DNA of 64,000 nucleotides. Source: Shewanella violacea DSS12. Its GTDB lineage: Bacteria; Pseudomonadota; Gammaproteobacteria; Enterobacterales; Shewanellaceae. The position numbers and the translations under genes were made by a program. The stretch lies in NCBI RefSeq assembly GCF_000091325.1, contig NC_014012.1, positions 3,604,500 to 3,668,499 of the forward strand, read 5' to 3'. Numbering within the stretch: position 1 is the first letter of the stretch; every line of letters begins with the position of its first letter. The notes beneath the pieces were generated by a model. It searched no databases and was not told the origin of the DNA. It saw only the letters and a program-made list of their open reading frames with translations. This document shows, one piece after another, positions 1-64,000 of the stretch.

Positions 1-698
1 AGGGCAAATTCTCGCAATTTTTCAGTATCTTTATCCGCCATGGATTGAGTCATTCTGATAACGACAAAATGTCCATTGCTGGCTTCGATAAGCTCTACAT
101 GGCCCAAGGCCTTCTTACTCGCGAGCCTATTCAACACCTGAGATAAAGGCAGAATTAAGTCTGACAGAGGCGCCGCCAACACAGGGCAATGCTCGATTTT
201 AACCACTTGCTTACTCGCCTTAGCCCTAAAGCCAAGAGTGGTATGCTTAGTCTTCCTATCATAAAAGGTCGCGAGTCTGGCACGGCGACGATAATCCCAT
301 TCTTTACCTATGAGTGCCGGTGCGAGAGTCTCAGCTTCAGCCTGACCCAACTTCGCCATAAGACCGACTAAGGCATCTTGCTTATGGTTACGTTGCTTAT
401 CGATTGAAAGATGTTGCAGGTCACAACCACCACATTGGTCATAATGGGCACATTTAGGTGTGACTCGATATTGGGATGGTGTGACAATCTCTTGCAATTT
501 AGCACGAGCGTGACGCTTCTTCTGCTCGGTCAATTGCCCTTTCACGTGCTCACCGGGTAACGCCCCGGGTATGAAGACAATCTTGCCATCATGGTGAGCG
601 ATACCCGCACCTAAGTGATCGAGCTGAGTCACGTCTAAGCTTATTTTGGGTGACATTTGCTTAGAACTATTTGGTTTTGCTTTAAAAAACTGTGCCAT
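1..698 (-). CDS. rlmD: 23S rRNA (uracil-5-)-methyltransferase RlmD, C-terminal part beyond left edge
   Basis: The minus strand reads from an ATG at 698 to the window edge without a stop, so only about the first 232 residues are present. The protein begins MAQFFKAKP and has an N-terminal TRAM-type RNA-binding region (about residues 15-72). It then shows the iron-sulfur cysteines of the RlmD/RumA family: C83, C89 and C92 in [10 protein letters not shown], and a fourth Cys in the segment EHCPVL near residue 172. The family methylates U1939 of 23S rRNA with S-adenosylmethionine; the methyltransferase domain lies outside the window. It is divergent from barA, the same arrangement as in Escherichia coli, which supports both calls. 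Confidence 0.95.
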
Positions 699-778
699 TC
701 AGGCCTCTAAATCGATAATAATACTGGCCAAGACCGCCCATTCTCTGGCAGTCTAGTGACACATTTGTCAACAAACTG

Positions 779-3610
779 ATGAAATCAGCTAACTTAATGA
801 ATAATGCCGATAACATGACGAAATACAGTCTCCGCTCATGGGTACTCGTACTCGCATTAGCGCCGACGATTCTAGTCGGTGTGCTACTGGGCTGCTATTT
901 TACCATAAATCGTTTCTACGAACTCGAACAAACTCTCGTAGAACAAGGCAGCAATATCATTGAGCCATTGGCGATTGCTGCGGCCATAGGCCTAGAGAAT
1001 GATGATTTCCAAAGTACCAAAAAACTGATCACAGCAATCCAACTAAATAAAGCCTCTTTAGTGCAGTTTATTGCCATTTTCGATACCCAGAATCGTGTCA
1101 TAGTCACCTCTCATCATTATAAAAACCATGAGATGATGCGTTACGGTCAACCTTTTACCAGCCTGCTTAACACTCAGCTCGAACAAGTCGGCGACAGCAT
1201 CATACTTCGCACGCCTATTTTTTCATCTGATAATGAACTTCACCTTAATACCGATGAAAATAATGATACTGAACGCCTGATCGCGACTAAGCTCGGCTAT
1301 ATAGCGGTATTAATCAATAAGGAAAATGCCCTGCTTGAGCAACATAGGGCCGCCGTTGCCGCATTTATCATGGTGTTAATCGGTGTTCAACTGAATTTAC
1401 TCTTCACCTTCAGACTGGTTAAAAACGTCACTCAACCTATCACTGAGATGGTGCGAGTAGTGGCCAAGATCCGTGAAGGAAAGCTCGATACTCGGGTAGA
1501 TGGTCACTTGATAGGTGAATTAGACCTGCTCAAACGTGGCATTAACGCCATGGCTGGCTCCCTGTCGGAATATCACGATGAGATGCAGCAAAATATCGAT
1601 CAGGCCACCTCAGATTTAAGGGAAACTTTAGAGCAGATAGAGATCCAGAACGTCGAGCTAGATCTCGCTAAGAAACGTGCGTTAGAGGCCAGTCGAATAA
1701 AATCAGAGTTCCTGGCCAACATGTCCCATGAATTAAGGACCCCGCTCAATGGCGTCATAGGCTTTGCCAAGCAGCTACTCAAGACGCCCCTGCATTCGAG
1801 TCAACAGGACTATGTTAATACCATAGAAAAGAGCGCGACTAACTTACTGGGGATCATTAATGACATCTTAGATTTCTCGAAACTCGAAGCGGGAAAAATG
1901 GTATTGGAAAATATGCCGTTCGCACTGAGAGAAACCTTAGACGATACCATTACCTTGCTATCTAATAGTGCCCGTGAGAAAGATATAGAATTAGTGGTAG
2001 ATATCGATCAGTCGATACCCGAAGACCTCTCCGGGGATGCGATGCGTTTTAGCCAGATCATCACTAATCTGGTCGGTAATGCCATCAAATTCACCGATAT
2101 TGGTAGCGTACATTTAAGACTCCAGTTGACCGAATCCACCAATGACAAGGTCAACCTAAGATGTGAAGTGATAGATACAGGTATCGGTATCGACGAGAGT
2201 CAACAGGAACTGCTTTTTCAGGCATTTGGCCAGGCAGACTCATCCATTTCCCGTCGATTTGGCGGCACGGGTCTTGGGCTTATCATCACTAAGCGACTGA
2301 TCAACCGTATGGGGGGTCAGATAGGCTGTCATTCCAAGCCTAATACCGGTTCATCCTTCTGGTTCACCCTCCCCCTCAGCACCAGTATATATCCCATAGG
2401 CCAGATACAATCTGTGGATAAACTGCTCAATAAGACAATCTTGTTACTTGAGCCAAGAGAACTGTCAAATAATACCTTAGATCGTCAGGTCAGGCATTGG
2501 GGAATGCGGCTAACTAATATTCGCTCCAGTGAGCTGCTGGCCCATCATTTCAGTCAGCACGATACTCATTATGATTATGCCCTGATCAGCAACAAGGGCC
2601 TGGATAAAGACACAAATATAGGCTCACAACTTAAAAAGATTAAAGCCAGGTGTAACTATCTTATCTTCATCGGCGGAGATCTGGAGCATGATCTCCATAG
2701 CATTCTACCTTTTGTCGATAAGGTGATGTCGGCGCCAATAGGCGAGAAGGTACTGGCTCAGACCTTGATAGATCCTCAACCTAACTCAGAGAGTCAGCAA
2801 CTTCTTAAAGAATATACACCTCCAGAGCCAATTTCCAGAGAAGCCATGAGTGTGCTGGCTGTGGATGATAACCCGGCAAATCTAAAATTAATCGATACCT
2901 TGCTGAAAGAAGTTGTCAGTCAAGTCACGGTTGTTGATAGTGGTCAGGGCGCGATTAAACAGGCTCAGGAGCGCAGTTTTGATCTCATCTTTATGGATAT
3001 ACAGATGCCAGGTACTGATGGTATTAGCGCCACGAAACAGATACGTCAGCACTCCCTCAATCGTAATACGCCAATTATTGCAGTGACGGCTCATACCATT
3101 GCCGAAGAGAGAGAGAGGATCGAACAGAGTGGTATGGATGGTTACTTACCTAAGCCCATAGATGAAGCCTCTCTTAGGAGTGTCATCAGCCGCTGGAAGA
3201 CTCGTCCCAGATTCACTCACTTCGATCACTTCACCTTAAATTGGGATCTGTGTTTAACCCAGGCGAACAATAAAACCGACTTAGCCCTAGATATGTTGAA
3301 AATGTTTGCGGAATCAATACCTGAGACTGCAGAACAGCTTCAATACTGCTTAGATAACTTCGATGATAAACAGATGCTCAGCACTATACATAAGCTACAT
3401 GGCGCGAGTTGTTACTGCGGCGTACCTACGACACAGAAACTTTGCCATGAGATAGAGTCGAGGTTAAAATTGGGATCTGGTATCGCCGAGGTGGAACCTG
3501 AAATACTAGAGTTACTTGATGAACTAACTAAGGTAGAATCGGCAGCAAATCAAGTGTTATCACAGTTATCAACGGACGTATTAGATGACAAACAAGCCCG
3601 GCTTCTTTAA
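779..3610 (+). CDS. barA: Hybrid sensor histidine kinase BarA
   Basis: This is a 943-residue inner-membrane tripartite sensor kinase. Two membrane segments (about 22-46 and 192-213) flank a periplasmic sensor region and are followed by a HAMP linker. The HisKA box contains H317 in NMSHELRTPLNG. The ATPase has the N box (NLVGNAIKFT), DTGIGI and GGTGLGL. A receiver domain carries the phospho-acceptor D740 in FMDIQMPG, and the C-terminal HPt domain has H871 in HKLHGAS. BarA normally phosphorylates the response regulator UvrY, leading to CsrB/C small RNAs and carbon-storage control. The first ATG is given, but an ATG at 815 (MTKYSLRSW) matches the E. coli N-terminus better, and neither has a clear ribosome binding site. 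It lies next to divergent rlmD, and its end overlaps the next gene by 26 bases. Confidence 0.96.
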   Translation: MKSANLMNNADNMTKYSLRSWVLVLALAPTILVGVLLGCYFTINRFYELEQTLVEQGSNIIEPLAIAAAIGLENDDFQSTKKLITAIQLNKASLVQFIAIFDTQNRVIVTSHHYKNHEMMRYGQPFTSLLNTQLEQVGDSIILRTPIFSSDNELHLNTDENNDTERLIATKLGYIAVLINKENALLEQHRAAVAAFIMVLIGVQLNLLFTFRLVKNVTQPITEMVRVVAKIREGKLDTRVDGHLIGELDLLKRGINAMAGSLSEYHDEMQQNIDQATSDLRETLEQIEIQNVELDLAKKRALEASRIKSEFLANMSHELRTPLNGVIGFAKQLLKTPLHSSQQDYVNTIEKSATNLLGIINDILDFSKLEAGKMVLENMPFALRETLDDTITLLSNSAREKDIELVVDIDQSIPEDLSGDAMRFSQIITNLVGNAIKFTDIGSVHLRLQLTESTNDKVNLRCEVIDTGIGIDESQQELLFQAFGQADSSISRRFGGTGLGLIITKRLINRMGGQIGCHSKPNTGSSFWFTLPLSTSIYPIGQIQSVDKLLNKTILLLEPRELSNNTLDRQVRHWGMRLTNIRSSELLAHHFSQHDTHYDYALISNKGLDKDTNIGSQLKKIKARCNYLIFIGGDLEHDLHSILPFVDKVMSAPIGEKVLAQTLIDPQPNSESQQLLKEYTPPEPISREAMSVLAVDDNPANLKLIDTLLKEVVSQVTVVDSGQGAIKQAQERSFDLIFMDIQMPGTDGISATKQIRQHSLNRNTPIIAVTAHTIAEERERIEQSGMDGYLPKPIDEASLRSVISRWKTRPRFTHFDHFTLNWDLCLTQANNKTDLALDMLKMFAESIPETAEQLQYCLDNFDDKQMLSTIHKLHGASCYCGVPTTQKLCHEIESRLKLGSGIAEVEPEILELLDELTKVESAANQVLSQLSTDVLDDKQARLL

Positions 3611-4190
3611 ACGTGTAAAAGCGTTAGACTTGCAACAGAAAAAAGTATTCGCCATCGCATTGTGCCAACGTATGCTACCTAACTATCAACTTTTTTCAGA
3701 GGTGTGTGAGTTTGGTGACCCACAAGTGCTAGACACTGCACTTAGCTTACTATGGCAATCTATCTACGACAAAAAGTTAAAGCTCAATATTGATATCTAC
3801 CTAGAAAGATTAGAGCTAAACACTCCGGATCCTGCCAACTTCGATGCATATGGGGTTTACCCAGCCATGGATGCAAGCACTGCGATTATCGCGCTCTTGA
3901 GTGCAATACAAGGTAAAGTCGAAGAAGATATCGTCAATATCAGTAAACTTTCTTCAAGCACAGTCGCCAACTACATAGAAGCGATTTCAGATGTTGACCT
4001 TGACGAAGAAGCATTCGATGACTACATTTTTAATCATGAAGTCATGGTTGAAGAAAAAGAGCTCCAAGGCACACTACTTCAACTGATTGAAGATAATCCT
4101 AAGTTAAATGCCGACTTTGTAAAGTCGTTGCGAAAAGAGATCATTGAGGCCGGCGTATCGAACATAGGCATAGGACTGCCTGAGAGCTAA
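3585..4190 (+). CDS. DUF416 family protein, YjaG-like
   Basis: This 201-residue soluble, probably all-helical protein begins MTNKPGFFKRV. Length and sequence fit the YjaG/DUF416 family, conserved in gamma-proteobacteria and without a known biochemical function. Recognisable parts are the N-terminal LCQRMLPNYQLF segment, the central AMDASTAI segment and the acidic C-terminal half. The start lies 26 bases inside the end of barA, so the two genes are probably cotranscribed and perhaps translationally coupled. No signal peptide or membrane segment is visible. Confidence 0.85.
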   Translation: MTNKPGFFKRVKALDLQQKKVFAIALCQRMLPNYQLFSEVCEFGDPQVLDTALSLLWQSIYDKKLKLNIDIYLERLELNTPDPANFDAYGVYPAMDASTAIIALLSAIQGKVEEDIVNISKLSSSTVANYIEAISDVDLDEEAFDDYIFNHEVMVEEKELQGTLLQLIEDNPKLNADFVKSLRKEIIEAGVSNIGIGLPES

Positions 4191-4203
4191 GCTATACCTA
4201 GCC

Positions 4204-4425
4204 ATGAGAAAATTGATTTATGAAGGCCATATTCTGATTAATTCAGAAGGCCAGACAGATACTTGGAAACTCACCATAGGTGAGAAAACCAGTGTGGGTT
4301 CTCTGTTTGAGTTAAGAAGACAGATCAACTTTTTTCAAGAACTCGGTGTTCTCCCTCCAATGAGAGACAATATGCCTGCCGAGGAGTCCAAGATAAAGCG
4401 CTCTAAAAAGAGGCTAGGTAAATAA
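4204..4425 (+). CDS. Small conserved-looking protein of unknown function
   Basis: This is a 73-residue protein starting 13 bases after the DUF416 gene stop, in the same direction, so probably the last gene of the barA-DUF416 unit. The N-terminal half looks like a small beta fold (YEGHILINSEGQ, DTWKLTI). The C-terminus is strongly basic (KIKRSKKRLGK), which could fit nucleic-acid binding, but that is only a guess. I do not recognise the family. The ordinary codon use and tight spacing argue that it is real. Confidence 0.6.
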   Translation: MRKLIYEGHILINSEGQTDTWKLTIGEKTSVGSLFELRRQINFFQELGVLPPMRDNMPAEESKIKRSKKRLGK

Positions 4426-4438
4426 AACAAACACAAGC

Positions 4439-4457
4439 AGCCTTATGATATAAGGCT
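4439..4457 (+). terminator. Weak hairpin after the small gene
   Basis: An inverted repeat AGCCTTA-TGATA-TAAGGCT lies just downstream of the stop at 4425. It has no T-tract, so termination is only a possibility. Confidence 0.3.
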
Positions 4458-4672
4458 TAATAGCCTAGTTCGCCATACTTGAGAGTATTTGTTCTAGGCT
4501 CGCTTATCCAAAAGATAAACTCCTGTCACTAGATACAATTCATGGGTACTTACTCGCTTCCTAAGCCACTACAGCCAGTCGTGTTCTTATTGTCCCCTAG
4601 AATACAGAATGAAAAACTCGTCACTATTTACCCTAGATAAAAATAAAATTGAACATAATTCACTCAAAGCTT

Positions 4673-4692
4673 TACTGTATATAAAATCAGTA
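4673..4692 (+). promoter_or_regulatory. LexA (SOS) box 1 upstream of recN
   Basis: The 20-mer from 4673 has the CTG-N10-CAG core (4675-4690) with flanking TA on both sides, a close match to the gamma-proteobacterial LexA operator TACTGTATATNNNNNCAGTA. It lies about 40 bases before the recN start. Confidence 0.9.
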
Positions 4693-4694
4693 TA

Positions 4695-4714
4695 TACTGT
4701 TTAAAAACACAGTA
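4695..4714 (+). promoter_or_regulatory. LexA (SOS) box 2 upstream of recN
   Basis: A second CTG-N10-CAG core (4697-4712) with flanking TA follows two bases after box 1. The two operators are 22 bases apart centre to centre, about two helical turns, so LexA dimers could sit on the same face. Tandem operators before recN are also known in E. coli. Confidence 0.9.
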
Positions 4715-4731
4715 CATTAGAGGGTGTCATT

Positions 4732-6399
4732 ATGCTTTGCCAACTCACCATCAATAATTTTGCCATCGTCCGCTTTCTGGAGCTGGACTTCAAACCTGGG
4801 ATGACCAGTATTACAGGTGAAACCGGTGCGGGTAAATCCATCGCAATTGATGCCCTGGGCCTGTGCCTAGGTAACAGAGCCGATGCTGGCACAGTAAGGC
4901 CTGGTGCGACGAAAGCTGAAGTCAGTGCCAGATTCTCCTTAAATGACATTCCGATTGCCAAACGTTGGCTCGAAGATAATGATCTCGACCAGGATAATGA
5001 TTGCATACTCAGGCGCACAGTTGGCAGTGATGGTCGCTCTAGGGCATACATCAATGGTAATCCTGTGCCATTATCACAGGCTAAGAATCTTGGCCAACTG
5101 CTTATAGGTATTCACGGTCAGCATGCCCACCATGCCATGCTCAAGAGTGAACATCAGCTTACTCTGTTAGACAGTTACGCCAATCATAAAATGCTACTGG
5201 ATACAGTCACGGCAGGCTATCAACGCTGTAAACTGATAGAGAAGGAGCTTAAGGTCTTAACTCAGTCACAACAAGAGCGTATCTCTCGAAAGCAGCTACT
5301 CCAGTACCAAGTTGAAGAGCTAGATGAATTTAACCTTTCTGCTGGTGAATTTGAGGAGATAGAGGCTGAGCACAAGAAACTCGCCAATGGCACAGCCTTG
5401 GTCGAGGCCTGTAAAAATGAGTTGTTCATCTTGCAGGAAAATGATCAGGGCAGCGTCGAATCCTTGATCAATGCGGGTATCACTCAAGCCCATGAGCTCG
5501 AGTCATATGATCCTCTGCTGAAAAATGTCGTTAGCATGCTAAATGAAGCCCTTATTCAAGTTCAAGAGAGCAGCAGCGAGCTGGAGAATTACTTAGCAGG
5601 ATTGGAACTGGATCCGGAACATTTTACCCACTTAGAGCTGAGATTATCCAAAACCATGGAGTTGGCGCGTAAACATCACGTCAGCCCGAACGAGCTAGCC
5701 GCTCACCATCTCACACTTAGAACTGAGCTAAGCTCCCTAGATTCTGACGAAGAAGCCTTAGACGAACTCAGACAACAAGTTGCCGCCAGTAAAGACAGCT
5801 ATTTGGTACATGCCAAAAAACTCAGTCAGAGTCGTAGTCGTTATGCCAAAGAGCTAGACAAGCAAGTCACTCAATCTATCCATGAATTGAACATGCCGAA
5901 GGGAAAATTTACTATTTCGGTCACATTCAATGAAGAACTCAATTCCCCCAATGGCTGTGACACCATAGAGTTTCTCGTCACCACTAACCCAGGGCAACCT
6001 CTTCAGCCACTGTCGAAGGTAGCATCCGGTGGTGAGCTATCAAGAATAGGCTTAGGTATCCAAGTTATCACAGCCAAAAAAGTTTCGACCCCAACGCTCA
6101 TTTTCGATGAAGTCGATGTAGGTATTTCAGGAGCGACTGCGGCCGTTGTTGGACGTATGCTGAGAAAATTAGGCGACTCGACTCAAGTGCTGTGTGTCAC
6201 CCACCTACCTCAAGTTGCCGGTAACGGACACCAACACATGTTTGTCGACAAGAAGACTAAGGCTGGAAAGACTGAAACATCCATGACGCCATTGGACAGA
6301 AATCAACGCATCGAAGAGTTGGCCCGCTTACTGGGCGGCGATGAGATCACTAGCAATACATTAGCAAACGCTAAGGAGCTGTTATACCAAACGGTATAA
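4732..6399 (+). CDS. recN: DNA repair protein RecN
   Basis: RecN is a 555-residue SMC-like ATPase that acts at DNA double-strand breaks. The Walker A motif GETGAGKS is at residues 29-36. A long coiled-coil middle (about 150-370) is followed by the ABC signature region VASGGELSRIG and Walker B LIFDEVDVG, with D459 and E460. The length is typical of the family. Two LexA boxes directly upstream indicate strong SOS induction. The start ATG has a plausible site GAGGGTG 5 bases upstream. Confidence 0.97.
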   Translation: MLCQLTINNFAIVRFLELDFKPGMTSITGETGAGKSIAIDALGLCLGNRADAGTVRPGATKAEVSARFSLNDIPIAKRWLEDNDLDQDNDCILRRTVGSDGRSRAYINGNPVPLSQAKNLGQLLIGIHGQHAHHAMLKSEHQLTLLDSYANHKMLLDTVTAGYQRCKLIEKELKVLTQSQQERISRKQLLQYQVEELDEFNLSAGEFEEIEAEHKKLANGTALVEACKNELFILQENDQGSVESLINAGITQAHELESYDPLLKNVVSMLNEALIQVQESSSELENYLAGLELDPEHFTHLELRLSKTMELARKHHVSPNELAAHHLTLRTELSSLDSDEEALDELRQQVAASKDSYLVHAKKLSQSRSRYAKELDKQVTQSIHELNMPKGKFTISVTFNEELNSPNGCDTIEFLVTTNPGQPLQPLSKVASGGELSRIGLGIQVITAKKVSTPTLIFDEVDVGISGATAAVVGRMLRKLGDSTQVLCVTHLPQVAGNGHQHMFVDKKTKAGKTETSMTPLDRNQRIEELARLLGGDEITSNTLANAKELLYQTV

Positions 6400-6411
6400 T
6401 ACCTATTGGTA
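6385..6411. repeat. Dispersed ATACC/GGTAT palindrome, copy at the recN end
   Basis: TACCAA-AC-GGTAT-A-ATACC-TA-TTGGTA can fold into an imperfect hairpin that overlaps the last recN codons. Related perfect palindromes occur at 47869-47882 and 58310-58323. It may serve as a weak terminator, as no T-tract follows. Confidence 0.5.
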
Positions 6412-6534
6412 GTATAAACACGATTATCTACACAGGTAAATTGGATATAGATCTTGCCTTGGTCTATATTTTCCTTAGAGTCATTAGGTTAATGGCTTTA
6501 AGGAAACGAGCTAATCGGTAATAAGGCAAGGGAT

Positions 6535-7305
6535 ATGAATTATCTACTGAACACATGGAAAAGTGCGACTACCCTCTCTGTTTTTATAGTCACTAAAGCG
6601 CTTCATTTAGTCGCTTATCTGCTGCTTATTTTCACACTACCCAGTCAGGCTGATGGCAGCTTTTACGGTCATACGACAGTCACCACAGATCATAGAGCCT
6701 ATGGGGTATCTTTGACTCAGACAGACCCTGCCGTACAGGTGCTCGCTGGATACGATGTCGGTAATGGTTTCTATCTGGGTACCTTCGTTTCGACATTCAA
6801 TTTTATCGATGATGCCAGTCCCTTTGAGGCTGGTGAGAATCTGGAGACCGATGTTTATATTGGCTACCGACATCTATTCAACGAAAACGTGTATCTATCC
6901 GTCACCCTGTATCAATACCTTATTCAGGGCTCCAATGCTGCAGATATCAGCCTGGACTTTACCGAGCTGATGTTTGACCTATACACCCCCTACGGCCAAT
7001 TCTCTTTTAGCCATACATTAAATAATATTTTAGGAGACTTGAGTCAAGCTAAGGCCTACCGAGTGGAATACAACAAGTCGCTTGCACTCTGGGACAGCGG
7101 AGTAAGTTTAGATATGCAGCTAGGATGGTGGGATACCAAGAAGGCTCTGGGCGATGCTTATACCTATTTCAATTTGGGAATAAGCAGTCCCATAGGTCCA
7201 GTAACTGCGTGCATCACTTATAATGGTACTAATAATGCGGGGCAAGACCTATTTGGCCATATCGCAGATCCCACCTTCTTTGCCAAAGTCACCTGGACAT
7301 TTTAG
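6535..7305 (+). CDS. TorF-family putative porin, outer-membrane beta-barrel (TIGR02001-like)
   Basis: This 256-residue protein has a hydrophobic N-terminal export signal ending near PSQADGSF (about residue 40), so it is secreted. The mature part alternates polar and aromatic residues in short strands (FYLGTFVSTFNF, ETDVYIGYRHLF, VYLSVTLYQY). It ends in phenylalanine (KVTWTF), as outer-membrane barrels do. The arrangement GYDVGNGFYLGTFVS with a later DVYIGY block resembles the TIGR02001/TorF family, whose substrate is not known. It stands alone between recN and the decayed HEPN gene. The first ATG gives an unusually long n-region, so a later start is possible. Confidence 0.7.
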   Translation: MNYLLNTWKSATTLSVFIVTKALHLVAYLLLIFTLPSQADGSFYGHTTVTTDHRAYGVSLTQTDPAVQVLAGYDVGNGFYLGTFVSTFNFIDDASPFEAGENLETDVYIGYRHLFNENVYLSVTLYQYLIQGSNAADISLDFTELMFDLYTPYGQFSFSHTLNNILGDLSQAKAYRVEYNKSLALWDSGVSLDMQLGWWDTKKALGDAYTYFNLGISSPIGPVTACITYNGTNNAGQDLFGHIADPTFFAKVTWTF

Positions 7306-7457
7306 CTTCCCCCGAGAGGCTATAACCAAGAGTCACTTGTAAGGCTAAATAGCCAGCATCGACCTTATAGGTTAAAGCTAGCTCTGACGCTCACTAGCAT
7401 CATTTGTCTCTCTTGGCAGACCAATACGTCTAATAGCTTCCGCCCGTCGCTTCAGTC

Positions 7458-7706
7458 ATTACCACCCCTTTTATTACAATCTTGAGTATCTTCCTGCGCT
7501 AAGTAATGACTTGCCTCTAGTCAGTCTTTCACTTCACCAAGGATAAACTTGTCTGCGTCATACAAAATCACGCCTTCCCCCTTAATGTCGATATACAGGT
7601 ACTGACTTTTATGGATACACTTATTTGATAAAGCTGATGTCTGAGGCGCTCACGGGGTTCCATCACTACAAGCAGATAAAAGCTGCCATCAAAGAATTGC
7701 AAACTG
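7458..7706 (-). pseudogene. Decayed C-terminal part of a nucleotidyltransferase/HEPN gene
   Basis: Reading the minus strand with frameshifts gives family-like blocks: GSFYLLVVME near 7690-7660, where the active family has a GSDxDLLV type DxD motif. Then comes SQYLYIDIKGEGVILYD at about 7607-7557, like YFxDIKxEGxLLYDSG of MNT/HEPN proteins, then GEVKD, a stop, and LEASHYLAQED, like the start of the HEPN domain. Stops and shifts make it non-functional. The matching N-terminal part lies at 11006-11166 on the same strand, so the two look like halves of one gene. Family recognition is from memory and was not searched. Confidence 0.65.
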
Positions 7707-7959
7707 TAGTCACGGCACATAGCAGTTAATAGACTTATAACTCGGGCAGATGGCGAGGGCGGTTGTCATTTTAATGGGGGTTAATCCTAATGGAGCGCCT
7801 GAAGGAAGCAGGACACGGAAATCTGATGAGCAATAAAAGTGCCTAGCTGGTGTTGATTCCATCTGCAGCCTGGCGGAGGAGTTTAACTTGGGAACACTAA
7901 AGATCAAAAGATAGAATATGCGCACTTTTCTTCCCTAGACTTAATACCAATAAAATTTC
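7707..7959. other. Intergenic stretch without a recognisable gene
   Basis: Between the decayed HEPN fragment and the araC-type gene I see no convincing gene, RNA or strong hairpin. A 71-codon minus-strand reading frame at 7710-7925 has no ribosome binding site or family resemblance and was not called. Confidence 0.5.
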
Positions 7960-8766
7960 TCAGAGTTCATGATATTGGTGATTTCCATTAGCTCTGAACT
8001 GCTGCGGTGTGGTATCGAAATACACTTTAAATGCTTTGATATAGGAAGAGTCATTTTGGTAGCCAATCTTATCGGCAATGGCTTGTATCGTTAGATTTTC
8101 GTCTAGTAATGATAATGAGTATATTAATCGTAGATGTTGTCGCCACAGAGGAAATGAGGTCTTAAATTCTTTTACAAAAAGTCGCGATAGGGTTCGCTCT
8201 GAGGCTCCTACTTTCTCTCCCCACATTTTTAGTGACCAATCTAAAGCAGGCCTTTCGGTCAAGTAATCAAAAATGAGCTTTAAGCGTCTGTCTTGGGGTA
8301 ATAATAATTGGAATGTAAACACTTCATCCCTAAGGATTTGATCATGTAGAACTTCTAAAAGGTGTAATAGTTCATCCTGATTGTCTGCCACCAGAGCCTT
8401 TCTGCGGATCTCTTGTAGTAACTCCTTGAGGAAAGGTGTCAAAGAGATGCTACGAACCTGCATGCTATAGGTTTTACAAAATTTTGGATTGATATAAATA
8501 CCAATGAAGCTTGTATTGGATAGTGCTATTGACTGATGTTCAAGGGTTGCAGGAACAAATAAGGCTGAAGTATGAGGGACAAGGTGTTGATAGTATTCCG
8601 ATTCAGTTTGAAGTAAGCCTTTAATCGGAAATATCACCTGATGCCAATCATGATGATGCCTGGTATCGACATAACCTTTAGGCATTTCAATTGTCTTGAC
8701 CAAAGCGGGTGACCTTGGGTTGGCAGCCATCATCTCATTGGCTGATATAGTTTGACGGTTTGACAT
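7960..8766 (-). CDS. AraC family transcriptional regulator
   Basis: This cytoplasmic regulator has an N-terminal cupin-like sensor region (HHHDWHQVIFPIKG near residue 38) and a C-terminal pair of helix-turn-helix motifs (WGEKVGASERTLSRLFVKEF and IQAIADKIGYQNDSSYIKAF). It ends with TTPQQFR, the usual AraC C-terminal pattern. The ATG at 8766 (MSNRQTISANEM) was chosen because AAGGA lies 9 bases upstream; upstream in-frame ATGs at 8784 and 8817 lack a site. It yields 268 residues. It is divergent from the amidotransferase-MOSC group and may regulate it. It lies inside the apparent insertion in the HEPN gene. Confidence 0.88.
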   Translation of the reverse strand: MSNRQTISANEMMAANPRSPALVKTIEMPKGYVDTRHHHDWHQVIFPIKGLLQTESEYYQHLVPHTSALFVPATLEHQSIALSNTSFIGIYINPKFCKTYSMQVRSISLTPFLKELLQEIRRKALVADNQDELLHLLEVLHDQILRDEVFTFQLLLPQDRRLKLIFDYLTERPALDWSLKMWGEKVGASERTLSRLFVKEFKTSFPLWRQHLRLIYSLSLLDENLTIQAIADKIGYQNDSSYIKAFKVYFDTTPQQFRANGNHQYHEL

Positions 8767-9179
8767 GGTTATATGTCCTTTCATCCTTATCAAGTCAAGG
8801 GATGACGAGACTAGCATATTAAGTAATTAGCACAAGGCGTCGACGATATCGGCCAACTGATACATAGATCTGCCATCTTAACAGGCTACCAAGATGGTCC
8901 TGAACGGTATCTCGCTATTAGCTATGTGGTTAACAAGGTAAGTAAGCAAATCCTCAAGCCATCTATTTATGTGATCCAGTTATGACTTATCCCGAGAAAT
9001 GCGGCATTCCCACTACAGCTCGTTTAAATCATTCAAGCTTGGCATCACAGCCTTATGACTATAACTCATTCATTTGAGCCCGAGTTGACGGGTTAGCACT
9101 GTTATTTGTCTTTTTGTCATTATCCCGCCACTGATTTACCCAGCTATCATGGTCCTACTTACAAACCACTGGAGAATGT
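8767..9179. other. Divergent intergenic region between araC-type gene and amidotransferase gene
   Basis: About 410 bases hold the promoters of both divergent genes by position. I could not pick a reliable -35/-10 pair or an operator. A good ribosome binding site (GGAG, 6 bases before 9180) closes the region. Confidence 0.5.
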
Positions 9180-9911
9180 ATGAAGTTCCATTTTGTTATT
9201 CATGAAGCTTTTGAAGGTGCTGGGTATTTTGAATACTGGTTGCATAAACGTGGTTATCAGAGCAGTTACTCCCGTGTCTATCTTGGACAGCCTCTCCCCA
9301 ATGATGCCAAGAACTTTGATTGCTTAATTATATTAGGCGGCCCACAAAATCCATCTACAAGTATCGCAGAATGTTCATATTTTGATTCGGCAAGAGAACA
9401 GGCACTGATCCGCAATGCACATGATGATAGTAAAGCAGTTATTGGCGTTTGCCTTGGTGCTCAACTAATCGGAGAAGCACTGGGTGCTCAATATGAAAAA
9501 AGTCCACAAACAGAAATTGGCTATTTCCCGATCAAATTAACTCTAGAGGGGATTAATGACCCATTACTTGAGGCATTTGGTTTATCAGAGGTCGTAGGAC
9601 ACTGGCATAAGGATATGCCAGGGCTCACTGATTCAGCCAAAGTATTAGCGGTAAGTGAGGGATGCCCAAGACAAATTATTTGTTACTCAGACTTGGTCTA
9701 TGGATTTCAATGCCATCTTGAGTTTATCAACTCCGACTTGCCAGATTTGATAGAGCAGAGTTCAGAGGATTTTTCTACCCGTGACAAGCATAGATTAGTG
9801 CAGTCAGAATCAAGAATACTCGATACGCCGACAAGCCATATGAACCAATTACTAGGCATTTTTTTAGACAAACTGGTAGCAACTTACTTAAAAAATAGGA
9901 TTAAGATATGA
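9180..9911 (+). CDS. Class I glutamine amidotransferase-like protein
   Basis: This 243-residue protein has the triad landmarks of class I amidotransferases: an LILGGPQNP oxyanion-type loop, the nucleophile Cys in GVCLGAQLIGEALG (about residue 93), and a His-Glu pair in GFQCHLEF (about residue 180). It may release ammonia from glutamine or hydrolyse gamma-glutamyl compounds; the partner and substrate are not shown by the sequence. The stop overlaps the next start (ATGA at 9908-9911), so this is an operon with the 80-residue gene and probably the MOSC gene. The gene looks A+T-richer than the rib block, in line with transfer. Confidence 0.82.
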   Translation: MKFHFVIHEAFEGAGYFEYWLHKRGYQSSYSRVYLGQPLPNDAKNFDCLIILGGPQNPSTSIAECSYFDSAREQALIRNAHDDSKAVIGVCLGAQLIGEALGAQYEKSPQTEIGYFPIKLTLEGINDPLLEAFGLSEVVGHWHKDMPGLTDSAKVLAVSEGCPRQIICYSDLVYGFQCHLEFINSDLPDLIEQSSEDFSTRDKHRLVQSESRILDTPTSHMNQLLGIFLDKLVATYLKNRIKI

Positions 9912-10150
9912 GATATCAAGTTGAAATATCGAAAGAGAACAAATTACTTTTCAAAGTAGAGATAGAAAATATTAATAAGAAAGATAGAGATGATGCACTT
10001 GAAATACTCTTGAATCGATTTCCTCTTAATGCTGGATATCAAAGGCACGTTTTATACTCAGACAGTGAAACTCGATACTTAAAAATGACCAACAAAAGTA
10101 TAGAGATTTTGGCCGCGCAGCCAATCTTCAAGTCTATGGGCTTACGATAA
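9908..10150 (+). CDS. Unknown 80-residue protein in the amidotransferase-MOSC group
   Basis: This 80-residue charged soluble protein begins MRYQVEISKENK. Its start overlaps the amidotransferase stop by four bases, a sign of translational coupling. The pattern of short strands followed by a helix (RDDALEILLNRF) suggests a small alpha/beta fold. I do not recognise a family. The MOSC gene starts 51 bases downstream. Confidence 0.6.
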   Translation: MRYQVEISKENKLLFKVEIENINKKDRDDALEILLNRFPLNAGYQRHVLYSDSETRYLKMTNKSIEILAAQPIFKSMGLR

Positions 10151-10201
10151 AAGAGCAGTACCTTGCTACTAACAACTTCAAGGTAAAAACTAGAGGTATA
10201 T

Positions 10202-10891
10202 ATGAAAAAGATAGGAATGGTAAATGCTGTATTGGTAGGGAAAATAGTGCCATTTGCTAAAGGTTCACAAAGTGCAATAAATAAGAAGTTAACGACTGAT
10301 CGCCAACAGGCCTCAAGGTTGGGGTTTATTCATGACGAACAAGGTGATCGACGTTTTCACGGTGGAGTCGAAAAAGCGCTTCACTGCTATGCGAGTGAGC
10401 ACTACCCGGAATGGCGCAAAGAACTAGGTGAAAAACCAATATTTCAAGCCCTAGGCGCTTTTGGTGAGAATATTAGTTCAATAGGTCTGAACGAAGATAC
10501 AATTTGCCTAAAAGATAAGATTCGTATCGGAACAACACTGCTTGAAGTATCACAAGGGCGAATGCCCTGTTGGAAATTGAATATTAGATTTGAACAGCAT
10601 GATATGGCACAAAGACTACAGAATACCTTACGAACTGGCTGGTATTTTAGAGTATTAGATGAAGGATATATAGGAGAAGGCGACGAGATTATCCTCTGTG
10701 ACCGACCTTACCCTGACTGGCCGTTATCTAGAATAATGAAGTTAATTTTTGAAGGCTGTTTAGACGAGCAAGCACTACAGCAAGTATTAAATTTGCCTTT
10801 AGTCGACTCATGGAGAAAGCTAGTAGAGAATCGCTTGGAAAAACACTTGGTTGAAGACTGGTCTTCTCGCCTATATGGTCCCGAAGAGTAA
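10202..10891 (+). CDS. MOSC domain protein, YiiM-like
   Basis: This 229-residue protein contains the MOSC fold: DRRFHGGVEKALHCY, FGENISSIGLNED, and the conserved Cys in QGRMPCWKLNIRF (about residue 124). It is followed by the C-terminal 3-alpha extension typical of YiiM. YiiM-type proteins protect against N-hydroxylated base analogues and carry molybdenum-related chemistry. A site AGAGG lies 5 bases before the ATG. It is probably the last gene of the three-gene group starting at 9180. Confidence 0.87.
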   Translation: MKKIGMVNAVLVGKIVPFAKGSQSAINKKLTTDRQQASRLGFIHDEQGDRRFHGGVEKALHCYASEHYPEWRKELGEKPIFQALGAFGENISSIGLNEDTICLKDKIRIGTTLLEVSQGRMPCWKLNIRFEQHDMAQRLQNTLRTGWYFRVLDEGYIGEGDEIILCDRPYPDWPLSRIMKLIFEGCLDEQALQQVLNLPLVDSWRKLVENRLEKHLVEDWSSRLYGPEE

Positions 10892-11005
10892 ACCTAATAT
10901 AGGTGAGCGATTCACAGACTCACTTGATGATTATTAGTCCTAGGACCGCAACATCAGTTTTGACTAATAGATAATTAAGATTTTTATAGATATGAATAAA
11001 TAATG

Positions 11006-11166
11006 AAACTGCAAGGTATCTGGAGAAACATCTTCGACCCCTTCCCCTCGAGTATAACTGCCGAAAAGAATGCTCACCTGAGCATCCACAATTAACGCTT
11101 GGTTTTGACGGCCCATTGCACTTCATGGGTTTTCAGCTCAGGCAGCTGATTTAATGAAGTATTCAT
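11006..11166 (-). pseudogene. Decayed N-terminal part of a nucleotidyltransferase/HEPN gene
   Basis: The minus strand from an ATG at 11166 reads MNTSLNQLPELKTHEVQW, like the LDHLPxxKxxEL opening of MNT/HEPN nucleotidyltransferases. After a frameshift it reads ALIVDAQVSILFGSYTRGEG and then VEDVSPDT. ILFGSYxRGxxVED is the nucleotidyltransferase motif of that family. The gene then runs into unrelated A+T-rich DNA. Its continuation appears to be the fragment at 7458-7706. An AAACTG hexamer occurs at both break points (7701-7706 and 11006-11011). Confidence 0.7.
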
Positions 11167-11229
11167 GGTCTTTATAATCAGACTCAGACAAGGTATTACC
11201 TATACTCAAAATCAATTAGCGAAAAAAGA

Positions 11230-11724
11230 CTAAGCGAAATAGTAAGCTAACACCTGCAAACAGATCAGCGAGAAAATACCGGCCAGTACATCATCGATCA
11301 TGATACCAAAACCGCCTTCTACCTTGGCATCAAGCCAACGAATCGGCCAAGGCTTTAAGATATCGAAGAAGCGAAATAAGGCGAAGCCCACCACTAACCA
11401 GATCCAGCCCGCGGGAGCCGCTATCATGGTGATAAGTAATCCGGCAATTTCATCCCATACGATAGCCCCATGATCATGAACCCCCATATCTTTAGCGGCC
11501 TTATCACAGATATAAAAACCTGCAAGCACACTCAACAAGGTGAGCGCCAGATACCAAGGTAGGCTAAGGGGAGCCATCAGCAGGAATAACGGAATAGCGG
11601 CTAAGGTACCAAAGGTTCCCGGCGCTTTTGCCGCGAGTCCAGAACCAAATCCAAGTGCTAAAAAGTGGATGGGGTTCTTCAGGGAAAGATGAGTTAACGC
11701 TTTGTCTTTAGATAATATGTTCAT
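11230..11724 (-). CDS. pgpA: Phosphatidylglycerophosphatase A
   Basis: This 164-residue inner-membrane protein dephosphorylates phosphatidylglycerophosphate in phosphatidylglycerol synthesis. The family landmarks are GFGSGLAAKAPGTFGTLAAIP near the N-terminus, WDEIAGLLITM in the middle and DDVLAGIFS near the end. There are four hydrophobic segments. The start ATG overlaps the thiL end by one base, and thiL-pgpA is the usual order in gamma-proteobacteria. Confidence 0.95.
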   Translation of the reverse strand: MNILSKDKALTHLSLKNPIHFLALGFGSGLAAKAPGTFGTLAAIPLFLLMAPLSLPWYLALTLLSVLAGFYICDKAAKDMGVHDHGAIVWDEIAGLLITMIAAPAGWIWLVVGFALFRFFDILKPWPIRWLDAKVEGGFGIMIDDVLAGIFSLICLQVLAYYFA

Positions 11725-12683
11725 TAGGAAAAATGCTCAAAACCTATGTTGGTCAGATTAAATGCCTCTCCATTGCGTATTAATCTCAGTTGTTTGTCTG
11801 ACGTCACCTGTCCCACCTGGGTAAATTCGACGCAGGCATTGGCTAAAGCCGTCTCTAAGGCGCCTTTTTGTGCCTCAGGCACAGTAAAGAGCAGTTCATA
11901 ATCCTCACCGCCGGTTAAGGCATAGCTTATGGCTTCTTGCTCTGATACCGAGTCTTTTACAGCCTGGGATAGCGGCAATAGATCCACATCGATAACCGCA
12001 CCAACCTGAGAACGTTTCAGTACATGCAAAATATCCGATGCCAGACCATCTGAGAGATCTATGGCACTCGTGGCCAGATTTCGCAGCGATTGCCCCGCCA
12101 ACACTCTCGGTGTCGGGTAGTAATGACGATTAATCAAATATTCGTTATATTCAACATCCACTCGCCTGTTACCTCGTATAACATCCAGGCCTAGTGCCGA
12201 GTCACCTAAGGTGCCGGTGACATAAATCCAGTCACCATTCTTGGCACCGCTTCGAGTCAGCGCGGTTCCAGTGGGCACTAACCCATTGATGGTGATGCTA
12301 ATCGCACGCGGGCCACGAGTCGTGTCTCCACCTATGAGCGACACTCCGTAATACTCGGCGGCATCGAACAAACCTGTACTAAACTGCTCTAACCAGGTCT
12401 CATCCACATCAGGCAAAGTTAATGCCAGAGTCATCCATGCAGGCTCGGCGCCCATGGAAGCGAGATCGGATAAGTTAACTGCAAGGGATTTATAGCCTAA
12501 AGCTTGAGGAGGTATATCGGGGTAAAAATGGACATTCTCAACTAAGGTGTCACAGGAGATGGCAATGGATTTATTAGGAGCGGCCTGTACCAGCGCACAA
12601 TCATCACCTATGCCCAACTCGACATCACGGCGCGTTTGACCACGGCGATTAAAGAAGTGTTCGATTAATTGAAATTCTTTCAA
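11724..12683 (-). CDS. thiL: Thiamine-monophosphate kinase
   Basis: ThiL phosphorylates thiamine monophosphate to thiamine pyrophosphate. The 319-residue protein has ELGIGDDCALV, AVNLSDLASMGAEP, GGDTTRGP and AIDLSDGLASD, the ATP and magnesium motifs of the PurM/ThiL fold. The start is a TTG at 12683, because a stop codon lies two codons upstream and no ATG fits the N-terminus (KEFQLIEHFF). A terminator separates it from nusB, so thiL-pgpA may have its own promoter. Confidence 0.95.
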   Translation of the reverse strand: MKEFQLIEHFFNRRGQTRRDVELGIGDDCALVQAAPNKSIAISCDTLVENVHFYPDIPPQALGYKSLAVNLSDLASMGAEPAWMTLALTLPDVDETWLEQFSTGLFDAAEYYGVSLIGGDTTRGPRAISITINGLVPTGTALTRSGAKNGDWIYVTGTLGDSALGLDVIRGNRRVDVEYNEYLINRHYYPTPRVLAGQSLRNLATSAIDLSDGLASDILHVLKRSQVGAVIDVDLLPLSQAVKDSVSEQEAISYALTGGEDYELLFTVPEAQKGALETALANACVEFTQVGQVTSDKQLRLIRNGEAFNLTNIGFEHFS

Positions 12684-12751
12684 GGATTAGTCTGCCCGTA
12701 TCTAAGTAAGATAAGTACATCTGATTTTATGATAAATACTGGATTCGCGAG

Positions 12752-12786
12752 GCAAAAAAAATGGCATCCTAAGATGCCGTTTTTCG
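12752..12786 (-). terminator. Rho-independent terminator after nusB
   Basis: Stem GGCATC (12763-12768) and GATGCC (12773-12778) has an A-run on the left and a T-run on the right. On the minus strand this gives a hairpin followed by about eight T, ending the ribH-nusB transcript. Confidence 0.8.
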
Positions 12787-12788
12787 TA

Positions 12789-13193
12789 TTACTTACGACC
12801 CACTATCTTGTCGAGAATACCGTTGACAAACTTATGGCCATCTTCTGCACCAAAAGTTTTTGCCAGCTCGATAGCTTCGTTAATAGCAACCTTATAAGGC
12901 ACATCCTTGCGGAATGTAAGCTCATAGGTCGCCATTCTCAATATCGCTTTCTCGATGGGCGAAACTTCATTAAATGGACGCTCTACATGAGGAATAATGA
13001 GTTCATCTATTTGAGCGTGTTTTGTTGCTGTTCCTGTGAATAACTCACGGAAATATGCGACATCGATACCATCGATTTTTTGCTCTGTAAGAAACTCATG
13101 CTCCACATCGGCAATATTATTTCCGCTTAACTGCCAAGAATAAATGGCTTGTACGGCTAAACGGCGGGCCTTGCGGCGCTCTGAAGGTTTCAT
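12789..13193 (-). CDS. nusB: Transcription antitermination protein NusB
   Basis: NusB is a 134-residue all-helical RNA-binding protein that pairs with NusE (S10) in rRNA antitermination. Landmarks are [19 protein letters not shown] at the N-terminus, [14 protein letters not shown] in the middle and [25 protein letters not shown] at the C-terminus. It is eight bases downstream of ribH on the same strand, the standard order. Confidence 0.97.
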
Positions 13194-13201
13194 CTTTATT
13201 C

Positions 13202-13684
13202 CTAATCTTGCAACTGCTGTTCTAGTTCTTGCAGGACGTTAACCATCTCCAGCAGACCAAGTGCGGCTTCACCACCCTTGTTACCTGCCTTAGTACCAGA
13301 GCGTTCAATCGCTTGCTCTATTGTATCGGTAGTTAACACACCGAATGAGACAGGAATATCAAACTCAAGTGCAACTTGAGCTAGTCCCTTGTTACATTCA
13401 CCTGCAACAAAATCAAAATGTGGCGTTCCACCACGGATCACTGCACCGAGCGCAATAATTCCATCGAACTTACCGCTAGCGGCAACACGACGTGCGGCTA
13501 AAGGCAGCTCTACGGCTCCGGGGACTCGTACGACTGTGATGTTATCATCAGCGACTTGACCGAAACGCTTTAGTGTATCAACCGCGCCTTCGAGTAAACT
13601 CTCAACAAGAAAACTATTGAAACGTGATACTACGATAGCAACCTTGGCGTTTTTCGACTCGATATTACCTTGAACTATGTTCAT
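13202..13684 (-). CDS. ribH: 6,7-dimethyl-8-ribityllumazine synthase
   Basis: This enzyme joins the pyrimidine intermediate and dihydroxybutanone phosphate in riboflavin synthesis. The 160-residue protein has VSRFNSFL near the start, [29 protein letters not shown] with the catalytic His, and [15 protein letters not shown]. It sits between ribBX and nusB in the rib block (the gene is called ribE in E. coli). Confidence 0.97.
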
Positions 13685-13807
13685 TTATCTTACCTAAATT
13701 AGCTAATTTAACCGGCTCGGGCACGGAAGAGGCGGTATGATATCACAGCGCCTTAAGTTGTTCTCCATGCAAATCACAAGAATTTATTTAATTTGAATAG
13801 ATTTTAT

Positions 13808-14911
13808 CTATTCACTTATGTACTCGGTCACTTCTAAGCCGAAACCCGAAAGTGAATGATAACGTTTAGGAGAGCTGAGTAGACGCATCTTAGTCACTCC
13901 AACGTTGGCGAGGATCTGAGATCCTACCCCCACTTGACGAGAAGTTCCTTTCCACTTAGCTGCCGCAAGTGTCTGGCCACTGTCTTCAAGCTCGAAGGCT
14001 TTTACTTTTGCAAGAATATCACTGCTATGCTCTCTATTTCCCAAGAGAACTAAGACTCCGCCTTCATCGGCAATACGTTGCATCGCCTTCTCAAGGGACC
14101 AACTACGCTTCTGATCACGTTCCGAATGTAGTAGATCATTGAAGGTATTTTGCAGATGCACGCGTACCAAGACTTCCTCTTTAACTTCACCCTTGATCAA
14201 TACATAGTGGAGCTGATTATCGATAGTGTCTCTAAAAGTCAGCATGTCGAATTCACCGAAACGTGTTGGCAGCTTACACTTAGCCTCACGTACCACATTA
14301 CTCTCTTTGGTATTTCGATATTCGATAAGGTCGGCTATGGTGCCCATTTTAAGACCATGTTTTTTAGCAAAAATTTCAAGGTCAGGACGACGAGCCATGG
14401 TGCCATCTTCATTCAATATTTCGACAATCACAGATGATGCTTCAAAACCTGCCAGTCTGGCTAAATCACAGCCCGCCTCGGTATGACCGGCGCGAATAAG
14501 CACGCCGCCCTCTTTAGCCATCAAGGGAAAGATATGACCAGGCTGTACGATATCACTAGGCTTAGCCTCTTTAGCGACTGCGGCTAACACAGTTACCGCT
14601 CTGTCTTGGGCCGAAATACCTGTAGTAACCCCTTCAGCAGCCTCGATAGACATGGTGAAGTTGGTCGAGAACTGGGCATTGTTATTGGTAACCATCAGAG
14701 GTAAGTTCAGCTGCTGACAACGTGATTTTGTCAAGGTCTGACAAATTAAACCACGGCCGAAAGTCGCCATAAAGTTAATCGCTTCCGCCGTGACCATGTC
14801 TGCTGCCATGATCAGATCGCCTTCATTCTCACGATCTTCATCGTCCATCAAGATAACCATTTTACCGAGACGAATATCTTCGATGATCTCTTCTATACTG
14901 TGTAACGACAT
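13808..14911 (-). CDS. ribBX: RibBX: dihydroxybutanone phosphate synthase fused to a RibA-like domain without zinc cysteines
   Basis: Residues 1 to about 205 are a complete RibB domain ([46 protein letters not shown] is spread over 125-160) that makes dihydroxybutanone phosphate from ribulose 5-phosphate. Residues about 206-367 align with GTP cyclohydrolase II, but the zinc site (normally C-x10-C-x-C after RVHSE) is absent: the segment [19 protein letters not shown] has no Cys. This is the RibBX variant known from Shewanella oneidensis, in which the C-terminal part lacks cyclohydrolase activity, so a separate ribA is expected elsewhere. No FMN riboswitch was seen upstream. Confidence 0.93.
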
Positions 14912-15020
14912 TGTAAGGCCTTAAAATTTTATAGTTTCGAGTATCTGGTTTAGGCAAAACAGCCAGTGAACCGATATTTTATTATCAATTTAATCTTCTA
15001 TTTGCAGGTTTTGCTAGTCT

Positions 15021-15683
15021 CTAGCGCAAAAAACCCGAGCGAGCTAACAGATCCATAGTCACATTTGACTCAGGCACCGACGCTTCTTTATTGGTATAAG
15101 TCATTAAACGCTCTAAATGACGAGCTATCAAGTCAACTTCGATATTCACCTTGTCACCCGGCTTGAGGCTCTCAAGGGTCGTCTCTCCGGCAGTATGAGG
15201 CACAATTGTCAGTCTAAAACGATTATCTTTCACCTCATTAACTGTCAAGCTGACCCCATCTATGGTTATCGAGCCTTTATGGGCAATATAACGGGCTAAA
15301 TCGACCGGTGCACTCAACCAAAACTCGATGGACTTGCCTCGATATTGCCTGACATCCACACTGGCTACACCGTCAACATGACCGCTAACCATGTGACCAC
15401 CCAACCGGGTTGTTGGAGTCACGGCTTTTTCAAGGTTAACCTTGGTACCAACCTGATATTTGGCAAAGCCTGTCAGACTGACGGTTTCAGCCGAGATATC
15501 GGCGACATATCCATCACTTAAACATTCGACTACGGTCAAACACACGCCATTGGTGGCTATGCTATCCCCAAGACGCACATCGGACAGGTCGAGTTTATTA
15601 CTCGCAACGTTAAGACGAATATCATCGCCTAATCTCTCTATCTTTCTTAAAGTCCCGACTGACTCTATGATCCCGGTAAACAT
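15021..15683 (-). CDS. ribE: Riboflavin synthase, alpha subunit
   Basis: This enzyme dismutates two lumazine molecules to riboflavin. The 220-residue protein consists of two similar barrels: MFTGIIESVG with the GVCLTV segment in the first, and GGHMVSGHVDGVA with the GVSLTVN segment in the second. It is three bases downstream of ribD and in the same operon (also called ribC in E. coli). Confidence 0.97.
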   Translation of the reverse strand: MFTGIIESVGTLRKIERLGDDIRLNVASNKLDLSDVRLGDSIATNGVCLTVVECLSDGYVADISAETVSLTGFAKYQVGTKVNLEKAVTPTTRLGGHMVSGHVDGVASVDVRQYRGKSIEFWLSAPVDLARYIAHKGSITIDGVSLTVNEVKDNRFRLTIVPHTAGETTLESLKPGDKVNIEVDLIARHLERLMTYTNKEASVPESNVTMDLLARSGFLR

Positions 15684-15686
15684 GAA

Positions 15687-16826
15687 TTATGACCTTATTT
15701 TTAACGTCAAACGGGTGTCACCACCCAATTTACGTTCATCGATTAATTCGACGGATGGAATATCTGCCATATCTGTATAATCAGGCAGAGAGATTAAATT
15801 GCGTCCGTTCGAGCCTAAAATTTTCATCGCCTGATAGAGGATTAACTCATCGGCATGATTCTGGCTTATGACACTACCAGCCAGTGTTGCTCCGGCCTCG
15901 ATTAACACCGAATTATAGGTTTTACCTAAGTGAGCAAACAGGGCCGTTAACTCTACTCTGCCATCATTGTCAGATGCCAGAATGAGCCCGGAAACATGTT
16001 GCGGCCAAGTGTCTTTTTCAGCCTGAGGATAATCGATACAAGAAACCAGTAGGATAGGACTGGTAACAGTAAATAACTTAGCCGTGGAGGTGAGTCTGGC
16101 GCGGCTATCGAGTACCACCCTAAGAGGCTGGTGCAATGAGTCTGCATCGACTTGCTCCGATAACAAGCCTAGCTCACTGTGACGTACATTGAGGCATGGG
16201 TCATCCAGCAGCACAGTTTCTATGCCTGTGACCAAGGCTTCATTACGCGCTCTTAGACGCTGCACATCACGGCGAGACTCTGGACCTGTGATCCATTTTG
16301 ATGCGCCGTTACTCAAGGCCGTCTTGCCATCTAGGCTAGAAGCAAGCTTTACCGTCACCCAAGGAAGTCCCCTCTCCATGCGTTTCATAAAACCTGGATT
16401 GATTCCAGCAGCCTCATCACTAAGCAGACCAACATCGACCTCTATGCCAGCATCTCTGAGCATCTTAATGCCTCGACCCGACACTTGAGGATTGGGATCT
16501 TCTACAGCCACTACAACACGGGAAATGCCGTGTTTAATCAGTGCTTCTGCGCAGGGAGGAGTGCGACCATAATGGCTGCAAGGTTCTAAGGTAACATAGG
16601 CTGTTGCGCCCTTTAGAGCAGCTTGACTGGCGCGCTTCGTGGCCATGGCTAAGGCGTGTACCTCGGCATGGGGGCCACCGGCTTGAATATGGAAACCTTC
16701 ACCCAAAATCTGATCATCTAAGGTGATGACGCAACCGACGCAGGGATTAGGGCGAGTGGTATATAAGCCTCGACGTGCAAGTTTGATTGCACGGCTCATA
16801 AATTCAGTATCTTCTATTGACCACAT
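15687..16826 (-). CDS. ribD: Bifunctional pyrimidine deaminase/reductase RibD
   Basis: The N-terminal deaminase has the zinc motif HAEVHAL with EPCSHYGRTPPC. The C-terminal reductase begins near VTVKLASSLDGKTAL and ends with GATLAGS and a VELIDERKLGGDTRLTLK tail. It catalyses two early steps of riboflavin synthesis. The ATG at 16826 (MWSIEDTEFMSRAI) was chosen; the longer frame begins with TTG at 16841 and has no support. It yields 379 residues. It is the first gene of the rib operon, about 50 bases after nrdR. Confidence 0.96.
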   Translation of the reverse strand: MWSIEDTEFMSRAIKLARRGLYTTRPNPCVGCVITLDDQILGEGFHIQAGGPHAEVHALAMATKRASQAALKGATAYVTLEPCSHYGRTPPCAEALIKHGISRVVVAVEDPNPQVSGRGIKMLRDAGIEVDVGLLSDEAAGINPGFMKRMERGLPWVTVKLASSLDGKTALSNGASKWITGPESRRDVQRLRARNEALVTGIETVLLDDPCLNVRHSELGLLSEQVDADSLHQPLRVVLDSRARLTSTAKLFTVTSPILLVSCIDYPQAEKDTWPQHVSGLILASDNDGRVELTALFAHLGKTYNSVLIEAGATLAGSVISQNHADELILYQAMKILGSNGRNLISLPDYTDMADIPSVELIDERKLGGDTRLTLKIRS

Positions 16827-16876
16827 AAGTTCACAGACCAAAAAAGTTTTAAAAAATCACTAATCGATGGAATAGT

Positions 16877-17326
16877 CTACTTCTGCAGTTTGGCGATAGC
16901 ATCACCAAACTCGGAAACATCTTCGAATGCCCGGTAAACCGAGGCAAAACGGATATAGGCGACCTTATCTAGGCCCACCAGCTGATCCATCATCAAATTT
17001 CCGATAAGCTCAGACTTGACCTCACGCTCGCCGGTTCCCCTCAGGGTCGACTTGATTTTGGTCAGGGCCTGTTCAATCTGATCCATAGACACGGGGCGCT
17101 TCTCTACCGCCCTGAGCATTCCGCCCCTGAGTTTATCTTCATCGAAGGGCTGGCGACTGCCATCTTGCTTTACCACTCGTGGCATCACAAGTTCGGCGCC
17201 TTCGAACGTGGTGTATCTCTCGTGACACTGGACACACTCGCGGCGTCGTCTTACCTGATGTCCACCGGCCACCAGACGAGAATCGATCACTTTAGTATCG
17301 GTTGCGCTACAGAAAGGACAATGCAT
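16877..17326 (-). CDS. nrdR: Transcriptional repressor NrdR
   Basis: NrdR represses ribonucleotide reductase genes and senses ATP/dATP. The 149-residue protein has a zinc ribbon with CPFC at residues 3-6 and CVQC near 31-34, followed by an ATP-cone domain ([20 protein letters not shown]). The ATG at 17326 (MHCPFCS) follows GGAGG by four bases. The TTG just upstream would leave only one base of spacing, so it is not the start. It lies between glyA and ribD, as in many gamma-proteobacteria. Confidence 0.96.
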
Positions 17327-17390
17327 CAAGCCTCCAGAAATGAGTGAGAAAAACTAATGACGTTTTTACTCTAACGAAATCACCAACAAA

Positions 17391-17413
17391 AATGGCCGCT
17401 AAATAGCGGCCAT
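17391..17413 (-). terminator. Rho-independent terminator after glyA
   Basis: ATGGCCGCT-AAAT-AGCGGCCAT forms a nine-base-pair G+C-rich stem. On the minus strand it is followed by five T, ending the glyA transcript before nrdR. Confidence 0.85.
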
Positions 17414-17441
17414 CGAAGTTTACCTGAATTAACCTTAAAGG

Positions 17442-18698
17442 TTAACTATAAACAGGGAACTTAGCACACAGATCCAGAACCTGATTCTTAACGCGCTCGA
17501 TAGTACCTTCATTAGTGATGTCATCCAACACATCACACATCCAGTTAGTAATCGCAACCGCTTGCTCTTCTTTGAAACCACGGCGAGTGATAGCCGGAGA
17601 ACCAATACGCAGGCCAGATGTGACAAATGGTGAACGTGGATCGTTCGGTACTGAGTTCTTATTCACTGTGATATTAGCAAGACCCAGAGCCGCATCGGCA
17701 TCTTTACCTGTCATATCTTTACTGATCAAATCCAGCAAGAATAAATGGTTATCGGTACCGCCAGAAACGACATCATAGCCACGATCGATGAAGGTTTTAG
17801 CCATAGCCTTAGCGTTAACAACAACTTGCTTCTGATATACAGTAAACTCAGGCTCTAGGGCTTCTTTAAATGCTACCGCTTTAGCTGCGATAACGTGCAT
17901 CAAAGGACCACCTTGGCCACCAGGGAATACTGCAGAGTTTAGCTTCTTGTAGATAGCTTCATCATCGATAGCCGAAAGAATCAAACCACCGCGCGGACCG
18001 GCTAAGGTCTTATGGGTTGTTGTAGTAACAACGTGAGCGTGTGGCAGAGGGTTCGGGTAGATACCCGCAGCAACCAGACCGGCAACGTGAGCCATATCTA
18101 CGAACAGGTATGCACCAACTTTATCGGCGATTTCACGGAACTTGCTCCAGTCGATGATGCCAGAATAAGCACTGAAACCAGCGATGATCATCTTAGGCTT
18201 GTGCTCAATAGCAAGGCGCTCAACTTCGGCGTAATCGATCTTACCCGTAGTCTCATCGATACCGTACTGAACCGCATTATATAGCTTACCAGAGAAGCTA
18301 ACGTGTGAACCGTGAGTCAGGTGACCACCATGAGCCAGGCTCATGCCTAGTACTGTGTCGCCGCCTTGAAGCAGAGCCATAAATACTGCAGCATTGGCTT
18401 GTGAACCAGAATGTGGTTGCACGTTGGCGTAAGTCGCACCGAAAAGTTCTTTAGCACGAGAAATGGCTAGCGCTTCTGCGATATCTACATACTCACAACC
18501 GCCATAGTAACGCTTACCTGGGTAACCTTCGGCGTACTTATTGGTTAGCTGAGAACCTTGTGCTTCAAGAACACGAGGACTAGCGTAGTTTTCTGAAGCG
18601 ATAAGTTCGATATGCTCTTCCTGACGGCGAGTCTCATCTTCAATCGCTTTAAACAGTTGTGGATCGTAGTCCGCGATATTCATATCTTTTTTCAGCAT
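17442..18698 (-). CDS. glyA: Serine hydroxymethyltransferase
   Basis: GlyA interconverts serine and glycine with tetrahydrofolate and feeds one-carbon metabolism. The 418-residue protein has the PLP lysine in [15 protein letters not shown], the N-terminal [14 protein letters not shown] segment and [16 protein letters not shown] lies about seven bases before the ATG at 18698. It is closely followed by nrdR but separated from it by a terminator. Confidence 0.98.
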
Positions 18699-19150
18699 TA
18701 GTCACTCCAGCTTTAAATTCTTATATGTAGGGTTGCGCGGTAGTCTACAGCGCTATCGTTCACAATCCCAGTGTTTACACCATGAAATCATTTGCTTTTT
18801 GCCATGAGGAAAATTCATCTATCTTGCTCAATTTACCACCTGAGTCCCTATGAGTGATTGTTTTCATCCGATTTATTGACGCCCCTAGGCTAAACTACTC
18901 TTTTAAAATGGCTTATGTGAACTTTTAAAAAACACAGTGTTTCTTTTTTCGCATAGTCACACTAGACCTTAACCACCAAGTCTTGGTTTATTACCGCTAA
19001 ATTTACTATGTTAATCGCATCATTCGGGCCAGAACTTTCCCATGTACTAGCTAAAGGCAATCCGGGTAGCTAAGTTTCTAATAACAGTTTTATGTTCACT
19101 TAGGTTTCGCGTAGAATTGCACCATTATTTGGTCACTCAGTAAATTCATC
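18699..19150. other. Divergent intergenic region glyA / ettA
   Basis: About 450 A+T-rich bases must hold both promoters. I looked for PurR and MetR sites, which control glyA in E. coli, and found nothing convincing. No hairpin or repeat stands out. Confidence 0.5.
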
Positions 19151-20818
19151 ATGGCTCAGTTCGTATATAGCATGCTTAGGGTCGGCAAGATTGTGCCGCC
19201 GAAAAAGCAAATTCTTAAAGACATTTCTCTTAGCTTCTTTCCCGGTGCAAAAATCGGTGTTTTAGGCCTCAACGGCTCGGGTAAATCTACCCTGCTACGC
19301 ATCATGGCTGGTATCGATACCGACATAGAGGGTGAAGCTCGCCCGATGCAAGACCTTAAAATTGGTTATCTGCCCCAGGAGCCTAAACTCGATGAGTCAC
19401 AAACTGTGCGTGAAGCCATCGAGGAAGCGGTTTCTGAAGCTAAAAATGCCCTGACCAGGCTCGATGAAGTCTATGCCCTGTACGCCGAGCCCGATGCTGA
19501 TTTCGATGCCTTGGCCAAAGAGCAAGGTCAACTGGAAGCCATCATTGAATCTCAAGATGCCCACAATCTGGAGAACATCTTAGAGCGCGCCGCTAACGCC
19601 TTGCGCTTGCCAGACTGGGATCAAAAAATTGCCGTGCTATCCGGTGGTGAACGTCGCCGTGTAGCCATCTGTCGCCTGCTGCTGGAAAAACCAGACATGC
19701 TGCTACTCGATGAGCCAACCAACCACCTGGACGCCGAATCTGTCGCCTGGCTGGAACGTTTCCTCAAAGACTACACAGGCACAGTGGTCGCTATCACCCA
19801 CGATAGATACTTCCTCGATAACGCCGCAGGTTGGATTTTAGAGCTAGATCGTGGTGAAGGTATTCCATGGGAAGGTAACTACTCCTCTTGGCTTGAGCAA
19901 AAAGATGCCCGCCTAAAGCTAGAATCCGCCACCCAGAGTGCGCGTCAGAAGACCATAGCCAAGGAACTCGAATGGGTACGCCAAGGTGCTAAGGGCCGTC
20001 AGTCCAAAGGCAAGGCGCGTATGGCCCGCTTCGAAGAGCTTAACACCAGCGATTACCAGAAACGTAACGAGACCAATGAGCTGTTCATTCCACCTGGACC
20101 ACGTCTGGGCGACAAGGTCATCGAAGTTAACAACCTGACTAAGTCCTATGGCGATCGTGTACTCATCGATAACCTGAGTTTCTCTGTGCCTAAGGGCGCT
20201 ATCGTCGGTATTATCGGTGCTAACGGCGCGGGTAAATCTACACTATTTAAGATGATCACAGGCGAAGAGCAGCCAGACAGTGGCACAGTGGAAATTGGTG
20301 AGAGTGTACAACTTGCCTCGGTAGACCAGTTCCGTGACTCCATGGATGATAAGAAAACCGTCTGGCAGGAGATCTCCGGCGGCCAAGATATCATGCGTAT
20401 CAACAACACTGAGGTTCCGAGCCGCGCCTATGTGGGCCGCTTCAACTTCCGTGGTGGCGATCAGCAGAAGATCATCGGCACCCTATCTGGCGGTGAACGT
20501 AACCGGGTACATTTGGCGAAACTTATCCAGTCTGGCGGTAACGTCTTGTTACTCGATGAGCCCACCAACGATCTCGATGTCGAGACCCTACGCGCACTGG
20601 AAGAAGCGATACTCGAGTTCCCGGGTTGCGCCATGGTCATCTCTCACGATCGCTGGTTCCTCGATCGCGTCGCCACCCATATCTTAGATTACCGCGACGA
20701 AGGTCAGGTTAACTTCTACGAAGGTAACTACACCGAATACACCACTTGGTTGAAAGAAACGATGGGCACAGATGCTATCGAACCTCATCGCCTCAAGTAC
20801 AAGCGCATGAGTAAGTAG
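19151..20818 (+). CDS. ettA: Energy-dependent translational throttle protein EttA
   Basis: EttA is an ABC-F ATPase that binds the ribosomal E site and gates entry into elongation according to energy state. The 555-residue protein has two ATPase domains: GLNGSGKST and LLDEPTNHLD in the first, GANGAGKST and LLDEPTNDLD in the second, with signatures LSGGERRRVA and LSGGERNRVH. The ABC-F linker between them (about residues 240-320) includes ARQKTIAKELEWVRQGAKGR. There is no membrane domain. Confidence 0.97.
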   Translation: MAQFVYSMLRVGKIVPPKKQILKDISLSFFPGAKIGVLGLNGSGKSTLLRIMAGIDTDIEGEARPMQDLKIGYLPQEPKLDESQTVREAIEEAVSEAKNALTRLDEVYALYAEPDADFDALAKEQGQLEAIIESQDAHNLENILERAANALRLPDWDQKIAVLSGGERRRVAICRLLLEKPDMLLLDEPTNHLDAESVAWLERFLKDYTGTVVAITHDRYFLDNAAGWILELDRGEGIPWEGNYSSWLEQKDARLKLESATQSARQKTIAKELEWVRQGAKGRQSKGKARMARFEELNTSDYQKRNETNELFIPPGPRLGDKVIEVNNLTKSYGDRVLIDNLSFSVPKGAIVGIIGANGAGKSTLFKMITGEEQPDSGTVEIGESVQLASVDQFRDSMDDKKTVWQEISGGQDIMRINNTEVPSRAYVGRFNFRGGDQQKIIGTLSGGERNRVHLAKLIQSGGNVLLLDEPTNDLDVETLRALEEAILEFPGCAMVISHDRWFLDRVATHILDYRDEGQVNFYEGNYTEYTTWLKETMGTDAIEPHRLKYKRMSK

Positions 20819-20833
20819 ACCAGCGTAATGACT

Positions 20834-20860
20834 AGCCACCCTTTTTAGGGTGGCTTTTTT
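20834..20860 (+). terminator. Rho-independent terminator after ettA
   Basis: AGCCACCC and GGGTGGCT form an eight-base-pair stem around TTTTTA, followed by a T-run. It lies 15 bases after the ettA stop. Confidence 0.92.
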
Positions 20861-20924
20861 GTTTTTACCAATAGGGTTATTGTTTACTTGTCGGATCACA
20901 AGTATCAAATATCTTCTTGCGGTT

Positions 20925-21181
20925 GGGTTCATTGGGCTTTGTTGGTGTTTTGGGTTGTGTTTTTGAAGGTCGTACCTTCATGGCTATCTATCGCTTGCTC
21001 AGCGGGATATGTGCAGCTACTTCTGTGACACGGCGCGGCTTTTGATTTCATAATAAGTGTCCCTATAGCCTCTGCGACAGCGTCCTTGCTGTCGAAGGTC
21101 ACAGCCGCGTTCACACCTGAGTGTTTATCTCTTCGAATTAGATTTTTTGGGTTGTAACTCACTTTTGGACATAAACGTGCT
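20925..21181 (+). repeat. Inverted-repeat element, left copy
   Basis: This stretch shares ordered blocks with the reverse complement of 22963-23262: TTGGGTTCATTGG, TTTGAAGGT-N2/3-ACCTTCA (a small palindrome), CTATCGC, TGTGCAG and GTTTATCTCTTCGA. The left copy also contains a hairpin CGACAGC-GTCCTT-GCTGTCG near 21081-21101. The two copies are strongly diverged and bracket the PIN-domain pseudogene. Confidence 0.6.
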
Positions 21182-21475
21182 AGAGCATTGAGTCGAATTA
21201 ATCTGACATTGATTAGAACAAGTATCTTGGTTTATTAGAAAGATCTAATTCTCTCAGCCCCCTTTATCTGATATCTGTTTTGGGGGAGAGGTCTAACGTT
21301 GTTTGTTGGTGGGATTGTGACAAGTAAAGTTTGGTGTTGCGTGGTGGGGACGTGACAAGTTTGATCTGATGTACGTTTGGTGGGGTAGAGAACATAATAC
21401 GGTAGGCACATGATGATGTACCTACCAAGCTTGTTAATCACACGATTGATAATGATTAGCGCGTAGTGATATCTA
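21182..21475. other. Non-coding stretch between left repeat and PIN pseudogene
   Basis: The plus strand is rich in G and T here, with GTGACAAGT occurring twice (about 21316 and 21351). I see no gene or hairpin. A 68-codon minus frame is not supported. Confidence 0.4.
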
Positions 21476-22645
21476 TTATTTGAACATATCGACTTCTACA
21501 TCGTCAAAGTCGAAGGTTACCGTTATAGGGTTATCAATGACATGAAGGGTACTACTATCTCTCTGTATTTTCTCTATATCCATTTCACCTTCGATGCGAA
21601 TAATGGAAGTTCCATATATTCTAACTGAAACTGAATGAGTTAAGTCATGGATGCCTTCACCATTCATACTATGAGTCTCTACATCGAGATCGGGGTCATC
21701 CAAAAGCTCCTGAGCCGACTGGTATTCAGCACAATAAGACATTCTAGCCTCTGCGTCACATGTAAAATCGAATGAATACTCATTCTGGTCTAGTAGTTCA
21801 ACTTCTATAATCTCTAGGTTAGTAATGTTGTTAAAACCAGATATTGATTCACCAAAAATATAAAGCCCACCTGTATCAGTAACGGCCACATTAGCTTCAT
21901 CTAAGAATATACCTTCTATAAACTCTGATTCTGTGTGTAAATGTTCTAAAAACAACCTCTGAAATTCTTTAGAGCCAAAGTATTCTCGAGCTAAACCATT
22001 GACTCTGAATAAGGCCATGTTTGCATCTAGTTCTGCAAATTTATCAACATTCCTTTGTTCGCTTAAAAATGAATCTAAAGAATTCGCAATGGGTAATTTC
22101 CCGGATCTTACAAAGTGCTTATTTAAAATCCCGTCGTTTAGGATTACAGTTAGTTCCCCTACATTCGCATGGATGCTATTGATTGTTTTTTCGATAAACG
22201 AGTCAGGGAAGTCATCTTTATTTTGTGGCTTGCGAAAAGCATTCTTGCCAGCAAAATAATCCTTCATTACGTCTAGAGTGCAGTCATTAGGAATTGGAAC
22301 TATTTCAACACTATATTTATGCACCCACTCGTCAAAATCTAAGCGTAGCTCACCTTCAATTGTTTCCATTAGTTGCTCTAACAAATTCTGAACTGTACTA
22401 ATTTCACCGTGAATGTCTCTACCTAGTAAGGTTTTCTTAGAAAGGATTTCTTTAACGCTATCTTTCGCTGATAGTAGTTTGGTTCCGGACTCTGAAATTT
22501 TTTTATTCAAGAACTCCATCTTGACTAATTAAGGGACAAACACTCTTACGTGTTCAGATAATACTAACCGATGCAACTTCAACATAGGAACAGAGGATAA
22601 CCCCTCTTTGTAAAGAATGTTTGTATCTAAGACCACATTGATCAT
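21476..22645 (-). pseudogene. PIN-domain (DUF4935-like) protein interrupted by one nonsense codon
   Basis: An ATG at 22645 opens MINVVLDTNILYKEG, the first acidic motif of a PIN nuclease. At codon 39 (22529-22531) a TAA interrupts the frame, which then continues LVKMEFLNKKIS to the stop at 21476. Family members have Glu at this place (PEIVxxEF-like), so GAA to TAA is the simplest change. Further PIN features are the acidic segment NKDDFPDSFI and VILNDGILNKHF. Full length would be 389 codons with a C-terminal region I do not recognise. A start at the internal ATG 22519 would give 347 residues without the first catalytic Asp, so it is unlikely to be active. PIN proteins are usually RNases. Confidence 0.72.
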
Positions 22646-22962
22646 GCCACATATCTTCTTTTAATAGGTCACTAGAATAGACACTAGCGTAGTACTAAGA
22701 CGGTATCAAGTAGGATATTTGGTTAATGAGAGGAGGGGAGAGTGAACGGTAGGTCGGGTATAGAGGCAAAGCCAGAATTGGCGTTATTTAGTCGGTTCTA
22801 TGGTTTTGTTGAAGTCTGTAAGTCTGTAGCCCTCCGTGGTGAGATAAGCTTTTTCCTTAAGAAGCTTGGGGTCAGGTCTTGTATTTTGCTTGTCCATTAG
22901 CGCATGTATGGCAAACGTTATTAGTTGAAGACTACTCAGCCTAATGAGATAACACATAAAGG
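22646..22962. other. Intergenic stretch upstream of the PIN pseudogene with a TGGGGTCAGGTC-type motif
   Basis: At 22863-22889 the plus strand carries GGGGTCAGGTCTTGTATTTT, a sequence I recall as widespread beside REP-associated (IS200-like) transposases in proteobacteria. No transposase is present. A 65-codon minus frame (22784-22981) overlaps it and is not supported. Confidence 0.4.
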
Positions 22963-23262
22963 GGCATAAACGTGTTACCAATTAAAGCTTAGGCTTACCA
23001 CTAAAACTACAATCGAAGAGATAGATAAACGGGTGTAGATACGGCTACGAGCTTGCAAAACAAGGCCAAAAATGTTCCCTACATTTTTCGGCATTTCCAC
23101 CATCCGTGGCGGTCAGATGTTTTGGTAGAGCTCACATGGATGGCGAAAAGCGTCCCGAAGAAGAGTCTGCACATGCCTCGCCGGGTAGGCGATAGGTTAC
23201 AGTGAAGGTACACCTTCAAACATATCGCCCAATATCAAAACCAGCCAATGAACCCAACAAAA
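22963..23262 (-). repeat. Inverted-repeat element, right copy
   Basis: The reverse complement of this stretch repeats the block order of 20925-21181 (TTGGGTTCATTGG, GAAGGTGTACCTTC, CTATCGC, TGTGCAG, GTTTATCTATCTCTTCGA). It is longer because of an inserted segment (about 23050-23150) around GACGCTTTTCGCCATCCATG. No transposase gene lies between the copies. Confidence 0.6.
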
Positions 23263-23745
23263 AATGCCTTCAGCCTTCATTTTAAGGCAAGAAAACTTGA
23301 CCTTAAAATACTCAATTAATGGGCAATATACCCAGCTTTAATGGCTTATTTTTAAGGTGAATTCATCACCAACAGAGCCCACTACCATGTGTTGTCTGTC
23401 TGAATCTAGCTGTCGTCGCAGAGTATAAAGCGCATTAGTACCTGTGCCGTGAGCGCTAATCTCAGCGCTAACCCAAATGATTGCAGCTTCTTGGCGGCCC
23501 AAGTTAAGTGCTCATCCTTAATTATTTATATCGATTAGCAAATAGCCACTTACATTTATCCTAAAAACACTTTAAGTTGAATTAAGAGTTAAGGAAAGAC
23601 TCATTATCGAAGTGAATTTACCCTATCACTTCGAAACAAGAATAAATGGACAGTTAGATAAACAACCAGAGTAACGCATACGACATGGCAGTTGGCCTTT
23701 GGCTACATTTCGTGATGAAAATAAAAACAACATCAGGAATGCATT
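23263..23745. other. Upstream region of the chitinase gene
   Basis: About 480 bases hold an AGCGCT-AATCTC-AGCGCT hairpin near 23450-23470 but no recognisable gene or known operator. The chitinase promoter must lie here, yet I could not define it. Confidence 0.4.
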
Positions 23746-26340
23746 ATGAAAAACCACATATCACCCCTGGGCGATTTTCGCCTTAAACCTCTTCTATACC
23801 GCAGTATAATCGCATCTAGCCTGTTACTTCCCGGCATCAGCCAGGCAGTTGATTGTAATAGCCTAGTAATTTGGAGCGGCGATCAAGCCTATAATGGCGG
23901 CGCTCAGGTTCAACATCTGGATATCGCTTACTCGGCTAACTGGTGGACCAAGGGCAACGACCCAGAAACAAGATCTGCCCCCTACCAGGAATGGACTAGT
24001 TTAGGTACTTGTGATGGCGGCCCGACAAACACCCCACCTCAGGTATCACTTACCTCTCCGTTAAATAACGCTTCTTTCAGTGAAAATGACAGCGTTGTCA
24101 TCAGCGTTAATGCCAATGATAGCGATGGCAGTATTGTCAGTGTCGAGTATCTGGTGGATGGCATCTCCATTGGAATGAGTAACCAGGCTCCCTATAGCCT
24201 AAGTTGGGCTGCGGCCATTGGCAATCACCAGATTAAAACCATAGCCACTGACAATCTTGGTGCCAGTGCTACTGCCATAGTCAATATCAGCGTGGCTTCG
24301 GTGGCCGGCAATATTCCGCCAAGCGCCACACTAACCAGCCCCACAGCCGATTCACAGATAACTGCCGGTGCTATAACCTTACTCACAGCCGATGCTGCTG
24401 ACAGTGATGGCGCTATCACTCAGGTCGACTTTTATCTCGATGATGTCTTACTCTCAAGTGTTGCCAGCGCACCTTTTCAGCATAACTGGACAGCAACAGC
24501 AGGACTCCACAGTTTCAAGGTCAAGGCCACAGACAATGACGGCGCAGTAACATTCAGCTCAGCTGTTCAGGTCAATGTGAGTGGCGGCCAAGTAGGTGGT
24601 GGCTGTGCTGGCGTGCCTGCATTTGTCGCGGGCACTAGCTATCAGAGCGGCAATCAAGTCGAAAATATCAACCATAAGTATCGTTGTGATGTGGCCGGTT
24701 GGTGTTCATCTAATGCCGCCTGGGCCTATGAGCCTGGCGTCGGTGATCACTGGAGTGATGCCTGGAGCGATCTTGGTATCTGCGCCATAGTACCTGAAAT
24801 TACCATCACCTCACCTGGGAGTAATGCCCTAGTTCTGGCCAATGCCAGTGTCGATTTCAAGGTCGATGCCAGTGATAGTGATGGCAGTGTGACACAGGTA
24901 GAGTTCTTTGCTGCTGGAGTGAGTCTAGGTGTCGATTCAACCGCGCCCTACTCAACCAGCTGGACTGCAACAAATACGGGTGACATTCAACTCAAGGCTG
25001 TAGCCACAGACAACGAGGCGAATACGGCCGAAGATACCTTGTTAGTCACAGTAAGTAACGAGCCAATCGTCGCGAGTATCAGCGCCACAAATGCAAATGG
25101 CACAGTCACAATAGGAAAAACCGTTAATTTTGCCGCCACCGCCTCTTCAGTGGTGGGGGAAATCACAGGTATCGCGTTTATGGTTAACGGCGCAGCCCTT
25201 TCCAGTGACAACAGCCAACCTTACACTGCGAGCTGGACGCCGGGGTCTATGGGGAGTTACTCCATTACTGCTAAGGCCACAGACTCTCAAGGTAACAATG
25301 TCACCAGCTCGGCGCTCAGCATCAATGTCATCAGTGCCCCTGTGGGTCAGACTCACAAGTTGATTGGCTACTGGCATGACTTTGTGAACCCAGCTGGCTG
25401 TCCTATGCCCCTCAAAGAGATCTCATCGAAATGGGATGTTATCGATATCGCCTTTGCCGATAACGATAGAAACTCCAACGGCACTGTGCACTTCAATCTG
25501 TTCAGTGGTGATATTCACTCTACCTGTCCAGCCCTAGATGCCAGCGAATTTAAGCAAGATATGGCGGCGCTTCAGGCACAAGGTAAGATAATCGTGCTCT
25601 CTTTAGGTGGCGCCGAAGGTAATATCACCCTCAATACCGATGCCGATGAAGCCAACTTCGTCTCCAGTCTGACTGCGATTATTGCCCAGTGGGGCTTCGA
25701 TGGTTTAGATATCGATCTCGAGAGTGGTTCCAACTTGCTCCATGGCACCCAGATCCAGGCCAGATTACCAAGGGCGCTGAAGCAGATTGAAACCAATATG
25801 GGCGGCGACATGTACCTCACCATGGCACCAGAACATCCCTATGTTCAAGGTGGTATGGTTGCCTACTCGGGGATTTGGGGCGCTTATATCCCACTCATCA
25901 ACGAGCTAAGAGATACCTTAGACTTGCTTCATGTTCAGCTGTATAACAATGGTGGACTCTCTAACCCTTACACTAACGGCGCTGCACCTGAAGGCTCAGT
26001 AGACATGATGGTGGCCTCAGTCAGGATGTTAGTCGAAGGCTTCGAACTCGCCGACGGCTCACAATTTTTACCTCTGCGAGACGATCAAGTGGCCATAGGC
26101 TTACCTTCGGGGCCCGCTTCTGCCAACTCGGGTCAGGCGCCGACACAGAACATCATAGATGCGCTGGACTGCATCACTAAAGGCGTCGCTTGTGGCAGCA
26201 TAGTACCGAGTCAGCACTTCCCCAATTTTGGCGGCGTGATGACCTGGTCAATCAACTGGGATAAGTATGATGGTTATAATTTCTCGGGACCCATAGGCGA
26301 TAAAATTGACGCCATGAACGCAATGAACGCCGGGAATTAA
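23746..26340 (+). CDS. Secreted modular GH18 chitinase
   Basis: This 864-residue exported enzyme cleaves chitin. A signal peptide ends at ISQA (residue 34). The order is then a CBM5/12-type chitin-binding module (36 to about 90, with W-rich ANWWTKGNDPE), two Ig-like modules (about 95-280), a second CBM5/12 module (about 285-345), two more Ig-like modules (about 350-525) and the GH18 catalytic domain (about 533-860). The active-site motif is D652-G-L-D655-I-D657-L-E659, with E659 as the acid. The Ig-like modules share phrases such as ASDSDGS and APYSxSW. The gene stands alone, and three degenerate copies of its last 60 bases follow it. Confidence 0.95.
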   Translation: MKNHISPLGDFRLKPLLYRSIIASSLLLPGISQAVDCNSLVIWSGDQAYNGGAQVQHLDIAYSANWWTKGNDPETRSAPYQEWTSLGTCDGGPTNTPPQVSLTSPLNNASFSENDSVVISVNANDSDGSIVSVEYLVDGISIGMSNQAPYSLSWAAAIGNHQIKTIATDNLGASATAIVNISVASVAGNIPPSATLTSPTADSQITAGAITLLTADAADSDGAITQVDFYLDDVLLSSVASAPFQHNWTATAGLHSFKVKATDNDGAVTFSSAVQVNVSGGQVGGGCAGVPAFVAGTSYQSGNQVENINHKYRCDVAGWCSSNAAWAYEPGVGDHWSDAWSDLGICAIVPEITITSPGSNALVLANASVDFKVDASDSDGSVTQVEFFAAGVSLGVDSTAPYSTSWTATNTGDIQLKAVATDNEANTAEDTLLVTVSNEPIVASISATNANGTVTIGKTVNFAATASSVVGEITGIAFMVNGAALSSDNSQPYTASWTPGSMGSYSITAKATDSQGNNVTSSALSINVISAPVGQTHKLIGYWHDFVNPAGCPMPLKEISSKWDVIDIAFADNDRNSNGTVHFNLFSGDIHSTCPALDASEFKQDMAALQAQGKIIVLSLGGAEGNITLNTDADEANFVSSLTAIIAQWGFDGLDIDLESGSNLLHGTQIQARLPRALKQIETNMGGDMYLTMAPEHPYVQGGMVAYSGIWGAYIPLINELRDTLDLLHVQLYNNGGLSNPYTNGAAPEGSVDMMVASVRMLVEGFELADGSQFLPLRDDQVAIGLPSGPASANSGQAPTQNIIDALDCITKGVACGSIVPSQHFPNFGGVMTWSINWDKYDGYNFSGPIGDKIDAMNAMNAGN

Positions 26341-26349
26341 TAAAACTAA

Positions 26350-26663
26350 GGATTATCACTTCTCAGGGGTATCTATATGGAGACAAAATAGACGCCATGA
26401 ACACCGAGAATTAACAATTAGCGTTCTTAACATTTCGATGAGTGACTACCCATATATTTTATTATCACACATGGGTTGTCACTTCTCGGGGACATCTATA
26501 TTAGGCGATAAAATAGACGCCATGAACGCCGAGAATTAACAAGGAATTTAATTAGTAATATGTCCAACATCAGTGGCAATCTATCTGTTTTAAATTATAG
26601 GTTGTCATTTCTCATGGATATCAATTCAGAGACAAAATAGATGCGATGAACGCCGGGAATTAA
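26350..26663 (+). repeat. Three decayed copies of the chitinase 3' end
   Basis: The last about 60 coding bases (FSGPIGDKIDAMN...GN stop) recur at 26350-26414, 26473-26539 and 26600-26663. Each ends like the gene, GACGCCATGAAC-x-CCGxGAATTAA. Copy 2 still reads HFSGTSILGDKIDAMNAEN stop in one frame; copies 1 and 3 have indels. The last two spacings are about 125 bases. Confidence 0.85.
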
Positions 26664-26962
26664 TAGAACAAGGGGCAATCAGTAACGGGAAACTTGCAGG
26701 CAGGCTATCTATCAGGTCTATCCAGACACAAAAAACTCAATAATGGCTAGCTAATGACCAGCTAAAATCTGTAATCTCGTTTTTATCTCTATTCTCTATC
26801 TATTCTCTATCGCTTCTCCATCTCTTCGCTATTTAAGGCCTCTTCATGCCTAGATGCCCTGTTAAAGATAATGCTAGTATCTTTCCAGCTTGTCACTATT
26901 TGACTATGACGCTATGTGACTATGACGCTAAACATCAATAAGAAAAAAACAGTGAGAGTCCA
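26664..26962. other. Non-coding stretch with short repeats before the phosphatase gene
   Basis: It holds a run of TCTATTCTC-like units (about 26786-26815) and a 14-base direct repeat TGACTATGACGCTA at 26901 and 26917 (16-base period). I see no gene. Confidence 0.5.
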
Positions 26963-28078
26963 TTGAATAAAATCTTAATCTTAGCCACATTAACCTTGAT
27001 GCTTTCTACTCAGGTCAGCTTTGCAGATGCAAATGAAGCAAAATATAAATCAACACCAGCACTAGGTAGCATCTTCGATGGGCCTTACCTGTTTGATCAG
27101 AGTTCAAATCAACAAACACGCCAGGCTTATTGGATTTGCGCCAATGCGTTATTAACCACAGCCCTAGATAAGGGTCAGCTGCACCGTCCCAGTGGATGTG
27201 GCCAATTACCCGAGCCAACACTCAACCCAAAAGCTAAAAATATAGCAGCTAACACATTTACACATGTCAGCAAAATCGTCGCACTGAGTGATGTCCATGG
27301 CCAATTTGATGTGCTTATCACACTGCTTAAAAACCAGAAGATAATCGATGAGTATAATAACTGGGCCTACGGTACCGGCCATATGGTGATGACGGGAGAT
27401 ATGTTCGACCGTGGTCATCAGGTCAACGAGGTACTCTGGTTTATGTACAAACTGGATAAACAGGCCAGTGATGCCGGTGGAAAACTGCACCTGTTAATGG
27501 GTAACCATGAGCAGATGGTGATGCGCGGTGACTTAAGATACGTTAACGAGCGCTATCACACCGCAGAAAGGCTACTGGAACGCAGCTACGATGAGCTTTA
27601 TGACAAAACCAGCGAGATTGGACAATGGCTGCGCAGCAAGCACACCATAGTAAAAATCAACGACAGCCTGTTTCTCCATGGCGGGATCAGTGGTGAGTGG
27701 GTCGACAGAAAGCTGACTCTGGATAAAGCCAATCAAATCTACCGCGCCAATATCGATAAGAGCAAAGCTGAGATAAAGAGTGATGACCTGCTTAACTTCC
27801 TGTTTTTAGGCGAGGGGCCGACCTGGTTCAGAGGCTATTTTGAAGATGATTACCAAGAGAGTGAAATTGATAGGATATTGGCATATTTCGATGTGAAGCA
27901 TATCGTCGTCGGCCACACCTCACAGACTAGAGTCTTAGGGCTATTTCACAACAAGGTATTAGCGGTCGATTCGAGCATCAAGAATGGCAAGTCCGGCGAG
28001 CTTTTGTTAATCACCCCAAATGGAGATCAGGACACATTAACCCGTGGCCTATACGATGGCAGTCGCGTGACTCTATAA
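26963..28078 (+). CDS. Secreted metallophosphatase, Shewanella-like phosphatase family
   Basis: This 371-residue protein has a signal peptide (ILATLTLMLSTQVSFADA), so it is periplasmic. The PPP-type metal-binding motifs are D110-V-H-G-Q, G-D146-M-F-D-R-G, G-N181-H182-E and VGHTSQT near residue 318, with a DDD-free tail. Shewanella-like phosphatases hydrolyse phosphotyrosine in vitro; the natural substrate is not known. The start is TTG at 26963, because it gives a complete signal peptide; the first in-frame ATG (26999) would cut into it. Confidence 0.88.
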   Translation: MNKILILATLTLMLSTQVSFADANEAKYKSTPALGSIFDGPYLFDQSSNQQTRQAYWICANALLTTALDKGQLHRPSGCGQLPEPTLNPKAKNIAANTFTHVSKIVALSDVHGQFDVLITLLKNQKIIDEYNNWAYGTGHMVMTGDMFDRGHQVNEVLWFMYKLDKQASDAGGKLHLLMGNHEQMVMRGDLRYVNERYHTAERLLERSYDELYDKTSEIGQWLRSKHTIVKINDSLFLHGGISGEWVDRKLTLDKANQIYRANIDKSKAEIKSDDLLNFLFLGEGPTWFRGYFEDDYQESEIDRILAYFDVKHIVVGHTSQTRVLGLFHNKVLAVDSSIKNGKSGELLLITPNGDQDTLTRGLYDGSRVTL

Positions 28079-28139
28079 CTGACCTAGAGACTAAAAATAA
28101 CAGGCCTAGGAGCTTGCAGCTGCAGGCTCATACTCAAAG

Positions 28140-28526
28140 TTAAAGATGAAGTAATATAGAAGTCTGCATCTTCTTAGTCATATTACCCACAACCAGCTTG
28201 AATGAGTTATCTATCATGCGCTCGATTTCCCCTCGTGGGATCGAACCATCTAAGATAATGGTATTCCACAGCGCCTTGTTCATATGGTAACCGGGAATAA
28301 CCCCAGGAAAGATGTCCCGCAAGATTGCGGCTTCATCCGGGTCACACTTAAGATTCATCCACCAGTCCCTGTTTCCCTCATTATCACCTTTACCCATCTT
28401 GCCTATGGCCAAGGTGGCGAACATTTTTTTCTTTACCTTAAACACATAGACATCTGCACCGAAGGGGAAATCCAATACCGTTGCAGGCTTATTTAACAGG
28501 TATGTTTTAGCAGTTTCAAAATCCAT
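28140..28526 (-). CDS. MmcQ/YjbR family protein
   Basis: This 128-residue protein matches the MmcQ/YjbR (DUF419) family in length and sequence: PFGADVYVFKVKKKMFATLAI, NLKCDPDEAAILRDIF and PGYHMNKALWNTIILDG. The fold resembles a DNA-binding CyaY-like fold, but no function is established. It is convergent with the phosphatase gene and divergent from the DUF3300 gene. Confidence 0.92.
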   Translation of the reverse strand: MDFETAKTYLLNKPATVLDFPFGADVYVFKVKKKMFATLAIGKMGKGDNEGNRDWWMNLKCDPDEAAILRDIFPGVIPGYHMNKALWNTIILDGSIPRGEIERMIDNSFKLVVGNMTKKMQTSILLHL

Positions 28527-28624
28527 TTAGGCCCATCCCAGGGTACAAAAAACACTTTCAGCTTACGTTCATCTTCGCCTCTTTATAATCGGTACACAAT
28601 CAAAAATAGCTGTTTGGAGACGAT

Positions 28625-30088
28625 ATGAAGATATTCACTCGACAGAATCGAACTCGGGGGATTTTGGCCCTGTGTATGATTCTCTGTATTACTCTGTTTG
28701 CTAGCCTCTCAAAAGCACAAGCCGAGTCTAATGGAGCTGAGGCCAGCTTCAGTGAAGCCGAGCTGGCACAGATGCTCGCGCCTATCGCCCTGTATCCTGA
28801 CAGCCTGCTGACCCATATTCTTATCTCATCAACCTATCCGCTAGAAATCGTCCAGGCAAAACGATTACAAAGTAAAAATAAGTTACTCCCCATCGAGCAG
28901 TTGATGCACAAAGCCGAAGATCAGGACTGGGACCCAAGTGTCACCGCCCTGCTGGCCTTTCCTACCGTGCTCGACAAGCTCAGTGAGGACTTAGAGTGGA
29001 CACAAGATTTAGGCGATGCCTTCTTACAAGATGAAGAGAAATTGCTGGCCAGCATTCAAACCTTAAGGCATCAAGCCGATGCCGCTAATAGCCTAGCCGA
29101 AATGGAAAATATGTCGGTGAGCCGCGTCGATAACCAGATCATCATAGAGCCAATTCAGCAAGAGATTGTCTACGTGCCCTATTACGATCCAAGACTGGTA
29201 TATGGTCACTGGGCCTGGTATCGCTACCCACCGGTATATTGGGCACCTTCCCCTTATTATGTTCGTCCACACCATGGTCATTTTTATTGGCACAGCGGCG
29301 TTCATATCTCATTTAACTACTACTTCAGCGCCTTTAGTTGGCATAAGCATCATGTGGTGGTTGTTCACCATACTAATTCCCGTCATTACCGATATCACCG
29401 CCCTATCGTGACCAGCCATGGGGCGCAGAGATGGCACCATAAACCCGCACATCGCCGCGGCGTTGCCTATCGCAGTCCAGCGCTGAAACACAGATACAAT
29501 AGTCATCGCCCGAGCACGCAATATAGCAAGCAAGTACGACAGGGCGAAAGTCATGGTATCAAGCGTGGGAGTACAGCTAATAAGCTTCACTCAAAATCTA
29601 CCCACACTAAACGCGCAACTGGCGTGAGTAATCTGAGCCATTACAATAAGCAGATAGCGAAACAGAGGGAACAGAAATTTGCCAGTCGGATGCATCACAA
29701 GAGCAAGGTACAGGTACAGGTACAGGTCAGTGATCCTGGGAGAAACAAGCACAAGCTAAGTAATAAACTAGATCGCACTCAAGCACAGAAAAGATTGAAA
29801 CAAGCATCAAGCAAGCCATCAAATTATAACCGGGTTCAAACTCAATCGAGTAACAAGCCGAGTCAGAAGCCAAGTAACAAGGCGCGCAGTAATTTAAACT
29901 CACAACAACACGAGGCAAAAAATTACAACCGGGTTCAAACTCAATCGAGTCAAAAGGCGTACGAGAACAAGACATCTCACGCCAGAACCCAGCAAGCCAG
30001 GACGTATTCGACGAGACAAGCAAGTCATGAGACTCAAGTGAGAAACTTATCTCAGCTGAGAAGCTCCGTCTCAGCCTTAGGTGCATAA
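28625..30088 (+). CDS. DUF3300 protein with a basic, repetitive C-terminal tail
   Basis: This 487-residue exported protein has a signal peptide ending near KAQAESN (about residue 34). The DUF3300 domain follows (about 40-250): LAQMLAPIALYPDSLLTHILISSTYPLEIVQA and PIQQEIVYVPYYDPRLVYG are typical, followed by an aromatic and His-rich segment (YYVRPHHGHFYWHSG). Residues about 270-487 are low-complexity, basic and rich in Ser, Gln and Asn, with NYNRVQTQSS occurring twice. The function is unknown. Fifteen-base repeats begin directly after the stop. Confidence 0.9.
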   Translation: MKIFTRQNRTRGILALCMILCITLFASLSKAQAESNGAEASFSEAELAQMLAPIALYPDSLLTHILISSTYPLEIVQAKRLQSKNKLLPIEQLMHKAEDQDWDPSVTALLAFPTVLDKLSEDLEWTQDLGDAFLQDEEKLLASIQTLRHQADAANSLAEMENMSVSRVDNQIIIEPIQQEIVYVPYYDPRLVYGHWAWYRYPPVYWAPSPYYVRPHHGHFYWHSGVHISFNYYFSAFSWHKHHVVVVHHTNSRHYRYHRPIVTSHGAQRWHHKPAHRRGVAYRSPALKHRYNSHRPSTQYSKQVRQGESHGIKRGSTANKLHSKSTHTKRATGVSNLSHYNKQIAKQREQKFASRMHHKSKVQVQVQVSDPGRNKHKLSNKLDRTQAQKRLKQASSKPSNYNRVQTQSSNKPSQKPSNKARSNLNSQQHEAKNYNRVQTQSSQKAYENKTSHARTQQARTYSTRQASHETQVRNLSQLRSSVSALGA

Positions 30089-30092
30089 TTAC

Positions 30093-30182
30093 AAGAGTAC
30101 TAATCTCAAGAGTACTCATTACAAAAGTACTAATCTCAAAAGTAATAGCTATAAAAGTAATAGCCAAAGAAGTAATCATCGG
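30093..30182 (+). repeat. 15-bp minisatellite directly after the DUF3300 gene
   Basis: Six units of exactly 15 bases (first unit AAGAGTACTAATCTC) begin five bases after the stop codon. In the +1 frame they read as pentapeptides: KSTNL, KSTHY, KSTNL, KSNSY, KSNSQ, RSNHR, and the frame stays open to a TAG near 30204. This looks like a lost C-terminal extension or a spreading repeat. Confidence 0.85.
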
Positions 30183-30226
30183 TCTCACACTAAACAGAGA
30201 GATTAGCCGAGACTCGAATCAAAACA

Positions 30227-30258
30227 AAAACAGCGAGCTTAGGCTCGCTGTTTTGTTT
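30227..30258. terminator. Bidirectional terminator between DUF3300 gene and rsuA
   Basis: AAAACAGCGAGC (30227-30238) and GCTCGCTGTTTT (30243-30254) form a 12-base-pair stem with a four-base loop. A-runs and T-runs flank both sides, so it can stop transcripts from either convergent gene. Confidence 0.9.
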
Positions 30259-30333
30259 TATCTGCATTGTTATGGTTTGCATCTATAGCTTAGGATTAAG
30301 GCCAGCCCTCGAGCCTAAAGCCAAAGGCGAATA

Positions 30334-31050
30334 TCAGATAACCGACTCATAGCAGTTAAAGCCACTGACTTCATCTGCTGTCAGGTGCCGCCACTCACCA
30401 AGCTCTATATCCAAGCTCAGCTTGCCTACTTGCTGTCGATGTAGGCCGACCACTCGATTGCCCACGGTAAAAAACATACGTTTTACCTGATGATAGCGTC
30501 CCTCGCTGAGGGTTAACAACACCTGATGGGGAGTAATAACTTCAAGCTTAGCCGCTAGTGTCAGTTTTTTTTCGCCCTGTAACTGCAGCCCCTGTTCGAA
30601 TCTGGATACCAGCTCATCGATATCCCCATCTTCGATAGGATCTCTCAGAGTCACCCTATAGGTTTTCTCACAGTGATACTTAGGATTGATAATGTTAAAC
30701 GACCAACGTCCATCATCTGTGATCAATACAAGTCCCGTAGTATCGGCATCCAGCCTGCCTGTTATATGCAGGTCCTCGGCTCTGTCCACCTGGATATAAT
30801 TCATTACCGATGGGTAGTCGCCATCGACATTGGAACACAAGGTATCGATTGGCTTATGCAGCATGATATAACGCGAGGGCCTGGCAACTAGGCGCCGCCC
30901 AGCTAACATGATGCAATTGTTCTCATGCACTTGCGTCTGGGCCGTGACAATAACCAGCTCATTAACCCGCACTTGCCCCGCTTCAATCAAGTCAATTGAT
31001 TCGGCACGGCTAAAATCGGTACTCTTGCAGAGGAATTTGTCGAGGCGCAT
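30334..31050 (-). CDS. rsuA: 16S rRNA pseudouridine(516) synthase RsuA
   Basis: RsuA converts U516 of 16S rRNA to pseudouridine. The 238-residue protein starts with an S4 RNA-binding domain (MRLDKFLCKSTDFSRAESIDLI). It has the catalytic motif GRLDADTTGLVLITDDG and the C-terminal LSEGRYHQVKRMFFTVGN, close to the E. coli enzyme along its length. It is convergent with the DUF3300 gene. Confidence 0.93.
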   Translation of the reverse strand: MRLDKFLCKSTDFSRAESIDLIEAGQVRVNELVIVTAQTQVHENNCIMLAGRRLVARPSRYIMLHKPIDTLCSNVDGDYPSVMNYIQVDRAEDLHITGRLDADTTGLVLITDDGRWSFNIINPKYHCEKTYRVTLRDPIEDGDIDELVSRFEQGLQLQGEKKLTLAAKLEVITPHQVLLTLSEGRYHQVKRMFFTVGNRVVGLHRQQVGKLSLDIELGEWRHLTADEVSGFNCYESVI

Positions 31051-31469
31051 TAATTAATCGGCAACATGTTTGAGATAAATGAGGTGCGCCATTATCGCTA
31101 TTCATCGATGAGGGTCAAGCTGGTCCATAAATCATACCGAACATAAACCTTTATCATGCTGCTAGTTTGAAGCTCTTAAATAATGGCAAGCGCGATCTAA
31201 AACACTAACAACTCAAGTCGCCTGTCGCCAGCCAAAGAAGTTCATAGTTTCCTCGTCAAAAATCCAAAGAGAAACAGATTAACAATCTAAGATGTCAAAA
31301 TATGTCCAGTATGACTTAGGTTCATTAGATAATTTGTTATCAAACCTCAAGCTGCTGCTCAACAATCACACTAAGTAGCAGGAAAAAATAGATAAGTCCT
31401 GTGACTCCTTTCACATTTTTAACACTAATATCTAGAACGCCCCAAGCTTTGCATTAGTAGACTTGATAT
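31051..31469. other. Intergenic stretch before the TonB receptor
   Basis: Apart from the Fur-like sites listed separately, I see no gene, RNA or strong hairpin here. Confidence 0.45.
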
Positions 31470-31484
31470 TGAGATTGATTATCA
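31470..31484 (+). promoter_or_regulatory. Fur box upstream of the TonB receptor
   Basis: TGAGATTGATTATCA matches the 7-1-7 Fur consensus TGATAATNATTATCA in 12 of 14 fixed positions. It lies about 140 bases before the receptor start, so iron repression is likely. Confidence 0.75.
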
Positions 31485-31544
31485 ATAACATCGCGGTAAA
31501 ATTTATACCACACTCACATAAACACCTTATTACTGCGCGTAAAC

Positions 31545-31560
31545 ATGATATGACTATCAT
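31545..31560 (+). promoter_or_regulatory. Possible second Fur-type palindrome
   Basis: ATGATA-TGAC-TATCAT is a perfect inverted repeat 60 bases before the receptor ATG. It resembles Fur half-sites but has the wrong inner spacing, so it is weaker than the site at 31470. Confidence 0.4.
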
Positions 31561-31620
31561 ATATTCATCTAATTTGCTTAGGGAAAGGCACCGCACAGAT
31601 AGAGGTTTTAGGCTTACTCT

Positions 31621-33735
31621 ATGAAGACCCAAGTTAAATTAATCTCTGCCGTCATCGCCGGCGTCCTCCACTCAACGGCATTTGCAGCCCCACAAATCAG
31701 TGAAGCTCCTGATGAGGCAAAAGTGGCAAACAGTGTCCAAGCCAAGCAAGATATCGAAGTGATAACAGTCGTTGGTCGCCAGCAGCACTACAAAACCGAT
31801 CAGGCCCATGCCGCCATGCGCTCGGATGTGTCACTGCTTGATACTCCGCAATCGGTAACCGTTATCCCAACCGAAGTCATGGATGACCAGATGATCCTCA
31901 CCTTGGGCGATGCACTGAAAAATGACGCCAGCGTCTCAATCGGTCGAGTCACCACAGACAGAGAAAGATTTAGCCTGCGAGGTTTCAGCCTAGACGAGAG
32001 TACCAACTTACTTAAAGATGGCCACCAGCACTTCTCTAAATATCGTTTACCTATGGCACTAGTAGATAATATCGAAGTCCTCAAAGGTCCATCTAGCTTG
32101 CTCTATGGTCAGTCTACTCCCGGCGGTCTAGTCAATCTTGTGACCAAGAAGCCAACCTATGATTCATTTTTAGAAGTTAGCGTAAAGGGTGACGACAATG
32201 GCTCGCTGCGAGGCATGCTCGATGCTGGTGGCAGCTTAAACCTAGACGAAACCATACGTTATCGCGCCATTATCGAGAAGCAAGACAATAATAACTGGCG
32301 TGAATACCAGGACGGTAGCGCTCAAGAGAGTGATTTCTTTGTCGGCAGCCTGATGACAGATTTCGACCTCAGTGACAGCCTCACCCTATCACTTCACTAT
32401 GACAAATCCGATGAAGTGGCGGGCCAAGACAGCGGCGCCCTTGTCGATGACCAAGGCAATGCCATTGGCGGCGATGAGACTATCTGGGATATGCCCTGGA
32501 CCAAGATCGATGCTCAGAGCGAGAACTATGGTGCCGATATCAGCTACCAGCTAACCGACGACTGGAATATTGATGCGGGCTATAACAAGCAGCATAACGA
32601 ACGTGAGCGTTGGGAAAGCAAGCCGCAAACAGGTAGCTATGACCCAGATACCGGCAGCTACAAGAATAAACCCTATAACAAGCTGGAAGATTGGCAGCAA
32701 GAGTCCTCCTATTTCGACTTAGTCGGCACGGTCGAAGTTGCTGGCATGCAACATGACCTGCTGCTCGGTGGTAACTATCTCAAGCACGAATACAGCTCAC
32801 TGAAAGTTAAAGGCAAGATGGACTCGGGTAATATAGATACCGGCGTCATCATCCCTCAGCCGGATCTGGATTATGCCGATGGCAAGTCACAAACAGAGCA
32901 TTACAAATACTATGGCGTCTTCGCCCAAGACTTGATCACCTTTAACGATCAATGGCAGGTACTTGTTGGCGTACGTTATGACAAGCAGAAAAAGCCAGAT
33001 GCCGATAGTCAATCTGTGCTACCTAAACTTGGAGTCATCTACCACCCGACAGACTATGGCTCAATCTACGTCAACTACAGTGAAAGCTTCGAGCCACAAG
33101 GCCGAGTTATGGATGATGAGGATGCCAACGATGGTATGGAGCTAGATCCAATCAAGGGCGAGATGTATGAGCTGGGCACTAAATGGGAACTGCTATCGGG
33201 CAAACTTCGCCTCAGCGCAGCACTATTTGATATCAAGCGCAGTAACATCATAGTCAATCAAGGTACATCCGATGACCCTATTACCACTCAAGGTGGAGTC
33301 CAGCGTCATAAGGGCTTTGAGTTAGGCGCCATAGGTCAGATCAACGATGACTTCTCATTGATCACCTCACTCATGTATCTTGATGCAGAATATGAAACCC
33401 ATGATGAATTTCAGGGTAAGCGCCCCGAAGATGTCCCCGAGTGGACAGCCTCTATCTGGGCCAAATACTCGATCACAGATCGCGCCGCCTTCAACTTAGG
33501 TGCCTTCTACGAAGGAGACCGTTTCGGCGACGCCGATAACACTTTCGAGAAATCTGCCTACACCCGCATCGACACTGGTATCAGCTATATACTGCCAGTA
33601 GCCGGAAACGACCTGCAGCTAAGACTGAAAGTCGAGAACCTATTCGATGCAGACTACTTAGGTGGCGGCGAAAACGGTGAAGTGAATGTAGGTAAGCCAA
33701 GAAGCCTGAAGTTTGGGATTAGCTATAAGCTTTAG
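31621..33735 (+). CDS. TonB-dependent siderophore receptor
   Basis: This 704-residue outer-membrane receptor imports iron chelates with energy from TonB. A signal peptide (residues 1 to about 22, ending FAA) is followed by a TonB box (EVITVVGR, about 46-53). The plug domain has TPQSVTVIP, RGFSLDESTNLLKDG and LKGPSSLLYGQSTPGG. A 22-strand barrel ends with KFGISYKL. Sequence style and length fit the ferrichrome/ferrioxamine-type group (TIGR01783), but the ligand cannot be read off. A Fur box lies upstream. Confidence 0.93.
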   Translation: MKTQVKLISAVIAGVLHSTAFAAPQISEAPDEAKVANSVQAKQDIEVITVVGRQQHYKTDQAHAAMRSDVSLLDTPQSVTVIPTEVMDDQMILTLGDALKNDASVSIGRVTTDRERFSLRGFSLDESTNLLKDGHQHFSKYRLPMALVDNIEVLKGPSSLLYGQSTPGGLVNLVTKKPTYDSFLEVSVKGDDNGSLRGMLDAGGSLNLDETIRYRAIIEKQDNNNWREYQDGSAQESDFFVGSLMTDFDLSDSLTLSLHYDKSDEVAGQDSGALVDDQGNAIGGDETIWDMPWTKIDAQSENYGADISYQLTDDWNIDAGYNKQHNERERWESKPQTGSYDPDTGSYKNKPYNKLEDWQQESSYFDLVGTVEVAGMQHDLLLGGNYLKHEYSSLKVKGKMDSGNIDTGVIIPQPDLDYADGKSQTEHYKYYGVFAQDLITFNDQWQVLVGVRYDKQKKPDADSQSVLPKLGVIYHPTDYGSIYVNYSESFEPQGRVMDDEDANDGMELDPIKGEMYELGTKWELLSGKLRLSAALFDIKRSNIIVNQGTSDDPITTQGGVQRHKGFELGAIGQINDDFSLITSLMYLDAEYETHDEFQGKRPEDVPEWTASIWAKYSITDRAAFNLGAFYEGDRFGDADNTFEKSAYTRIDTGISYILPVAGNDLQLRLKVENLFDADYLGGGENGEVNVGKPRSLKFGISYKL

Positions 33736-33772
33736 GGCTTAAATCCAATATTTCATTTAATATAATGACATC

Positions 33773-33798
33773 AAAAAGCCCGTACTTACGGGCTTTTT
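33773..33798. terminator. Bidirectional terminator after the TonB receptor
   Basis: AAAAAGCCCGT and ACGGGCTTTTT form an 11-base-pair stem with loop ACTT. It serves both the receptor and the convergent secreted-protein gene. Confidence 0.93.
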
Positions 33799-33830
33799 AT
33801 TAGTTAATTACTCCTACTGTAGGAATGAAA

Positions 33831-34862
33831 TTATAAACAAACAGCAGCAAGAAGGTTAACATTACCTTTATCAAGATCTGTTTCTTCAATATCAAGTTCA
33901 TCATCACTTGCATCTACAGAAATCATACCTCTATCTTTATTTTTACCCTTGCCTTCTGCCCCTCCAGCTCCTTGAGTTAACACTATCTCAGCTGTTCCCT
34001 CTAGATCTTCATCTGGCTCAGGTAAATCACAAATATAACTCACAGCTAGAGTAGCAGTTAAACCTGAATATACTACGGGAGCTGTAGGAGTAAATTCGCA
34101 AGAATATCCCAACTCTTTATAATTGATACTTAACGAGCCAACAGGTTGAATAGTAGCATCCTCTCCACCAGTACAAGCTTCACTTTCTAAGGTACCTATC
34201 GCTCCAGAGAAGGAATACATTCCTCTACTGCCTTTTTGTGAACTATCACCAGCTTTACCACTCACTTTGGCATAATCGGCCACACAATCAGTCATAAATG
34301 CCATATCGTCCCAACGAACATCAACGGTGTCATCTCCTGTATGTCCAAGATGAGAATTATCATGGGGCATACCATCAATGGTAACAGTTGCTGACATAGC
34401 CCACGCTGGGATATTGCCAGCTAGAGTCATCTCTTCATAATCAAGATTAGCAACATCAGAGCTAGTTGAAAATGGACCATCAACATTAAACTGCACCATC
34501 ATGCCTGCAACCGAGGCATAATCTACAGCATCTACAGTCTCCACAAGAGGGTTGTCGTAATAACCACTTAACTCAAATGTCGCTAAACCATAAGGAGAAC
34601 ATTCATCAAGCTCAGCGAACATCTGCGAAGCACTACCACCAATGTCTTCATCTGCACTAATAAACATGGACCAATCATCAGTTCTTGCACTTGAAACATC
34701 ATCAAGTCGAGCAGCTTCGCCAGTAGTTGACCACTCTCCTCCAGCCCCTTCAAAGCCTTCGTTAGCTAAATGTTCATTTACAAAGTGACCTGCTAACACC
34801 AAGCCACTGAGCCCAAACATGACCGCCATGCTCACGGCTAATATTTTCTTAGATTTAATCAT
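33831..34862 (-). CDS. Secreted acidic protein of unknown function
   Basis: This 343-residue protein starts with a clear signal peptide (MIKSKKILAVSMAVMFGLSGLVLAG). The mature part is acidic and rich in Gly, Ser and Asp, with seven Cys (for example DECSPYG, TDCVADY, SEACTGG) that could form disulfides outside the cytoplasm. It ends in LLAAVCL. The first half resembles a beta-sandwich (FELSGYYDNPL, VTIDGMPHDNSHLGHTG), but I do not recognise the family. GGAGAG lies 5-10 bases before the ATG. It has no neighbour on its strand and convergent transcription with the receptor. Confidence 0.75.
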   Translation of the reverse strand: MIKSKKILAVSMAVMFGLSGLVLAGHFVNEHLANEGFEGAGGEWSTTGEAARLDDVSSARTDDWSMFISADEDIGGSASQMFAELDECSPYGLATFELSGYYDNPLVETVDAVDYASVAGMMVQFNVDGPFSTSSDVANLDYEEMTLAGNIPAWAMSATVTIDGMPHDNSHLGHTGDDTVDVRWDDMAFMTDCVADYAKVSGKAGDSSQKGSRGMYSFSGAIGTLESEACTGGEDATIQPVGSLSINYKELGYSCEFTPTAPVVYSGLTATLAVSYICDLPEPDEDLEGTAEIVLTQGAGGAEGKGKNKDRGMISVDASDDELDIEETDLDKGNVNLLAAVCL

Positions 34863-35535
34863 TACTCTCTCCAGATAAACTTATTAACTAAGCTGCGAGC
34901 TTATCCAGAGGGCAGTTTAATTGATTGAGCCGACCCGGCTTTCTTTTAACTCTTAACTCTTAGCGAGAAAATATTAACGACTACTCACTACTTCTTACTT
35001 CTTGCATCTTACTTATTGCTTTAGCTGGTAGGATTTTTCTGTACCTAGCTATTACAACTGATATAACTGAGTCGGAATACATTTTTTACCACAAACTATC
35101 GTCCGCTCCGTGTCTGGTGGTGTCTGTCATTAGCTTACTTACATCTTGGTTCATCATCTAAAATTTAGTTATTCCAGTGCCTTGTAGGCACCCATTTATA
35201 TGCAAGTTGCAATGCATTTTGAGTTGCATCCTGCATGGTTAAAATATAGTACAAACTCAGTAACAATGCGGAATTGAAGCATGTAACATCCAGCGATTAA
35301 TTCTGGAGTTTTAGGTCCTAATTGAACTAAGCCCATAAAAACTATTATCTAAAATAGATATTCAATGAATATACAAGCCAGTAACTGTAAATATGTTGAT
35401 CCAATTAATAATCTGCATATTTAAATTCCAAGAGGATTTCTATCCAAATAGTTCTAATACTGCCGATTATCGCCAATATGTTTTCTAATGGTATGTGTCG
35501 TTCAATCCTAGAACTCTCAGATTAATTTAATTCCT
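34863..35535. other. A+T-rich intergenic stretch, nothing recognised
   Basis: About 670 bases between two minus-strand genes. I see runs such as CTTAACTCTTA-type short repeats at 34945-35010, but no gene, RNA or convincing terminator. Confidence 0.45.
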
Positions 35536-36324
35536 TCAAGCGTGAATAAATCGACTCGGCGTCTCGCCCATATGCTGCTTAAAAAAGCTGATAAAGGCGC
35601 TATCACTGGAAAAATCCAGAGAAAAAGCCACTTCCGAGATACTTCCGCCCTCGGCGAGTCGTACTATTGCCCCATGTAGCCGCCACTGCTGACGCCAAGC
35701 CTGATAAGGCATTCCGGTTTGCCTGATGAAGATACGCGAAATGGTTTTCTCACTGGCACCAATCATTTTGGCCATTTGATTCAGTGGCTGAGGCAAGGTA
35801 TCTCCAGACATCACTTTTATTAGCCAAGATTTCAAACGAGGATCATCAGGAATAGGCAGTGGCAACATCTCTTCCGGCGCTACCAGCAACTCCTCGATAA
35901 ACAGGGCCAGTAGGTTCTTTTGTTGCTCGGCTGGCATATCCCATGGCCACAGAGACATACGCTCGATAAGCTGTTTAAACAGGTCGTTAACGCCAATAAT
36001 TTTTATCTTGTCAGGCAAGCCGATAAAGGAAGCGGTATCGAAGTACAGAGAACGACATGTCACCACATCACGCATCTGCATTTTGGCACAATGCACTATT
36101 CCCTCTGGGATCCAGGCGGCTTTGGTCGGCGGTAATACATATTGCATCTGCTCCAGAGCTATGGTGATACAACCTTCTGGAGCATACAGCAGCTGTGACT
36201 TCTTATGGCTGTGAACGCCTGAGTCATAAGACCCTATCCCTGAAGCAATGCCGACCACCTGAGCGTTGTAATCGTCTAAGCTCGCTAACACCTCTGCTGC
36301 ACAATCTGAGTTTATAATCGCCAT
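35536..36324 (-). CDS. AraC family regulator, cupin type
   Basis: This 262-residue regulator has an N-terminal cupin (HSHKKSQLLYAPEGCITI, PPTKAAWIPEGIVHC) and C-terminal AraC-type helix-turn-helix pair (MAKMIGASEKTISRIFIRQTG and ISEVAFSLDFSSDSAFISFFKQHMGETPSRF). The arrangement is like NimR of E. coli, which controls a drug-exporting MFS transporter. It is divergent from the RND genes. A decayed partial copy of it lies at 41380-41515, directly upstream of a Bcr/CflA transporter, suggesting that the original target was that transporter. Confidence 0.9.
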   Translation of the reverse strand: MAIINSDCAAEVLASLDDYNAQVVGIASGIGSYDSGVHSHKKSQLLYAPEGCITIALEQMQYVLPPTKAAWIPEGIVHCAKMQMRDVVTCRSLYFDTASFIGLPDKIKIIGVNDLFKQLIERMSLWPWDMPAEQQKNLLALFIEELLVAPEEMLPLPIPDDPRLKSWLIKVMSGDTLPQPLNQMAKMIGASEKTISRIFIRQTGMPYQAWRQQWRLHGAIVRLAEGGSISEVAFSLDFSSDSAFISFFKQHMGETPSRFIHA

Positions 36325-36362
36325 AAGTCTTAATTCTGATATTAAATGCCTCTATCATTGTA

Positions 36363-36420
36363 ATCAGACATCCCGCTGATTGCTATAGTTCTCGGCAGCA
36401 GATTTATTATTCAATGCCAC
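36363..36420. repeat. Divergent araC promoter block, copy 1
   Basis: This block (ATCAGACA..., TGATTGCTATAGTTCTCGGC, CAGATTTA) recurs at 41550-41607 with only a few differences. It includes AATCAG-N8-CTGATT, a perfect inverted repeat that could be the regulator's operator. Confidence 0.8.
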
Positions 36421-36966
36421 CAAGTCACCTCCCACAAGAATGAGAGCCTATTGCTAGAGCGGATAAATCTGCAACTAAGTGAAAGTAACCAGGCTTAAAT
36501 AAGAAACAGCAAAGAAGAAGGAGAAAACTCACGACTCAGAGATTATCGACATCAGAAGTAACTTGCTTCCCGGCAATCCCGATCCCATTGCGGATCGGAT
36601 TACTTTTAGCCACAAGAATACCTACAGCCATAACTAAGCCCATGCTCCCGAGCCTCTCGACGCCTTAGACAATATGCTACCTACTCACCTTGTTACGTGA
36701 TAATCCGCAGTTATCGGCTCTGGCAGGCAAGCTGAAATTATGAGTCTTACTCGTATTTCACAACTATGTCCTTAAGTTACTATTTAATGTCCAAATCCTA
36801 ATATTGGTTCAGAATTATTCATTTTATACTGCTCATTGTTTGTTGCCCTTGTTTATTTATGAGGTACAGCGAGTTCAGGTTTTACACCAATATTTATGTT
36901 TCCAAATATATGCCAAATAGTACTTATTACTGTTCGGATTACTCTATTTGGTTCTGTTTCTATGAT
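36421..36966. other. Intergenic stretch before the RND adaptor gene
   Basis: It holds a seven-base-pair inverted repeat CCGATCC-N6-GGATCGG at 36579-36598. It might be an operator or a weak attenuator. No gene is seen; in-frame ATGs upstream of 36977 lack ribosome binding sites. Confidence 0.45.
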
Positions 36967-36976
36967 AGGAGTTCTT

Positions 36977-38149
36977 ATGTGGCAAATAGTGAAGCTTGCC
37001 TCTTTTATGAGTATGGCGTTATGGATAACGGCCTGTGGACAAAATAATAACCCTAAGCAAGGCCATACGCCTGACAACACTGAAGTGAGTGTTATTAAGG
37101 TTAAGAGTCAATCTCTGGATATTCAAGTCGAACTACCAGGCCGCAGTAAGGCCTTCCTCGAGGCTGAAGTCAGACCTCAAGCCTCGGGTATTATCATCGA
37201 ACGTAGCTTTATCGAAGGCAGCAATGTTAAGAAGGGTCAGTCTCTGTATCAAATAGATTCGGCCACATATAAAGCAAAATTACTCAGTGTTGAAGCAGAG
37301 CTGGCCAGTGCCAATGCTAATCTGATATTGGCTAGAGCGACTATGACTCGTTATAAGGTGCTGATTAAAACTAATGTCGAAAGTCTGGAAAAATTGGATG
37401 AGAAAATTGCGACTTATAAAGTAGCACTAGCAAAAGTTGTGGTAGCTAAAGCGGCGATTAATACCGCCAAGATTAATTTGGTCTATACGGAAGTGAAGGC
37501 ACCTATCTCAGGTAGGATCAGTAAATCTAATGTCACCGTTGGGGCGTTAGTCTCATCTGATAACCCAAAAACCCTGGCAAGGATTCAACAGTTAGACCCC
37601 ATCAATGTGGATATCGCGCAATCCAGTGCACAGCTATTGCGGCTAAAGGCCAAGCTTAAACAAGGTAAATTACAGGTAACCGATAACGCCGATGTGCAGC
37701 TAATTCTTGAAAATGGTACACCCTATGGTTATTCAGGTGTATTGCAATTTTCCGAGGTGAGTGTCGATGAGAATACCGGCTCGGTGACCTTAAGGGCCAA
37801 GTTCCCCAACCCCAATGGTTTATTATTACCGGGGATGTATGTGCGTGCAGTTCTCAATGCAGGTACCGATCCACAAGCGATTCTGGTACCCCAGGAAGCG
37901 CTCACTCGCAACACTAAGGGCCAAGCTGTCGTTATGTTAGTCAATAATGAAAGCAAGGTCGAATCCCGAGTCGTGACCACTGCCGAAGTGATCGATCATC
38001 AATGGCGTATAACACATGGTCTTGCCGTCGGGGACACCCTTATTGTCAAAGGATTGCAAATGATTCATCCCGGCGATCCTGTTAAGCCTATCGCTGCCTC
38101 TTCTGATAAATCCGTAAATATGCTCGCCAATCAATCGGCCAACCAGTAA
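36977..38149 (+). CDS. RND efflux periplasmic adaptor lipoprotein
   Basis: This 390-residue membrane fusion protein couples the inner-membrane RND pump to an outer-membrane channel. The ATG at 36977 follows AGGAG by five bases and gives a lipoprotein signal with lipobox WITAC-G. Longer versions from 36896 lack a site. The biotinyl-lipoyl halves ([24 protein letters not shown] and [19 protein letters not shown]) flank a coiled hairpin, followed by beta-barrel segments ([11 protein letters not shown]). The pump gene follows 20 bases later. No outer-membrane factor gene is adjacent. Confidence 0.92.
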
Positions 38150-38169
38150 TAACAATTAAAGGTAGACTT

Positions 38170-41100
38170 ATGTCTCGTTTCTTTATCGATCGCCCTATTT
38201 TTGCATGGGTGATCGCCATTATAGTAATGCTGGCTGGGGTCTTGTCGATATTCAAGCTCCCGGTATCTCAGTATCCAAGCATTGCACCGCCAACCGTAGT
38301 GATCTGGGCTATGTACCCTGGTGCCTCCGCTAAGACCATGGAGGATTCGGTTACTCAAGTCATCGAACAACGCATGACAGGTATCGACAACCTACGCTAC
38401 ATATCTTCCACCAGTGATAGCTTCGGCAATGCAGAAATCACCTTAACCTTCAATGCCGAGGCCGATCCAGATATTGCTCAGGTACAGGTGCAAAATAAGC
38501 TTCAATTGGCAATGCCACAGCTACCATTAGAAGTTCAGCAACAAGGTGTTAAGGTCACTAAGTCTAGCGAAGGTTTTTTGATGCTTGTCGGCTTCGTATC
38601 CAAAGATGACTCTCTGGATAAGAATGATATCTCTGACTATGTTGCATCTAATATTCAAGATCCTCTGAGCCGTGTACCTGGTGTCGGTAATATTGAGTTA
38701 TTTGGTGCTCAGTATGCGATGCGCATCTGGCTAGATCCTCTAAAACTGACCGAATACCATCTAACCAGCATAGATATCATGGCGTCCATTCGTGAGCAAA
38801 ATGCACAGATTTCTGCGGGTCAACTCGGTGCATCACCAGCCCTTCCAGGGCAAGTGCTGAACGCAACAGTATCGGCTCAAAGTCGTTTACAAACCCCAGA
38901 CCAGTTTAAGAAAATCATTATTAAAGCTGATTCTTCGGGTGCGAAAGTTTTACTGGAGGATGTGGCTCGTGTTGAATTAGGCGGTGAAAGCTATACGGTA
39001 AACTCCTTCTACAACGGCAAGCCTACAGTCGGTATAGCTATACATTTAGCAACGGGTGCTAATGCGATAGCCACTGCTGATGCAGTTCGGGAAGAAATTG
39101 CTGAAATGCAGCCATTCCTCCCTAAAGGCGTAGAAGTGGTTTATCCCTATGACACAACACCATTCGTTGAAAGATCCATTGAAGGTGTAGTGCATACCTT
39201 GCTTGAGGCGGTGGTCTTAGTATTCCTCATCATGTATCTGTTCCTGCAGAACTTACGGGCGACACTTATTCCAACCATCGCCGTGCCTGTGGTGTTATTG
39301 GGGACTTTCGCCATTTTGTCAGCCGCAGGCTTCTCGATTAATACCTTGACCATGTTTGCTATGGTCCTGGCGATTGGTCTACTGGTTGATGATGCTATCG
39401 TGGTGGTGGAAAACGTCGAGCGTGTGATGCAAGAAGAGGGACTGAGCCCCGTAGAAGCCACCAAAAAATCCATGGGGCAGATCACCGGAGCTCTAGTAGG
39501 GATTGGCCTGACTCTGGCTGCGGTATTCGTGCCCATGGCATTTATGTCCGGCTCCACAGGGGTTATTTACCGTCAGTTTTCAGTCACTATCATCTCAGCC
39601 ATGGGACTCTCGGTGATGGTAGCCTTAATTCTGACTCCGGCTCTGTGCGCCACAATGCTTAAACCGATTAAGAAAGATCAGAGTCATACCCAGACAGGTT
39701 TCTTCGGCTGGTTTAACCGTAGCTTCGATAAGCTGACATCAGGCTACACCAACAGTGTAACCGCCATGATCAAGCGTACAGGTCGTGTCATGTTGATCTA
39801 TCTGGGTCTGGTTATTGCTATGGCTTGGATCTTCATCCATATGCCAACTGCCTTCCTGCCCGATGAAGATCAAGGGATCATGTTTAATCAGGCAGTCTTG
39901 CCGGTAAACTCGAGTCTTGAGAGTACCGAGAAGGTGATGAAAAGAGTCACTGACTACTATCTCAATGATGAGAGTGAAAATGTTAACTCGATATTTAGTG
40001 TCTCAGGCTTCAGCTTTGCCGGACGCGGCCAGAATATGGGGGTCAACTTCGTCAGCATGAAAGATTGGAGTGAACGAGAAGGTGCCGGACAAGACATTAA
40101 GTCAGTAGCTGATCGTGCCATGACTCAGTTTAAGCTGATAAAAGATGCCTCTGTCGTTGCATTCGTGCCTCCAGCGGTGATCGAGTTGGGTACGGCGAAC
40201 GGTTTCGATTTCTATTTGCAAGACAGAAATGGCCAAGGTCATGAAAAACTTGTGGAAGCGAGAAATATGCTGCTGGACATGGCAAAGGAAAATCCCAATC
40301 TGATAAATGTACGTCCAAATGGGCCGGAAGATGCCCCTATCTATCAGGTCAATATAGATCAGGCTAAGATCAGAGCATTAGGTGTCGATATTGACTCGGT
40401 AAATAGTGTACTGGGTACCGCCTGGGGCGGTTCATACGTGAATGATTTCATCGATCGCGGCCGAATTAAGAAGGTATACGTACAGGGCGAAGCCAAGTAC
40501 CGCATGAAGCCGGGAGATCTCGATAGCTGGTATGTGAAAAATAATGAGGGGGAGATGGTCTCTTTCTCGGAATTTTCAACAGGAACCTGGGAAAAGTCCT
40601 CGCCGCTTCTAGCACGTTTTAATAGTTTACCTGCGATAAATATCTTGGGCGAAACAGCACCTGGTTATAGTTCTGGTACTGCCATGGCCGATATCGAAGA
40701 GATGGCGAAGAGATTACCAGCTGGATTTGGTATCGAGTGGAATGGTCTATCCTATGAGGAACGTCTCTCGGGTGATCAGGCTCCAGCTCTGTATGCCCTG
40801 TCTATCATAGTGGTATTTCTGGTTCTAGCAGCCCTCTATGAAAGTTGGTCTGTGCCATTCTCGGTTATTTTAGTGGTTCCATTGGGGGTTATTGGTGCAC
40901 TTATCACCATGAATTCTCGCGGATTACCTAATGATGTTTTCTTTCAGGTCGCCCTGTTAACCACAGTAGGACTGGCGACGAAGAACGCCATTCTGATCGT
41001 GGAATTTGCCAAGGAATACTACGAGAAAGGGACCCCCCTTGTCGATGCAACACTGCATGCGGTACGTGTACGTCTGCGTCCAATCTTGATGACCTCGTTA

Positions 41101-41313
41101 GCCTTCGGCTTAGGCGTATTACCTTTAGCTATCAGTACCGGTGTCGGCTCAGGTAGTCAAAACGCCATAGGTACAGCCGTACTGGGTGGCATGATGAGCT
41201 CAACCTTCATGGGGATATTCTTTATCCCAATATTCTTCGTGGTTGTCGAGCGTATCTTCAACAAAAGCAAACAGCAGAAGGCGCTCAAATCCGAGGAGAG
41301 TACACCTCAATAA
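38170..41313 (+). CDS. RND multidrug efflux pump, AcrB/MexB (HAE1) type
   Basis: This 1047-residue inner-membrane pump has twelve membrane segments in two similar halves. The proton-relay residues are conserved: D407 and D408 in [14 protein letters not shown], and K938 in [10 protein letters not shown]. Typical HAE1 phrases are [16 protein letters not shown] at the start, [12 protein letters not shown] and [12 protein letters not shown]. It exports drugs or other amphiphiles with the adaptor just upstream and presumably a TolC protein encoded elsewhere. It may be under the divergent AraC regulator. Confidence 0.95.
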
Positions 41314-41379
41314 GAGGCCATGGTCTCGATTTAATTGTATCGTTAAAAATGATAATAACTGTGATACCAGTAGGTATTT

Positions 41380-41515
41380 TTCTCATTTGATTCAGTGGCT
41401 GGCCAAGGTCTCTACAGACATAACTTGTGCCAGCCGAGCTTCAAACGAAGGCTCTTGAGGAATAGGCAGGACAAACATCTCTTCTACGCAGTTTGAGCTT
41501 ACAAACGCCACATGT
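41380..41515 (-). pseudogene. Internally deleted remnant of an araC-type gene
   Basis: The plus strand 41380-41490 matches 35775-35882 (inside the araC gene at 35536-36324) at roughly three quarters of positions, for example CATTTGATTCAGTGGCTG and GGAATAGGCAG. Then about 41495-41530 matches the region around that gene's start codon (GAGTTTATAATCGCCAT becomes GAGCTTACAAACGCCAC). Several hundred bases between them are missing, and the start is destroyed. Confidence 0.8.
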
Positions 41516-41549
41516 CTTTATTTTGATGTTATACGTCCTTATTGTTGTG

Positions 41550-41607
41550 ATCAGACACCCCCTTGATTGCTATAGTTCTCGGCATCAGATTTACTATTAA
41601 ATGCCAC
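41550..41607. repeat. Divergent araC promoter block, copy 2, upstream of the MFS gene
   Basis: It is nearly the same as 36363-36420, including TGATTGCTATAGTTCTCGGC. It ends 13 bases before the ATG of the Bcr/CflA gene, so this copy probably contains that gene's promoter and regulator site. Confidence 0.8.
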
Positions 41608-41620
41608 GGAGTAACATCCT

Positions 41621-42811
41621 ATGAAAACAATGCCAAATCTCTGGCTTATATTGGCTTTAGTGATGTTTCCACAAGTTGTCGAAACCATCTATAGCCCGGC
41701 CTTACCTCACATATCACACGCGTTTGGGGTGACAGCCCAAACAGCCTCACAGACAATATCTGTGTATTTTATCGCTTTCGCCTTCGGGGTACTTGTTTGG
41801 GGAAGGCTAAGTGACACCTTAGGTCGTAGAAAAGCCATGCTGTTTGGATTAGTCACCTATGGTTTAGGTGCCACACTGGCTATTTTTGCAACCAGTTTTG
41901 AGACCCTAATGTTGGCCAGAATCCTATCGGCTTTCGGTGCAGCCACAGGTTCAGTCGTGACCCAGGCTATGCTACGAGACTGCTATAAAGGTGCCGAACT
42001 GACTAAGGCATTCTCACTGATCACCATGGGTGTTTCTATCAGCCCGGTTATTGGATTATTGAGTGGCGGCATTATCGTGACTCATTTCGGCTATAGCGGA
42101 ATATTCTGCAGCTTGCTGATGCTAGCCATCGCACTTTGGCTGCTGGCTATTCTCACTCTGTCTGAAACTAATCCAGACATGAGTGCTAACGCCGAATCAG
42201 ATAAAGGACCCGAAATTGGCATTTTGCAGCTGGCTAAACAGATGAGCCGAGACACTAAGTTATGGTGTAACGCTGGCCTGATAGCAGCCTTTAATATCAT
42301 GCTATATAGCTACTACTCACTGGGTCCCTTTATCTTTCATGATTTAGGCATGAGCTCGACTGATTTTGGCTATAGCGGCGTCCTGTTACCCATAGGTACA
42401 ATACTGGGAAGCTTGCTGAGTAAACGTCTGATATCTAAAGGCTGGCAGTCACACCAATTGATCTCGGCCGCCTCAGTGCTGGCCTTAATTTTCGCCTTTG
42501 GTGTCTGGTTACTCAGGTCTGATCTGCTGTTCTTAATACCCATGATAGGCATGTTACTTTGTAGTGGCATGGCATTACCCAATATCTTTAGTAAAGCGTT
42601 AGAAAATTATCGACACGCAGTAGGCACAGCTGGCGCCCTGTTTGGGTTAACTTATTATTTACTGTTCGGTGCGGGACTAGCGCTCACAGGGATATTACAA
42701 GACCTGGGGATGGCACTCATCTTGAGTGCAAGCTTATCTTGCTTACTCAGCGTAAAACTAAACCTTGGCGTTGTGGCAAATAAGTTGTTGCAAGAAAGTT
42801 CTTGCAAATAA
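41621..42811 (+). CDS. Bcr/CflA family multidrug MFS transporter
   Basis: This 396-residue transporter has twelve hydrophobic segments. It shows the Bcr/CflA N-terminal pattern (YSPALPHISHAFGV) and the MFS loop motif WGRLSDTLGRRKAM, with RILSAFGAATGSVVTQAMLRD in the fourth segment. It likely exports a drug or related compound by proton antiport. It has its own copy of the araC-type divergent promoter upstream. Its final about 110 coding bases are the founder of a 152-bp tandem array downstream. Confidence 0.93.
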   Translation: MKTMPNLWLILALVMFPQVVETIYSPALPHISHAFGVTAQTASQTISVYFIAFAFGVLVWGRLSDTLGRRKAMLFGLVTYGLGATLAIFATSFETLMLARILSAFGAATGSVVTQAMLRDCYKGAELTKAFSLITMGVSISPVIGLLSGGIIVTHFGYSGIFCSLLMLAIALWLLAILTLSETNPDMSANAESDKGPEIGILQLAKQMSRDTKLWCNAGLIAAFNIMLYSYYSLGPFIFHDLGMSSTDFGYSGVLLPIGTILGSLLSKRLISKGWQSHQLISAASVLALIFAFGVWLLRSDLLFLIPMIGMLLCSGMALPNIFSKALENYRHAVGTAGALFGLTYYLLFGAGLALTGILQDLGMALILSASLSCLLSVKLNLGVVANKLLQESSCK

Positions 42812-43470
42812 ACAGTGCCTAAATAGTTAACTAAGCTCAAAGCTGGGATGGTAGATATCTTTAGTGCAGGCTTATCTTGCTTACTCAGTGTCAAACTAAA
42901 CCTTGGCACTGTTGCAAGAAAGCTGGTGCAAATAAGTTATTGCAAGAAAGTTCTTGCAAATAAACAGTGCCAAGATAGTTAACTAAGCTCAAAGCTGGGA
43001 TGGCGGATATCTTGAGTGCAAGCTTATCTTGCTTACTCAGTGTAAAACTAAACCTTGGCACTGTTGCAAGAAAACTGGTGCAAATAAGTTATTGCAAGAA
43101 AGTTCTTGCAAATAAACAGTGCCAAGATAGTTAACTAAGCTCAAAGCTGGGATGGCAAATATCTTTAGTGCAGGCTTATCTTGCTTACTCAGTGTAAAAC
43201 TAAACCTTGGCACTGTTGCAAGAAAACTGGTGCAAATAAGTTATTGCAAGAAAGTTCTTGCAAATAAACAGTGCCAAGATAGTTAACTAAGCTCAAAGCT
43301 GGGATGGCAAATATCTTTAGTGCAGGCTTATCTTGCTTACTCAGTGTAAAACTAAACCTTGGCACTGTTGCAAGAAAACTGGTGCAAATAAGTTATTGCA
43401 AGAAAGTTCTTGCAAATAAACAGTGCCAAGATAGTTAACTAAGCTCAAAGCTGGGATGGTAGATATCTTT
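42704..43470 (+). repeat. 152-bp tandem array derived from the MFS gene 3' end
   Basis: The founder unit is the gene end (42704-42842, 139 bases). Copies begin at 42843, 42995, 43147 and 43299 (each exactly 152 bases) and a partial one at 43451. The copies at 43147 and 43299 are the same. Each repeat contains TTGCAAGAA-AG-TTCTTGCAA, a perfect palindrome, inside a longer pair CTTGGCACTGTT ... AACAGTGCCAAG. Since 152 is not a multiple of three and stops occur, it is not coding. Confidence 0.95.
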
Positions 43471-43498
43471 TAATTATCGATATTTTCCATCCCTTTTT
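43453..43498 (+). terminator. Terminator at the end of the 152-bp array
   Basis: GGGATGG (43453-43459) pairs with CCATCCC (43487-43493), with an inner ATATC/GATAT pair, followed by TTTTT. Every array unit carries the left arm, but only the last one has the right arm, so this should end the MFS transcript after the repeats. Confidence 0.75.
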
Positions 43499-43666
43499 GA
43501 TTTATGCTCTGTATAACAAACACCAGATATATCTATGTTCTGAAAGCCCTACAGCTAATCATCGCCAAGGTCGCTACCAAACCCATATCCGTGAATTTAA
43601 TGTGTACTGCCCACCTCCCCCAGATTTATTGACCTGGGTCTTTACACAAAACCAAAAAAAACATTT

Positions 43667-43682
43667 AGACTTCTAGACGTCC
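43667..43682 (+). promoter_or_regulatory. MetJ operator upstream of metY
   Basis: AGACTTCT-AGACGTCC is two adjacent met boxes, matching AGACGTCT-AGACGTCT in 14 of 16 positions. It lies 46 bases before the metY start and predicts repression by MetJ with S-adenosylmethionine. Confidence 0.85.
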
Positions 43683-43728
43683 ACTTGCTATGTTCATATT
43701 TCATTCAAAAGGAATTAGGAAGACAAAG

Positions 43729-45018
43729 ATGAAACTAGAGTCACTGGCACTGCACCACGGATATAAATCAGAAGCCACCACCAAGGCCGCCGCTGTCCCC
43801 ATCTATCAAACCACTTCCTACACCTTCGATGACACTCAACACGGCGCCGACCTGTTCGATCTGAAAGTGCCGGGTAACATTTATACCCGTATCATGAATC
43901 CGACAACGGATGTACTTGAACAGAGATTAGCGGCGATTGAAGGTGGTGTCGGTGCACTCGCGGTCGCATCAGGCATGGCGGCAATCACCTATGCCATTCA
44001 AGCCCTGACCCAAGTGGGTGACAATATCGTCAGCACTAGTCAGCTCTATGGCGGAACCTATAACCTATTTGCTCACACTCTTCCTCGCCAGGGCGTCGAT
44101 GTACGCATGGCGGCATCTGATGACTATGCAGGCTTAGAAGCCCATATCGATGCCAAGACTAAGGCGCTTTTTTGCGAGTCTATCGGTAACCCGGCGGGCA
44201 ATATTGTCAATCTGCAACGTTTAGCCGAGATTGCCCATAAGCACGGCGTGCCTTTGATTGTCGATAATACTGTCGCCACCCCAGTCCTGTGTAAACCGTT
44301 TGAATTTGGCGCCGATATTGTGATCCATTCCCTGACTAAATATATCGGCGGTCACGGCACAACCATAGGCGGAGTGATCATAGATTCCGGTAAGTTCGAT
44401 TGGACCGCAGAGCCTGAGCGTTTCGCCCTGCTTAATGAGCCAGACCCGTCTTATCATGGAGTGGTCTACACCGACGCCTTCGGCCCAGCCGCCTTTATCG
44501 GACGATGCCGCGTGGTGCCACTGAGAAATACCGGCGCTGCACTTGCACCACAAAGCGCCTTCTTACTGCTACAAGGTTTGGAAACTCTGGCCTTGAGAAT
44601 GGAGCGTCACTGTAGCAACGCACTAACATTGGCCGAGTATCTCGAGCAACACCCAAGAGTCAGTTGGGTCAACTACGCGGCGCTGCCAAACAGCCCATTT
44701 CAGGATATGTGTCATAAAATCACCGGCGGTAAAGCATCGGGGATCATCAGCTTCGGCATAAAATCCAGCCTGAACTGTGATAGCAAGGAAGCGGGCGGCC
44801 GTTTCATCGATGCTCTACAGATGATTTTACGTTTAGTCAATATTGGCGATGCCAAGTCCCTCGCCTGTCACCCGGCATCAACGACCCACAGACAACTCGA
44901 TGCCGACGAGCTCGCCAAGGCCGGTGTATCGGAAGACTTAATCCGCATATCTGTGGGGATCGAGCACATAGATGACATCATCAGTGATGTGTCTCAGGCA
45001 CTGGAGCAAGCCGAATAG
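43729..45018 (+). CDS. metY: O-acetylhomoserine sulfhydrylase
   Basis: This 429-residue PLP enzyme makes homocysteine from O-acetylhomoserine and sulfide in methionine synthesis. It begins MKLESLALHHGY. The PLP lysine is in HSLTKYIGGHG, with the substrate-pocket segments YTRIMNPTTDVLEQRLA and ASTTHRQL near the end. AGGAAG lies six bases before the ATG at 43729; an earlier frame start at 43690 has no site. A MetJ operator lies upstream and a terminator follows. Confidence 0.93.
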   Translation: MKLESLALHHGYKSEATTKAAAVPIYQTTSYTFDDTQHGADLFDLKVPGNIYTRIMNPTTDVLEQRLAAIEGGVGALAVASGMAAITYAIQALTQVGDNIVSTSQLYGGTYNLFAHTLPRQGVDVRMAASDDYAGLEAHIDAKTKALFCESIGNPAGNIVNLQRLAEIAHKHGVPLIVDNTVATPVLCKPFEFGADIVIHSLTKYIGGHGTTIGGVIIDSGKFDWTAEPERFALLNEPDPSYHGVVYTDAFGPAAFIGRCRVVPLRNTGAALAPQSAFLLLQGLETLALRMERHCSNALTLAEYLEQHPRVSWVNYAALPNSPFQDMCHKITGGKASGIISFGIKSSLNCDSKEAGGRFIDALQMILRLVNIGDAKSLACHPASTTHRQLDADELAKAGVSEDLIRISVGIEHIDDIISDVSQALEQAE

Positions 45019-45027
45019 TTTAAGAAG

Positions 45028-45064
45028 AAAAGCTCTTTAAGGACAATTCATAAAGAGCTTTTAT
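45028..45064 (+). terminator. Rho-independent terminator after metY
   Basis: AAAAGCTCTTTA (45028-45039) pairs perfectly with TAAAGAGCTTTT (45051-45062) around an 11-base loop, followed by A/T-rich DNA. Confidence 0.85.
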
Positions 45065-45192
45065 TTTCTAATCAGCAGGTTTCACCTAAGGAATATATCG
45101 ATTAAAAATAGACTATTCCATCTCAAACGCTTAACCAATCGAATCGAATATCTAGGTTCCATAATCATAATGCACAGCGATTAATACAGCGA

Positions 45193-46404
45193 TTAACCCG
45201 GTCTTCCATCCACTCGGGGACTCGATAACACTGGGACGTAATGCCAGACAAACAGACCGAAAGCGATAAACCAGAAACCACCGGAAATCCATAACCAGGT
45301 CTGATAATAATCCGGCATTAGGGTCGGCATCAGTGCTCTAAATAGAGCCGCCAGTGCGATACTTGCAAACGCTAAGGACATCTTAGGTCCGGCATAGATG
45401 TTACGCCCAGTATGACCCAAGGAAACACGGGAGATCATTGACAGACAAACCCCCGCCAAGGTGCCTATAGCAAATAGGTGCAGCAGATTGCGATAGACCA
45501 TAAGGTTATCGATATTCCAGGCAAGCGCGAGTAAGGTAACAGGCAATAACATGTAACTGATATGCAGTGACCAGAGCATAGGTTCTTTCAGCGTTTTATG
45601 GGGGTACCAGCGAGCCCAACGAGCGAGATGCAGTACACCGGCAACCACTAACAATCCTTGTTCGACAGCCATAGGTAAAAACTGACCAATGGCTTGGATC
45701 ACCAAGAGTAGCATCACCAAAATTAGGGCTTTCTCTAATAGAGGAATAGCCTCGCGCTTCTCCTGCTTAATCCGAATAGCAGTAAAGAAGGGAATGACTC
45801 GGCCACCGACGATAGTGATCAGCAGCGCCATCCACCAGATCATCGCCTGCCAGATATGGTTTGACAGGGTAAAGTCTCTCTCACTCAGGGCGTAGTAGCT
45901 CAGTAAGTTGATGCACAAGGCCAGAAACAACATGATAGGAAAGCCAATATTGTGCCACTGCTTGACCTTATAGACGCTAGTCCATAGCTTTAGTGCAGTT
46001 AAGCCTAAGAAGAGTGAATCAAACAGAGCCGGCACTAATAACGGAATATCGAAGGGAAGCAAGAGTAAAACTCGCGCCGTCAGCCAACAGAAAAACGTCA
46101 CCGCTAAGCCAATACCTGACAAGCCTGGCTGATTGGTCCAGTTCTTTACCGCAGTCAGCAAGAAACCAGCAACGATCGCCATGGCGAAACCAAATAACAT
46201 CTCATGGGGGTGCCACCAAAGTGGTACTACCTTGCTCCATACTTGAGTCTGAAATAGGCTGTATTGCGGCATAAACCAGGTAACTAGCCAGAGTGGAATA
46301 TACAAGGCTGCCAGTACAGCTCCCCCTAAGAAGAAAGGTCTGAAAGCTAATCGCCAGATAGCAGGGATTTTATCTGTCACCGCAGGATCATCAATATTAA
46401 GCAT
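45193..46404 (-). CDS. nnrS: NnrS family protein
   Basis: NnrS is a haem- and copper-containing membrane protein linked to nitric oxide stress. It has about twelve hydrophobic segments and the family opening AIWRLAFRPFFLGGA followed by WWHPHEMLFGFAMAIVAGFLLTA. A conserved SRVSLGHTGRN segment sits near residue 325. The ATG at 46404 (MLNIDDPAVTD) was chosen because GGAG lies eight bases upstream; it gives 403 residues. The longer frame from 46428 would place its start inside the NsrR-like site. Confidence 0.92.
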   Translation of the reverse strand: MLNIDDPAVTDKIPAIWRLAFRPFFLGGAVLAALYIPLWLVTWFMPQYSLFQTQVWSKVVPLWWHPHEMLFGFAMAIVAGFLLTAVKNWTNQPGLSGIGLAVTFFCWLTARVLLLLPFDIPLLVPALFDSLFLGLTALKLWTSVYKVKQWHNIGFPIMLFLALCINLLSYYALSERDFTLSNHIWQAMIWWMALLITIVGGRVIPFFTAIRIKQEKREAIPLLEKALILVMLLLVIQAIGQFLPMAVEQGLLVVAGVLHLARWARWYPHKTLKEPMLWSLHISYMLLPVTLLALAWNIDNLMVYRNLLHLFAIGTLAGVCLSMISRVSLGHTGRNIYAGPKMSLAFASIALAALFRALMPTLMPDYYQTWLWISGGFWFIAFGLFVWHYVPVLSSPRVDGRPG

Positions 46405-46423
46405 CAAGGTCACTCCAAAAAAT

Positions 46424-46446
46424 AACATGCATTATATTTACATGTT
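46424..46446 (-). promoter_or_regulatory. NsrR-like operator upstream of nnrS
   Basis: AACATG-N11-CATGTT is a 23-base inverted repeat with the spacing of the NsrR consensus AAGATG-N11-CATCTT. The inner ATGCATT also fits. It lies 20 bases before the nnrS start and predicts nitric oxide-responsive repression. Confidence 0.6.
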
Positions 46447-46721
46447 TATATTGAGACCTATTTTATGCCTGAGTCCTGCACATGACAATCAATATAGCCC
46501 TAGATGTCCCTCTTGTTTGCGAGATCTGTGACGCGCCCCCTTTAATGGGCTATGCCGCTATTTCGAGTCTTATATTGATATTAGTACACAGCTTGCTGAG
46601 CTTATTCAGTCTATGTCGACATTTTTTTCACTCCATGGTCAATAAACTTCCACTGAGATAGGCCTAACCAAGCGCATTTATCGAATTTAGATTGATAAAT
46701 ACAAGTAAAGAGAGAATAGCA

Positions 46722-47507
46722 ATGATTCAAGAGACAACTGACAGGCAGCATTTCTCTATCAAGAAGCACTTCACTTATCCCTTAATGACGTTTCTCTTCA
46801 TTGCCGGCCTATTCGAATATTTTAAATTCGATCTATCCATAGCTAAGTTCATCTTCAATCTTCAGGGCGGAGTCGATAATTGGCCATTAAGATATCACTG
46901 GCTGACCGAAACTGTGCTCCACGAAGGCGGACGACACTTTATTATTTTATTAGGCGCGCTACTGCTTTGCATCATAAGCACAAGCTTTAAACGCTCAACC
47001 TGGTGTAAATACCGATCTTGCCTGATCTATCTGTTTATCAGCGTACTCACCAGTATTTTACTGGTGAAATTCATCAAGGATGTCACCCATGTCAGCTGTC
47101 CCTGGGATGTGATTCAGTTTGGCGGCAGTGTTCCATACGTGCCCACCTTCAAGCCCTTGCCTAAAGGCACCCCCTTGGGTCAATGTTTTCCCGGAGGCCA
47201 TTCCAGCGGCGGTTATGCCTGGGTAGCCCTGTACTACTTTTTCCTTCAGGTAAAACCTGAATATCGTAAATTAGGCTTAGCTTTTGGTATCGGCTTAGGC
47301 GGGCTATTTAGCCTGACTCAGCAATTGAGAGGCGCGCATTTCTTTTCCCATGGGATCTGGAGCTTGGGCATATCTTGGTTTGTTGCAAGTATCCTTTATT
47401 ACTTATTGTTTGTTCGCCCCCGACTCCAAACTCAGCAAACGAAACCACAGCCGAATTTGGCTTATTCACCAGAAAACAAAGAAGTAAAATTTAATAAGGC
47501 ACTCTGA
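46722..47507 (+). CDS. PAP2-family membrane phosphatase
   Basis: This 261-residue protein has about six hydrophobic segments. The phosphatase motifs are KFIKDVTHVSCPWD (first), GGHSSGGYAW (second, with the catalytic His) and RGAHFFSHGIWSLG (third). The family removes phosphate from lipids such as undecaprenyl pyrophosphate or lipid A, and the substrate is not shown. The ATG at 46722 is preferred over the TTG at 46692. It is alone on its strand. Confidence 0.9.
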   Translation: MIQETTDRQHFSIKKHFTYPLMTFLFIAGLFEYFKFDLSIAKFIFNLQGGVDNWPLRYHWLTETVLHEGGRHFIILLGALLLCIISTSFKRSTWCKYRSCLIYLFISVLTSILLVKFIKDVTHVSCPWDVIQFGGSVPYVPTFKPLPKGTPLGQCFPGGHSSGGYAWVALYYFFLQVKPEYRKLGLAFGIGLGGLFSLTQQLRGAHFFSHGIWSLGISWFVASILYYLLFVRPRLQTQQTKPQPNLAYSPENKEVKFNKAL

Positions 47508-47612
47508 TGCACTCCATGACAAATAGGACTAGTATCGAAAGGTAAGGCAATGACTCAATATTCGGGCTCAATATAGGCTCGATAGAAAAGTGATAAATTC
47601 ACAGGAGTGATT

Positions 47613-47807
47613 ATGCATTTGATTATGAAGAGCCAGTTCGATGACTTGAGACTGAACGATGATCACGAATACAGCGCCGATGATAAAGGTGGCAAGAAGG
47701 TGGTAAAAATCTTCAAGGACGGCCAGCTGATCGCTAAAAAGATAATAGTTAAACGTTCGGTGCAATATTTTGGTGTCACTGGCATCGAAGAATTTTTAAC
47801 CCACTAA
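47613..47807 (+). CDS. Small unknown protein, 64 residues
   Basis: This 64-residue soluble charged protein begins MHLIMKSQFDD. AGGAG lies five bases before the ATG at 47613, a strong start signal. Short strand-like segments (KKVVKIFKDGQLIAKKIIV) suggest a beta-rich mini-domain. I do not recognise the family. The overlapping minus frame 47568-47765 has no site. Confidence 0.7.
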   Translation: MHLIMKSQFDDLRLNDDHEYSADDKGGKKVVKIFKDGQLIAKKIIVKRSVQYFGVTGIEEFLTH

Positions 47808-47828
47808 TACCATAAACACCGTAAACAA

Positions 47829-47853
47829 AAAAAACAGCTAAAAGCTGTTTTTT
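47829..47853. terminator. Bidirectional terminator, small gene and DEAD-box gene
   Basis: AAAAAACAGCT and AGCTGTTTTTT form an 11-base-pair stem with loop AAA, usable by the two convergent genes. Confidence 0.9.
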
Positions 47854-47868
47854 GTTTATCTGCTGGTG

Positions 47869-47882
47869 ATACCAATTGGTAT
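47869..47882. repeat. Dispersed palindrome ATACCAATTGGTAT
   Basis: This is a perfect 14-base palindrome between the terminator and the helicase stop codon. Related copies occur at 6385-6411 and 58310-58323. Confidence 0.6.
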
Positions 47883-47886
47883 ACGA

Positions 47887-49179
47887 TTAACGCTTCTTAT
47901 CTGTACGTCGGTTAGCATAGCTTGACTTAGCACCGTCAGAGCGACCCTTAGGCTTGCCCTTATGTTTATTGACAGGCTTTCCTTTACGTCGCTCAAATTT
48001 CTTCTTAGTGCTTGTCACATCTTGAGTCTCGCGATATCGAGCCGGCAGAGGCGCACCCAGCTCGTAACCAGGCAGAACGATGCGCGGTAACTTAAGCTCA
48101 ATCAGACTCTCAATCTCCTCCAGCATCTCCTCATCCGATGGACAGACAAAGGAGATAGCTCGCCCGGTTAAGCCTGCACGACCAGTACGGCCTACACGAT
48201 GAATATAATCCTCGGCCCCATAAGGCAGCTCTAGGTTAATCACCAAAGGCAGCGCCTGGATATCTAGTCCCCTCGCTGCTACATCTGTAGCCACCATCAC
48301 TCTGATCTTACCCGACTTAAATTCCTCTAAGGTGCGATTTCTAGCCCCTTGAGTTCTGTCACCATGAAATACACCACACTTGATGCCATCTAAGCTGAGT
48401 TCACTCTTAAGGTGCTCGGCGCTCTCCTTGGTGGTGGCAAAAACTAATACTTGTTGCCAGTTATTGCGCCCAATAAGTTCAGAGAGCAGTTCGGCTTTAC
48501 GGCGTTTATCGACCAGGTAGATCTCTTGCTCGACACTGGCAGCAGAGCGAGTCTGAGCGACATTAATCCACTGGGGAGAGTTGAGCATCTTCTCGGCTAA
48601 TAGCTTCACTGGGTCGCTATAGGTCGCCGAGAAAAAATGCGTTAAATGCTGGGATGAAACCAGAGACTTAACTTTCTCGATATCACGGACGAAGCCCATA
48701 TCCAACATTCTGTCCGCTTCATCTATGATAAGGCTAGTCACCTCAGATAAATTGAGCCCATGCTGACCAACAAAATCGAACAGTCGACCCGGTGTAGCCA
48801 CTAAGATGTCGACTCCGGCATTTAATGCCTTACGTTGAGGGTTCATGTTCGCCCCACCATAGACGGCTAACGTCTTGAGGGACGTAAACTGGCCATAGCG
48901 AGTGATATTCTCGGCCACTTGAATCGCCAGCTCGCGGGTAGGTGTCAGAATAAGGCCACGTAAACAAGGAGACTCATGGTCTTCCTTGAGTAAGCGTTCC
49001 AATAGAGGCAAGGCAAATGAGGCGGTCTTACCCGTTCCCGTTTCGGCGCATGCCATAAGATCGACCCCGGATAAAGCCAGCGGTATGACCTCAGATTGAA
49101 CCTGTGTGAGTTGCTGATAACCACATTCATCTATGGCTTGTAGCAGTAAGGGGTTCAAGTCGAGGGCGTCAAATTTCAT
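47887..49179 (-). CDS. DEAD-box ATP-dependent RNA helicase, RhlE-like
   Basis: This 430-residue helicase has motif Q (YQQLTQVQSEVIPLALSG), motif I AETGTGKT, motif II DEAD (IIDEADRMLDMGF), motif III SAT, and motif VI HRVGRTGRAG. The C-terminal 60 residues are basic and disordered-looking (RRKGKPVNKHKGKPKGR). The pattern fits the RhlE group, which works in ribosome maturation and RNA turnover. It lies next to two cyclic-di-GMP genes but no operon is obvious. Confidence 0.93.
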   Translation of the reverse strand: MKFDALDLNPLLLQAIDECGYQQLTQVQSEVIPLALSGVDLMACAETGTGKTASFALPLLERLLKEDHESPCLRGLILTPTRELAIQVAENITRYGQFTSLKTLAVYGGANMNPQRKALNAGVDILVATPGRLFDFVGQHGLNLSEVTSLIIDEADRMLDMGFVRDIEKVKSLVSSQHLTHFFSATYSDPVKLLAEKMLNSPQWINVAQTRSAASVEQEIYLVDKRRKAELLSELIGRNNWQQVLVFATTKESAEHLKSELSLDGIKCGVFHGDRTQGARNRTLEEFKSGKIRVMVATDVAARGLDIQALPLVINLELPYGAEDYIHRVGRTGRAGLTGRAISFVCPSDEEMLEEIESLIELKLPRIVLPGYELGAPLPARYRETQDVTSTKKKFERRKGKPVNKHKGKPKGRSDGAKSSYANRRTDKKR

Positions 49180-49244
49180 GGAGAGCTCGTTGGTTTAGGT
49201 AAATATAAATGAGCGCGGAGTCTACCAAAATCCGACTTCACTGG

Positions 49245-52200
49245 CTACGACGATGCCTGTTCATGTTTCATCTGTGCGATAGCGCGGATATATTTATCTT
49301 CAAAATCGGCAGCTGGGATGGGTCTAGAGAAAAGATAACCTTGACCATAGTCACAACCGGCCTTAGTTAAGATATCTCTCTGGTACTCGGTTTCGACGCC
49401 TTCGGCTATAACCGTCATGCCTAACTTATGTGCCATGACGATAATCGCCTCGCATAGTGTCACATCATCGGTATCAGATTCTAAATTACGGGTGAAAGAC
49501 TGATCAATTTTAAGATAATCTATGTCAAACTTTTTCAAGTAAGCCAGTGAAGAATAACCTGTACCAAAATCATCCAGTGAAACTTGTATTCCCGCGTCAC
49601 GATAGGCTAATAACTTCTCCGATACCCCCATGCTTGCATCCAGTAATAAACCTTCGGTGATCTCGACGCAGATACTGTTACTCGCAAGCTTTAGCTCCTT
49701 TAATTGCACGATCCAGTCTTCAAAACTATCTCCCTCGTCTCTAAACTGTACGGGAGACTTATTGATACTGATCTGCAGCTCTACACCATACTTGTCACGC
49801 CAATGTGCACACTGTTTTGCCGCTTGTGAAAACACCCAATTACCTATCTCTATAATAAGCCCCGTCTCTTCGGCAACTGGGATAAACTCGCCAGGAGATA
49901 CCAAGCCTCTTTCGGGATGATGCCAACGAATAAGTGCCTCGGCCTTATGGATCTCTCCGTTAGGCAGGTCGATAATGGGCTGATAAAAAATCTCAAATTC
50001 TTTGTTATTTACGGCTTGGCGTAAATCACGGATCAATATCATCCGATAACGCGCTTCTTCCTGCATCGAAGCCGTAAAGTAATGGAAACGATTTCTCCCG
50101 AGATCTTTAGCCGCATACATGGCCTGATCGGCATGTTTAAGTAAACTCTCTATGCTCGAAGCATCATCGGGATATAGGGTGATACCAATACTGGCACTGA
50201 TGAAGGCTGTGTCATTTCCCAGATTAAAGGGTTCAGATAAACGGGTTAGAATATTAGCCGCTACCCTATCGACACCTTTATGATCGTCGATGGCCGAAAG
50301 CACTAAAGTAAACTCATCACCTCCTAATCTGGCAACAACATCGGATTCACGTATACAGCTTTTCAATCGCTTGGCCGTTTCAACCAATAACAGATCACCC
50401 ACATCATGGCCTAAGGTATCGTTAACCTCCTTAAAATAATCCAGGTCTAGAAACATCAAGGCCAAGTGTTGCTTATTACGATCAGACTTAAGCAACTCAG
50501 TGCCCAGATATTCCAACAACATGCGGCGATTAGGCAGTCCAGTCAGAGGATCATAATTAGCCTGCTTCCAGATGATGTGCTCGGCTTGTTTTTTTTCTGT
50601 GATATCGGAGAAGAGCGCGACGCGTCGATAGACTTCGCCTCGGCTGTCATAGATGGTATTGATGGTTAACCAGACGATATATTCAGTGGCATTCTTATGT
50701 TTTAGCCAGATCTCTCCTTGCCACTTTCCGGTCTCTATTATTTGTAAGCTCATCTGCTCGAACTGAGTTTTATTGGTCCTTTCACAGCGCAAAATATCAA
50801 TATGTTGGTCGATGACCTCATTTTCGAGATAACCTGTTATCTCAGAAAATGCCGAATTGATGGTGATTATTTTACCCTGACGGTCTTGCACACTCATGGC
50901 TTCGCTGGAATTGTTGTAAACAGAAGCCGCTAGCTTTAACGACTCCTCGACGCGTTTTCTATCGGTAATGTCCGTATGGGTACCACACATACGCAGGGGG
51001 ACCCCTTTGGCATCTCTGCTGACAACCTTGCCACTGTCTAATATCCAGCGAGTCTCTCCCGAAAGCGCCACCAGTCGGTACTCGATACTATGTTGGACTG
51101 TATCCCCTTTTAGATGAGCATCAACTGAGTGCAGCACAGCCACCCTATCCTGTGGGTGTATGCCGTTTATCCAGATTCTCTCGTTGTGCTGAATCTCGTA
51201 GACACTACAACCTAGTAGCTCGGCACATCGCTCATTCCGGTCGACTTTATTGGTCTTTATGTCCCAATCCCATAAGCCTAATTCACTACTACTGAGCACT
51301 AATGCAAGCTGCTCCTGACTCGAACGCATTGCCGATTCGGCTTGCTTCTGAGAGGTAATATCCAACAAGCCTGAAATAACCAACTGCACCTTAGCATTGA
51401 CTCTTTGGCAAGCTACCGTCAGATGGGTATAGACTATGCTGCCGTCTTTAGCGACGAAACGCTTGTCCATCTCATACTCATCAATCTCACCTTGCAACAT
51501 GCGTTCAAACTGAAGTAAATCTGTTTGCAGATCTTCAAAATGTGTCATCTCCACCCAGGTTTTGGTCAACAACTCAGCCTGGGTATATTTCAGCATCTGA
51601 CATACCCTAGGGTTCACTTTTACCCAATGCTGATCTACGGTAGAAATGCCGATTCCAATATTGCCGATATTAAACTGCGAGCGAAACATAAAGTCATCTT
51701 GCAGCTGTATTTTGGCATCTCGCTCTATCTCCAGTCTTCTGCTCAGGAGTAAGCCGAGTAAAGTCGTGGCAACAGGAAAAATCAATAATACAGGCAGACT
51801 CAGCTGCATCAGAATATTAATTGCCATATCAAATGGCAGTATAAACATCCAACTTAAGCTGAGCAGGTTGAGAATAAAGCCAAACAAATAGAGCTCTTTA
51901 TAACTAAGATCGGCAATCGCCGCCTTACGCTTATAACGCCATAAGCTGCCAAATAGCCCAGATGATATGATGACCCCAAGTCCAGCCCAAACAGCAATGC
52001 CTCCCTCCATGAGTCGATAAACAGCCGCGATACTGACGGCGATAAAGGTAGGAAGAGCACCAAAAAACAGACCAGAAATAGCTAAAATGACAGAGCGGGT
52101 ATCGAAAAATACACCTGTTTGATACTCCCAAGGAGTCATCATAGTCATAATGGTGATCCCACCTATGACGGCTCCCACCGATAATCGCCATATGAAGAAA

Positions 52201-52301
52201 TATTCATTCTGCTGCTTTCTAGGCACTGCATCATAGACAAACACCATGGCTAGCAGTAACGCGGCATTCTGTACCAGGGAATAAATTACTTCTGAATCCA
52301 T
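49245..52301 (-). CDS. Membrane PAS-GGDEF-EAL cyclic-di-GMP protein
   Basis: This 1018-residue protein starts with a 5TM-type (LytS-like) membrane domain (about 1-190, including GLFFGALPTFIAVSIAAVYRL). Three PAS domains follow (about 205-330, 335-455 and 460-580, each ending in DIT-like motifs). The GGDEF domain has an intact RLGGDEF (about residue 666), and the EAL domain has KAEALIRWHHPERGLVSPGEFIP and SLDDFGTGYSSL. It could both make and degrade cyclic-di-GMP. The ligand of the 5TM domain is not known. Confidence 0.92.
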   Translation of the reverse strand: MDSEVIYSLVQNAALLLAMVFVYDAVPRKQQNEYFFIWRLSVGAVIGGITIMTMMTPWEYQTGVFFDTRSVILAISGLFFGALPTFIAVSIAAVYRLMEGGIAVWAGLGVIISSGLFGSLWRYKRKAAIADLSYKELYLFGFILNLLSLSWMFILPFDMAINILMQLSLPVLLIFPVATTLLGLLLSRRLEIERDAKIQLQDDFMFRSQFNIGNIGIGISTVDQHWVKVNPRVCQMLKYTQAELLTKTWVEMTHFEDLQTDLLQFERMLQGEIDEYEMDKRFVAKDGSIVYTHLTVACQRVNAKVQLVISGLLDITSQKQAESAMRSSQEQLALVLSSSELGLWDWDIKTNKVDRNERCAELLGCSVYEIQHNERIWINGIHPQDRVAVLHSVDAHLKGDTVQHSIEYRLVALSGETRWILDSGKVVSRDAKGVPLRMCGTHTDITDRKRVEESLKLAASVYNNSSEAMSVQDRQGKIITINSAFSEITGYLENEVIDQHIDILRCERTNKTQFEQMSLQIIETGKWQGEIWLKHKNATEYIVWLTINTIYDSRGEVYRRVALFSDITEKKQAEHIIWKQANYDPLTGLPNRRMLLEYLGTELLKSDRNKQHLALMFLDLDYFKEVNDTLGHDVGDLLLVETAKRLKSCIRESDVVARLGGDEFTLVLSAIDDHKGVDRVAANILTRLSEPFNLGNDTAFISASIGITLYPDDASSIESLLKHADQAMYAAKDLGRNRFHYFTASMQEEARYRMILIRDLRQAVNNKEFEIFYQPIIDLPNGEIHKAEALIRWHHPERGLVSPGEFIPVAEETGLIIEIGNWVFSQAAKQCAHWRDKYGVELQISINKSPVQFRDEGDSFEDWIVQLKELKLASNSICVEITEGLLLDASMGVSEKLLAYRDAGIQVSLDDFGTGYSSLAYLKKFDIDYLKIDQSFTRNLESDTDDVTLCEAIIVMAHKLGMTVIAEGVETEYQRDILTKAGCDYGQGYLFSRPIPAADFEDKYIRAIAQMKHEQASS

Positions 52302-52821
52302 GAGTCGTCGTTATTCTCTCAGCAATAATAGTAAGTTTATAACTTTGAGTGTAGCAGAAGCATACCATTAGTGAGACGGCGAAAATAAGCTCAAAACAGA
52401 AGACAAACATAAACTTGGAGTGAGTAATGACTTCCTCTACAAGTATTAAAGCATATGGCATAAGCATGTTTAACTTAGTCGTTTAGCGATATTTTCATCC
52501 CAAGGATGGGTGCCCGCCGATAAAGCACTGACCTTTAGCGATCATCCAGCCCAGACCTAGCAATCCCCGCCTAAATAAGCGCCATAAGTTACTTCTGGAA
52601 AATGACTGGATAGCGGCCTTAACTCACTCAATCCAGATGGCTGTTAGCAAAAAATATGAGTATCTTGCTAAGCTAATACTCCTAGCAAGTAATACTGACA
52701 ATTAATCCTGACAAGTATAAAGGTAAAACCTATTCGTTTTTTCTCTGTGCTAGACTAGCGCCAATTCCCAGAGGTATTGGCTCAGACAACTATGCACAAG
52801 ACAGTTCAAAGCAGTAAAGAG
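52302..52821. other. Intergenic stretch between GGDEF-EAL gene and thioesterase gene
   Basis: About 500 bases hold both divergent promoters. No gene, operator or repeat was recognised. Confidence 0.45.
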
Positions 52822-53262
52822 ATGAATTACAGCAAGACGTTCCATTTCCCAGTTCAAATCTATTACGAAGATACTGATTTTTCAGGCGTGGTTTATCATC
52901 CTAATTTCCTCAAATATTTTGAGCGAGCCAGAGAGCATGTCATAGGAGCTAATACATTAGCTTCACTCTGGAATCAACAAGGCTTAGGTTTCGCCGTCTA
53001 TCGCAGTGATATGTTGTGTCATGACGGAGTCGAGTTCGCCGATATCATAGACATCAGGACTCGTTTCTACTTCGAGAGTAAATACAGAACGGTCTGGCAT
53101 CAGGAAATTTGGCGACCTAATGGCAAAAAACCTGCCGTCACCGCCAACATAGAGATGGTGTGCATGAATAAGGCGAGGCAACTGGCACCTATGTCGGCAG
53201 ACTTGTTGGCACACTTAAGCCAGTCATTTACTGAGAGCAAGCAAACAGTGTCGACTCTTTGA
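52822..53262 (+). CDS. Acyl-CoA thioesterase, YbgC/4HBT family
   Basis: This hotdog-fold thioesterase has the YbgC signature YYEDTDFSGVVYHPNFLKYFERARE, with the catalytic Asp in YYEDTD. The ATG at 52822 (MNYSKTFHFPV) gives 146 residues and aligns with the E. coli YbgC start. Upstream starts (TTG 52777, ATG 52792) would give up to 161 residues; none has a good site. YbgC acts with the Tol-Pal cluster in other species, but no tol genes are adjacent here. Confidence 0.85.
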   Translation: MNYSKTFHFPVQIYYEDTDFSGVVYHPNFLKYFERAREHVIGANTLASLWNQQGLGFAVYRSDMLCHDGVEFADIIDIRTRFYFESKYRTVWHQEIWRPNGKKPAVTANIEMVCMNKARQLAPMSADLLAHLSQSFTESKQTVSTL

Positions 53263-53311
53263 GACTAAATGACTCTGAGTCGCCTGTTGCTTATATTAAT
53301 GTATATTAAAG

Positions 53312-54811
53312 TTACCCAGTCAGTTCCGCTTCGATCTCTTTAGCTGTCATAGGTTTAGCAAAGAGATCCCCCTGGATTTTATCGACGCCCATCTCAATCA
53401 GAGCAAGATTTACGGCCTGAGTTTCAACCCCTTCGACAGTGGTACTAAAGCCCAATCCTTGCGCTAGCTCTATGCTAGAACGCATGATATGTGCCGCACG
53501 TTTGTCGGTCAAAAGATCATCGAGAAAAGCCTTATCAATTTTAACTTCATCCACTGGAAAGTTTTTAAGATAGGCCAATGAGGAATGACCTGTACCAAAA
53601 TCATCTATGGCAACGTCTACCCCGACCTCTTTTAACTTCTCAATGGTGGCGATCGCCAGATCCATATCATCCATAAGCTGACTCTCGGTGATCTCGATAG
53701 AGAGTGAACCGGCTGACACACCATAACGACTAAGCTTATTCTGAATATCGTCGCACAATGTGGCGCTAATCATATCTTGGGTCGAAAGATTTACCGCAAC
53801 CTGAAGACGGATCCCCATGGTCTGCCAACGAGCCTGTTGAGCAATCACTTGCTCCAACGCCCACTGGCTAAGCAGCTCAATCATGCCGGCATACTCGGCC
53901 AAGGGAATAAATTCACCAGGAGAGATATGGCCTAACTCACTATGCTGCCATCTCATTAAGGCTTCTACTTGAACGTAGGTGCCCAAAGCCACATCGAGCT
54001 TAGGCTGATAAACCATGTACAGCTGACCTTGTTGGAGTGCCTTAGGCAGATCGTGAATAATACTCAGTTCACGCTGCTGACTCAGATCATCCCCTAGGGC
54101 ATAACTGGCAAAGAAAGGTTTATGTGATTTAGCCTTGATGAGGGCGAGATCTAGGCGTCTCAACAGGGAGCTAACATGGGTATGATGCAGATTGAGATCG
54201 ACAAATCCCATCTGGATCTGTACCGAAATGGTACTCCCCTCTATTTCATAGGGGACTTGAAGCCGTTCTCGCAGTGCCAACAAGCTGCTTTCACTCTGTT
54301 GCACCTCAAAGTAAATAAGAAACTCATCTTCGTTCATTCTCGCCACATATGCAGCCTGAGGTTCTGAGCCCATAAGGCGTTGCGACACTTGTCTGAGTAA
54401 CTCATCTCCTACCGAGAATCCAAATAGGTCGTTAACAAACCTAAATCGATAAATATCGATTAAGACTAAGCTACCTTGCTCTATGGTGCTCAATCCACTT
54501 AATCGTGATTTGACCCCGAGACGATTAGGAAGTCCGGTCAACTTATCTTTATCGCTTGGTCCCGGTAACTCAACGATGAACCTTTGTAGCTCATGATATA
54601 ACCGAGTATATTTCTTGGGAATCTTATCTAATGAAGTAACCAGCCCTTGAGAGTCACTCGATGGCTTGATTCCAAACTTATCTATTGGTTGCTGAATGAG
54701 GTTTATAAGATGTTGAACAAAAGCAGTTTCACGCTTTTTATGCCGGTACCAAATGATGATACCAGCGATACAAATTAACCCTAAAACCCAAAAATACCAG
54801 TCGCTTTCCAC
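53312..54811 (-). CDS. EAL phosphodiesterase with degenerate GGDEF
   Basis: This 499-residue protein has one N-terminal membrane segment (WYFWVLGLICIAGIIIWYR). The GGDEF domain (about 90-245) has RMNEDEF where RxGGDEF is needed, so it probably does not make cyclic-di-GMP. The EAL domain keeps VEALMRWQHSELGHISPGEF, the NLS and ITE motifs and IDDFGTGHSSLAYL, so phosphodiesterase activity is expected. It is separated from the HDOD gene by repeated DNA. Confidence 0.9.
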   Translation of the reverse strand: MESDWYFWVLGLICIAGIIIWYRHKKRETAFVQHLINLIQQPIDKFGIKPSSDSQGLVTSLDKIPKKYTRLYHELQRFIVELPGPSDKDKLTGLPNRLGVKSRLSGLSTIEQGSLVLIDIYRFRFVNDLFGFSVGDELLRQVSQRLMGSEPQAAYVARMNEDEFLIYFEVQQSESSLLALRERLQVPYEIEGSTISVQIQMGFVDLNLHHTHVSSLLRRLDLALIKAKSHKPFFASYALGDDLSQQRELSIIHDLPKALQQGQLYMVYQPKLDVALGTYVQVEALMRWQHSELGHISPGEFIPLAEYAGMIELLSQWALEQVIAQQARWQTMGIRLQVAVNLSTQDMISATLCDDIQNKLSRYGVSAGSLSIEITESQLMDDMDLAIATIEKLKEVGVDVAIDDFGTGHSSLAYLKNFPVDEVKIDKAFLDDLLTDKRAAHIMRSSIELAQGLGFSTTVEGVETQAVNLALIEMGVDKIQGDLFAKPMTAKEIEAELTG

Positions 54812-55130
54812 GCGAATAATTTAACTCCTCAAAGAATTTTTTTGACTACTTGGCTAGTTGGCCAAATGTTCTACTAGCCTGTAGCGTCTATAATCTCGCT
54901 TGCTAGTCGTAACTCAACTTGACTGTATGATACTTCTCAAAGAATACTTATTTGGTTAGTAGGCTAATGTTCTACTAGCCTGTAGCTCCTATAAGCTCGC
55001 TTGCTAGTCGTAACTCAACTGACTGTATGATACTTCTCAAAGAATACTTATTTGGCTGTTCTACTAGCCTATAGCGCCTATAAGCTCGCTTGCTAGTCGT
55101 AACTCAACTTGATTGAATGATACTTTTCGA
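54812..55130 (-). repeat. Reiterated 3' end of the HDOD gene
   Basis: The segment around the HDOD stop (GTTGAGTTACGACTAGCA on the minus strand) occurs at the stop (55091) and again at 55012 and 54901, spaced 79 and 111 bases. Each copy has the last about 40 coding bases (EKYHSIKLSYD stop) and about 65 bases of downstream DNA (AAGCGAGCTTATAG, GGCTAGTAGAAC). A fourth, decayed start sits at 54825-54840. These copies fill the whole gap to the next gene. Confidence 0.88.
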
Positions 55131-55935
55131 GGAATTCATCGCTGGCTAATTCATCTGGCGACACAGGTAAACCACGTTGCACGAATACATTTAACCTCTC
55201 CCCTAGATCTGCTCCAGATCTGAGTTCTCCAGTATAGAAGGCTGCGGCTCGAACAAAATCCATATAAGAGACATTATCAGGCAGATAAGAAAGATCTGAC
55301 CATCTCTCAACAACTTCCATCACTTCTGGAGCAAAGTCCCAGCTCTTCAATACTGCACGGCCTATGGGCCCCTGCATCTTACGCACTAAGCCTCTTAGCT
55401 GATCGATACTGGTAAAGAGTTCAGGCTGAGCTTCGGCTTCGGTTAATACAGGCAGAGCACCGATATTATGCACCAGTCCCGCTAAGGTTAAAGTATCGAA
55501 ACTAAGCCCACTGCCTTTATGAGACTTATTATAGATCTGTAACATGGCACAAGCTGCAGAAGTCACCTCGATAGAGGAACACCATACCTCATCCATCACC
55601 TCCCACACCATTTCATTAGTCGAAATAAACAGCTGCTCCATGGCAACTGAGGTGGCTATGGTCTTTATCTGAGTCAAGCCTATACGAGTCACTGCGCTAT
55701 TAATGTTCTCGGCTTTCACCCCACGGCTATATAAGGCACTGTTAGCCACTTTGATCATTCTTGCTGAGATGGCTGCATCTTGGCCTATGACCTCAGCAAC
55801 CTGTTTAGGGCTTGAATCGGGCCGGGATACCACCTCCTGAACTCGCATAGCCACCTCAGGTAGCGTCGGCAAAACTAGGGAGTCAGCCTTTAATTTCTTT
55901 AAAAGCCTGACCAATAGTTCATGTTCAGTAGACAT
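55093..55935 (-). CDS. HDOD domain signalling protein
   Basis: This 280-residue protein contains an HDOD domain (LPTLPEVAMRVQEVVSRPDSSPKQVAEVIGQDAAISARMIKVANS, shown in pieces over 22-75, and AGLVHNIGALPVL near 160). The family resembles HD-GYP phosphodiesterases but lacks their catalytic residues and acts in regulation of motility, attachment or stress. The ATG at 55935 (MSTEHELL) follows GGGAG by five bases; the TTG at 55971 is not supported. Its last codons are repeated downstream. Confidence 0.9.
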   Translation of the reverse strand: MSTEHELLVRLLKKLKADSLVLPTLPEVAMRVQEVVSRPDSSPKQVAEVIGQDAAISARMIKVANSALYSRGVKAENINSAVTRIGLTQIKTIATSVAMEQLFISTNEMVWEVMDEVWCSSIEVTSAACAMLQIYNKSHKGSGLSFDTLTLAGLVHNIGALPVLTEAEAQPELFTSIDQLRGLVRKMQGPIGRAVLKSWDFAPEVMEVVERWSDLSYLPDNVSYMDFVRAAAFYTGELRSGADLGERLNVFVQRGLPVSPDELASDEFLEKYHSIKLSYD

Positions 55936-56235
55936 TTGTGCTCCCATTATCTCTTTAATAACTAGACTCAAGTCGATGAGTCTACGGAGTATATCAGCAG
56001 AGTCGTTAACTAGACGCGCAAAAAGTATCCGTACAGTTAATATATTGTTTAAATTCTAGTTAACTTTAGGATTTTAGGAAGTAATTTTCTATTAATCCTT
56101 CAAGTAAAGCCTAAGTACTGATGCCAGTATTTGATTAAGATCTCGTTAATGTAAGCTCAATTTGATTAAGGACATTGGCTCCGAGTAAAATGCTCGCCCG
56201 CTTGTTGCGCCTTTAACTGTAAATTGAGAATCATT

Positions 56236-57615
56236 ATGTTTAAACCAGAGCTACTGTCTCCCGCTGGGACACTGAAAAATATGCGTTATGCGTTTGCCTA
56301 TGGTGCAGATGCTGTCTATGCAGGCCAGCCAAGATATAGCCTTAGGGTGAGAAATAATGACTTCAAGATGGAAAATCTGGCTACAGGTATCCAGGAAGCC
56401 CATAGTCTAGGTAAGAAACTCTATGTTGTGAGCAATATTGCTCCACACAACACTAAGTTAAAAACCTATATCAGGGATATGGAACCCGTTATTGCCATGA
56501 AGCCCGATGCCGTGATCATGTCAGATCCAGGTTTAATCATGATGGTCAGAGAAGCCTTCCCAGAACAGGTAGTCCACCTATCGGTTCAGGCTAACGCCAT
56601 CAACTGGGCCTCGGTAAAGTTTTGGCAGCAACAAGGCATTAAACGAGTCATTTTATCCCGTGAACTGTCTCTGGATGAAATTGAAGAGATACGTCAGCGT
56701 TGCCCCGATATCGAATTAGAAGTCTTCGTTCATGGCGCACTCTGTATGGCCTACTCGGGCCGCTGTCTGCTGTCAGGCTATATCAACAAGCGCGATCCTA
56801 ACCAGGGCACTTGCACCAACTCATGCCGCTGGAAGTACGATGTCCATGAAGCTAAGCAGACTGAGACTGGTGACATAATAGCCGTGAATTCTCAAGGACT
56901 TGTGGATCACAATGGTGTCCAAATTGAGAAGCCTACATTAGGTGAAGGCCAACCCACAGATCAGGTGGTATTACTGCAAGAGGCAGGCAGACCCGGTGAG
57001 TATATGCCGGCGTTCGAAGATGAACATGGTACCTACATCATGAACTCCAAAGATCTGCGCGCCATTCAACACGTAGAACGCTTGGCTAAGATGGGCATAG
57101 ACTCCTTAAAAATCGAAGGCCGGACTAAGTCTTTCTATTATGTCGCACGCACGGCCCAGCTCTATCGTCAGGCAATCGAAGATGCTGCATCGGGTAAAGA
57201 TTTCAATCGCACCTTGATGCATAACCTCGAAGGCTTGGCACACCGTGGCTATACCGAAGGCTTCTTGCGTCGTCACGTCCATGATGAGTACCAGAACTAT
57301 GACTATGGTTACTCGATCAGCGACACCCAACAGTTTGTCGGCGAGTTCACCGGCAAGCATAACGATGCTGGTATGGCTGAGATCGATGTTAAGAATAAGT
57401 TCTCCGTCGGTGACAGTGTCGAGGTGATGACTCCTCAAGGAAATCTTACCCTCACCATAGAACAACTGCTCAATCGCAAAGGCGAAAATGTCGAGGCTGG
57501 ATTAGGCTCGGGCCACTTCGTCTTCTTGTCGCTACCCGAGGGAGTTGACACGGATAAGATGATACTGCTGCGTAACTTGCCACAGGGACAAGATACCCGT
57601 AATCCACACGCTTAA
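56236..57615 (+). CDS. trhP: tRNA hydroxylation protein TrhP (formerly YegQ), U32 family
   Basis: TrhP forms 5-hydroxyuridine at position 34 of tRNA using prephenate-dependent chemistry. The 459-residue protein matches E. coli YegQ almost throughout: MFKPELLSPAGTLKNMRYAF, HLSVQANA, VFVHGALCMAYSGRCLLSGY. Four Cys in the block CMAYSGRC ... CTNSCRW are iron-sulfur candidates. The ATG at 56236 was chosen by homology over the TTG at 56224. A ferredoxin gene follows. UbiU and UbiV, encoded 6 kb away, belong to the same U32 family. Confidence 0.95.
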   Translation: MFKPELLSPAGTLKNMRYAFAYGADAVYAGQPRYSLRVRNNDFKMENLATGIQEAHSLGKKLYVVSNIAPHNTKLKTYIRDMEPVIAMKPDAVIMSDPGLIMMVREAFPEQVVHLSVQANAINWASVKFWQQQGIKRVILSRELSLDEIEEIRQRCPDIELEVFVHGALCMAYSGRCLLSGYINKRDPNQGTCTNSCRWKYDVHEAKQTETGDIIAVNSQGLVDHNGVQIEKPTLGEGQPTDQVVLLQEAGRPGEYMPAFEDEHGTYIMNSKDLRAIQHVERLAKMGIDSLKIEGRTKSFYYVARTAQLYRQAIEDAASGKDFNRTLMHNLEGLAHRGYTEGFLRRHVHDEYQNYDYGYSISDTQQFVGEFTGKHNDAGMAEIDVKNKFSVGDSVEVMTPQGNLTLTIEQLLNRKGENVEAGLGSGHFVFLSLPEGVDTDKMILLRNLPQGQDTRNPHA

Positions 57616-57808
57616 AATTAACTAGCATCAGCTCGAAGCAAAGAGTCTCCTAGACAAGTGCTTCGAGCTATATAAGCCGTAAGTGGAAAGTCGAAAGCGA
57701 TAGGTTTTAGGACCTAGACAAAGATATATCAGGTATCGACTGCGGCAGTTGATACCTAAGACTAAACATTTATGCATGCACAACTGGTAAAATAGGTAAT
57801 AGGAAAAG

Positions 57809-58063
57809 ATGGCATTATTGATCGACGACAGCTGTATCAACTGCGACATGTGTGAGCCCGAATGTCCTAATCAAGCGATCACTATGGGTGAAGAGATCTA
57901 TGAGATAGATTCAGAGCTTTGCACCGAATGCGTGGGTCATTATAAAAAGCCTACCTGTATCTCGGTATGCCCCATCGACTGTATCGACCCAGATCCCGCT
58001 CACCAAGAGAGCGACGACGAACTGCTAGTCCGCTATCATTTGATCACAGGCAAGCCCATCTAG
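57809..58063 (+). CDS. YfhL family 4Fe-4S dicluster ferredoxin
   Basis: This 84-residue ferredoxin has the first cluster motif CINCDMCEPECPNQAI. The second is C-x2-C-x8-C-x3-C-P (CTECVGHYKKPTCISVCP), with the long insert typical of the YfhL/Alvin type. AGGA lies just before the ATG. It lies 190 bases after trhP on the same strand and could pass electrons to it or help its iron-sulfur clusters, which is only an inference. Confidence 0.93.
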   Translation: MALLIDDSCINCDMCEPECPNQAITMGEEIYEIDSELCTECVGHYKKPTCISVCPIDCIDPDPAHQESDDELLVRYHLITGKPI

Positions 58064-58149
58064 CTGCTAAGCCTTTTATATCTAATATCTAAAATCAAAT
58101 ACCTAATACCAAGTCTCAATGGGGCAACAAGCCAACCAATAGCTATAAG

Positions 58150-58275
58150 CCCTAGCTGAATTCCATAGTTAACTCTCTAATTCAACTCTCTAGTTAGCAT
58201 CAATAGTTCAAATCTCTAGTTAGAATCAATAGTTCAAATCCATAGTTAGCATCAATAGCTAACATCTATCGCTCG
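58150..58275. repeat. 26-bp minisatellite after the ferredoxin gene
   Basis: Units such as CTCTAGTTAGCATCAATAGT repeat with a 26-base period at 58188, 58214 and 58240, with a weaker unit at 58163. There is no gene here. Confidence 0.8.
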
Positions 58276-58309
58276 ACCTTCGCACCTGTTAGTCAGCAAG
58301 CACACCTTT

Positions 58310-58323
58310 ATACCAATCGGTAT
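58310..58323. repeat. Dispersed palindrome ATACCAATCGGTAT
   Basis: A 14-base palindrome with one mismatch pair, related to those at 47869-47882 and 6385-6411. Confidence 0.55.
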
Positions 58324-58344
58324 TATAAATACTTCATCAAAAAT

Positions 58345-58375
58345 TTGACTTGGAGTCGAGTCCGGCTACTAGGAT
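58345..58375 (+). promoter_or_regulatory. Possible MerR-family promoter upstream of the HMA gene
   Basis: TTGACT (58345-58350) and TAGGAT (58370-58375) are separated by 19 bases, the long spacing used by MerR-type activators. The spacer has a GGAGTCGAGTCC dyad, like metal-responsive MerR operators. It lies 42 bases before the gene start. Confidence 0.55.
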
Positions 58376-58416
58376 TAGTATAAGAGCGGTTAATCCACTG
58401 ATGATTGGTGATCCCC

Positions 58417-59031
58417 ATGACTATGTTTCTCAAACTGGTTTTTGTCTCCTTCTTATCCGGACTATTAGTCATAAACGCCGCCGCACAAGTAAGTGCAGAG
58501 TCTGACCAAATCAGTCGTCTCACCATAAAGGTGAGAGGCATAGTCTGCTCATTCTGTGCCTTCGGGGTCGAGAAGAACCTGTCTAGACTGCCCTTCTTAG
58601 ACAAAACACAATTTGGTCAAAATGGAGTATTGATCAACATCAATACTCAAGAGATCACCTTAGCCTTGTTAGCCGATAAACCCGTAGCCTATGCCGACAT
58701 AGCCACTGCCATCACTAAGGGAGGTTACGATCCCATCTCCTATCATGGGGTCATCGAAGGTGTTATCCACAGCCGTGACGGCAAATTATACCTGGTCGAC
58801 CAAGGTAAGCAGCAAGTCTATCACTTACCCCAAACGGCCGAGTTAACCCATATTAGCGGAAAACGAGTACAGCTAGATATTAGCCTCACCTCGACTCAAG
58901 CTAAGGCCAGTAATGCCGAAGAAACTTCAGTCTCTGAATATCGAGTATCCCATGTCTATGACTCCTCAGAGCCTAAAGTTCATCATTCACAATCCAGCAT
59001 CAGTAAGCTAAAGCCTGGCCGTGATTTATGA
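58417..59031 (+). CDS. Secreted HMA (heavy-metal-associated) domain protein
   Basis: This 204-residue protein has a signal peptide (LKLVFVSFLSGLLVINAAAQVSA) and then an HMA-like domain with the metal-binding pair C44-x-x-C47 in RGIVCSFCAFGVEKNL. The domain continues to KGGYDPISYHG. A second half (about 120-204) has a small beta region (KLYLVDQGKQQVYHLPQ) of unknown role. It is presumably periplasmic and may bind mercury or another soft metal. Its end overlaps the next gene start (ATGA at 59028), so the two form an operon. ATG 58417 is chosen over TTG 58405. Confidence 0.8.
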   Translation: MTMFLKLVFVSFLSGLLVINAAAQVSAESDQISRLTIKVRGIVCSFCAFGVEKNLSRLPFLDKTQFGQNGVLININTQEITLALLADKPVAYADIATAITKGGYDPISYHGVIEGVIHSRDGKLYLVDQGKQQVYHLPQTAELTHISGKRVQLDISLTSTQAKASNAEETSVSEYRVSHVYDSSEPKVHHSQSSISKLKPGRDL

Positions 59032-59993
59032 GCAAGCTATATATGAACAGGCTATATATGAACAACTTATGTATTAATAGCCGTTTTATTCATAACCTAT
59101 GTATGAGTATCCGTCTATGGTGTCGGCTTTACATGGTGTTTCTGATGCTAGGTTTCACTGTAATGTTCACATCCCTGCCAGCTCTTGCCCACCAGCCGGT
59201 GATGGATATGGCGCCTCGTTGGGAAGGCGGTTGGGGCTTTCAGCTACGCCAACAAAATATTAGCGCGGACACCTTGCTCGACGGTACAACAAAAATAGCT
59301 AATCAAGCCAAGCTCAGTATAAACATCGACAAGCTCTGGCTCGAAGGCATCTATACCTTTAAACGAGAAGTCAGGCTCAGCGTCAAACTGCCCTATATAA
59401 AACAGAGCCGCACTGTGATTAGAGCTAATGCCCCGGTATATGAAAGTGGCTCTGGCATAGGCGATCTGATCATAGGTCTGCCACTGAAACGATATAGGAA
59501 TGAAATAGACTCCACGGGGAATATTGCCATCACCCCCAGTATCCGCCTACCTACAGGCAGTACAGATGCTAGCTTTCCCCTGGGAGATGGCAGCATAGAT
59601 CTAGGCTTGAGTCTCTCTGCCAGTTTCGAGCAGGCAAAATGGTACCAGTACTACGACCTCTTCTACTGGATCAATAACCAGGGCAGCAAGCAAATAGATA
59701 AAGGCGATGAACTTGGCCTAGACATCAACATAGGCTGGCACCCTTATCACGATAACCTAAGTAACACTGGGGTATTTCTGATGCTGGATATCAGTGCCAG
59801 ACTGGAACAAAAAGGCCAAGACTCGGCTGGGATAACAGGCGGGAAGCGAGTATCTGCCGGTCCCGTATTCGTCTGGTATCGCGCCGGTGCCATGTTGCGC
59901 GTCGAATATAAGCTACCCCTGTATGAAGATGTCGAAGCCATTCAAGTATCATATGGCGATGAGTTTACCTTAGGTATCGGCTTGGTGTTTTAA
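59028..59993 (+). CDS. Outer-membrane transporter-like protein with a repetitive leader
   Basis: The 321-residue frame ends in F (TLGIGLVF) and has alternating beta strands, as in outer-membrane transporter-like barrels of the phenol-degradation superfamily. The first 35 residues are seven pentapeptides made by a 15-bp repeat: KLYMN, RLYMN, NLCIN, SRFIH, NLCMS, IRLWC, RLYMV. The real start may be the ATG at 59103 (MSIRLWCRLYMVF), which gives an ordinary signal peptide ending PALAHQ. It overlaps the HMA gene by four bases, so they are coupled. The cargo is unknown. Confidence 0.75.
   Translation: MSKLYMNRLYMNNLCINSRFIHNLCMSIRLWCRLYMVFLMLGFTVMFTSLPALAHQPVMDMAPRWEGGWGFQLRQQNISADTLLDGTTKIANQAKLSINIDKLWLEGIYTFKREVRLSVKLPYIKQSRTVIRANAPVYESGSGIGDLIIGLPLKRYRNEIDSTGNIAITPSIRLPTGSTDASFPLGDGSIDLGLSLSASFEQAKWYQYYDLFYWINNQGSKQIDKGDELGLDINIGWHPYHDNLSNTGVFLMLDISARLEQKGQDSAGITGGKRVSAGPVFVWYRAGAMLRVEYKLPLYEDVEAIQVSYGDEFTLGIGLVF
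59035..59140 (+). repeat. 15-bp coding minisatellite at the start of the outer-membrane gene
   Basis: Units with the core CTATATATGAAC repeat in a 15-base period from 59040 on. Since 15 is a multiple of three, the reading frame is kept. Confidence 0.8.
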
Positions 59994-60140
59994 AGGTATA
60001 GATCTTCTAAAGACACCTTACTTGCCAAGCCATTAACCCATAACGAAATAACAACCAAAACATTGATTTTAAAGCATTAATACCTAAAGCAGGATTATCA
60101 GGGAGGTAGGAGGTCGGCGAGCCTAATTTTTAAGAGTTTG

Positions 60141-60185
60141 ATTTCAGAGAAGCTAATTTCAGAGAGATTAGTTTCAGAGAGATAC
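60141..60185 (+). repeat. 15-bp direct repeats before the merT-like gene
   Basis: Three units of 15 bases share the core TTTCAGAGA at 60141, 60156 and 60171. A fourth degenerate one runs into the likely ribosome binding site CAGGAG. Confidence 0.75.
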
Positions 60186-60207
60186 AGATTCAGGAGAATA
60201 GTGACAG

Positions 60208-60582
60208 ATGATTGATCGAGACCAGCTCACCACCAACGCCTCCTTACTGGGCGGCTTAAGTCTGGCCCTGATTGGCACGACTTGCTGCGCCCTGCCTATA
60301 TTATTGCTGGCTCTGGGGATGGGCAGTGCCGTCGCTGCTATGGTCTCGGCCATGCCCTGGTTAGTCACAGTTTCTCAGTACAAACACATCACTTTCACCC
60401 TCACAGCATTCATACTGGCTTACAGTTTCTACAGGCTCACCAAAATGACCGCATGTGAGTCAGATTCCAAAAACACACTGAAATGGCAACGACGAGCACT
60501 AGGGCTAAGTAGCGCTATCTTGATATTGTCTATGTTTACCGCCTACCTATTACTCCCCTTAAGCCTCTGGCTGGCAAGATAG
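60208..60582 (+). CDS. MerT-like mercuric transport protein
   Basis: This 124-residue inner-membrane protein has three hydrophobic segments. The vicinal Cys pair C26-C27 in IGTTCCALPILLLALGMGS is the MerT first-helix motif. The second MerT Cys pair is reduced to a single Cys (TACESD). The sequence PWLVTVSQYKHIT supports the family. It would carry Hg(II) or a related metal into the cell. CAGGAG lies 10 bases before the ATG. It is convergent with the CYCSYG gene. Confidence 0.85.
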   Translation: MIDRDQLTTNASLLGGLSLALIGTTCCALPILLLALGMGSAVAAMVSAMPWLVTVSQYKHITFTLTAFILAYSFYRLTKMTACESDSKNTLKWQRRALGLSSAILILSMFTAYLLLPLSLWLAR

Positions 60583-60645
60583 TGAGATCAGTACTGAATC
60601 AGCTTATGCTAGTTCAGTTCAGTCCATGATAAGAAGCAGAACACC

Positions 60646-60882
60646 TTAAGCGCTACAACAAGCGCCCTGGCCTTTCTGAGCTGGTGCTAGCTGGATAGGT
60701 GGGCAAGGCACTGAGCCGTAGGAACAATACACGCAGCAGTCTCCGGCCTTAGGTTTTAACACATTATGGCATTGCTCACATTCATAGAACCATTGGCAGG
60801 CATTAGTTGGCATGGTCTCCATCTTACGATTACCACACTCTGGGCAGGTTAATACCGACTCTAAGATCACCTTAGCTGTCAT
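60646..60882 (-). CDS. GDCCVYCSYG-type cysteine-rich protein
   Basis: This 78-residue protein contains two zinc-ribbon-like pairs (CPECG near 13 and CEQCH near 35), then the strongly conserved segment GDCCVYCSYGSVPCPPIQ, and ends CCSA. I recall the segment from small proteins beside MerR-type regulators, with unknown function; metal binding or buffering is likely. A MerR-spaced promoter lies about 150 bases upstream at 61031-61061. Confidence 0.82.
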   Translation of the reverse strand: MTAKVILESVLTCPECGNRKMETMPTNACQWFYECEQCHNVLKPKAGDCCVYCSYGSVPCPPIQLAPAQKGQGACCSA

Positions 60883-61030
60883 GACTCATTCCCTTTATAT
60901 CAGTTATTGTTACAGTCTCTGCTTGCTCGTTCCCATGACTTATGAGGAGTAAGTTGCACCTTACTCGCCAACATCAAGGGCCTTACACTCGGCTTGCCAT
61001 CAAATCTATCCACATGTGCTTATGCTTAGA

Positions 61031-61061
61031 GTGTAAAGCCTGTACCTAGATACGGAGTCAA
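61031..61061 (-). promoter_or_regulatory. MerR-type promoter for the CYCSYG gene
   Basis: On the minus strand TTGACT (61056-61061) and TTACAC (61031-61036) are 19 bases apart. The spacer contains CCGTATCTAGGTACAGG, close to the dyad of mercury mer operators. This is the classical spacing for activation by MerR. Confidence 0.75.
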
Positions 61062-61098
61062 TAGACAAGTATTAAACTCATCTTAAGAGATGCCATGG

Positions 61099-61524
61099 CT
61101 AATTTTTAGAAAGGCCATGGCTAGTTTTAACCAGTGCATGCTCCGGAACCAGAGAGGAAATGATGGGACAAGAGGTTTCATCAGCATTATGGCGACACTT
61201 ATCGACCAAATTAGCCAGACTCAGCTCTAGTCGTTGCAGCTCGTCTATCTTAATCCGCACCGCCAATAGCTTCTTCTGCGCCAGTAGCTGAATATCGCTG
61301 CAGTGTTCCCCGCTCAAGGAGATCAAGGAAGCTATCTCATTGAGAGTAAAACCCAGCACCTGGGCACGGCGGATAAATATCAGTCTTAGCAAGGTGTCTG
61401 TTGGGTAATCTCGATAACCCTGAACGGGTTTCGCTGGCTGTTTAATTAAGCCTTGTCTTTCATAATAGCGCACCGTTTCAACATTGACCTCGGCGGCTTT
61501 AGCGACTTGTCCGATAGTAAACAT
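61099..61524 (-). CDS. MerR family regulator, mercury-type
   Basis: This 141-residue regulator has an N-terminal winged helix (FTIGQVAKAAEVNVETVRYYERQGL) and a dimerisation helix. Three Cys, C75 (GEHC), C110 (DKC) and C119 (TSCPII), have spacings of 35 and 9 residues, the same as the Hg(II)-binding Cys of MerR from Tn21/Tn501. So mercury sensing is the best prediction. The ATG at 61524 was chosen over TTG 61545. It probably controls the promoter at 61031-61061 and perhaps the HMA operon; merA was not seen. Confidence 0.88.
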   Translation of the reverse strand: MFTIGQVAKAAEVNVETVRYYERQGLIKQPAKPVQGYRDYPTDTLLRLIFIRRAQVLGFTLNEIASLISLSGEHCSDIQLLAQKKLLAVRIKIDELQRLELSLANLVDKCRHNADETSCPIISSLVPEHALVKTSHGLSKN

Positions 61525-61590
61525 ATAGCCTAGGGATAACGTCAATCGTTACCCCTATAATACTCAGCTCCTAGGACCTAGACAATAAAT

Positions 61591-62103
61591 CTATGCCAGC
61601 TCAGGTTCAGCCTTAAGCTGCAGCTGACAAATAACTTGTGCCATCTTTTCTATGCTTTGTCTGATAGGAAATGGCAAGGTATCAAACTCGACACTGAGTA
61701 GCAGGTTCTTCACCTCTAAGCCCAGCTCAGTATCGCCTTCGATGGACAGTTTACGTTGGAAAAAAAGCGTATCGGGATCTTCTTTACCCGCTGCGACCAG
61801 GAGCAGTTCCTTTGAATTTCCCGAGAACACTACTTGTGCATCGTTTCTTGGACGTACCAACCAACGAGAGTCGTAGCTGACTTCAAACTCCAAGCCCATA
61901 TCCTCGACATTAATGGCCACCCAACGTCCAGCCAGAAAATCCAACTCTTCATCTTCCCCCTGCTGCTTAAGCATTAAGCCTAATAGTCGAACTAATACAT
62001 CGGCCTTTAACTTGAATGGCACCAGAGCCAGTGGTTGGCGCAAAAGCTTAGGAGCAAGGTTGAGGAACTGCTTGGCGATATTGCCTGAAAGTGGTAACTG
62101 CAT
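61591..62103 (-). CDS. ubiT: Ubiquinone biosynthesis accessory factor UbiT (SCP2 domain)
   Basis: This 170-residue protein has an SCP2 lipid-binding domain (DADVLVRLLGLMLKQQGEDEELDFLAG region, then VVFSGNSKELLLVAAGKEDPDTLFFQRKL). UbiT is needed for oxygen-independent ubiquinone synthesis with UbiU and UbiV. It is divergent from ubiU, the standard arrangement. The intergenic region holds an FNR-like site. Confidence 0.9.
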   Translation of the reverse strand: MQLPLSGNIAKQFLNLAPKLLRQPLALVPFKLKADVLVRLLGLMLKQQGEDEELDFLAGRWVAINVEDMGLEFEVSYDSRWLVRPRNDAQVVFSGNSKELLLVAAGKEDPDTLFFQRKLSIEGDTELGLEVKNLLLSVEFDTLPFPIRQSIEKMAQVICQLQLKAEPELA

Positions 62104-62197
62104 ATTAATCTGGTATCCAATAGCCTAAATAACTCTCTACCTATAACAGCAGAGCCGAAAAGAAAACGAGTTTACCCATATTTTATGATCACAAACC

Positions 62198-62211
62198 TGT
62201 TTTACATCAAG
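62198..62211 (+). promoter_or_regulatory. FNR-like site between ubiT and ubiU
   Basis: CTGTT-TTAC-ATCAA matches TTGAT-N4-ATCAA with a complete right half and three of five bases in the left half. Anaerobic control by FNR (EtrA in Shewanella) would suit these genes. Confidence 0.45.
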
Positions 62212-62275
62212 TATTGGATAGCCAATCCCTTTTACACTCCCTTTTCGATTTTTTGGAGCACCTTGGAGTAAGAAT

Positions 62276-63277
62276 ATGGAACTGCTGTGTCCGGCTGGTA
62301 ATTTGGCATCATTGAAAATTGCACTCAATGCAGGGGCCGATGCCGTCTATCTAGGATTAAAGAATGACACCAATGCCAGATCATTCGCGGGTCTCAACTT
62401 TACCCCCAAGAAACTTCAGCAAGCAGCCGAATACACCAAGAAGTTGGGAAAGAAGCTCTTCCTGACTATCAACACCTTTCCTAAACCTGGAGAGGAGCAA
62501 CGTTGGTACGAAGCCGTCGATATTGCCGCTAGTACTGGGGTCGACGCCCTAATCGTGGCCGATCTGTCATTGTTAGATTACGCCCACAGCCGCTACCCTC
62601 ACCTGCCACTGCATCTGTCGGTGCAGGCCAGTGCCACCAACTTGGGTGCCCTGCAGCTCTATAAGGAGGAATTCAACATAGAGCGCGCGGTGTTGCCCAG
62701 GGTATTATCGATGAAACAGGTAAGAGATCTGTCTAAGGTCACTCCGGTGGATTTAGAAGTGTTTGCCTTCGGCAGTCTGTGCATCATGGCCGAAGGTCGC
62801 TGTCATCTCTCCTCTTATGTGACTGGCCAGTCGCCCAATACAGGAGGCTCCTGCTCACCTGCCAAGCACGTTCGCTGGCAGGAGCAAGATGGCGCTCGAT
62901 TAACACGCCTCAACGAAGTCCTTATCGATAAGTCCTCCGTAGACGAACAGATGGGTTACCCCGTCGTCTGCAAAGGTCGATATACCACACAAGATAATCA
63001 CGAGCCCACCTACCTGCTCGAGTCGCCCACAAGTTTAAATACATTAAGCCTGCTCCCTGAACTCGCCAAAGCGAATGTGGTGTCTTTAAAAATTGAGGGA
63101 CGACAGCGCAGTCCAGCTTATGTAGAGCAAGTCACCTCAGTGTGGCGACGCGCCATCGATACTTATCTCGATAATCCGGACCAGTATCAAACCCAAGATG
63201 AATGGAACAGGGCGCTATCTAAGGTCTCAGAGGGGCAAACCACCACGCTAGGCGCCTATGAGCGCACCTGGCAGTAA
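62276..63277 (+). CDS. ubiU: Ubiquinone hydroxylation protein UbiU, U32 family
   Basis: UbiU and UbiV form an iron-sulfur complex for hydroxylations without oxygen. The 333-residue protein has MELLCPAGNLASLKIAL, LHLSVQASATN and the Cys set FGSLCIMAEGRCHLSSY, GGSCSPAKH and VVCKGRY, corresponding to the four cluster ligands. The prephenate-pocket segment KIEGRQRSPAYVE is also present. GGAGTAAGAAT precedes the ATG. ubiV follows 169 bases later. Confidence 0.95.
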   Translation: MELLCPAGNLASLKIALNAGADAVYLGLKNDTNARSFAGLNFTPKKLQQAAEYTKKLGKKLFLTINTFPKPGEEQRWYEAVDIAASTGVDALIVADLSLLDYAHSRYPHLPLHLSVQASATNLGALQLYKEEFNIERAVLPRVLSMKQVRDLSKVTPVDLEVFAFGSLCIMAEGRCHLSSYVTGQSPNTGGSCSPAKHVRWQEQDGARLTRLNEVLIDKSSVDEQMGYPVVCKGRYTTQDNHEPTYLLESPTSLNTLSLLPELAKANVVSLKIEGRQRSPAYVEQVTSVWRRAIDTYLDNPDQYQTQDEWNRALSKVSEGQTTTLGAYERTWQ

Positions 63278-63446
63278 TCTTAGCGATTATCAATAATTGA
63301 CCTTAAATAAGCATTTAAGCATTCATTCAAAAACGCAATGACACTGCGCGGCTCTATGGCCAAACCATAAGCACAGATGGCAATAAGACCTGAAATTCAG
63401 GCTGCCAGCAGATGTAATCTTGCATATAAAATACATAGGAAAACAG

Positions 63447-64000
63447 ATGGAAGTATCACTCGGGCCATTATTATATTGCTGGCCGAAAGAGAAGGTTATC
63501 GAATTTTATCGAGCCGTTGCCGATAGCCAGATCCCACTGGTATATCTGGGGGAGACTATTTGTAGTCGCCGCAGGGAGCTTAAGTTTACCGACTATATGG
63601 ACTTAGCCCATATGCTCAAGGCCTCGGGTAAAGAGGTGGTCCTCTCGACTCTGGCACTGCTAGAAGCCCCATCTGAATATACCGAGCTGAAGAAACAGGT
63701 CAACAATGGTGAATTCACCATTGAAGCCAACGACATGGGTGCAGTACAAGCGGCAAAGGAACTAGGCTTGCCCTTTATTTGTGGCCCGACGATCAATAAC
63801 TACAACTTAGCCAGCTTGAAGAAGCTACACAGCTGGGGCATGCAACGCTTCGTCATGCCGGTGGAGCTCTCTAAGCATTGGCTCGACAAGGTCATCTCAA
63901 TCGAAGCACCTGCGTTCGAAATCGAAGTATTTGGTCATGGCTTCATGCCCCTAGCCCTCTCGGCGCGCTGCTTTACCGCCAGACATAAGGGGCTGGCCAA
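63447..64000 (+). CDS. ubiV: Ubiquinone hydroxylation protein UbiV, C-terminus beyond right edge
   Basis: The plus strand reads from ATG 63447 to the window edge without a stop (about 184 residues). It begins MEVSLGPLLYCWPKEKV and contains VVLSTLALLEAP, NNGEFTIEANDMG, RFVMPVELSKHWL and LALSARCFTARHKG, close to E. coli UbiV. The Cys of SARCF is one of the cluster ligands. AGGA lies eight bases before the start. Confidence 0.95.
   Translation, partial: MEVSLGPLLYCWPKEKVIEFYRAVADSQIPLVYLGETICSRRRELKFTDYMDLAHMLKASGKEVVLSTLALLEAPSEYTELKKQVNNGEFTIEANDMGAVQAAKELGLPFICGPTINNYNLASLKKLHSWGMQRFVMPVELSKHWLDKVISIEAPAFEIEVFGHGFMPLALSARCFTARHKGLA

Follow-up and report, generated by a model that had tools for sequence, protein, structure and literature searches.

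Reiterated gene tails in Shewanella violacea DSS12: survivors of genome-wide tandem duplication or products of gene ends?

In a 64,000-nucleotide stretch of the Shewanella violacea DSS12 genome (NC_014012.1, positions 3,604,500 to 3,668,499; the window), three unrelated genes are followed directly by copies of their own 3′ ends. The question raised by this locus is whether the shared position of the copies reflects a mechanism acting where transcripts end, as an earlier note on this DNA had proposed, or the survival of duplications that would arise anywhere in the genome. The genes and their arrays, together with two further repeats of the window, are as follows.

23746..26340, plus strand: chitinase-like gene (GH18, Big_7 repeats) with reiterated tail, from ORF and Pfam
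26294..26681, plus strand: chitinase array, the last 47 nt of the coding sequence and three degenerate tail copies, spaced 74, 125 and 124 bp
29794..29959, plus strand: near-tandem repeat within an ORF, counted among the 4 interior arrays of the scan
41621..42811, plus strand: MFS (Bcr/CflA-like) transporter gene with reiterated tail, from ORF and Pfam MFS_1
42707..43470, plus strand: Bcr/CflA-like array, the last 105 nt of the coding sequence and 3′ DNA, in 138/152-bp units
54847..55148, minus strand: HDOD array, the last 56 nt of the coding sequence and 3′ DNA, in units of ~100 bp
55093..55971, minus strand: HDOD-domain gene with reiterated tail, from ORF and Pfam HDOD
58140..58276, no strand assigned: near-tandem repeat, wholly intergenic, a comparison case

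The reiteration holds at all three genes. The last 47-105 coding bases, the stop codon and adjoining 3′ DNA are recopied downstream, and at each locus the copied piece spans the stop codon, with a coding part of 47 bases (chitinase), 105 bases (Bcr/CflA-like) or 56 bases (HDOD). Both strands are involved, two of the genes lying on the plus strand and one on the minus strand. Pfam matches support GH18 with Big_7, MFS_1 and HDOD, Bcr/CflA being a putative name for the transporter. The chitinase tail-like copies lie at 26343-26414, 26468-26539 and 26592-26663, the spacings listed above being start to start. The Bcr/CflA-like array has a period of 138 bp and then 152 bp, with copies ~93-97% identical, and its unit occurs at this single locus genome-wide. 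Four of its copies still encode the final residues found in relatives, residues that the gene's own tail has lost. The HDOD tail copies have a period of ~89-102 bp. A shuffled control (one first-order Markov shuffle for each of 21 stretches, 464 kb) yielded no pair of repeats that had at least 30 columns, lay within 700 bp and reached the search threshold, and the repeats are therefore not due to chance.

That the three cases belong to one recurrent process is supported by a wider census, in which 26 of 59 near-tandem arrays found in 1.264 Mb (~25% of the genome) straddle a stop codon, or about 20 such arrays per Mb. The duplicated segments are 36-338 bp long (median 116), copies in many arrays are only 70-90% identical, and arrays are about twice as dense as in two relatives. 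Genes were called by a procedure that recovered 81 of 84 E. coli stops in a control that excluded 7 annotated genes shorter than ~60 aa and genes cut by stretch ends, and that retained one interrupted gene. Arrays are not confined to stops and also cover starts and intergenic DNA. For each array, collapsed to one unit, an expected position was obtained by throwing the observed unit lengths at random onto the same gene map. Only 4 of the 59 arrays are interior to genes, against an expected fraction of 0.68 (expected values below are likewise fractions), and arrays are scarce at gene starts as well. An all-versus-all comparison of 55 arrays (1485 pairs) gave 12 matching pairs, every one between intergenic arrays, and no stop-straddling array matched any other array. 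A dispersed repeat is common to 8 of the 22 intergenic arrays, which might have arisen otherwise than by local duplication of unique DNA; its three core arrays had no match among the non-interior arrays of the relatives G003, G010 and G020.

The reading favoured here, with confidence no better than evenly divided, is that arrays at gene tails are for the most part survivors of a tandem duplication that hits segments genome-wide and is filtered by selection. Tandem duplication of ~100-bp segments would occur anywhere in the genome. A duplication starting in the last codons of a gene and ending past its stop would leave the gene intact, its surplus copies lying downstream; a duplication within a gene would break it, and one at a start codon would disturb the promoter and ribosome-binding site. 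Purifying selection would then be the cause of the scarcity of arrays inside genes and at starts. Many of the harmless placements span a stop, because unit length is similar to the length of intergenic gaps. Once two copies were present, they could multiply by slippage or by unequal exchange or recombination, a copying step that we infer, and copies would sometimes exchange with the gene's own tail.

The chief rival is that, on top of selection, tail duplication is made more frequent by some process at the ends of genes or transcripts, be it collision of replication with transcription, stalling of polymerase at terminator hairpins, or R-loops. Such a process is unlikely, although it is the strongest of the alternatives. 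The positional tests used 47 of the 59 arrays, leaving out arrays without a flanking gene on both sides in the stretch, BOTH-type arrays and IN arrays; with the 8 dispersed-repeat arrays also removed, they used 39. This removal is post hoc and takes out intergenic arrays only. Tandem gaps hold 14 stop-straddling and 2 start-straddling arrays at near-equal expected fractions (0.228 and 0.231), and five other detection settings, in uncollapsed coordinates, gave p=0.004-0.023 for the comparison of starts with stops. For the parts of tandem gaps that lie 100 nt or more from a start, the stop excess is present in every version, from 12/19 (expected 0.27, p=0.001) to 12/16 (p=0.0001), which favours the gene-end process. 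So does the result for all positions lying 100 nt or more from a start but within 200 nt of a 3′ end, once all 8 dispersed-repeat arrays are dropped (20/23, expected 0.52, p=0.0006); with 3 arrays dropped it becomes 20/28 (p=0.059), and with none dropped 20/30 (p=0.10). Unit boundaries 50-100 nt inside coding sequences are also over-represented, with 13 against 4 and 3 in adjacent bins of similar expectation (a post hoc observation).

Convergent gaps, which are free of promoters, speak against it, with no significant stop excess in any version (p=0.06 to 1) of what is a small test. With no arrays dropped, 8 of 16 arrays straddle a stop (expected 0.465, p=0.81), and pooling with G003 and G010, dispersed repeats included, gives 9/18 (expected 0.49). 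Dropping the 3 arrays whose unit is roughly the dispersed repeat itself gives 8/15 (p=0.80), dropping all 8 gives 8/12 (expected 0.47, p=0.25), and restricting the latter to gaps of at most 600 nt gives 8/8 (expected 0.65, p=0.057). Power is weak, and a twofold preference would yield 8/16 or fewer in 19% of cases. An added bias toward gene ends may therefore exist, given how few arrays enter the convergent test and how clear the stop excess is in tandem gaps distant from starts. Repeats equally common across non-coding DNA would, according to the earlier note, have made the position at stops a matter of chance; the two kinds of gap divide on this point, and neither outcome is cleanly obtained.

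Head-on replication conflict was rejected, the genes with stop-straddling arrays having no orientation bias: with the origin near 0 and the terminus near 2.46 Mb, as inferred from GC skew, 17 of 26 are co-directional with replication against 588 of 989 (p=0.69). Slippage at terminator hairpins was suggested by eye, because the Bcr array and another array (L091, 45-315) end in a hairpin arm resembling the start of the unit. As a general cause it gained no support: a simple scan, which missed the Bcr hairpin, found a terminator-like hairpin at 3 of the 26 stop-straddling arrays (one of them inside the unit), compared with 179 of 806 genes within 150 nt. Of the common transcript-end mechanism proposed earlier, the recurrence of one process is supported; action at transcript ends finds little support in the convergent gaps, the gene orientations or the hairpin scan, though tandem gaps keep their stop excess. 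A bolder form, in which gene ends in this lineage are true ~100-bp duplication hot spots beyond selection, through a process where transcription or translation stops, with arrays keeping old C-termini exchangeable with the gene, is a speculative one that we hold to be unlikely.

Comparison with other Shewanella, which the earlier note had recommended, gave a mixed result. Neither the Bcr nor the HDOD array turned up in the orthologues read: the Bcr tail is single-copy in all 4 orthologues, and the HDOD tail array was not found in 6 orthologues or at 63 named Shewanella loci (mostly drafts). Judged from these orthologues, the two arrays would have been born on one lineage. The chitinase array is common to one relative, G003, where it has a 74-bp period, and none was detected in G010. 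These comparisons also bear on the proposal that stop-straddling arrays are merely recognisable for longer, in that coding constraint holds one copy, which is exchangeable with the others, while intergenic copies all drift. In G003 the chitinase tail equals the first copy over 36 nt and later copies differ, which fits exchange between gene and array. At Bcr, however, it is the gene tail and not the copies that has departed from relatives, and this explanation is a doubtful one.

Loss of exonuclease VII, a repeat-stabilising enzyme encoded by xseA, would be one reason for the richness of this genome in arrays. Such nucleases reportedly stabilise tandem repeats in E. coli, as Feschenko, Rajman and Lovett are said to have found in 2003. 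The xseA frame is interrupted in this genome and uninterrupted in the 59 further Shewanella genomes of the sample. ExoI, RecJ and SbcC have open frames in all four genomes under comparison (G000, G003, G010 and G020), which speaks against loss of those three enzymes; the SbcC score falls short of the curated cut-off in G000, G003 and G010, yet the protein is one open frame of 1023-1026 aa. The interruption is however a single frame change, with no further decay seen by eye in translations, and is thus young or a sequencing error, against many arrays of only 70-90% identity. Moreover, the chitinase array is also present in G003, where xseA is open, and loss of the enzyme leaves the position of arrays unexplained. 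This contribution is very improbable.

Equally little can be said for the idea that the arrays are selected for a function in the 3′ UTR, in termination or RNA stability. One array (L110) has a terminator-like hairpin in each of its two units, but 22 of the 26 stop-straddling arrays lack a perfect hairpin of at least 7 bp in the part scanned, the arrays have no sequence in common, no Rfam family reaches its gathering score within the window, and the orthologues read from relatives showed neither the Bcr nor the HDOD array; the proposal is accordingly given scant credence. The earlier suggestion that reverse-transcribed mRNA ends, or a retron, write copies back is regarded as highly improbable: the genome holds one RVT_1 match, at 3218054, far outside the window and unlinked to the three loci, it is not multi-copy, its best model is the DRT-type RT_UG4 (387 bits, PADLOC), resembling a defence enzyme, 20 of 40 genomes sampled in the order carry a reverse transcriptase, and arrays cover starts and intergenic DNA too.

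Several known systems resemble these arrays in part. The rtT repeats of the E. coli tyrT operon are tandem downstream units in which the 3′ end of a tRNA gene recurs; they concern one tRNA-operon locus, whereas here many unrelated protein genes are affected. REP/BIME elements are repeated units just 3′ of genes, REP being one palindromic family genome-wide. The stop-straddling arrays differ in sharing no sequence, and the Bcr unit is found at its own locus only; the dispersed repeat of the 8 intergenic arrays is the exception to this lack of sharing. Head-to-tail copies of a ~10-400 bp unit are one mark of bacterial minisatellite or VNTR-type arrays, another being a copy number that varies between strains; head-to-tail copies are present here. 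Intergenic minisatellites likewise have imperfect head-to-tail units, from tens of bp to a few hundred, with point changes between copies, but here 26 of 59 arrays begin within a gene's last codons. The tandem repeats of Borg elements are similar in having an independent and recent origin, and differ in that the units described are perfect and 18-21 nt long, about half of them (43-65%) within ORFs and with unit lengths divisible by three (PMC9879509). Among the titles and abstract openings that searches of open-licence papers brought up, none concerned the array pattern in Shewanella.

A striking common position can come largely from survivorship where the length of duplicated units is close to that of intergenic gaps, and this genome provides a measured case. 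The arrays also record the drift of gene endings, and their copies can preserve a former ending now missing from the gene itself. The stop excess in tandem gaps is not accounted for by duplication filtered through selection, and what remains of it makes a real hot spot at gene ends directly testable.

The tails of three unrelated genes in the window are repeated downstream with the stop codon included, as the earlier note had described, and Pfam assignments back the identity of the genes (GH18/Big_7 for the chitinase, MFS_1 for the Bcr/CflA-like transporter, here Bcr, and HDOD for the third).

Chitinase ORF, ending at 26340: degenerate tail copies at 26343-26414, 26468-26539 and 26592-26663
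Bcr transporter ORF, ending at 42811: tail repeated with 138- then 152-bp periods, as far as 43470
HDOD ORF, minus strand, ending at 55093: tail repeated with a period of about 100 bp, as far as 54847

At each locus the copied piece consists of coding sequence (47, 105 and 56 nt for chitinase, Bcr and HDOD), the stop codon and DNA past the stop. No comparable repeats were found in a shuffled control (one shuffle each of 21 stretches).

The window and 60 stretches of 20 kb distributed over the genome, together 1.264 Mb out of 4.96 Mb, were searched for near-tandem arrays, defined by a gap of at most 60 bp, a unit no longer than 400 bp and a score of at least 45 bits. The proposal that one recurrent process lies behind the tail repeats is upheld by this sample, in which 26 of 59 arrays straddle a stop codon (STOP arrays; one of these crosses two), 22 lie wholly in intergenic DNA, 5 straddle a start (START), 4 are interior to an ORF and 2 involve both start and stop. 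Two STOP calls are doubtful: L011:2853-3034, with 66% identity and a score of 46 bits, and L023, which lies at the edge of its stretch and includes 11 coding bases. Where a STOP array has a neighbouring gene on either side (22 arrays), its unit covers 31-151 nt of coding sequence (median 75.5) and 2-166 nt past the stop (median 45.5). Comparison of the 55 non-interior arrays (1485 pairs) gave 12 matching pairs, every one intergenic against intergenic, and no match between a STOP array and any other. Two large arrays occupy DNA that is entirely or almost entirely non-genic, L103:8477-9592 (unit 177 bp, 96% identical) and L023:1-778 (unit 77 bp, 90% identical), and a long array within a large ORF (L016:2912-4975), with a 162-bp unit and a best offset of 312 bp, may represent repeat domains of a surface protein.

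A dispersed repeat, whole or in pieces, is common to 8 of the 22 intergenic arrays, and it is possible that these eight did not arise by local duplication of unique sequence. For the L091 copy, the genome under study contains 26 matches, the Shewanella genomes G003 and G010 contain 9 and 11, and a third, G020, contains none.

Intergenic arrays with the dispersed repeat: L091:6117-6244, L026:5795, L106:12111, L109:12322, L107:9279, L090:7800, L085:5750, L081:16699

Array density is high in S. violacea, at 46.7 per Mb against 25.0 in G010, 27.5 in G003, 20.0 in G020, 24.0 in E. coli K-12 (250 kb) and 6.5 at 63 named Shewanella loci (mostly drafts). STOP arrays number 20.6 per Mb, against 7.5, 5, 0 and 0 in the same four genomes and one in the 1.236 Mb of the mostly draft named loci; the excess over G003 and G010 together is significant (p=0.009). 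Non-interior arrays, at 43.5 per Mb, likewise exceed G003 and G010 together (18.75; p=0.003), G020 (p=0.004) and, at only p=0.05, E. coli, whose four such arrays include a tRNA cluster and what we take from their sequence to be REP and CRISPR repeats. Removal of the eight dispersed-repeat arrays from S. violacea only leaves 37.2 per Mb (p=0.019).

The arrays differ in age. The chitinase array is older than those of Bcr and HDOD because G003 also carries one (L059), in which the gene tail is followed by three copies spaced 74 bp apart; no such array was detected in G010. The G003 gene tail is identical to the first copy over 36 nt and later copies differ, a pattern which suggests that the gene and the array have exchanged sequence. 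Four Bcr orthologues (88-90% identity) each have a single copy of the tail; about 0.8 kb beyond it, G003 has a repeat that looks unrelated. Three of the four end in QCQDS and the fourth in LCQDS; the S. violacea gene now has a different ending, and the relative-like QCQDS is kept in four array copies (42893-43440), after an insertion of their own. No HDOD tail array was seen in six orthologues read, or at the 63 named loci, which include S. benthica and are mostly drafts that can collapse repeats.

What placed the arrays at gene ends was considered against a null model in which observed unit lengths, each array collapsed to one unit, were placed randomly on the same gene map (the gene caller, run on E. 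coli, recovered 81/84 stops and 64/84 exact starts, with 6 extra calls). Interiors receive 0.68 of random placements and hold 4 arrays. Tandem gaps hold 14 STOP, 10 intergenic and 2 START arrays (expected shares 0.228, 0.541 and 0.231), and arrays are sparser within 100 nt of starts; five other detection settings gave the same pattern. Interior scarcity, few START arrays and thinning near starts form the pattern to be expected if selection acted against harmful placements. Convergent gaps, which have two stops and no start, show 8/16 STOP arrays against 0.465 expected (p=0.81), a result compatible with a twofold stop preference; values were 7/8 (0.83 expected) in gaps up to 250 nt, 8/11 (0.74) up to 400 nt, 8/12 (0.64) up to 600 nt, and 9/18 (0.49) when pooled with two relatives.

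A preference for gene ends themselves gains or loses ground with the treatment of the dispersed repeat (table).

STOP arrays after removal of dispersed-repeat arrays ("three": only those in which unit and repeat roughly coincide; "near 3' end": no closer than 100 nt to a start and no more than 200 nt from a 3' end)
Convergent gaps: none dropped 8/16; three dropped 8/15 (p=0.80); eight dropped 8/12 (0.47 expected, p=0.25)
Convergent gaps up to 600 nt: none 8/12; three 8/11 (p=0.76); eight 8/8 (0.65 expected, p=0.057)
Near 3' end: none 20/30 (p=0.10); three 20/28 (p=0.059); eight 20/23 (0.52 expected, p=0.0006)

For tandem-gap positions 100 nt or more away from a start, the stop excess appears in all versions (12/19, 12/18, 12/16; p=0.001 to 0.0001); promoters that extend further upstream, or genes missed by the caller, may add to it. 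Unit boundaries 50-100 nt inside coding sequence are over-represented (post hoc).

Specific versions of the transcript-end mechanism favoured in the earlier note were also checked. Replication-transcription conflict is not borne out, as 17/26 STOP-array genes are co-directional with replication against 588/989 of all genes (GC skew). A simple scan, which missed a hairpin at the Bcr array, found terminator-like hairpins for 3/26 STOP arrays, compared with 179/806 genes within 150 nt. As to the suggested reverse transcriptase or retron, the genome has one RVT_1 match, whose best PADLOC match is a DRT-type model.

Single reverse transcriptase gene: L249:886-2403 (G000:C1, about 3217685-3219202), best PADLOC match RT_UG4
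Interrupted xseA (exonuclease VII large subunit): G000:C1:1581259-1582555 (L254)

Loss of xseA, split here by a frame change and open in 59 other sampled Shewanella genomes, is ruled out as the cause of old or shared arrays because the single frame change without further decay (by eye) makes the interruption young or a sequencing error.

Tail repetition in S. violacea is thus a real, genome-wide pattern involving sequence of an ordinary kind. Selection would remove harmful placements and leave STOP and intergenic arrays; given the stop excess once repeat arrays are dropped, the tandem-gap excess and the weak convergent test, it is kept as the main and not the whole explanation. Most of the positional pattern is what would be expected if only harmless placements survived, and a true gene-end bias may add to it.
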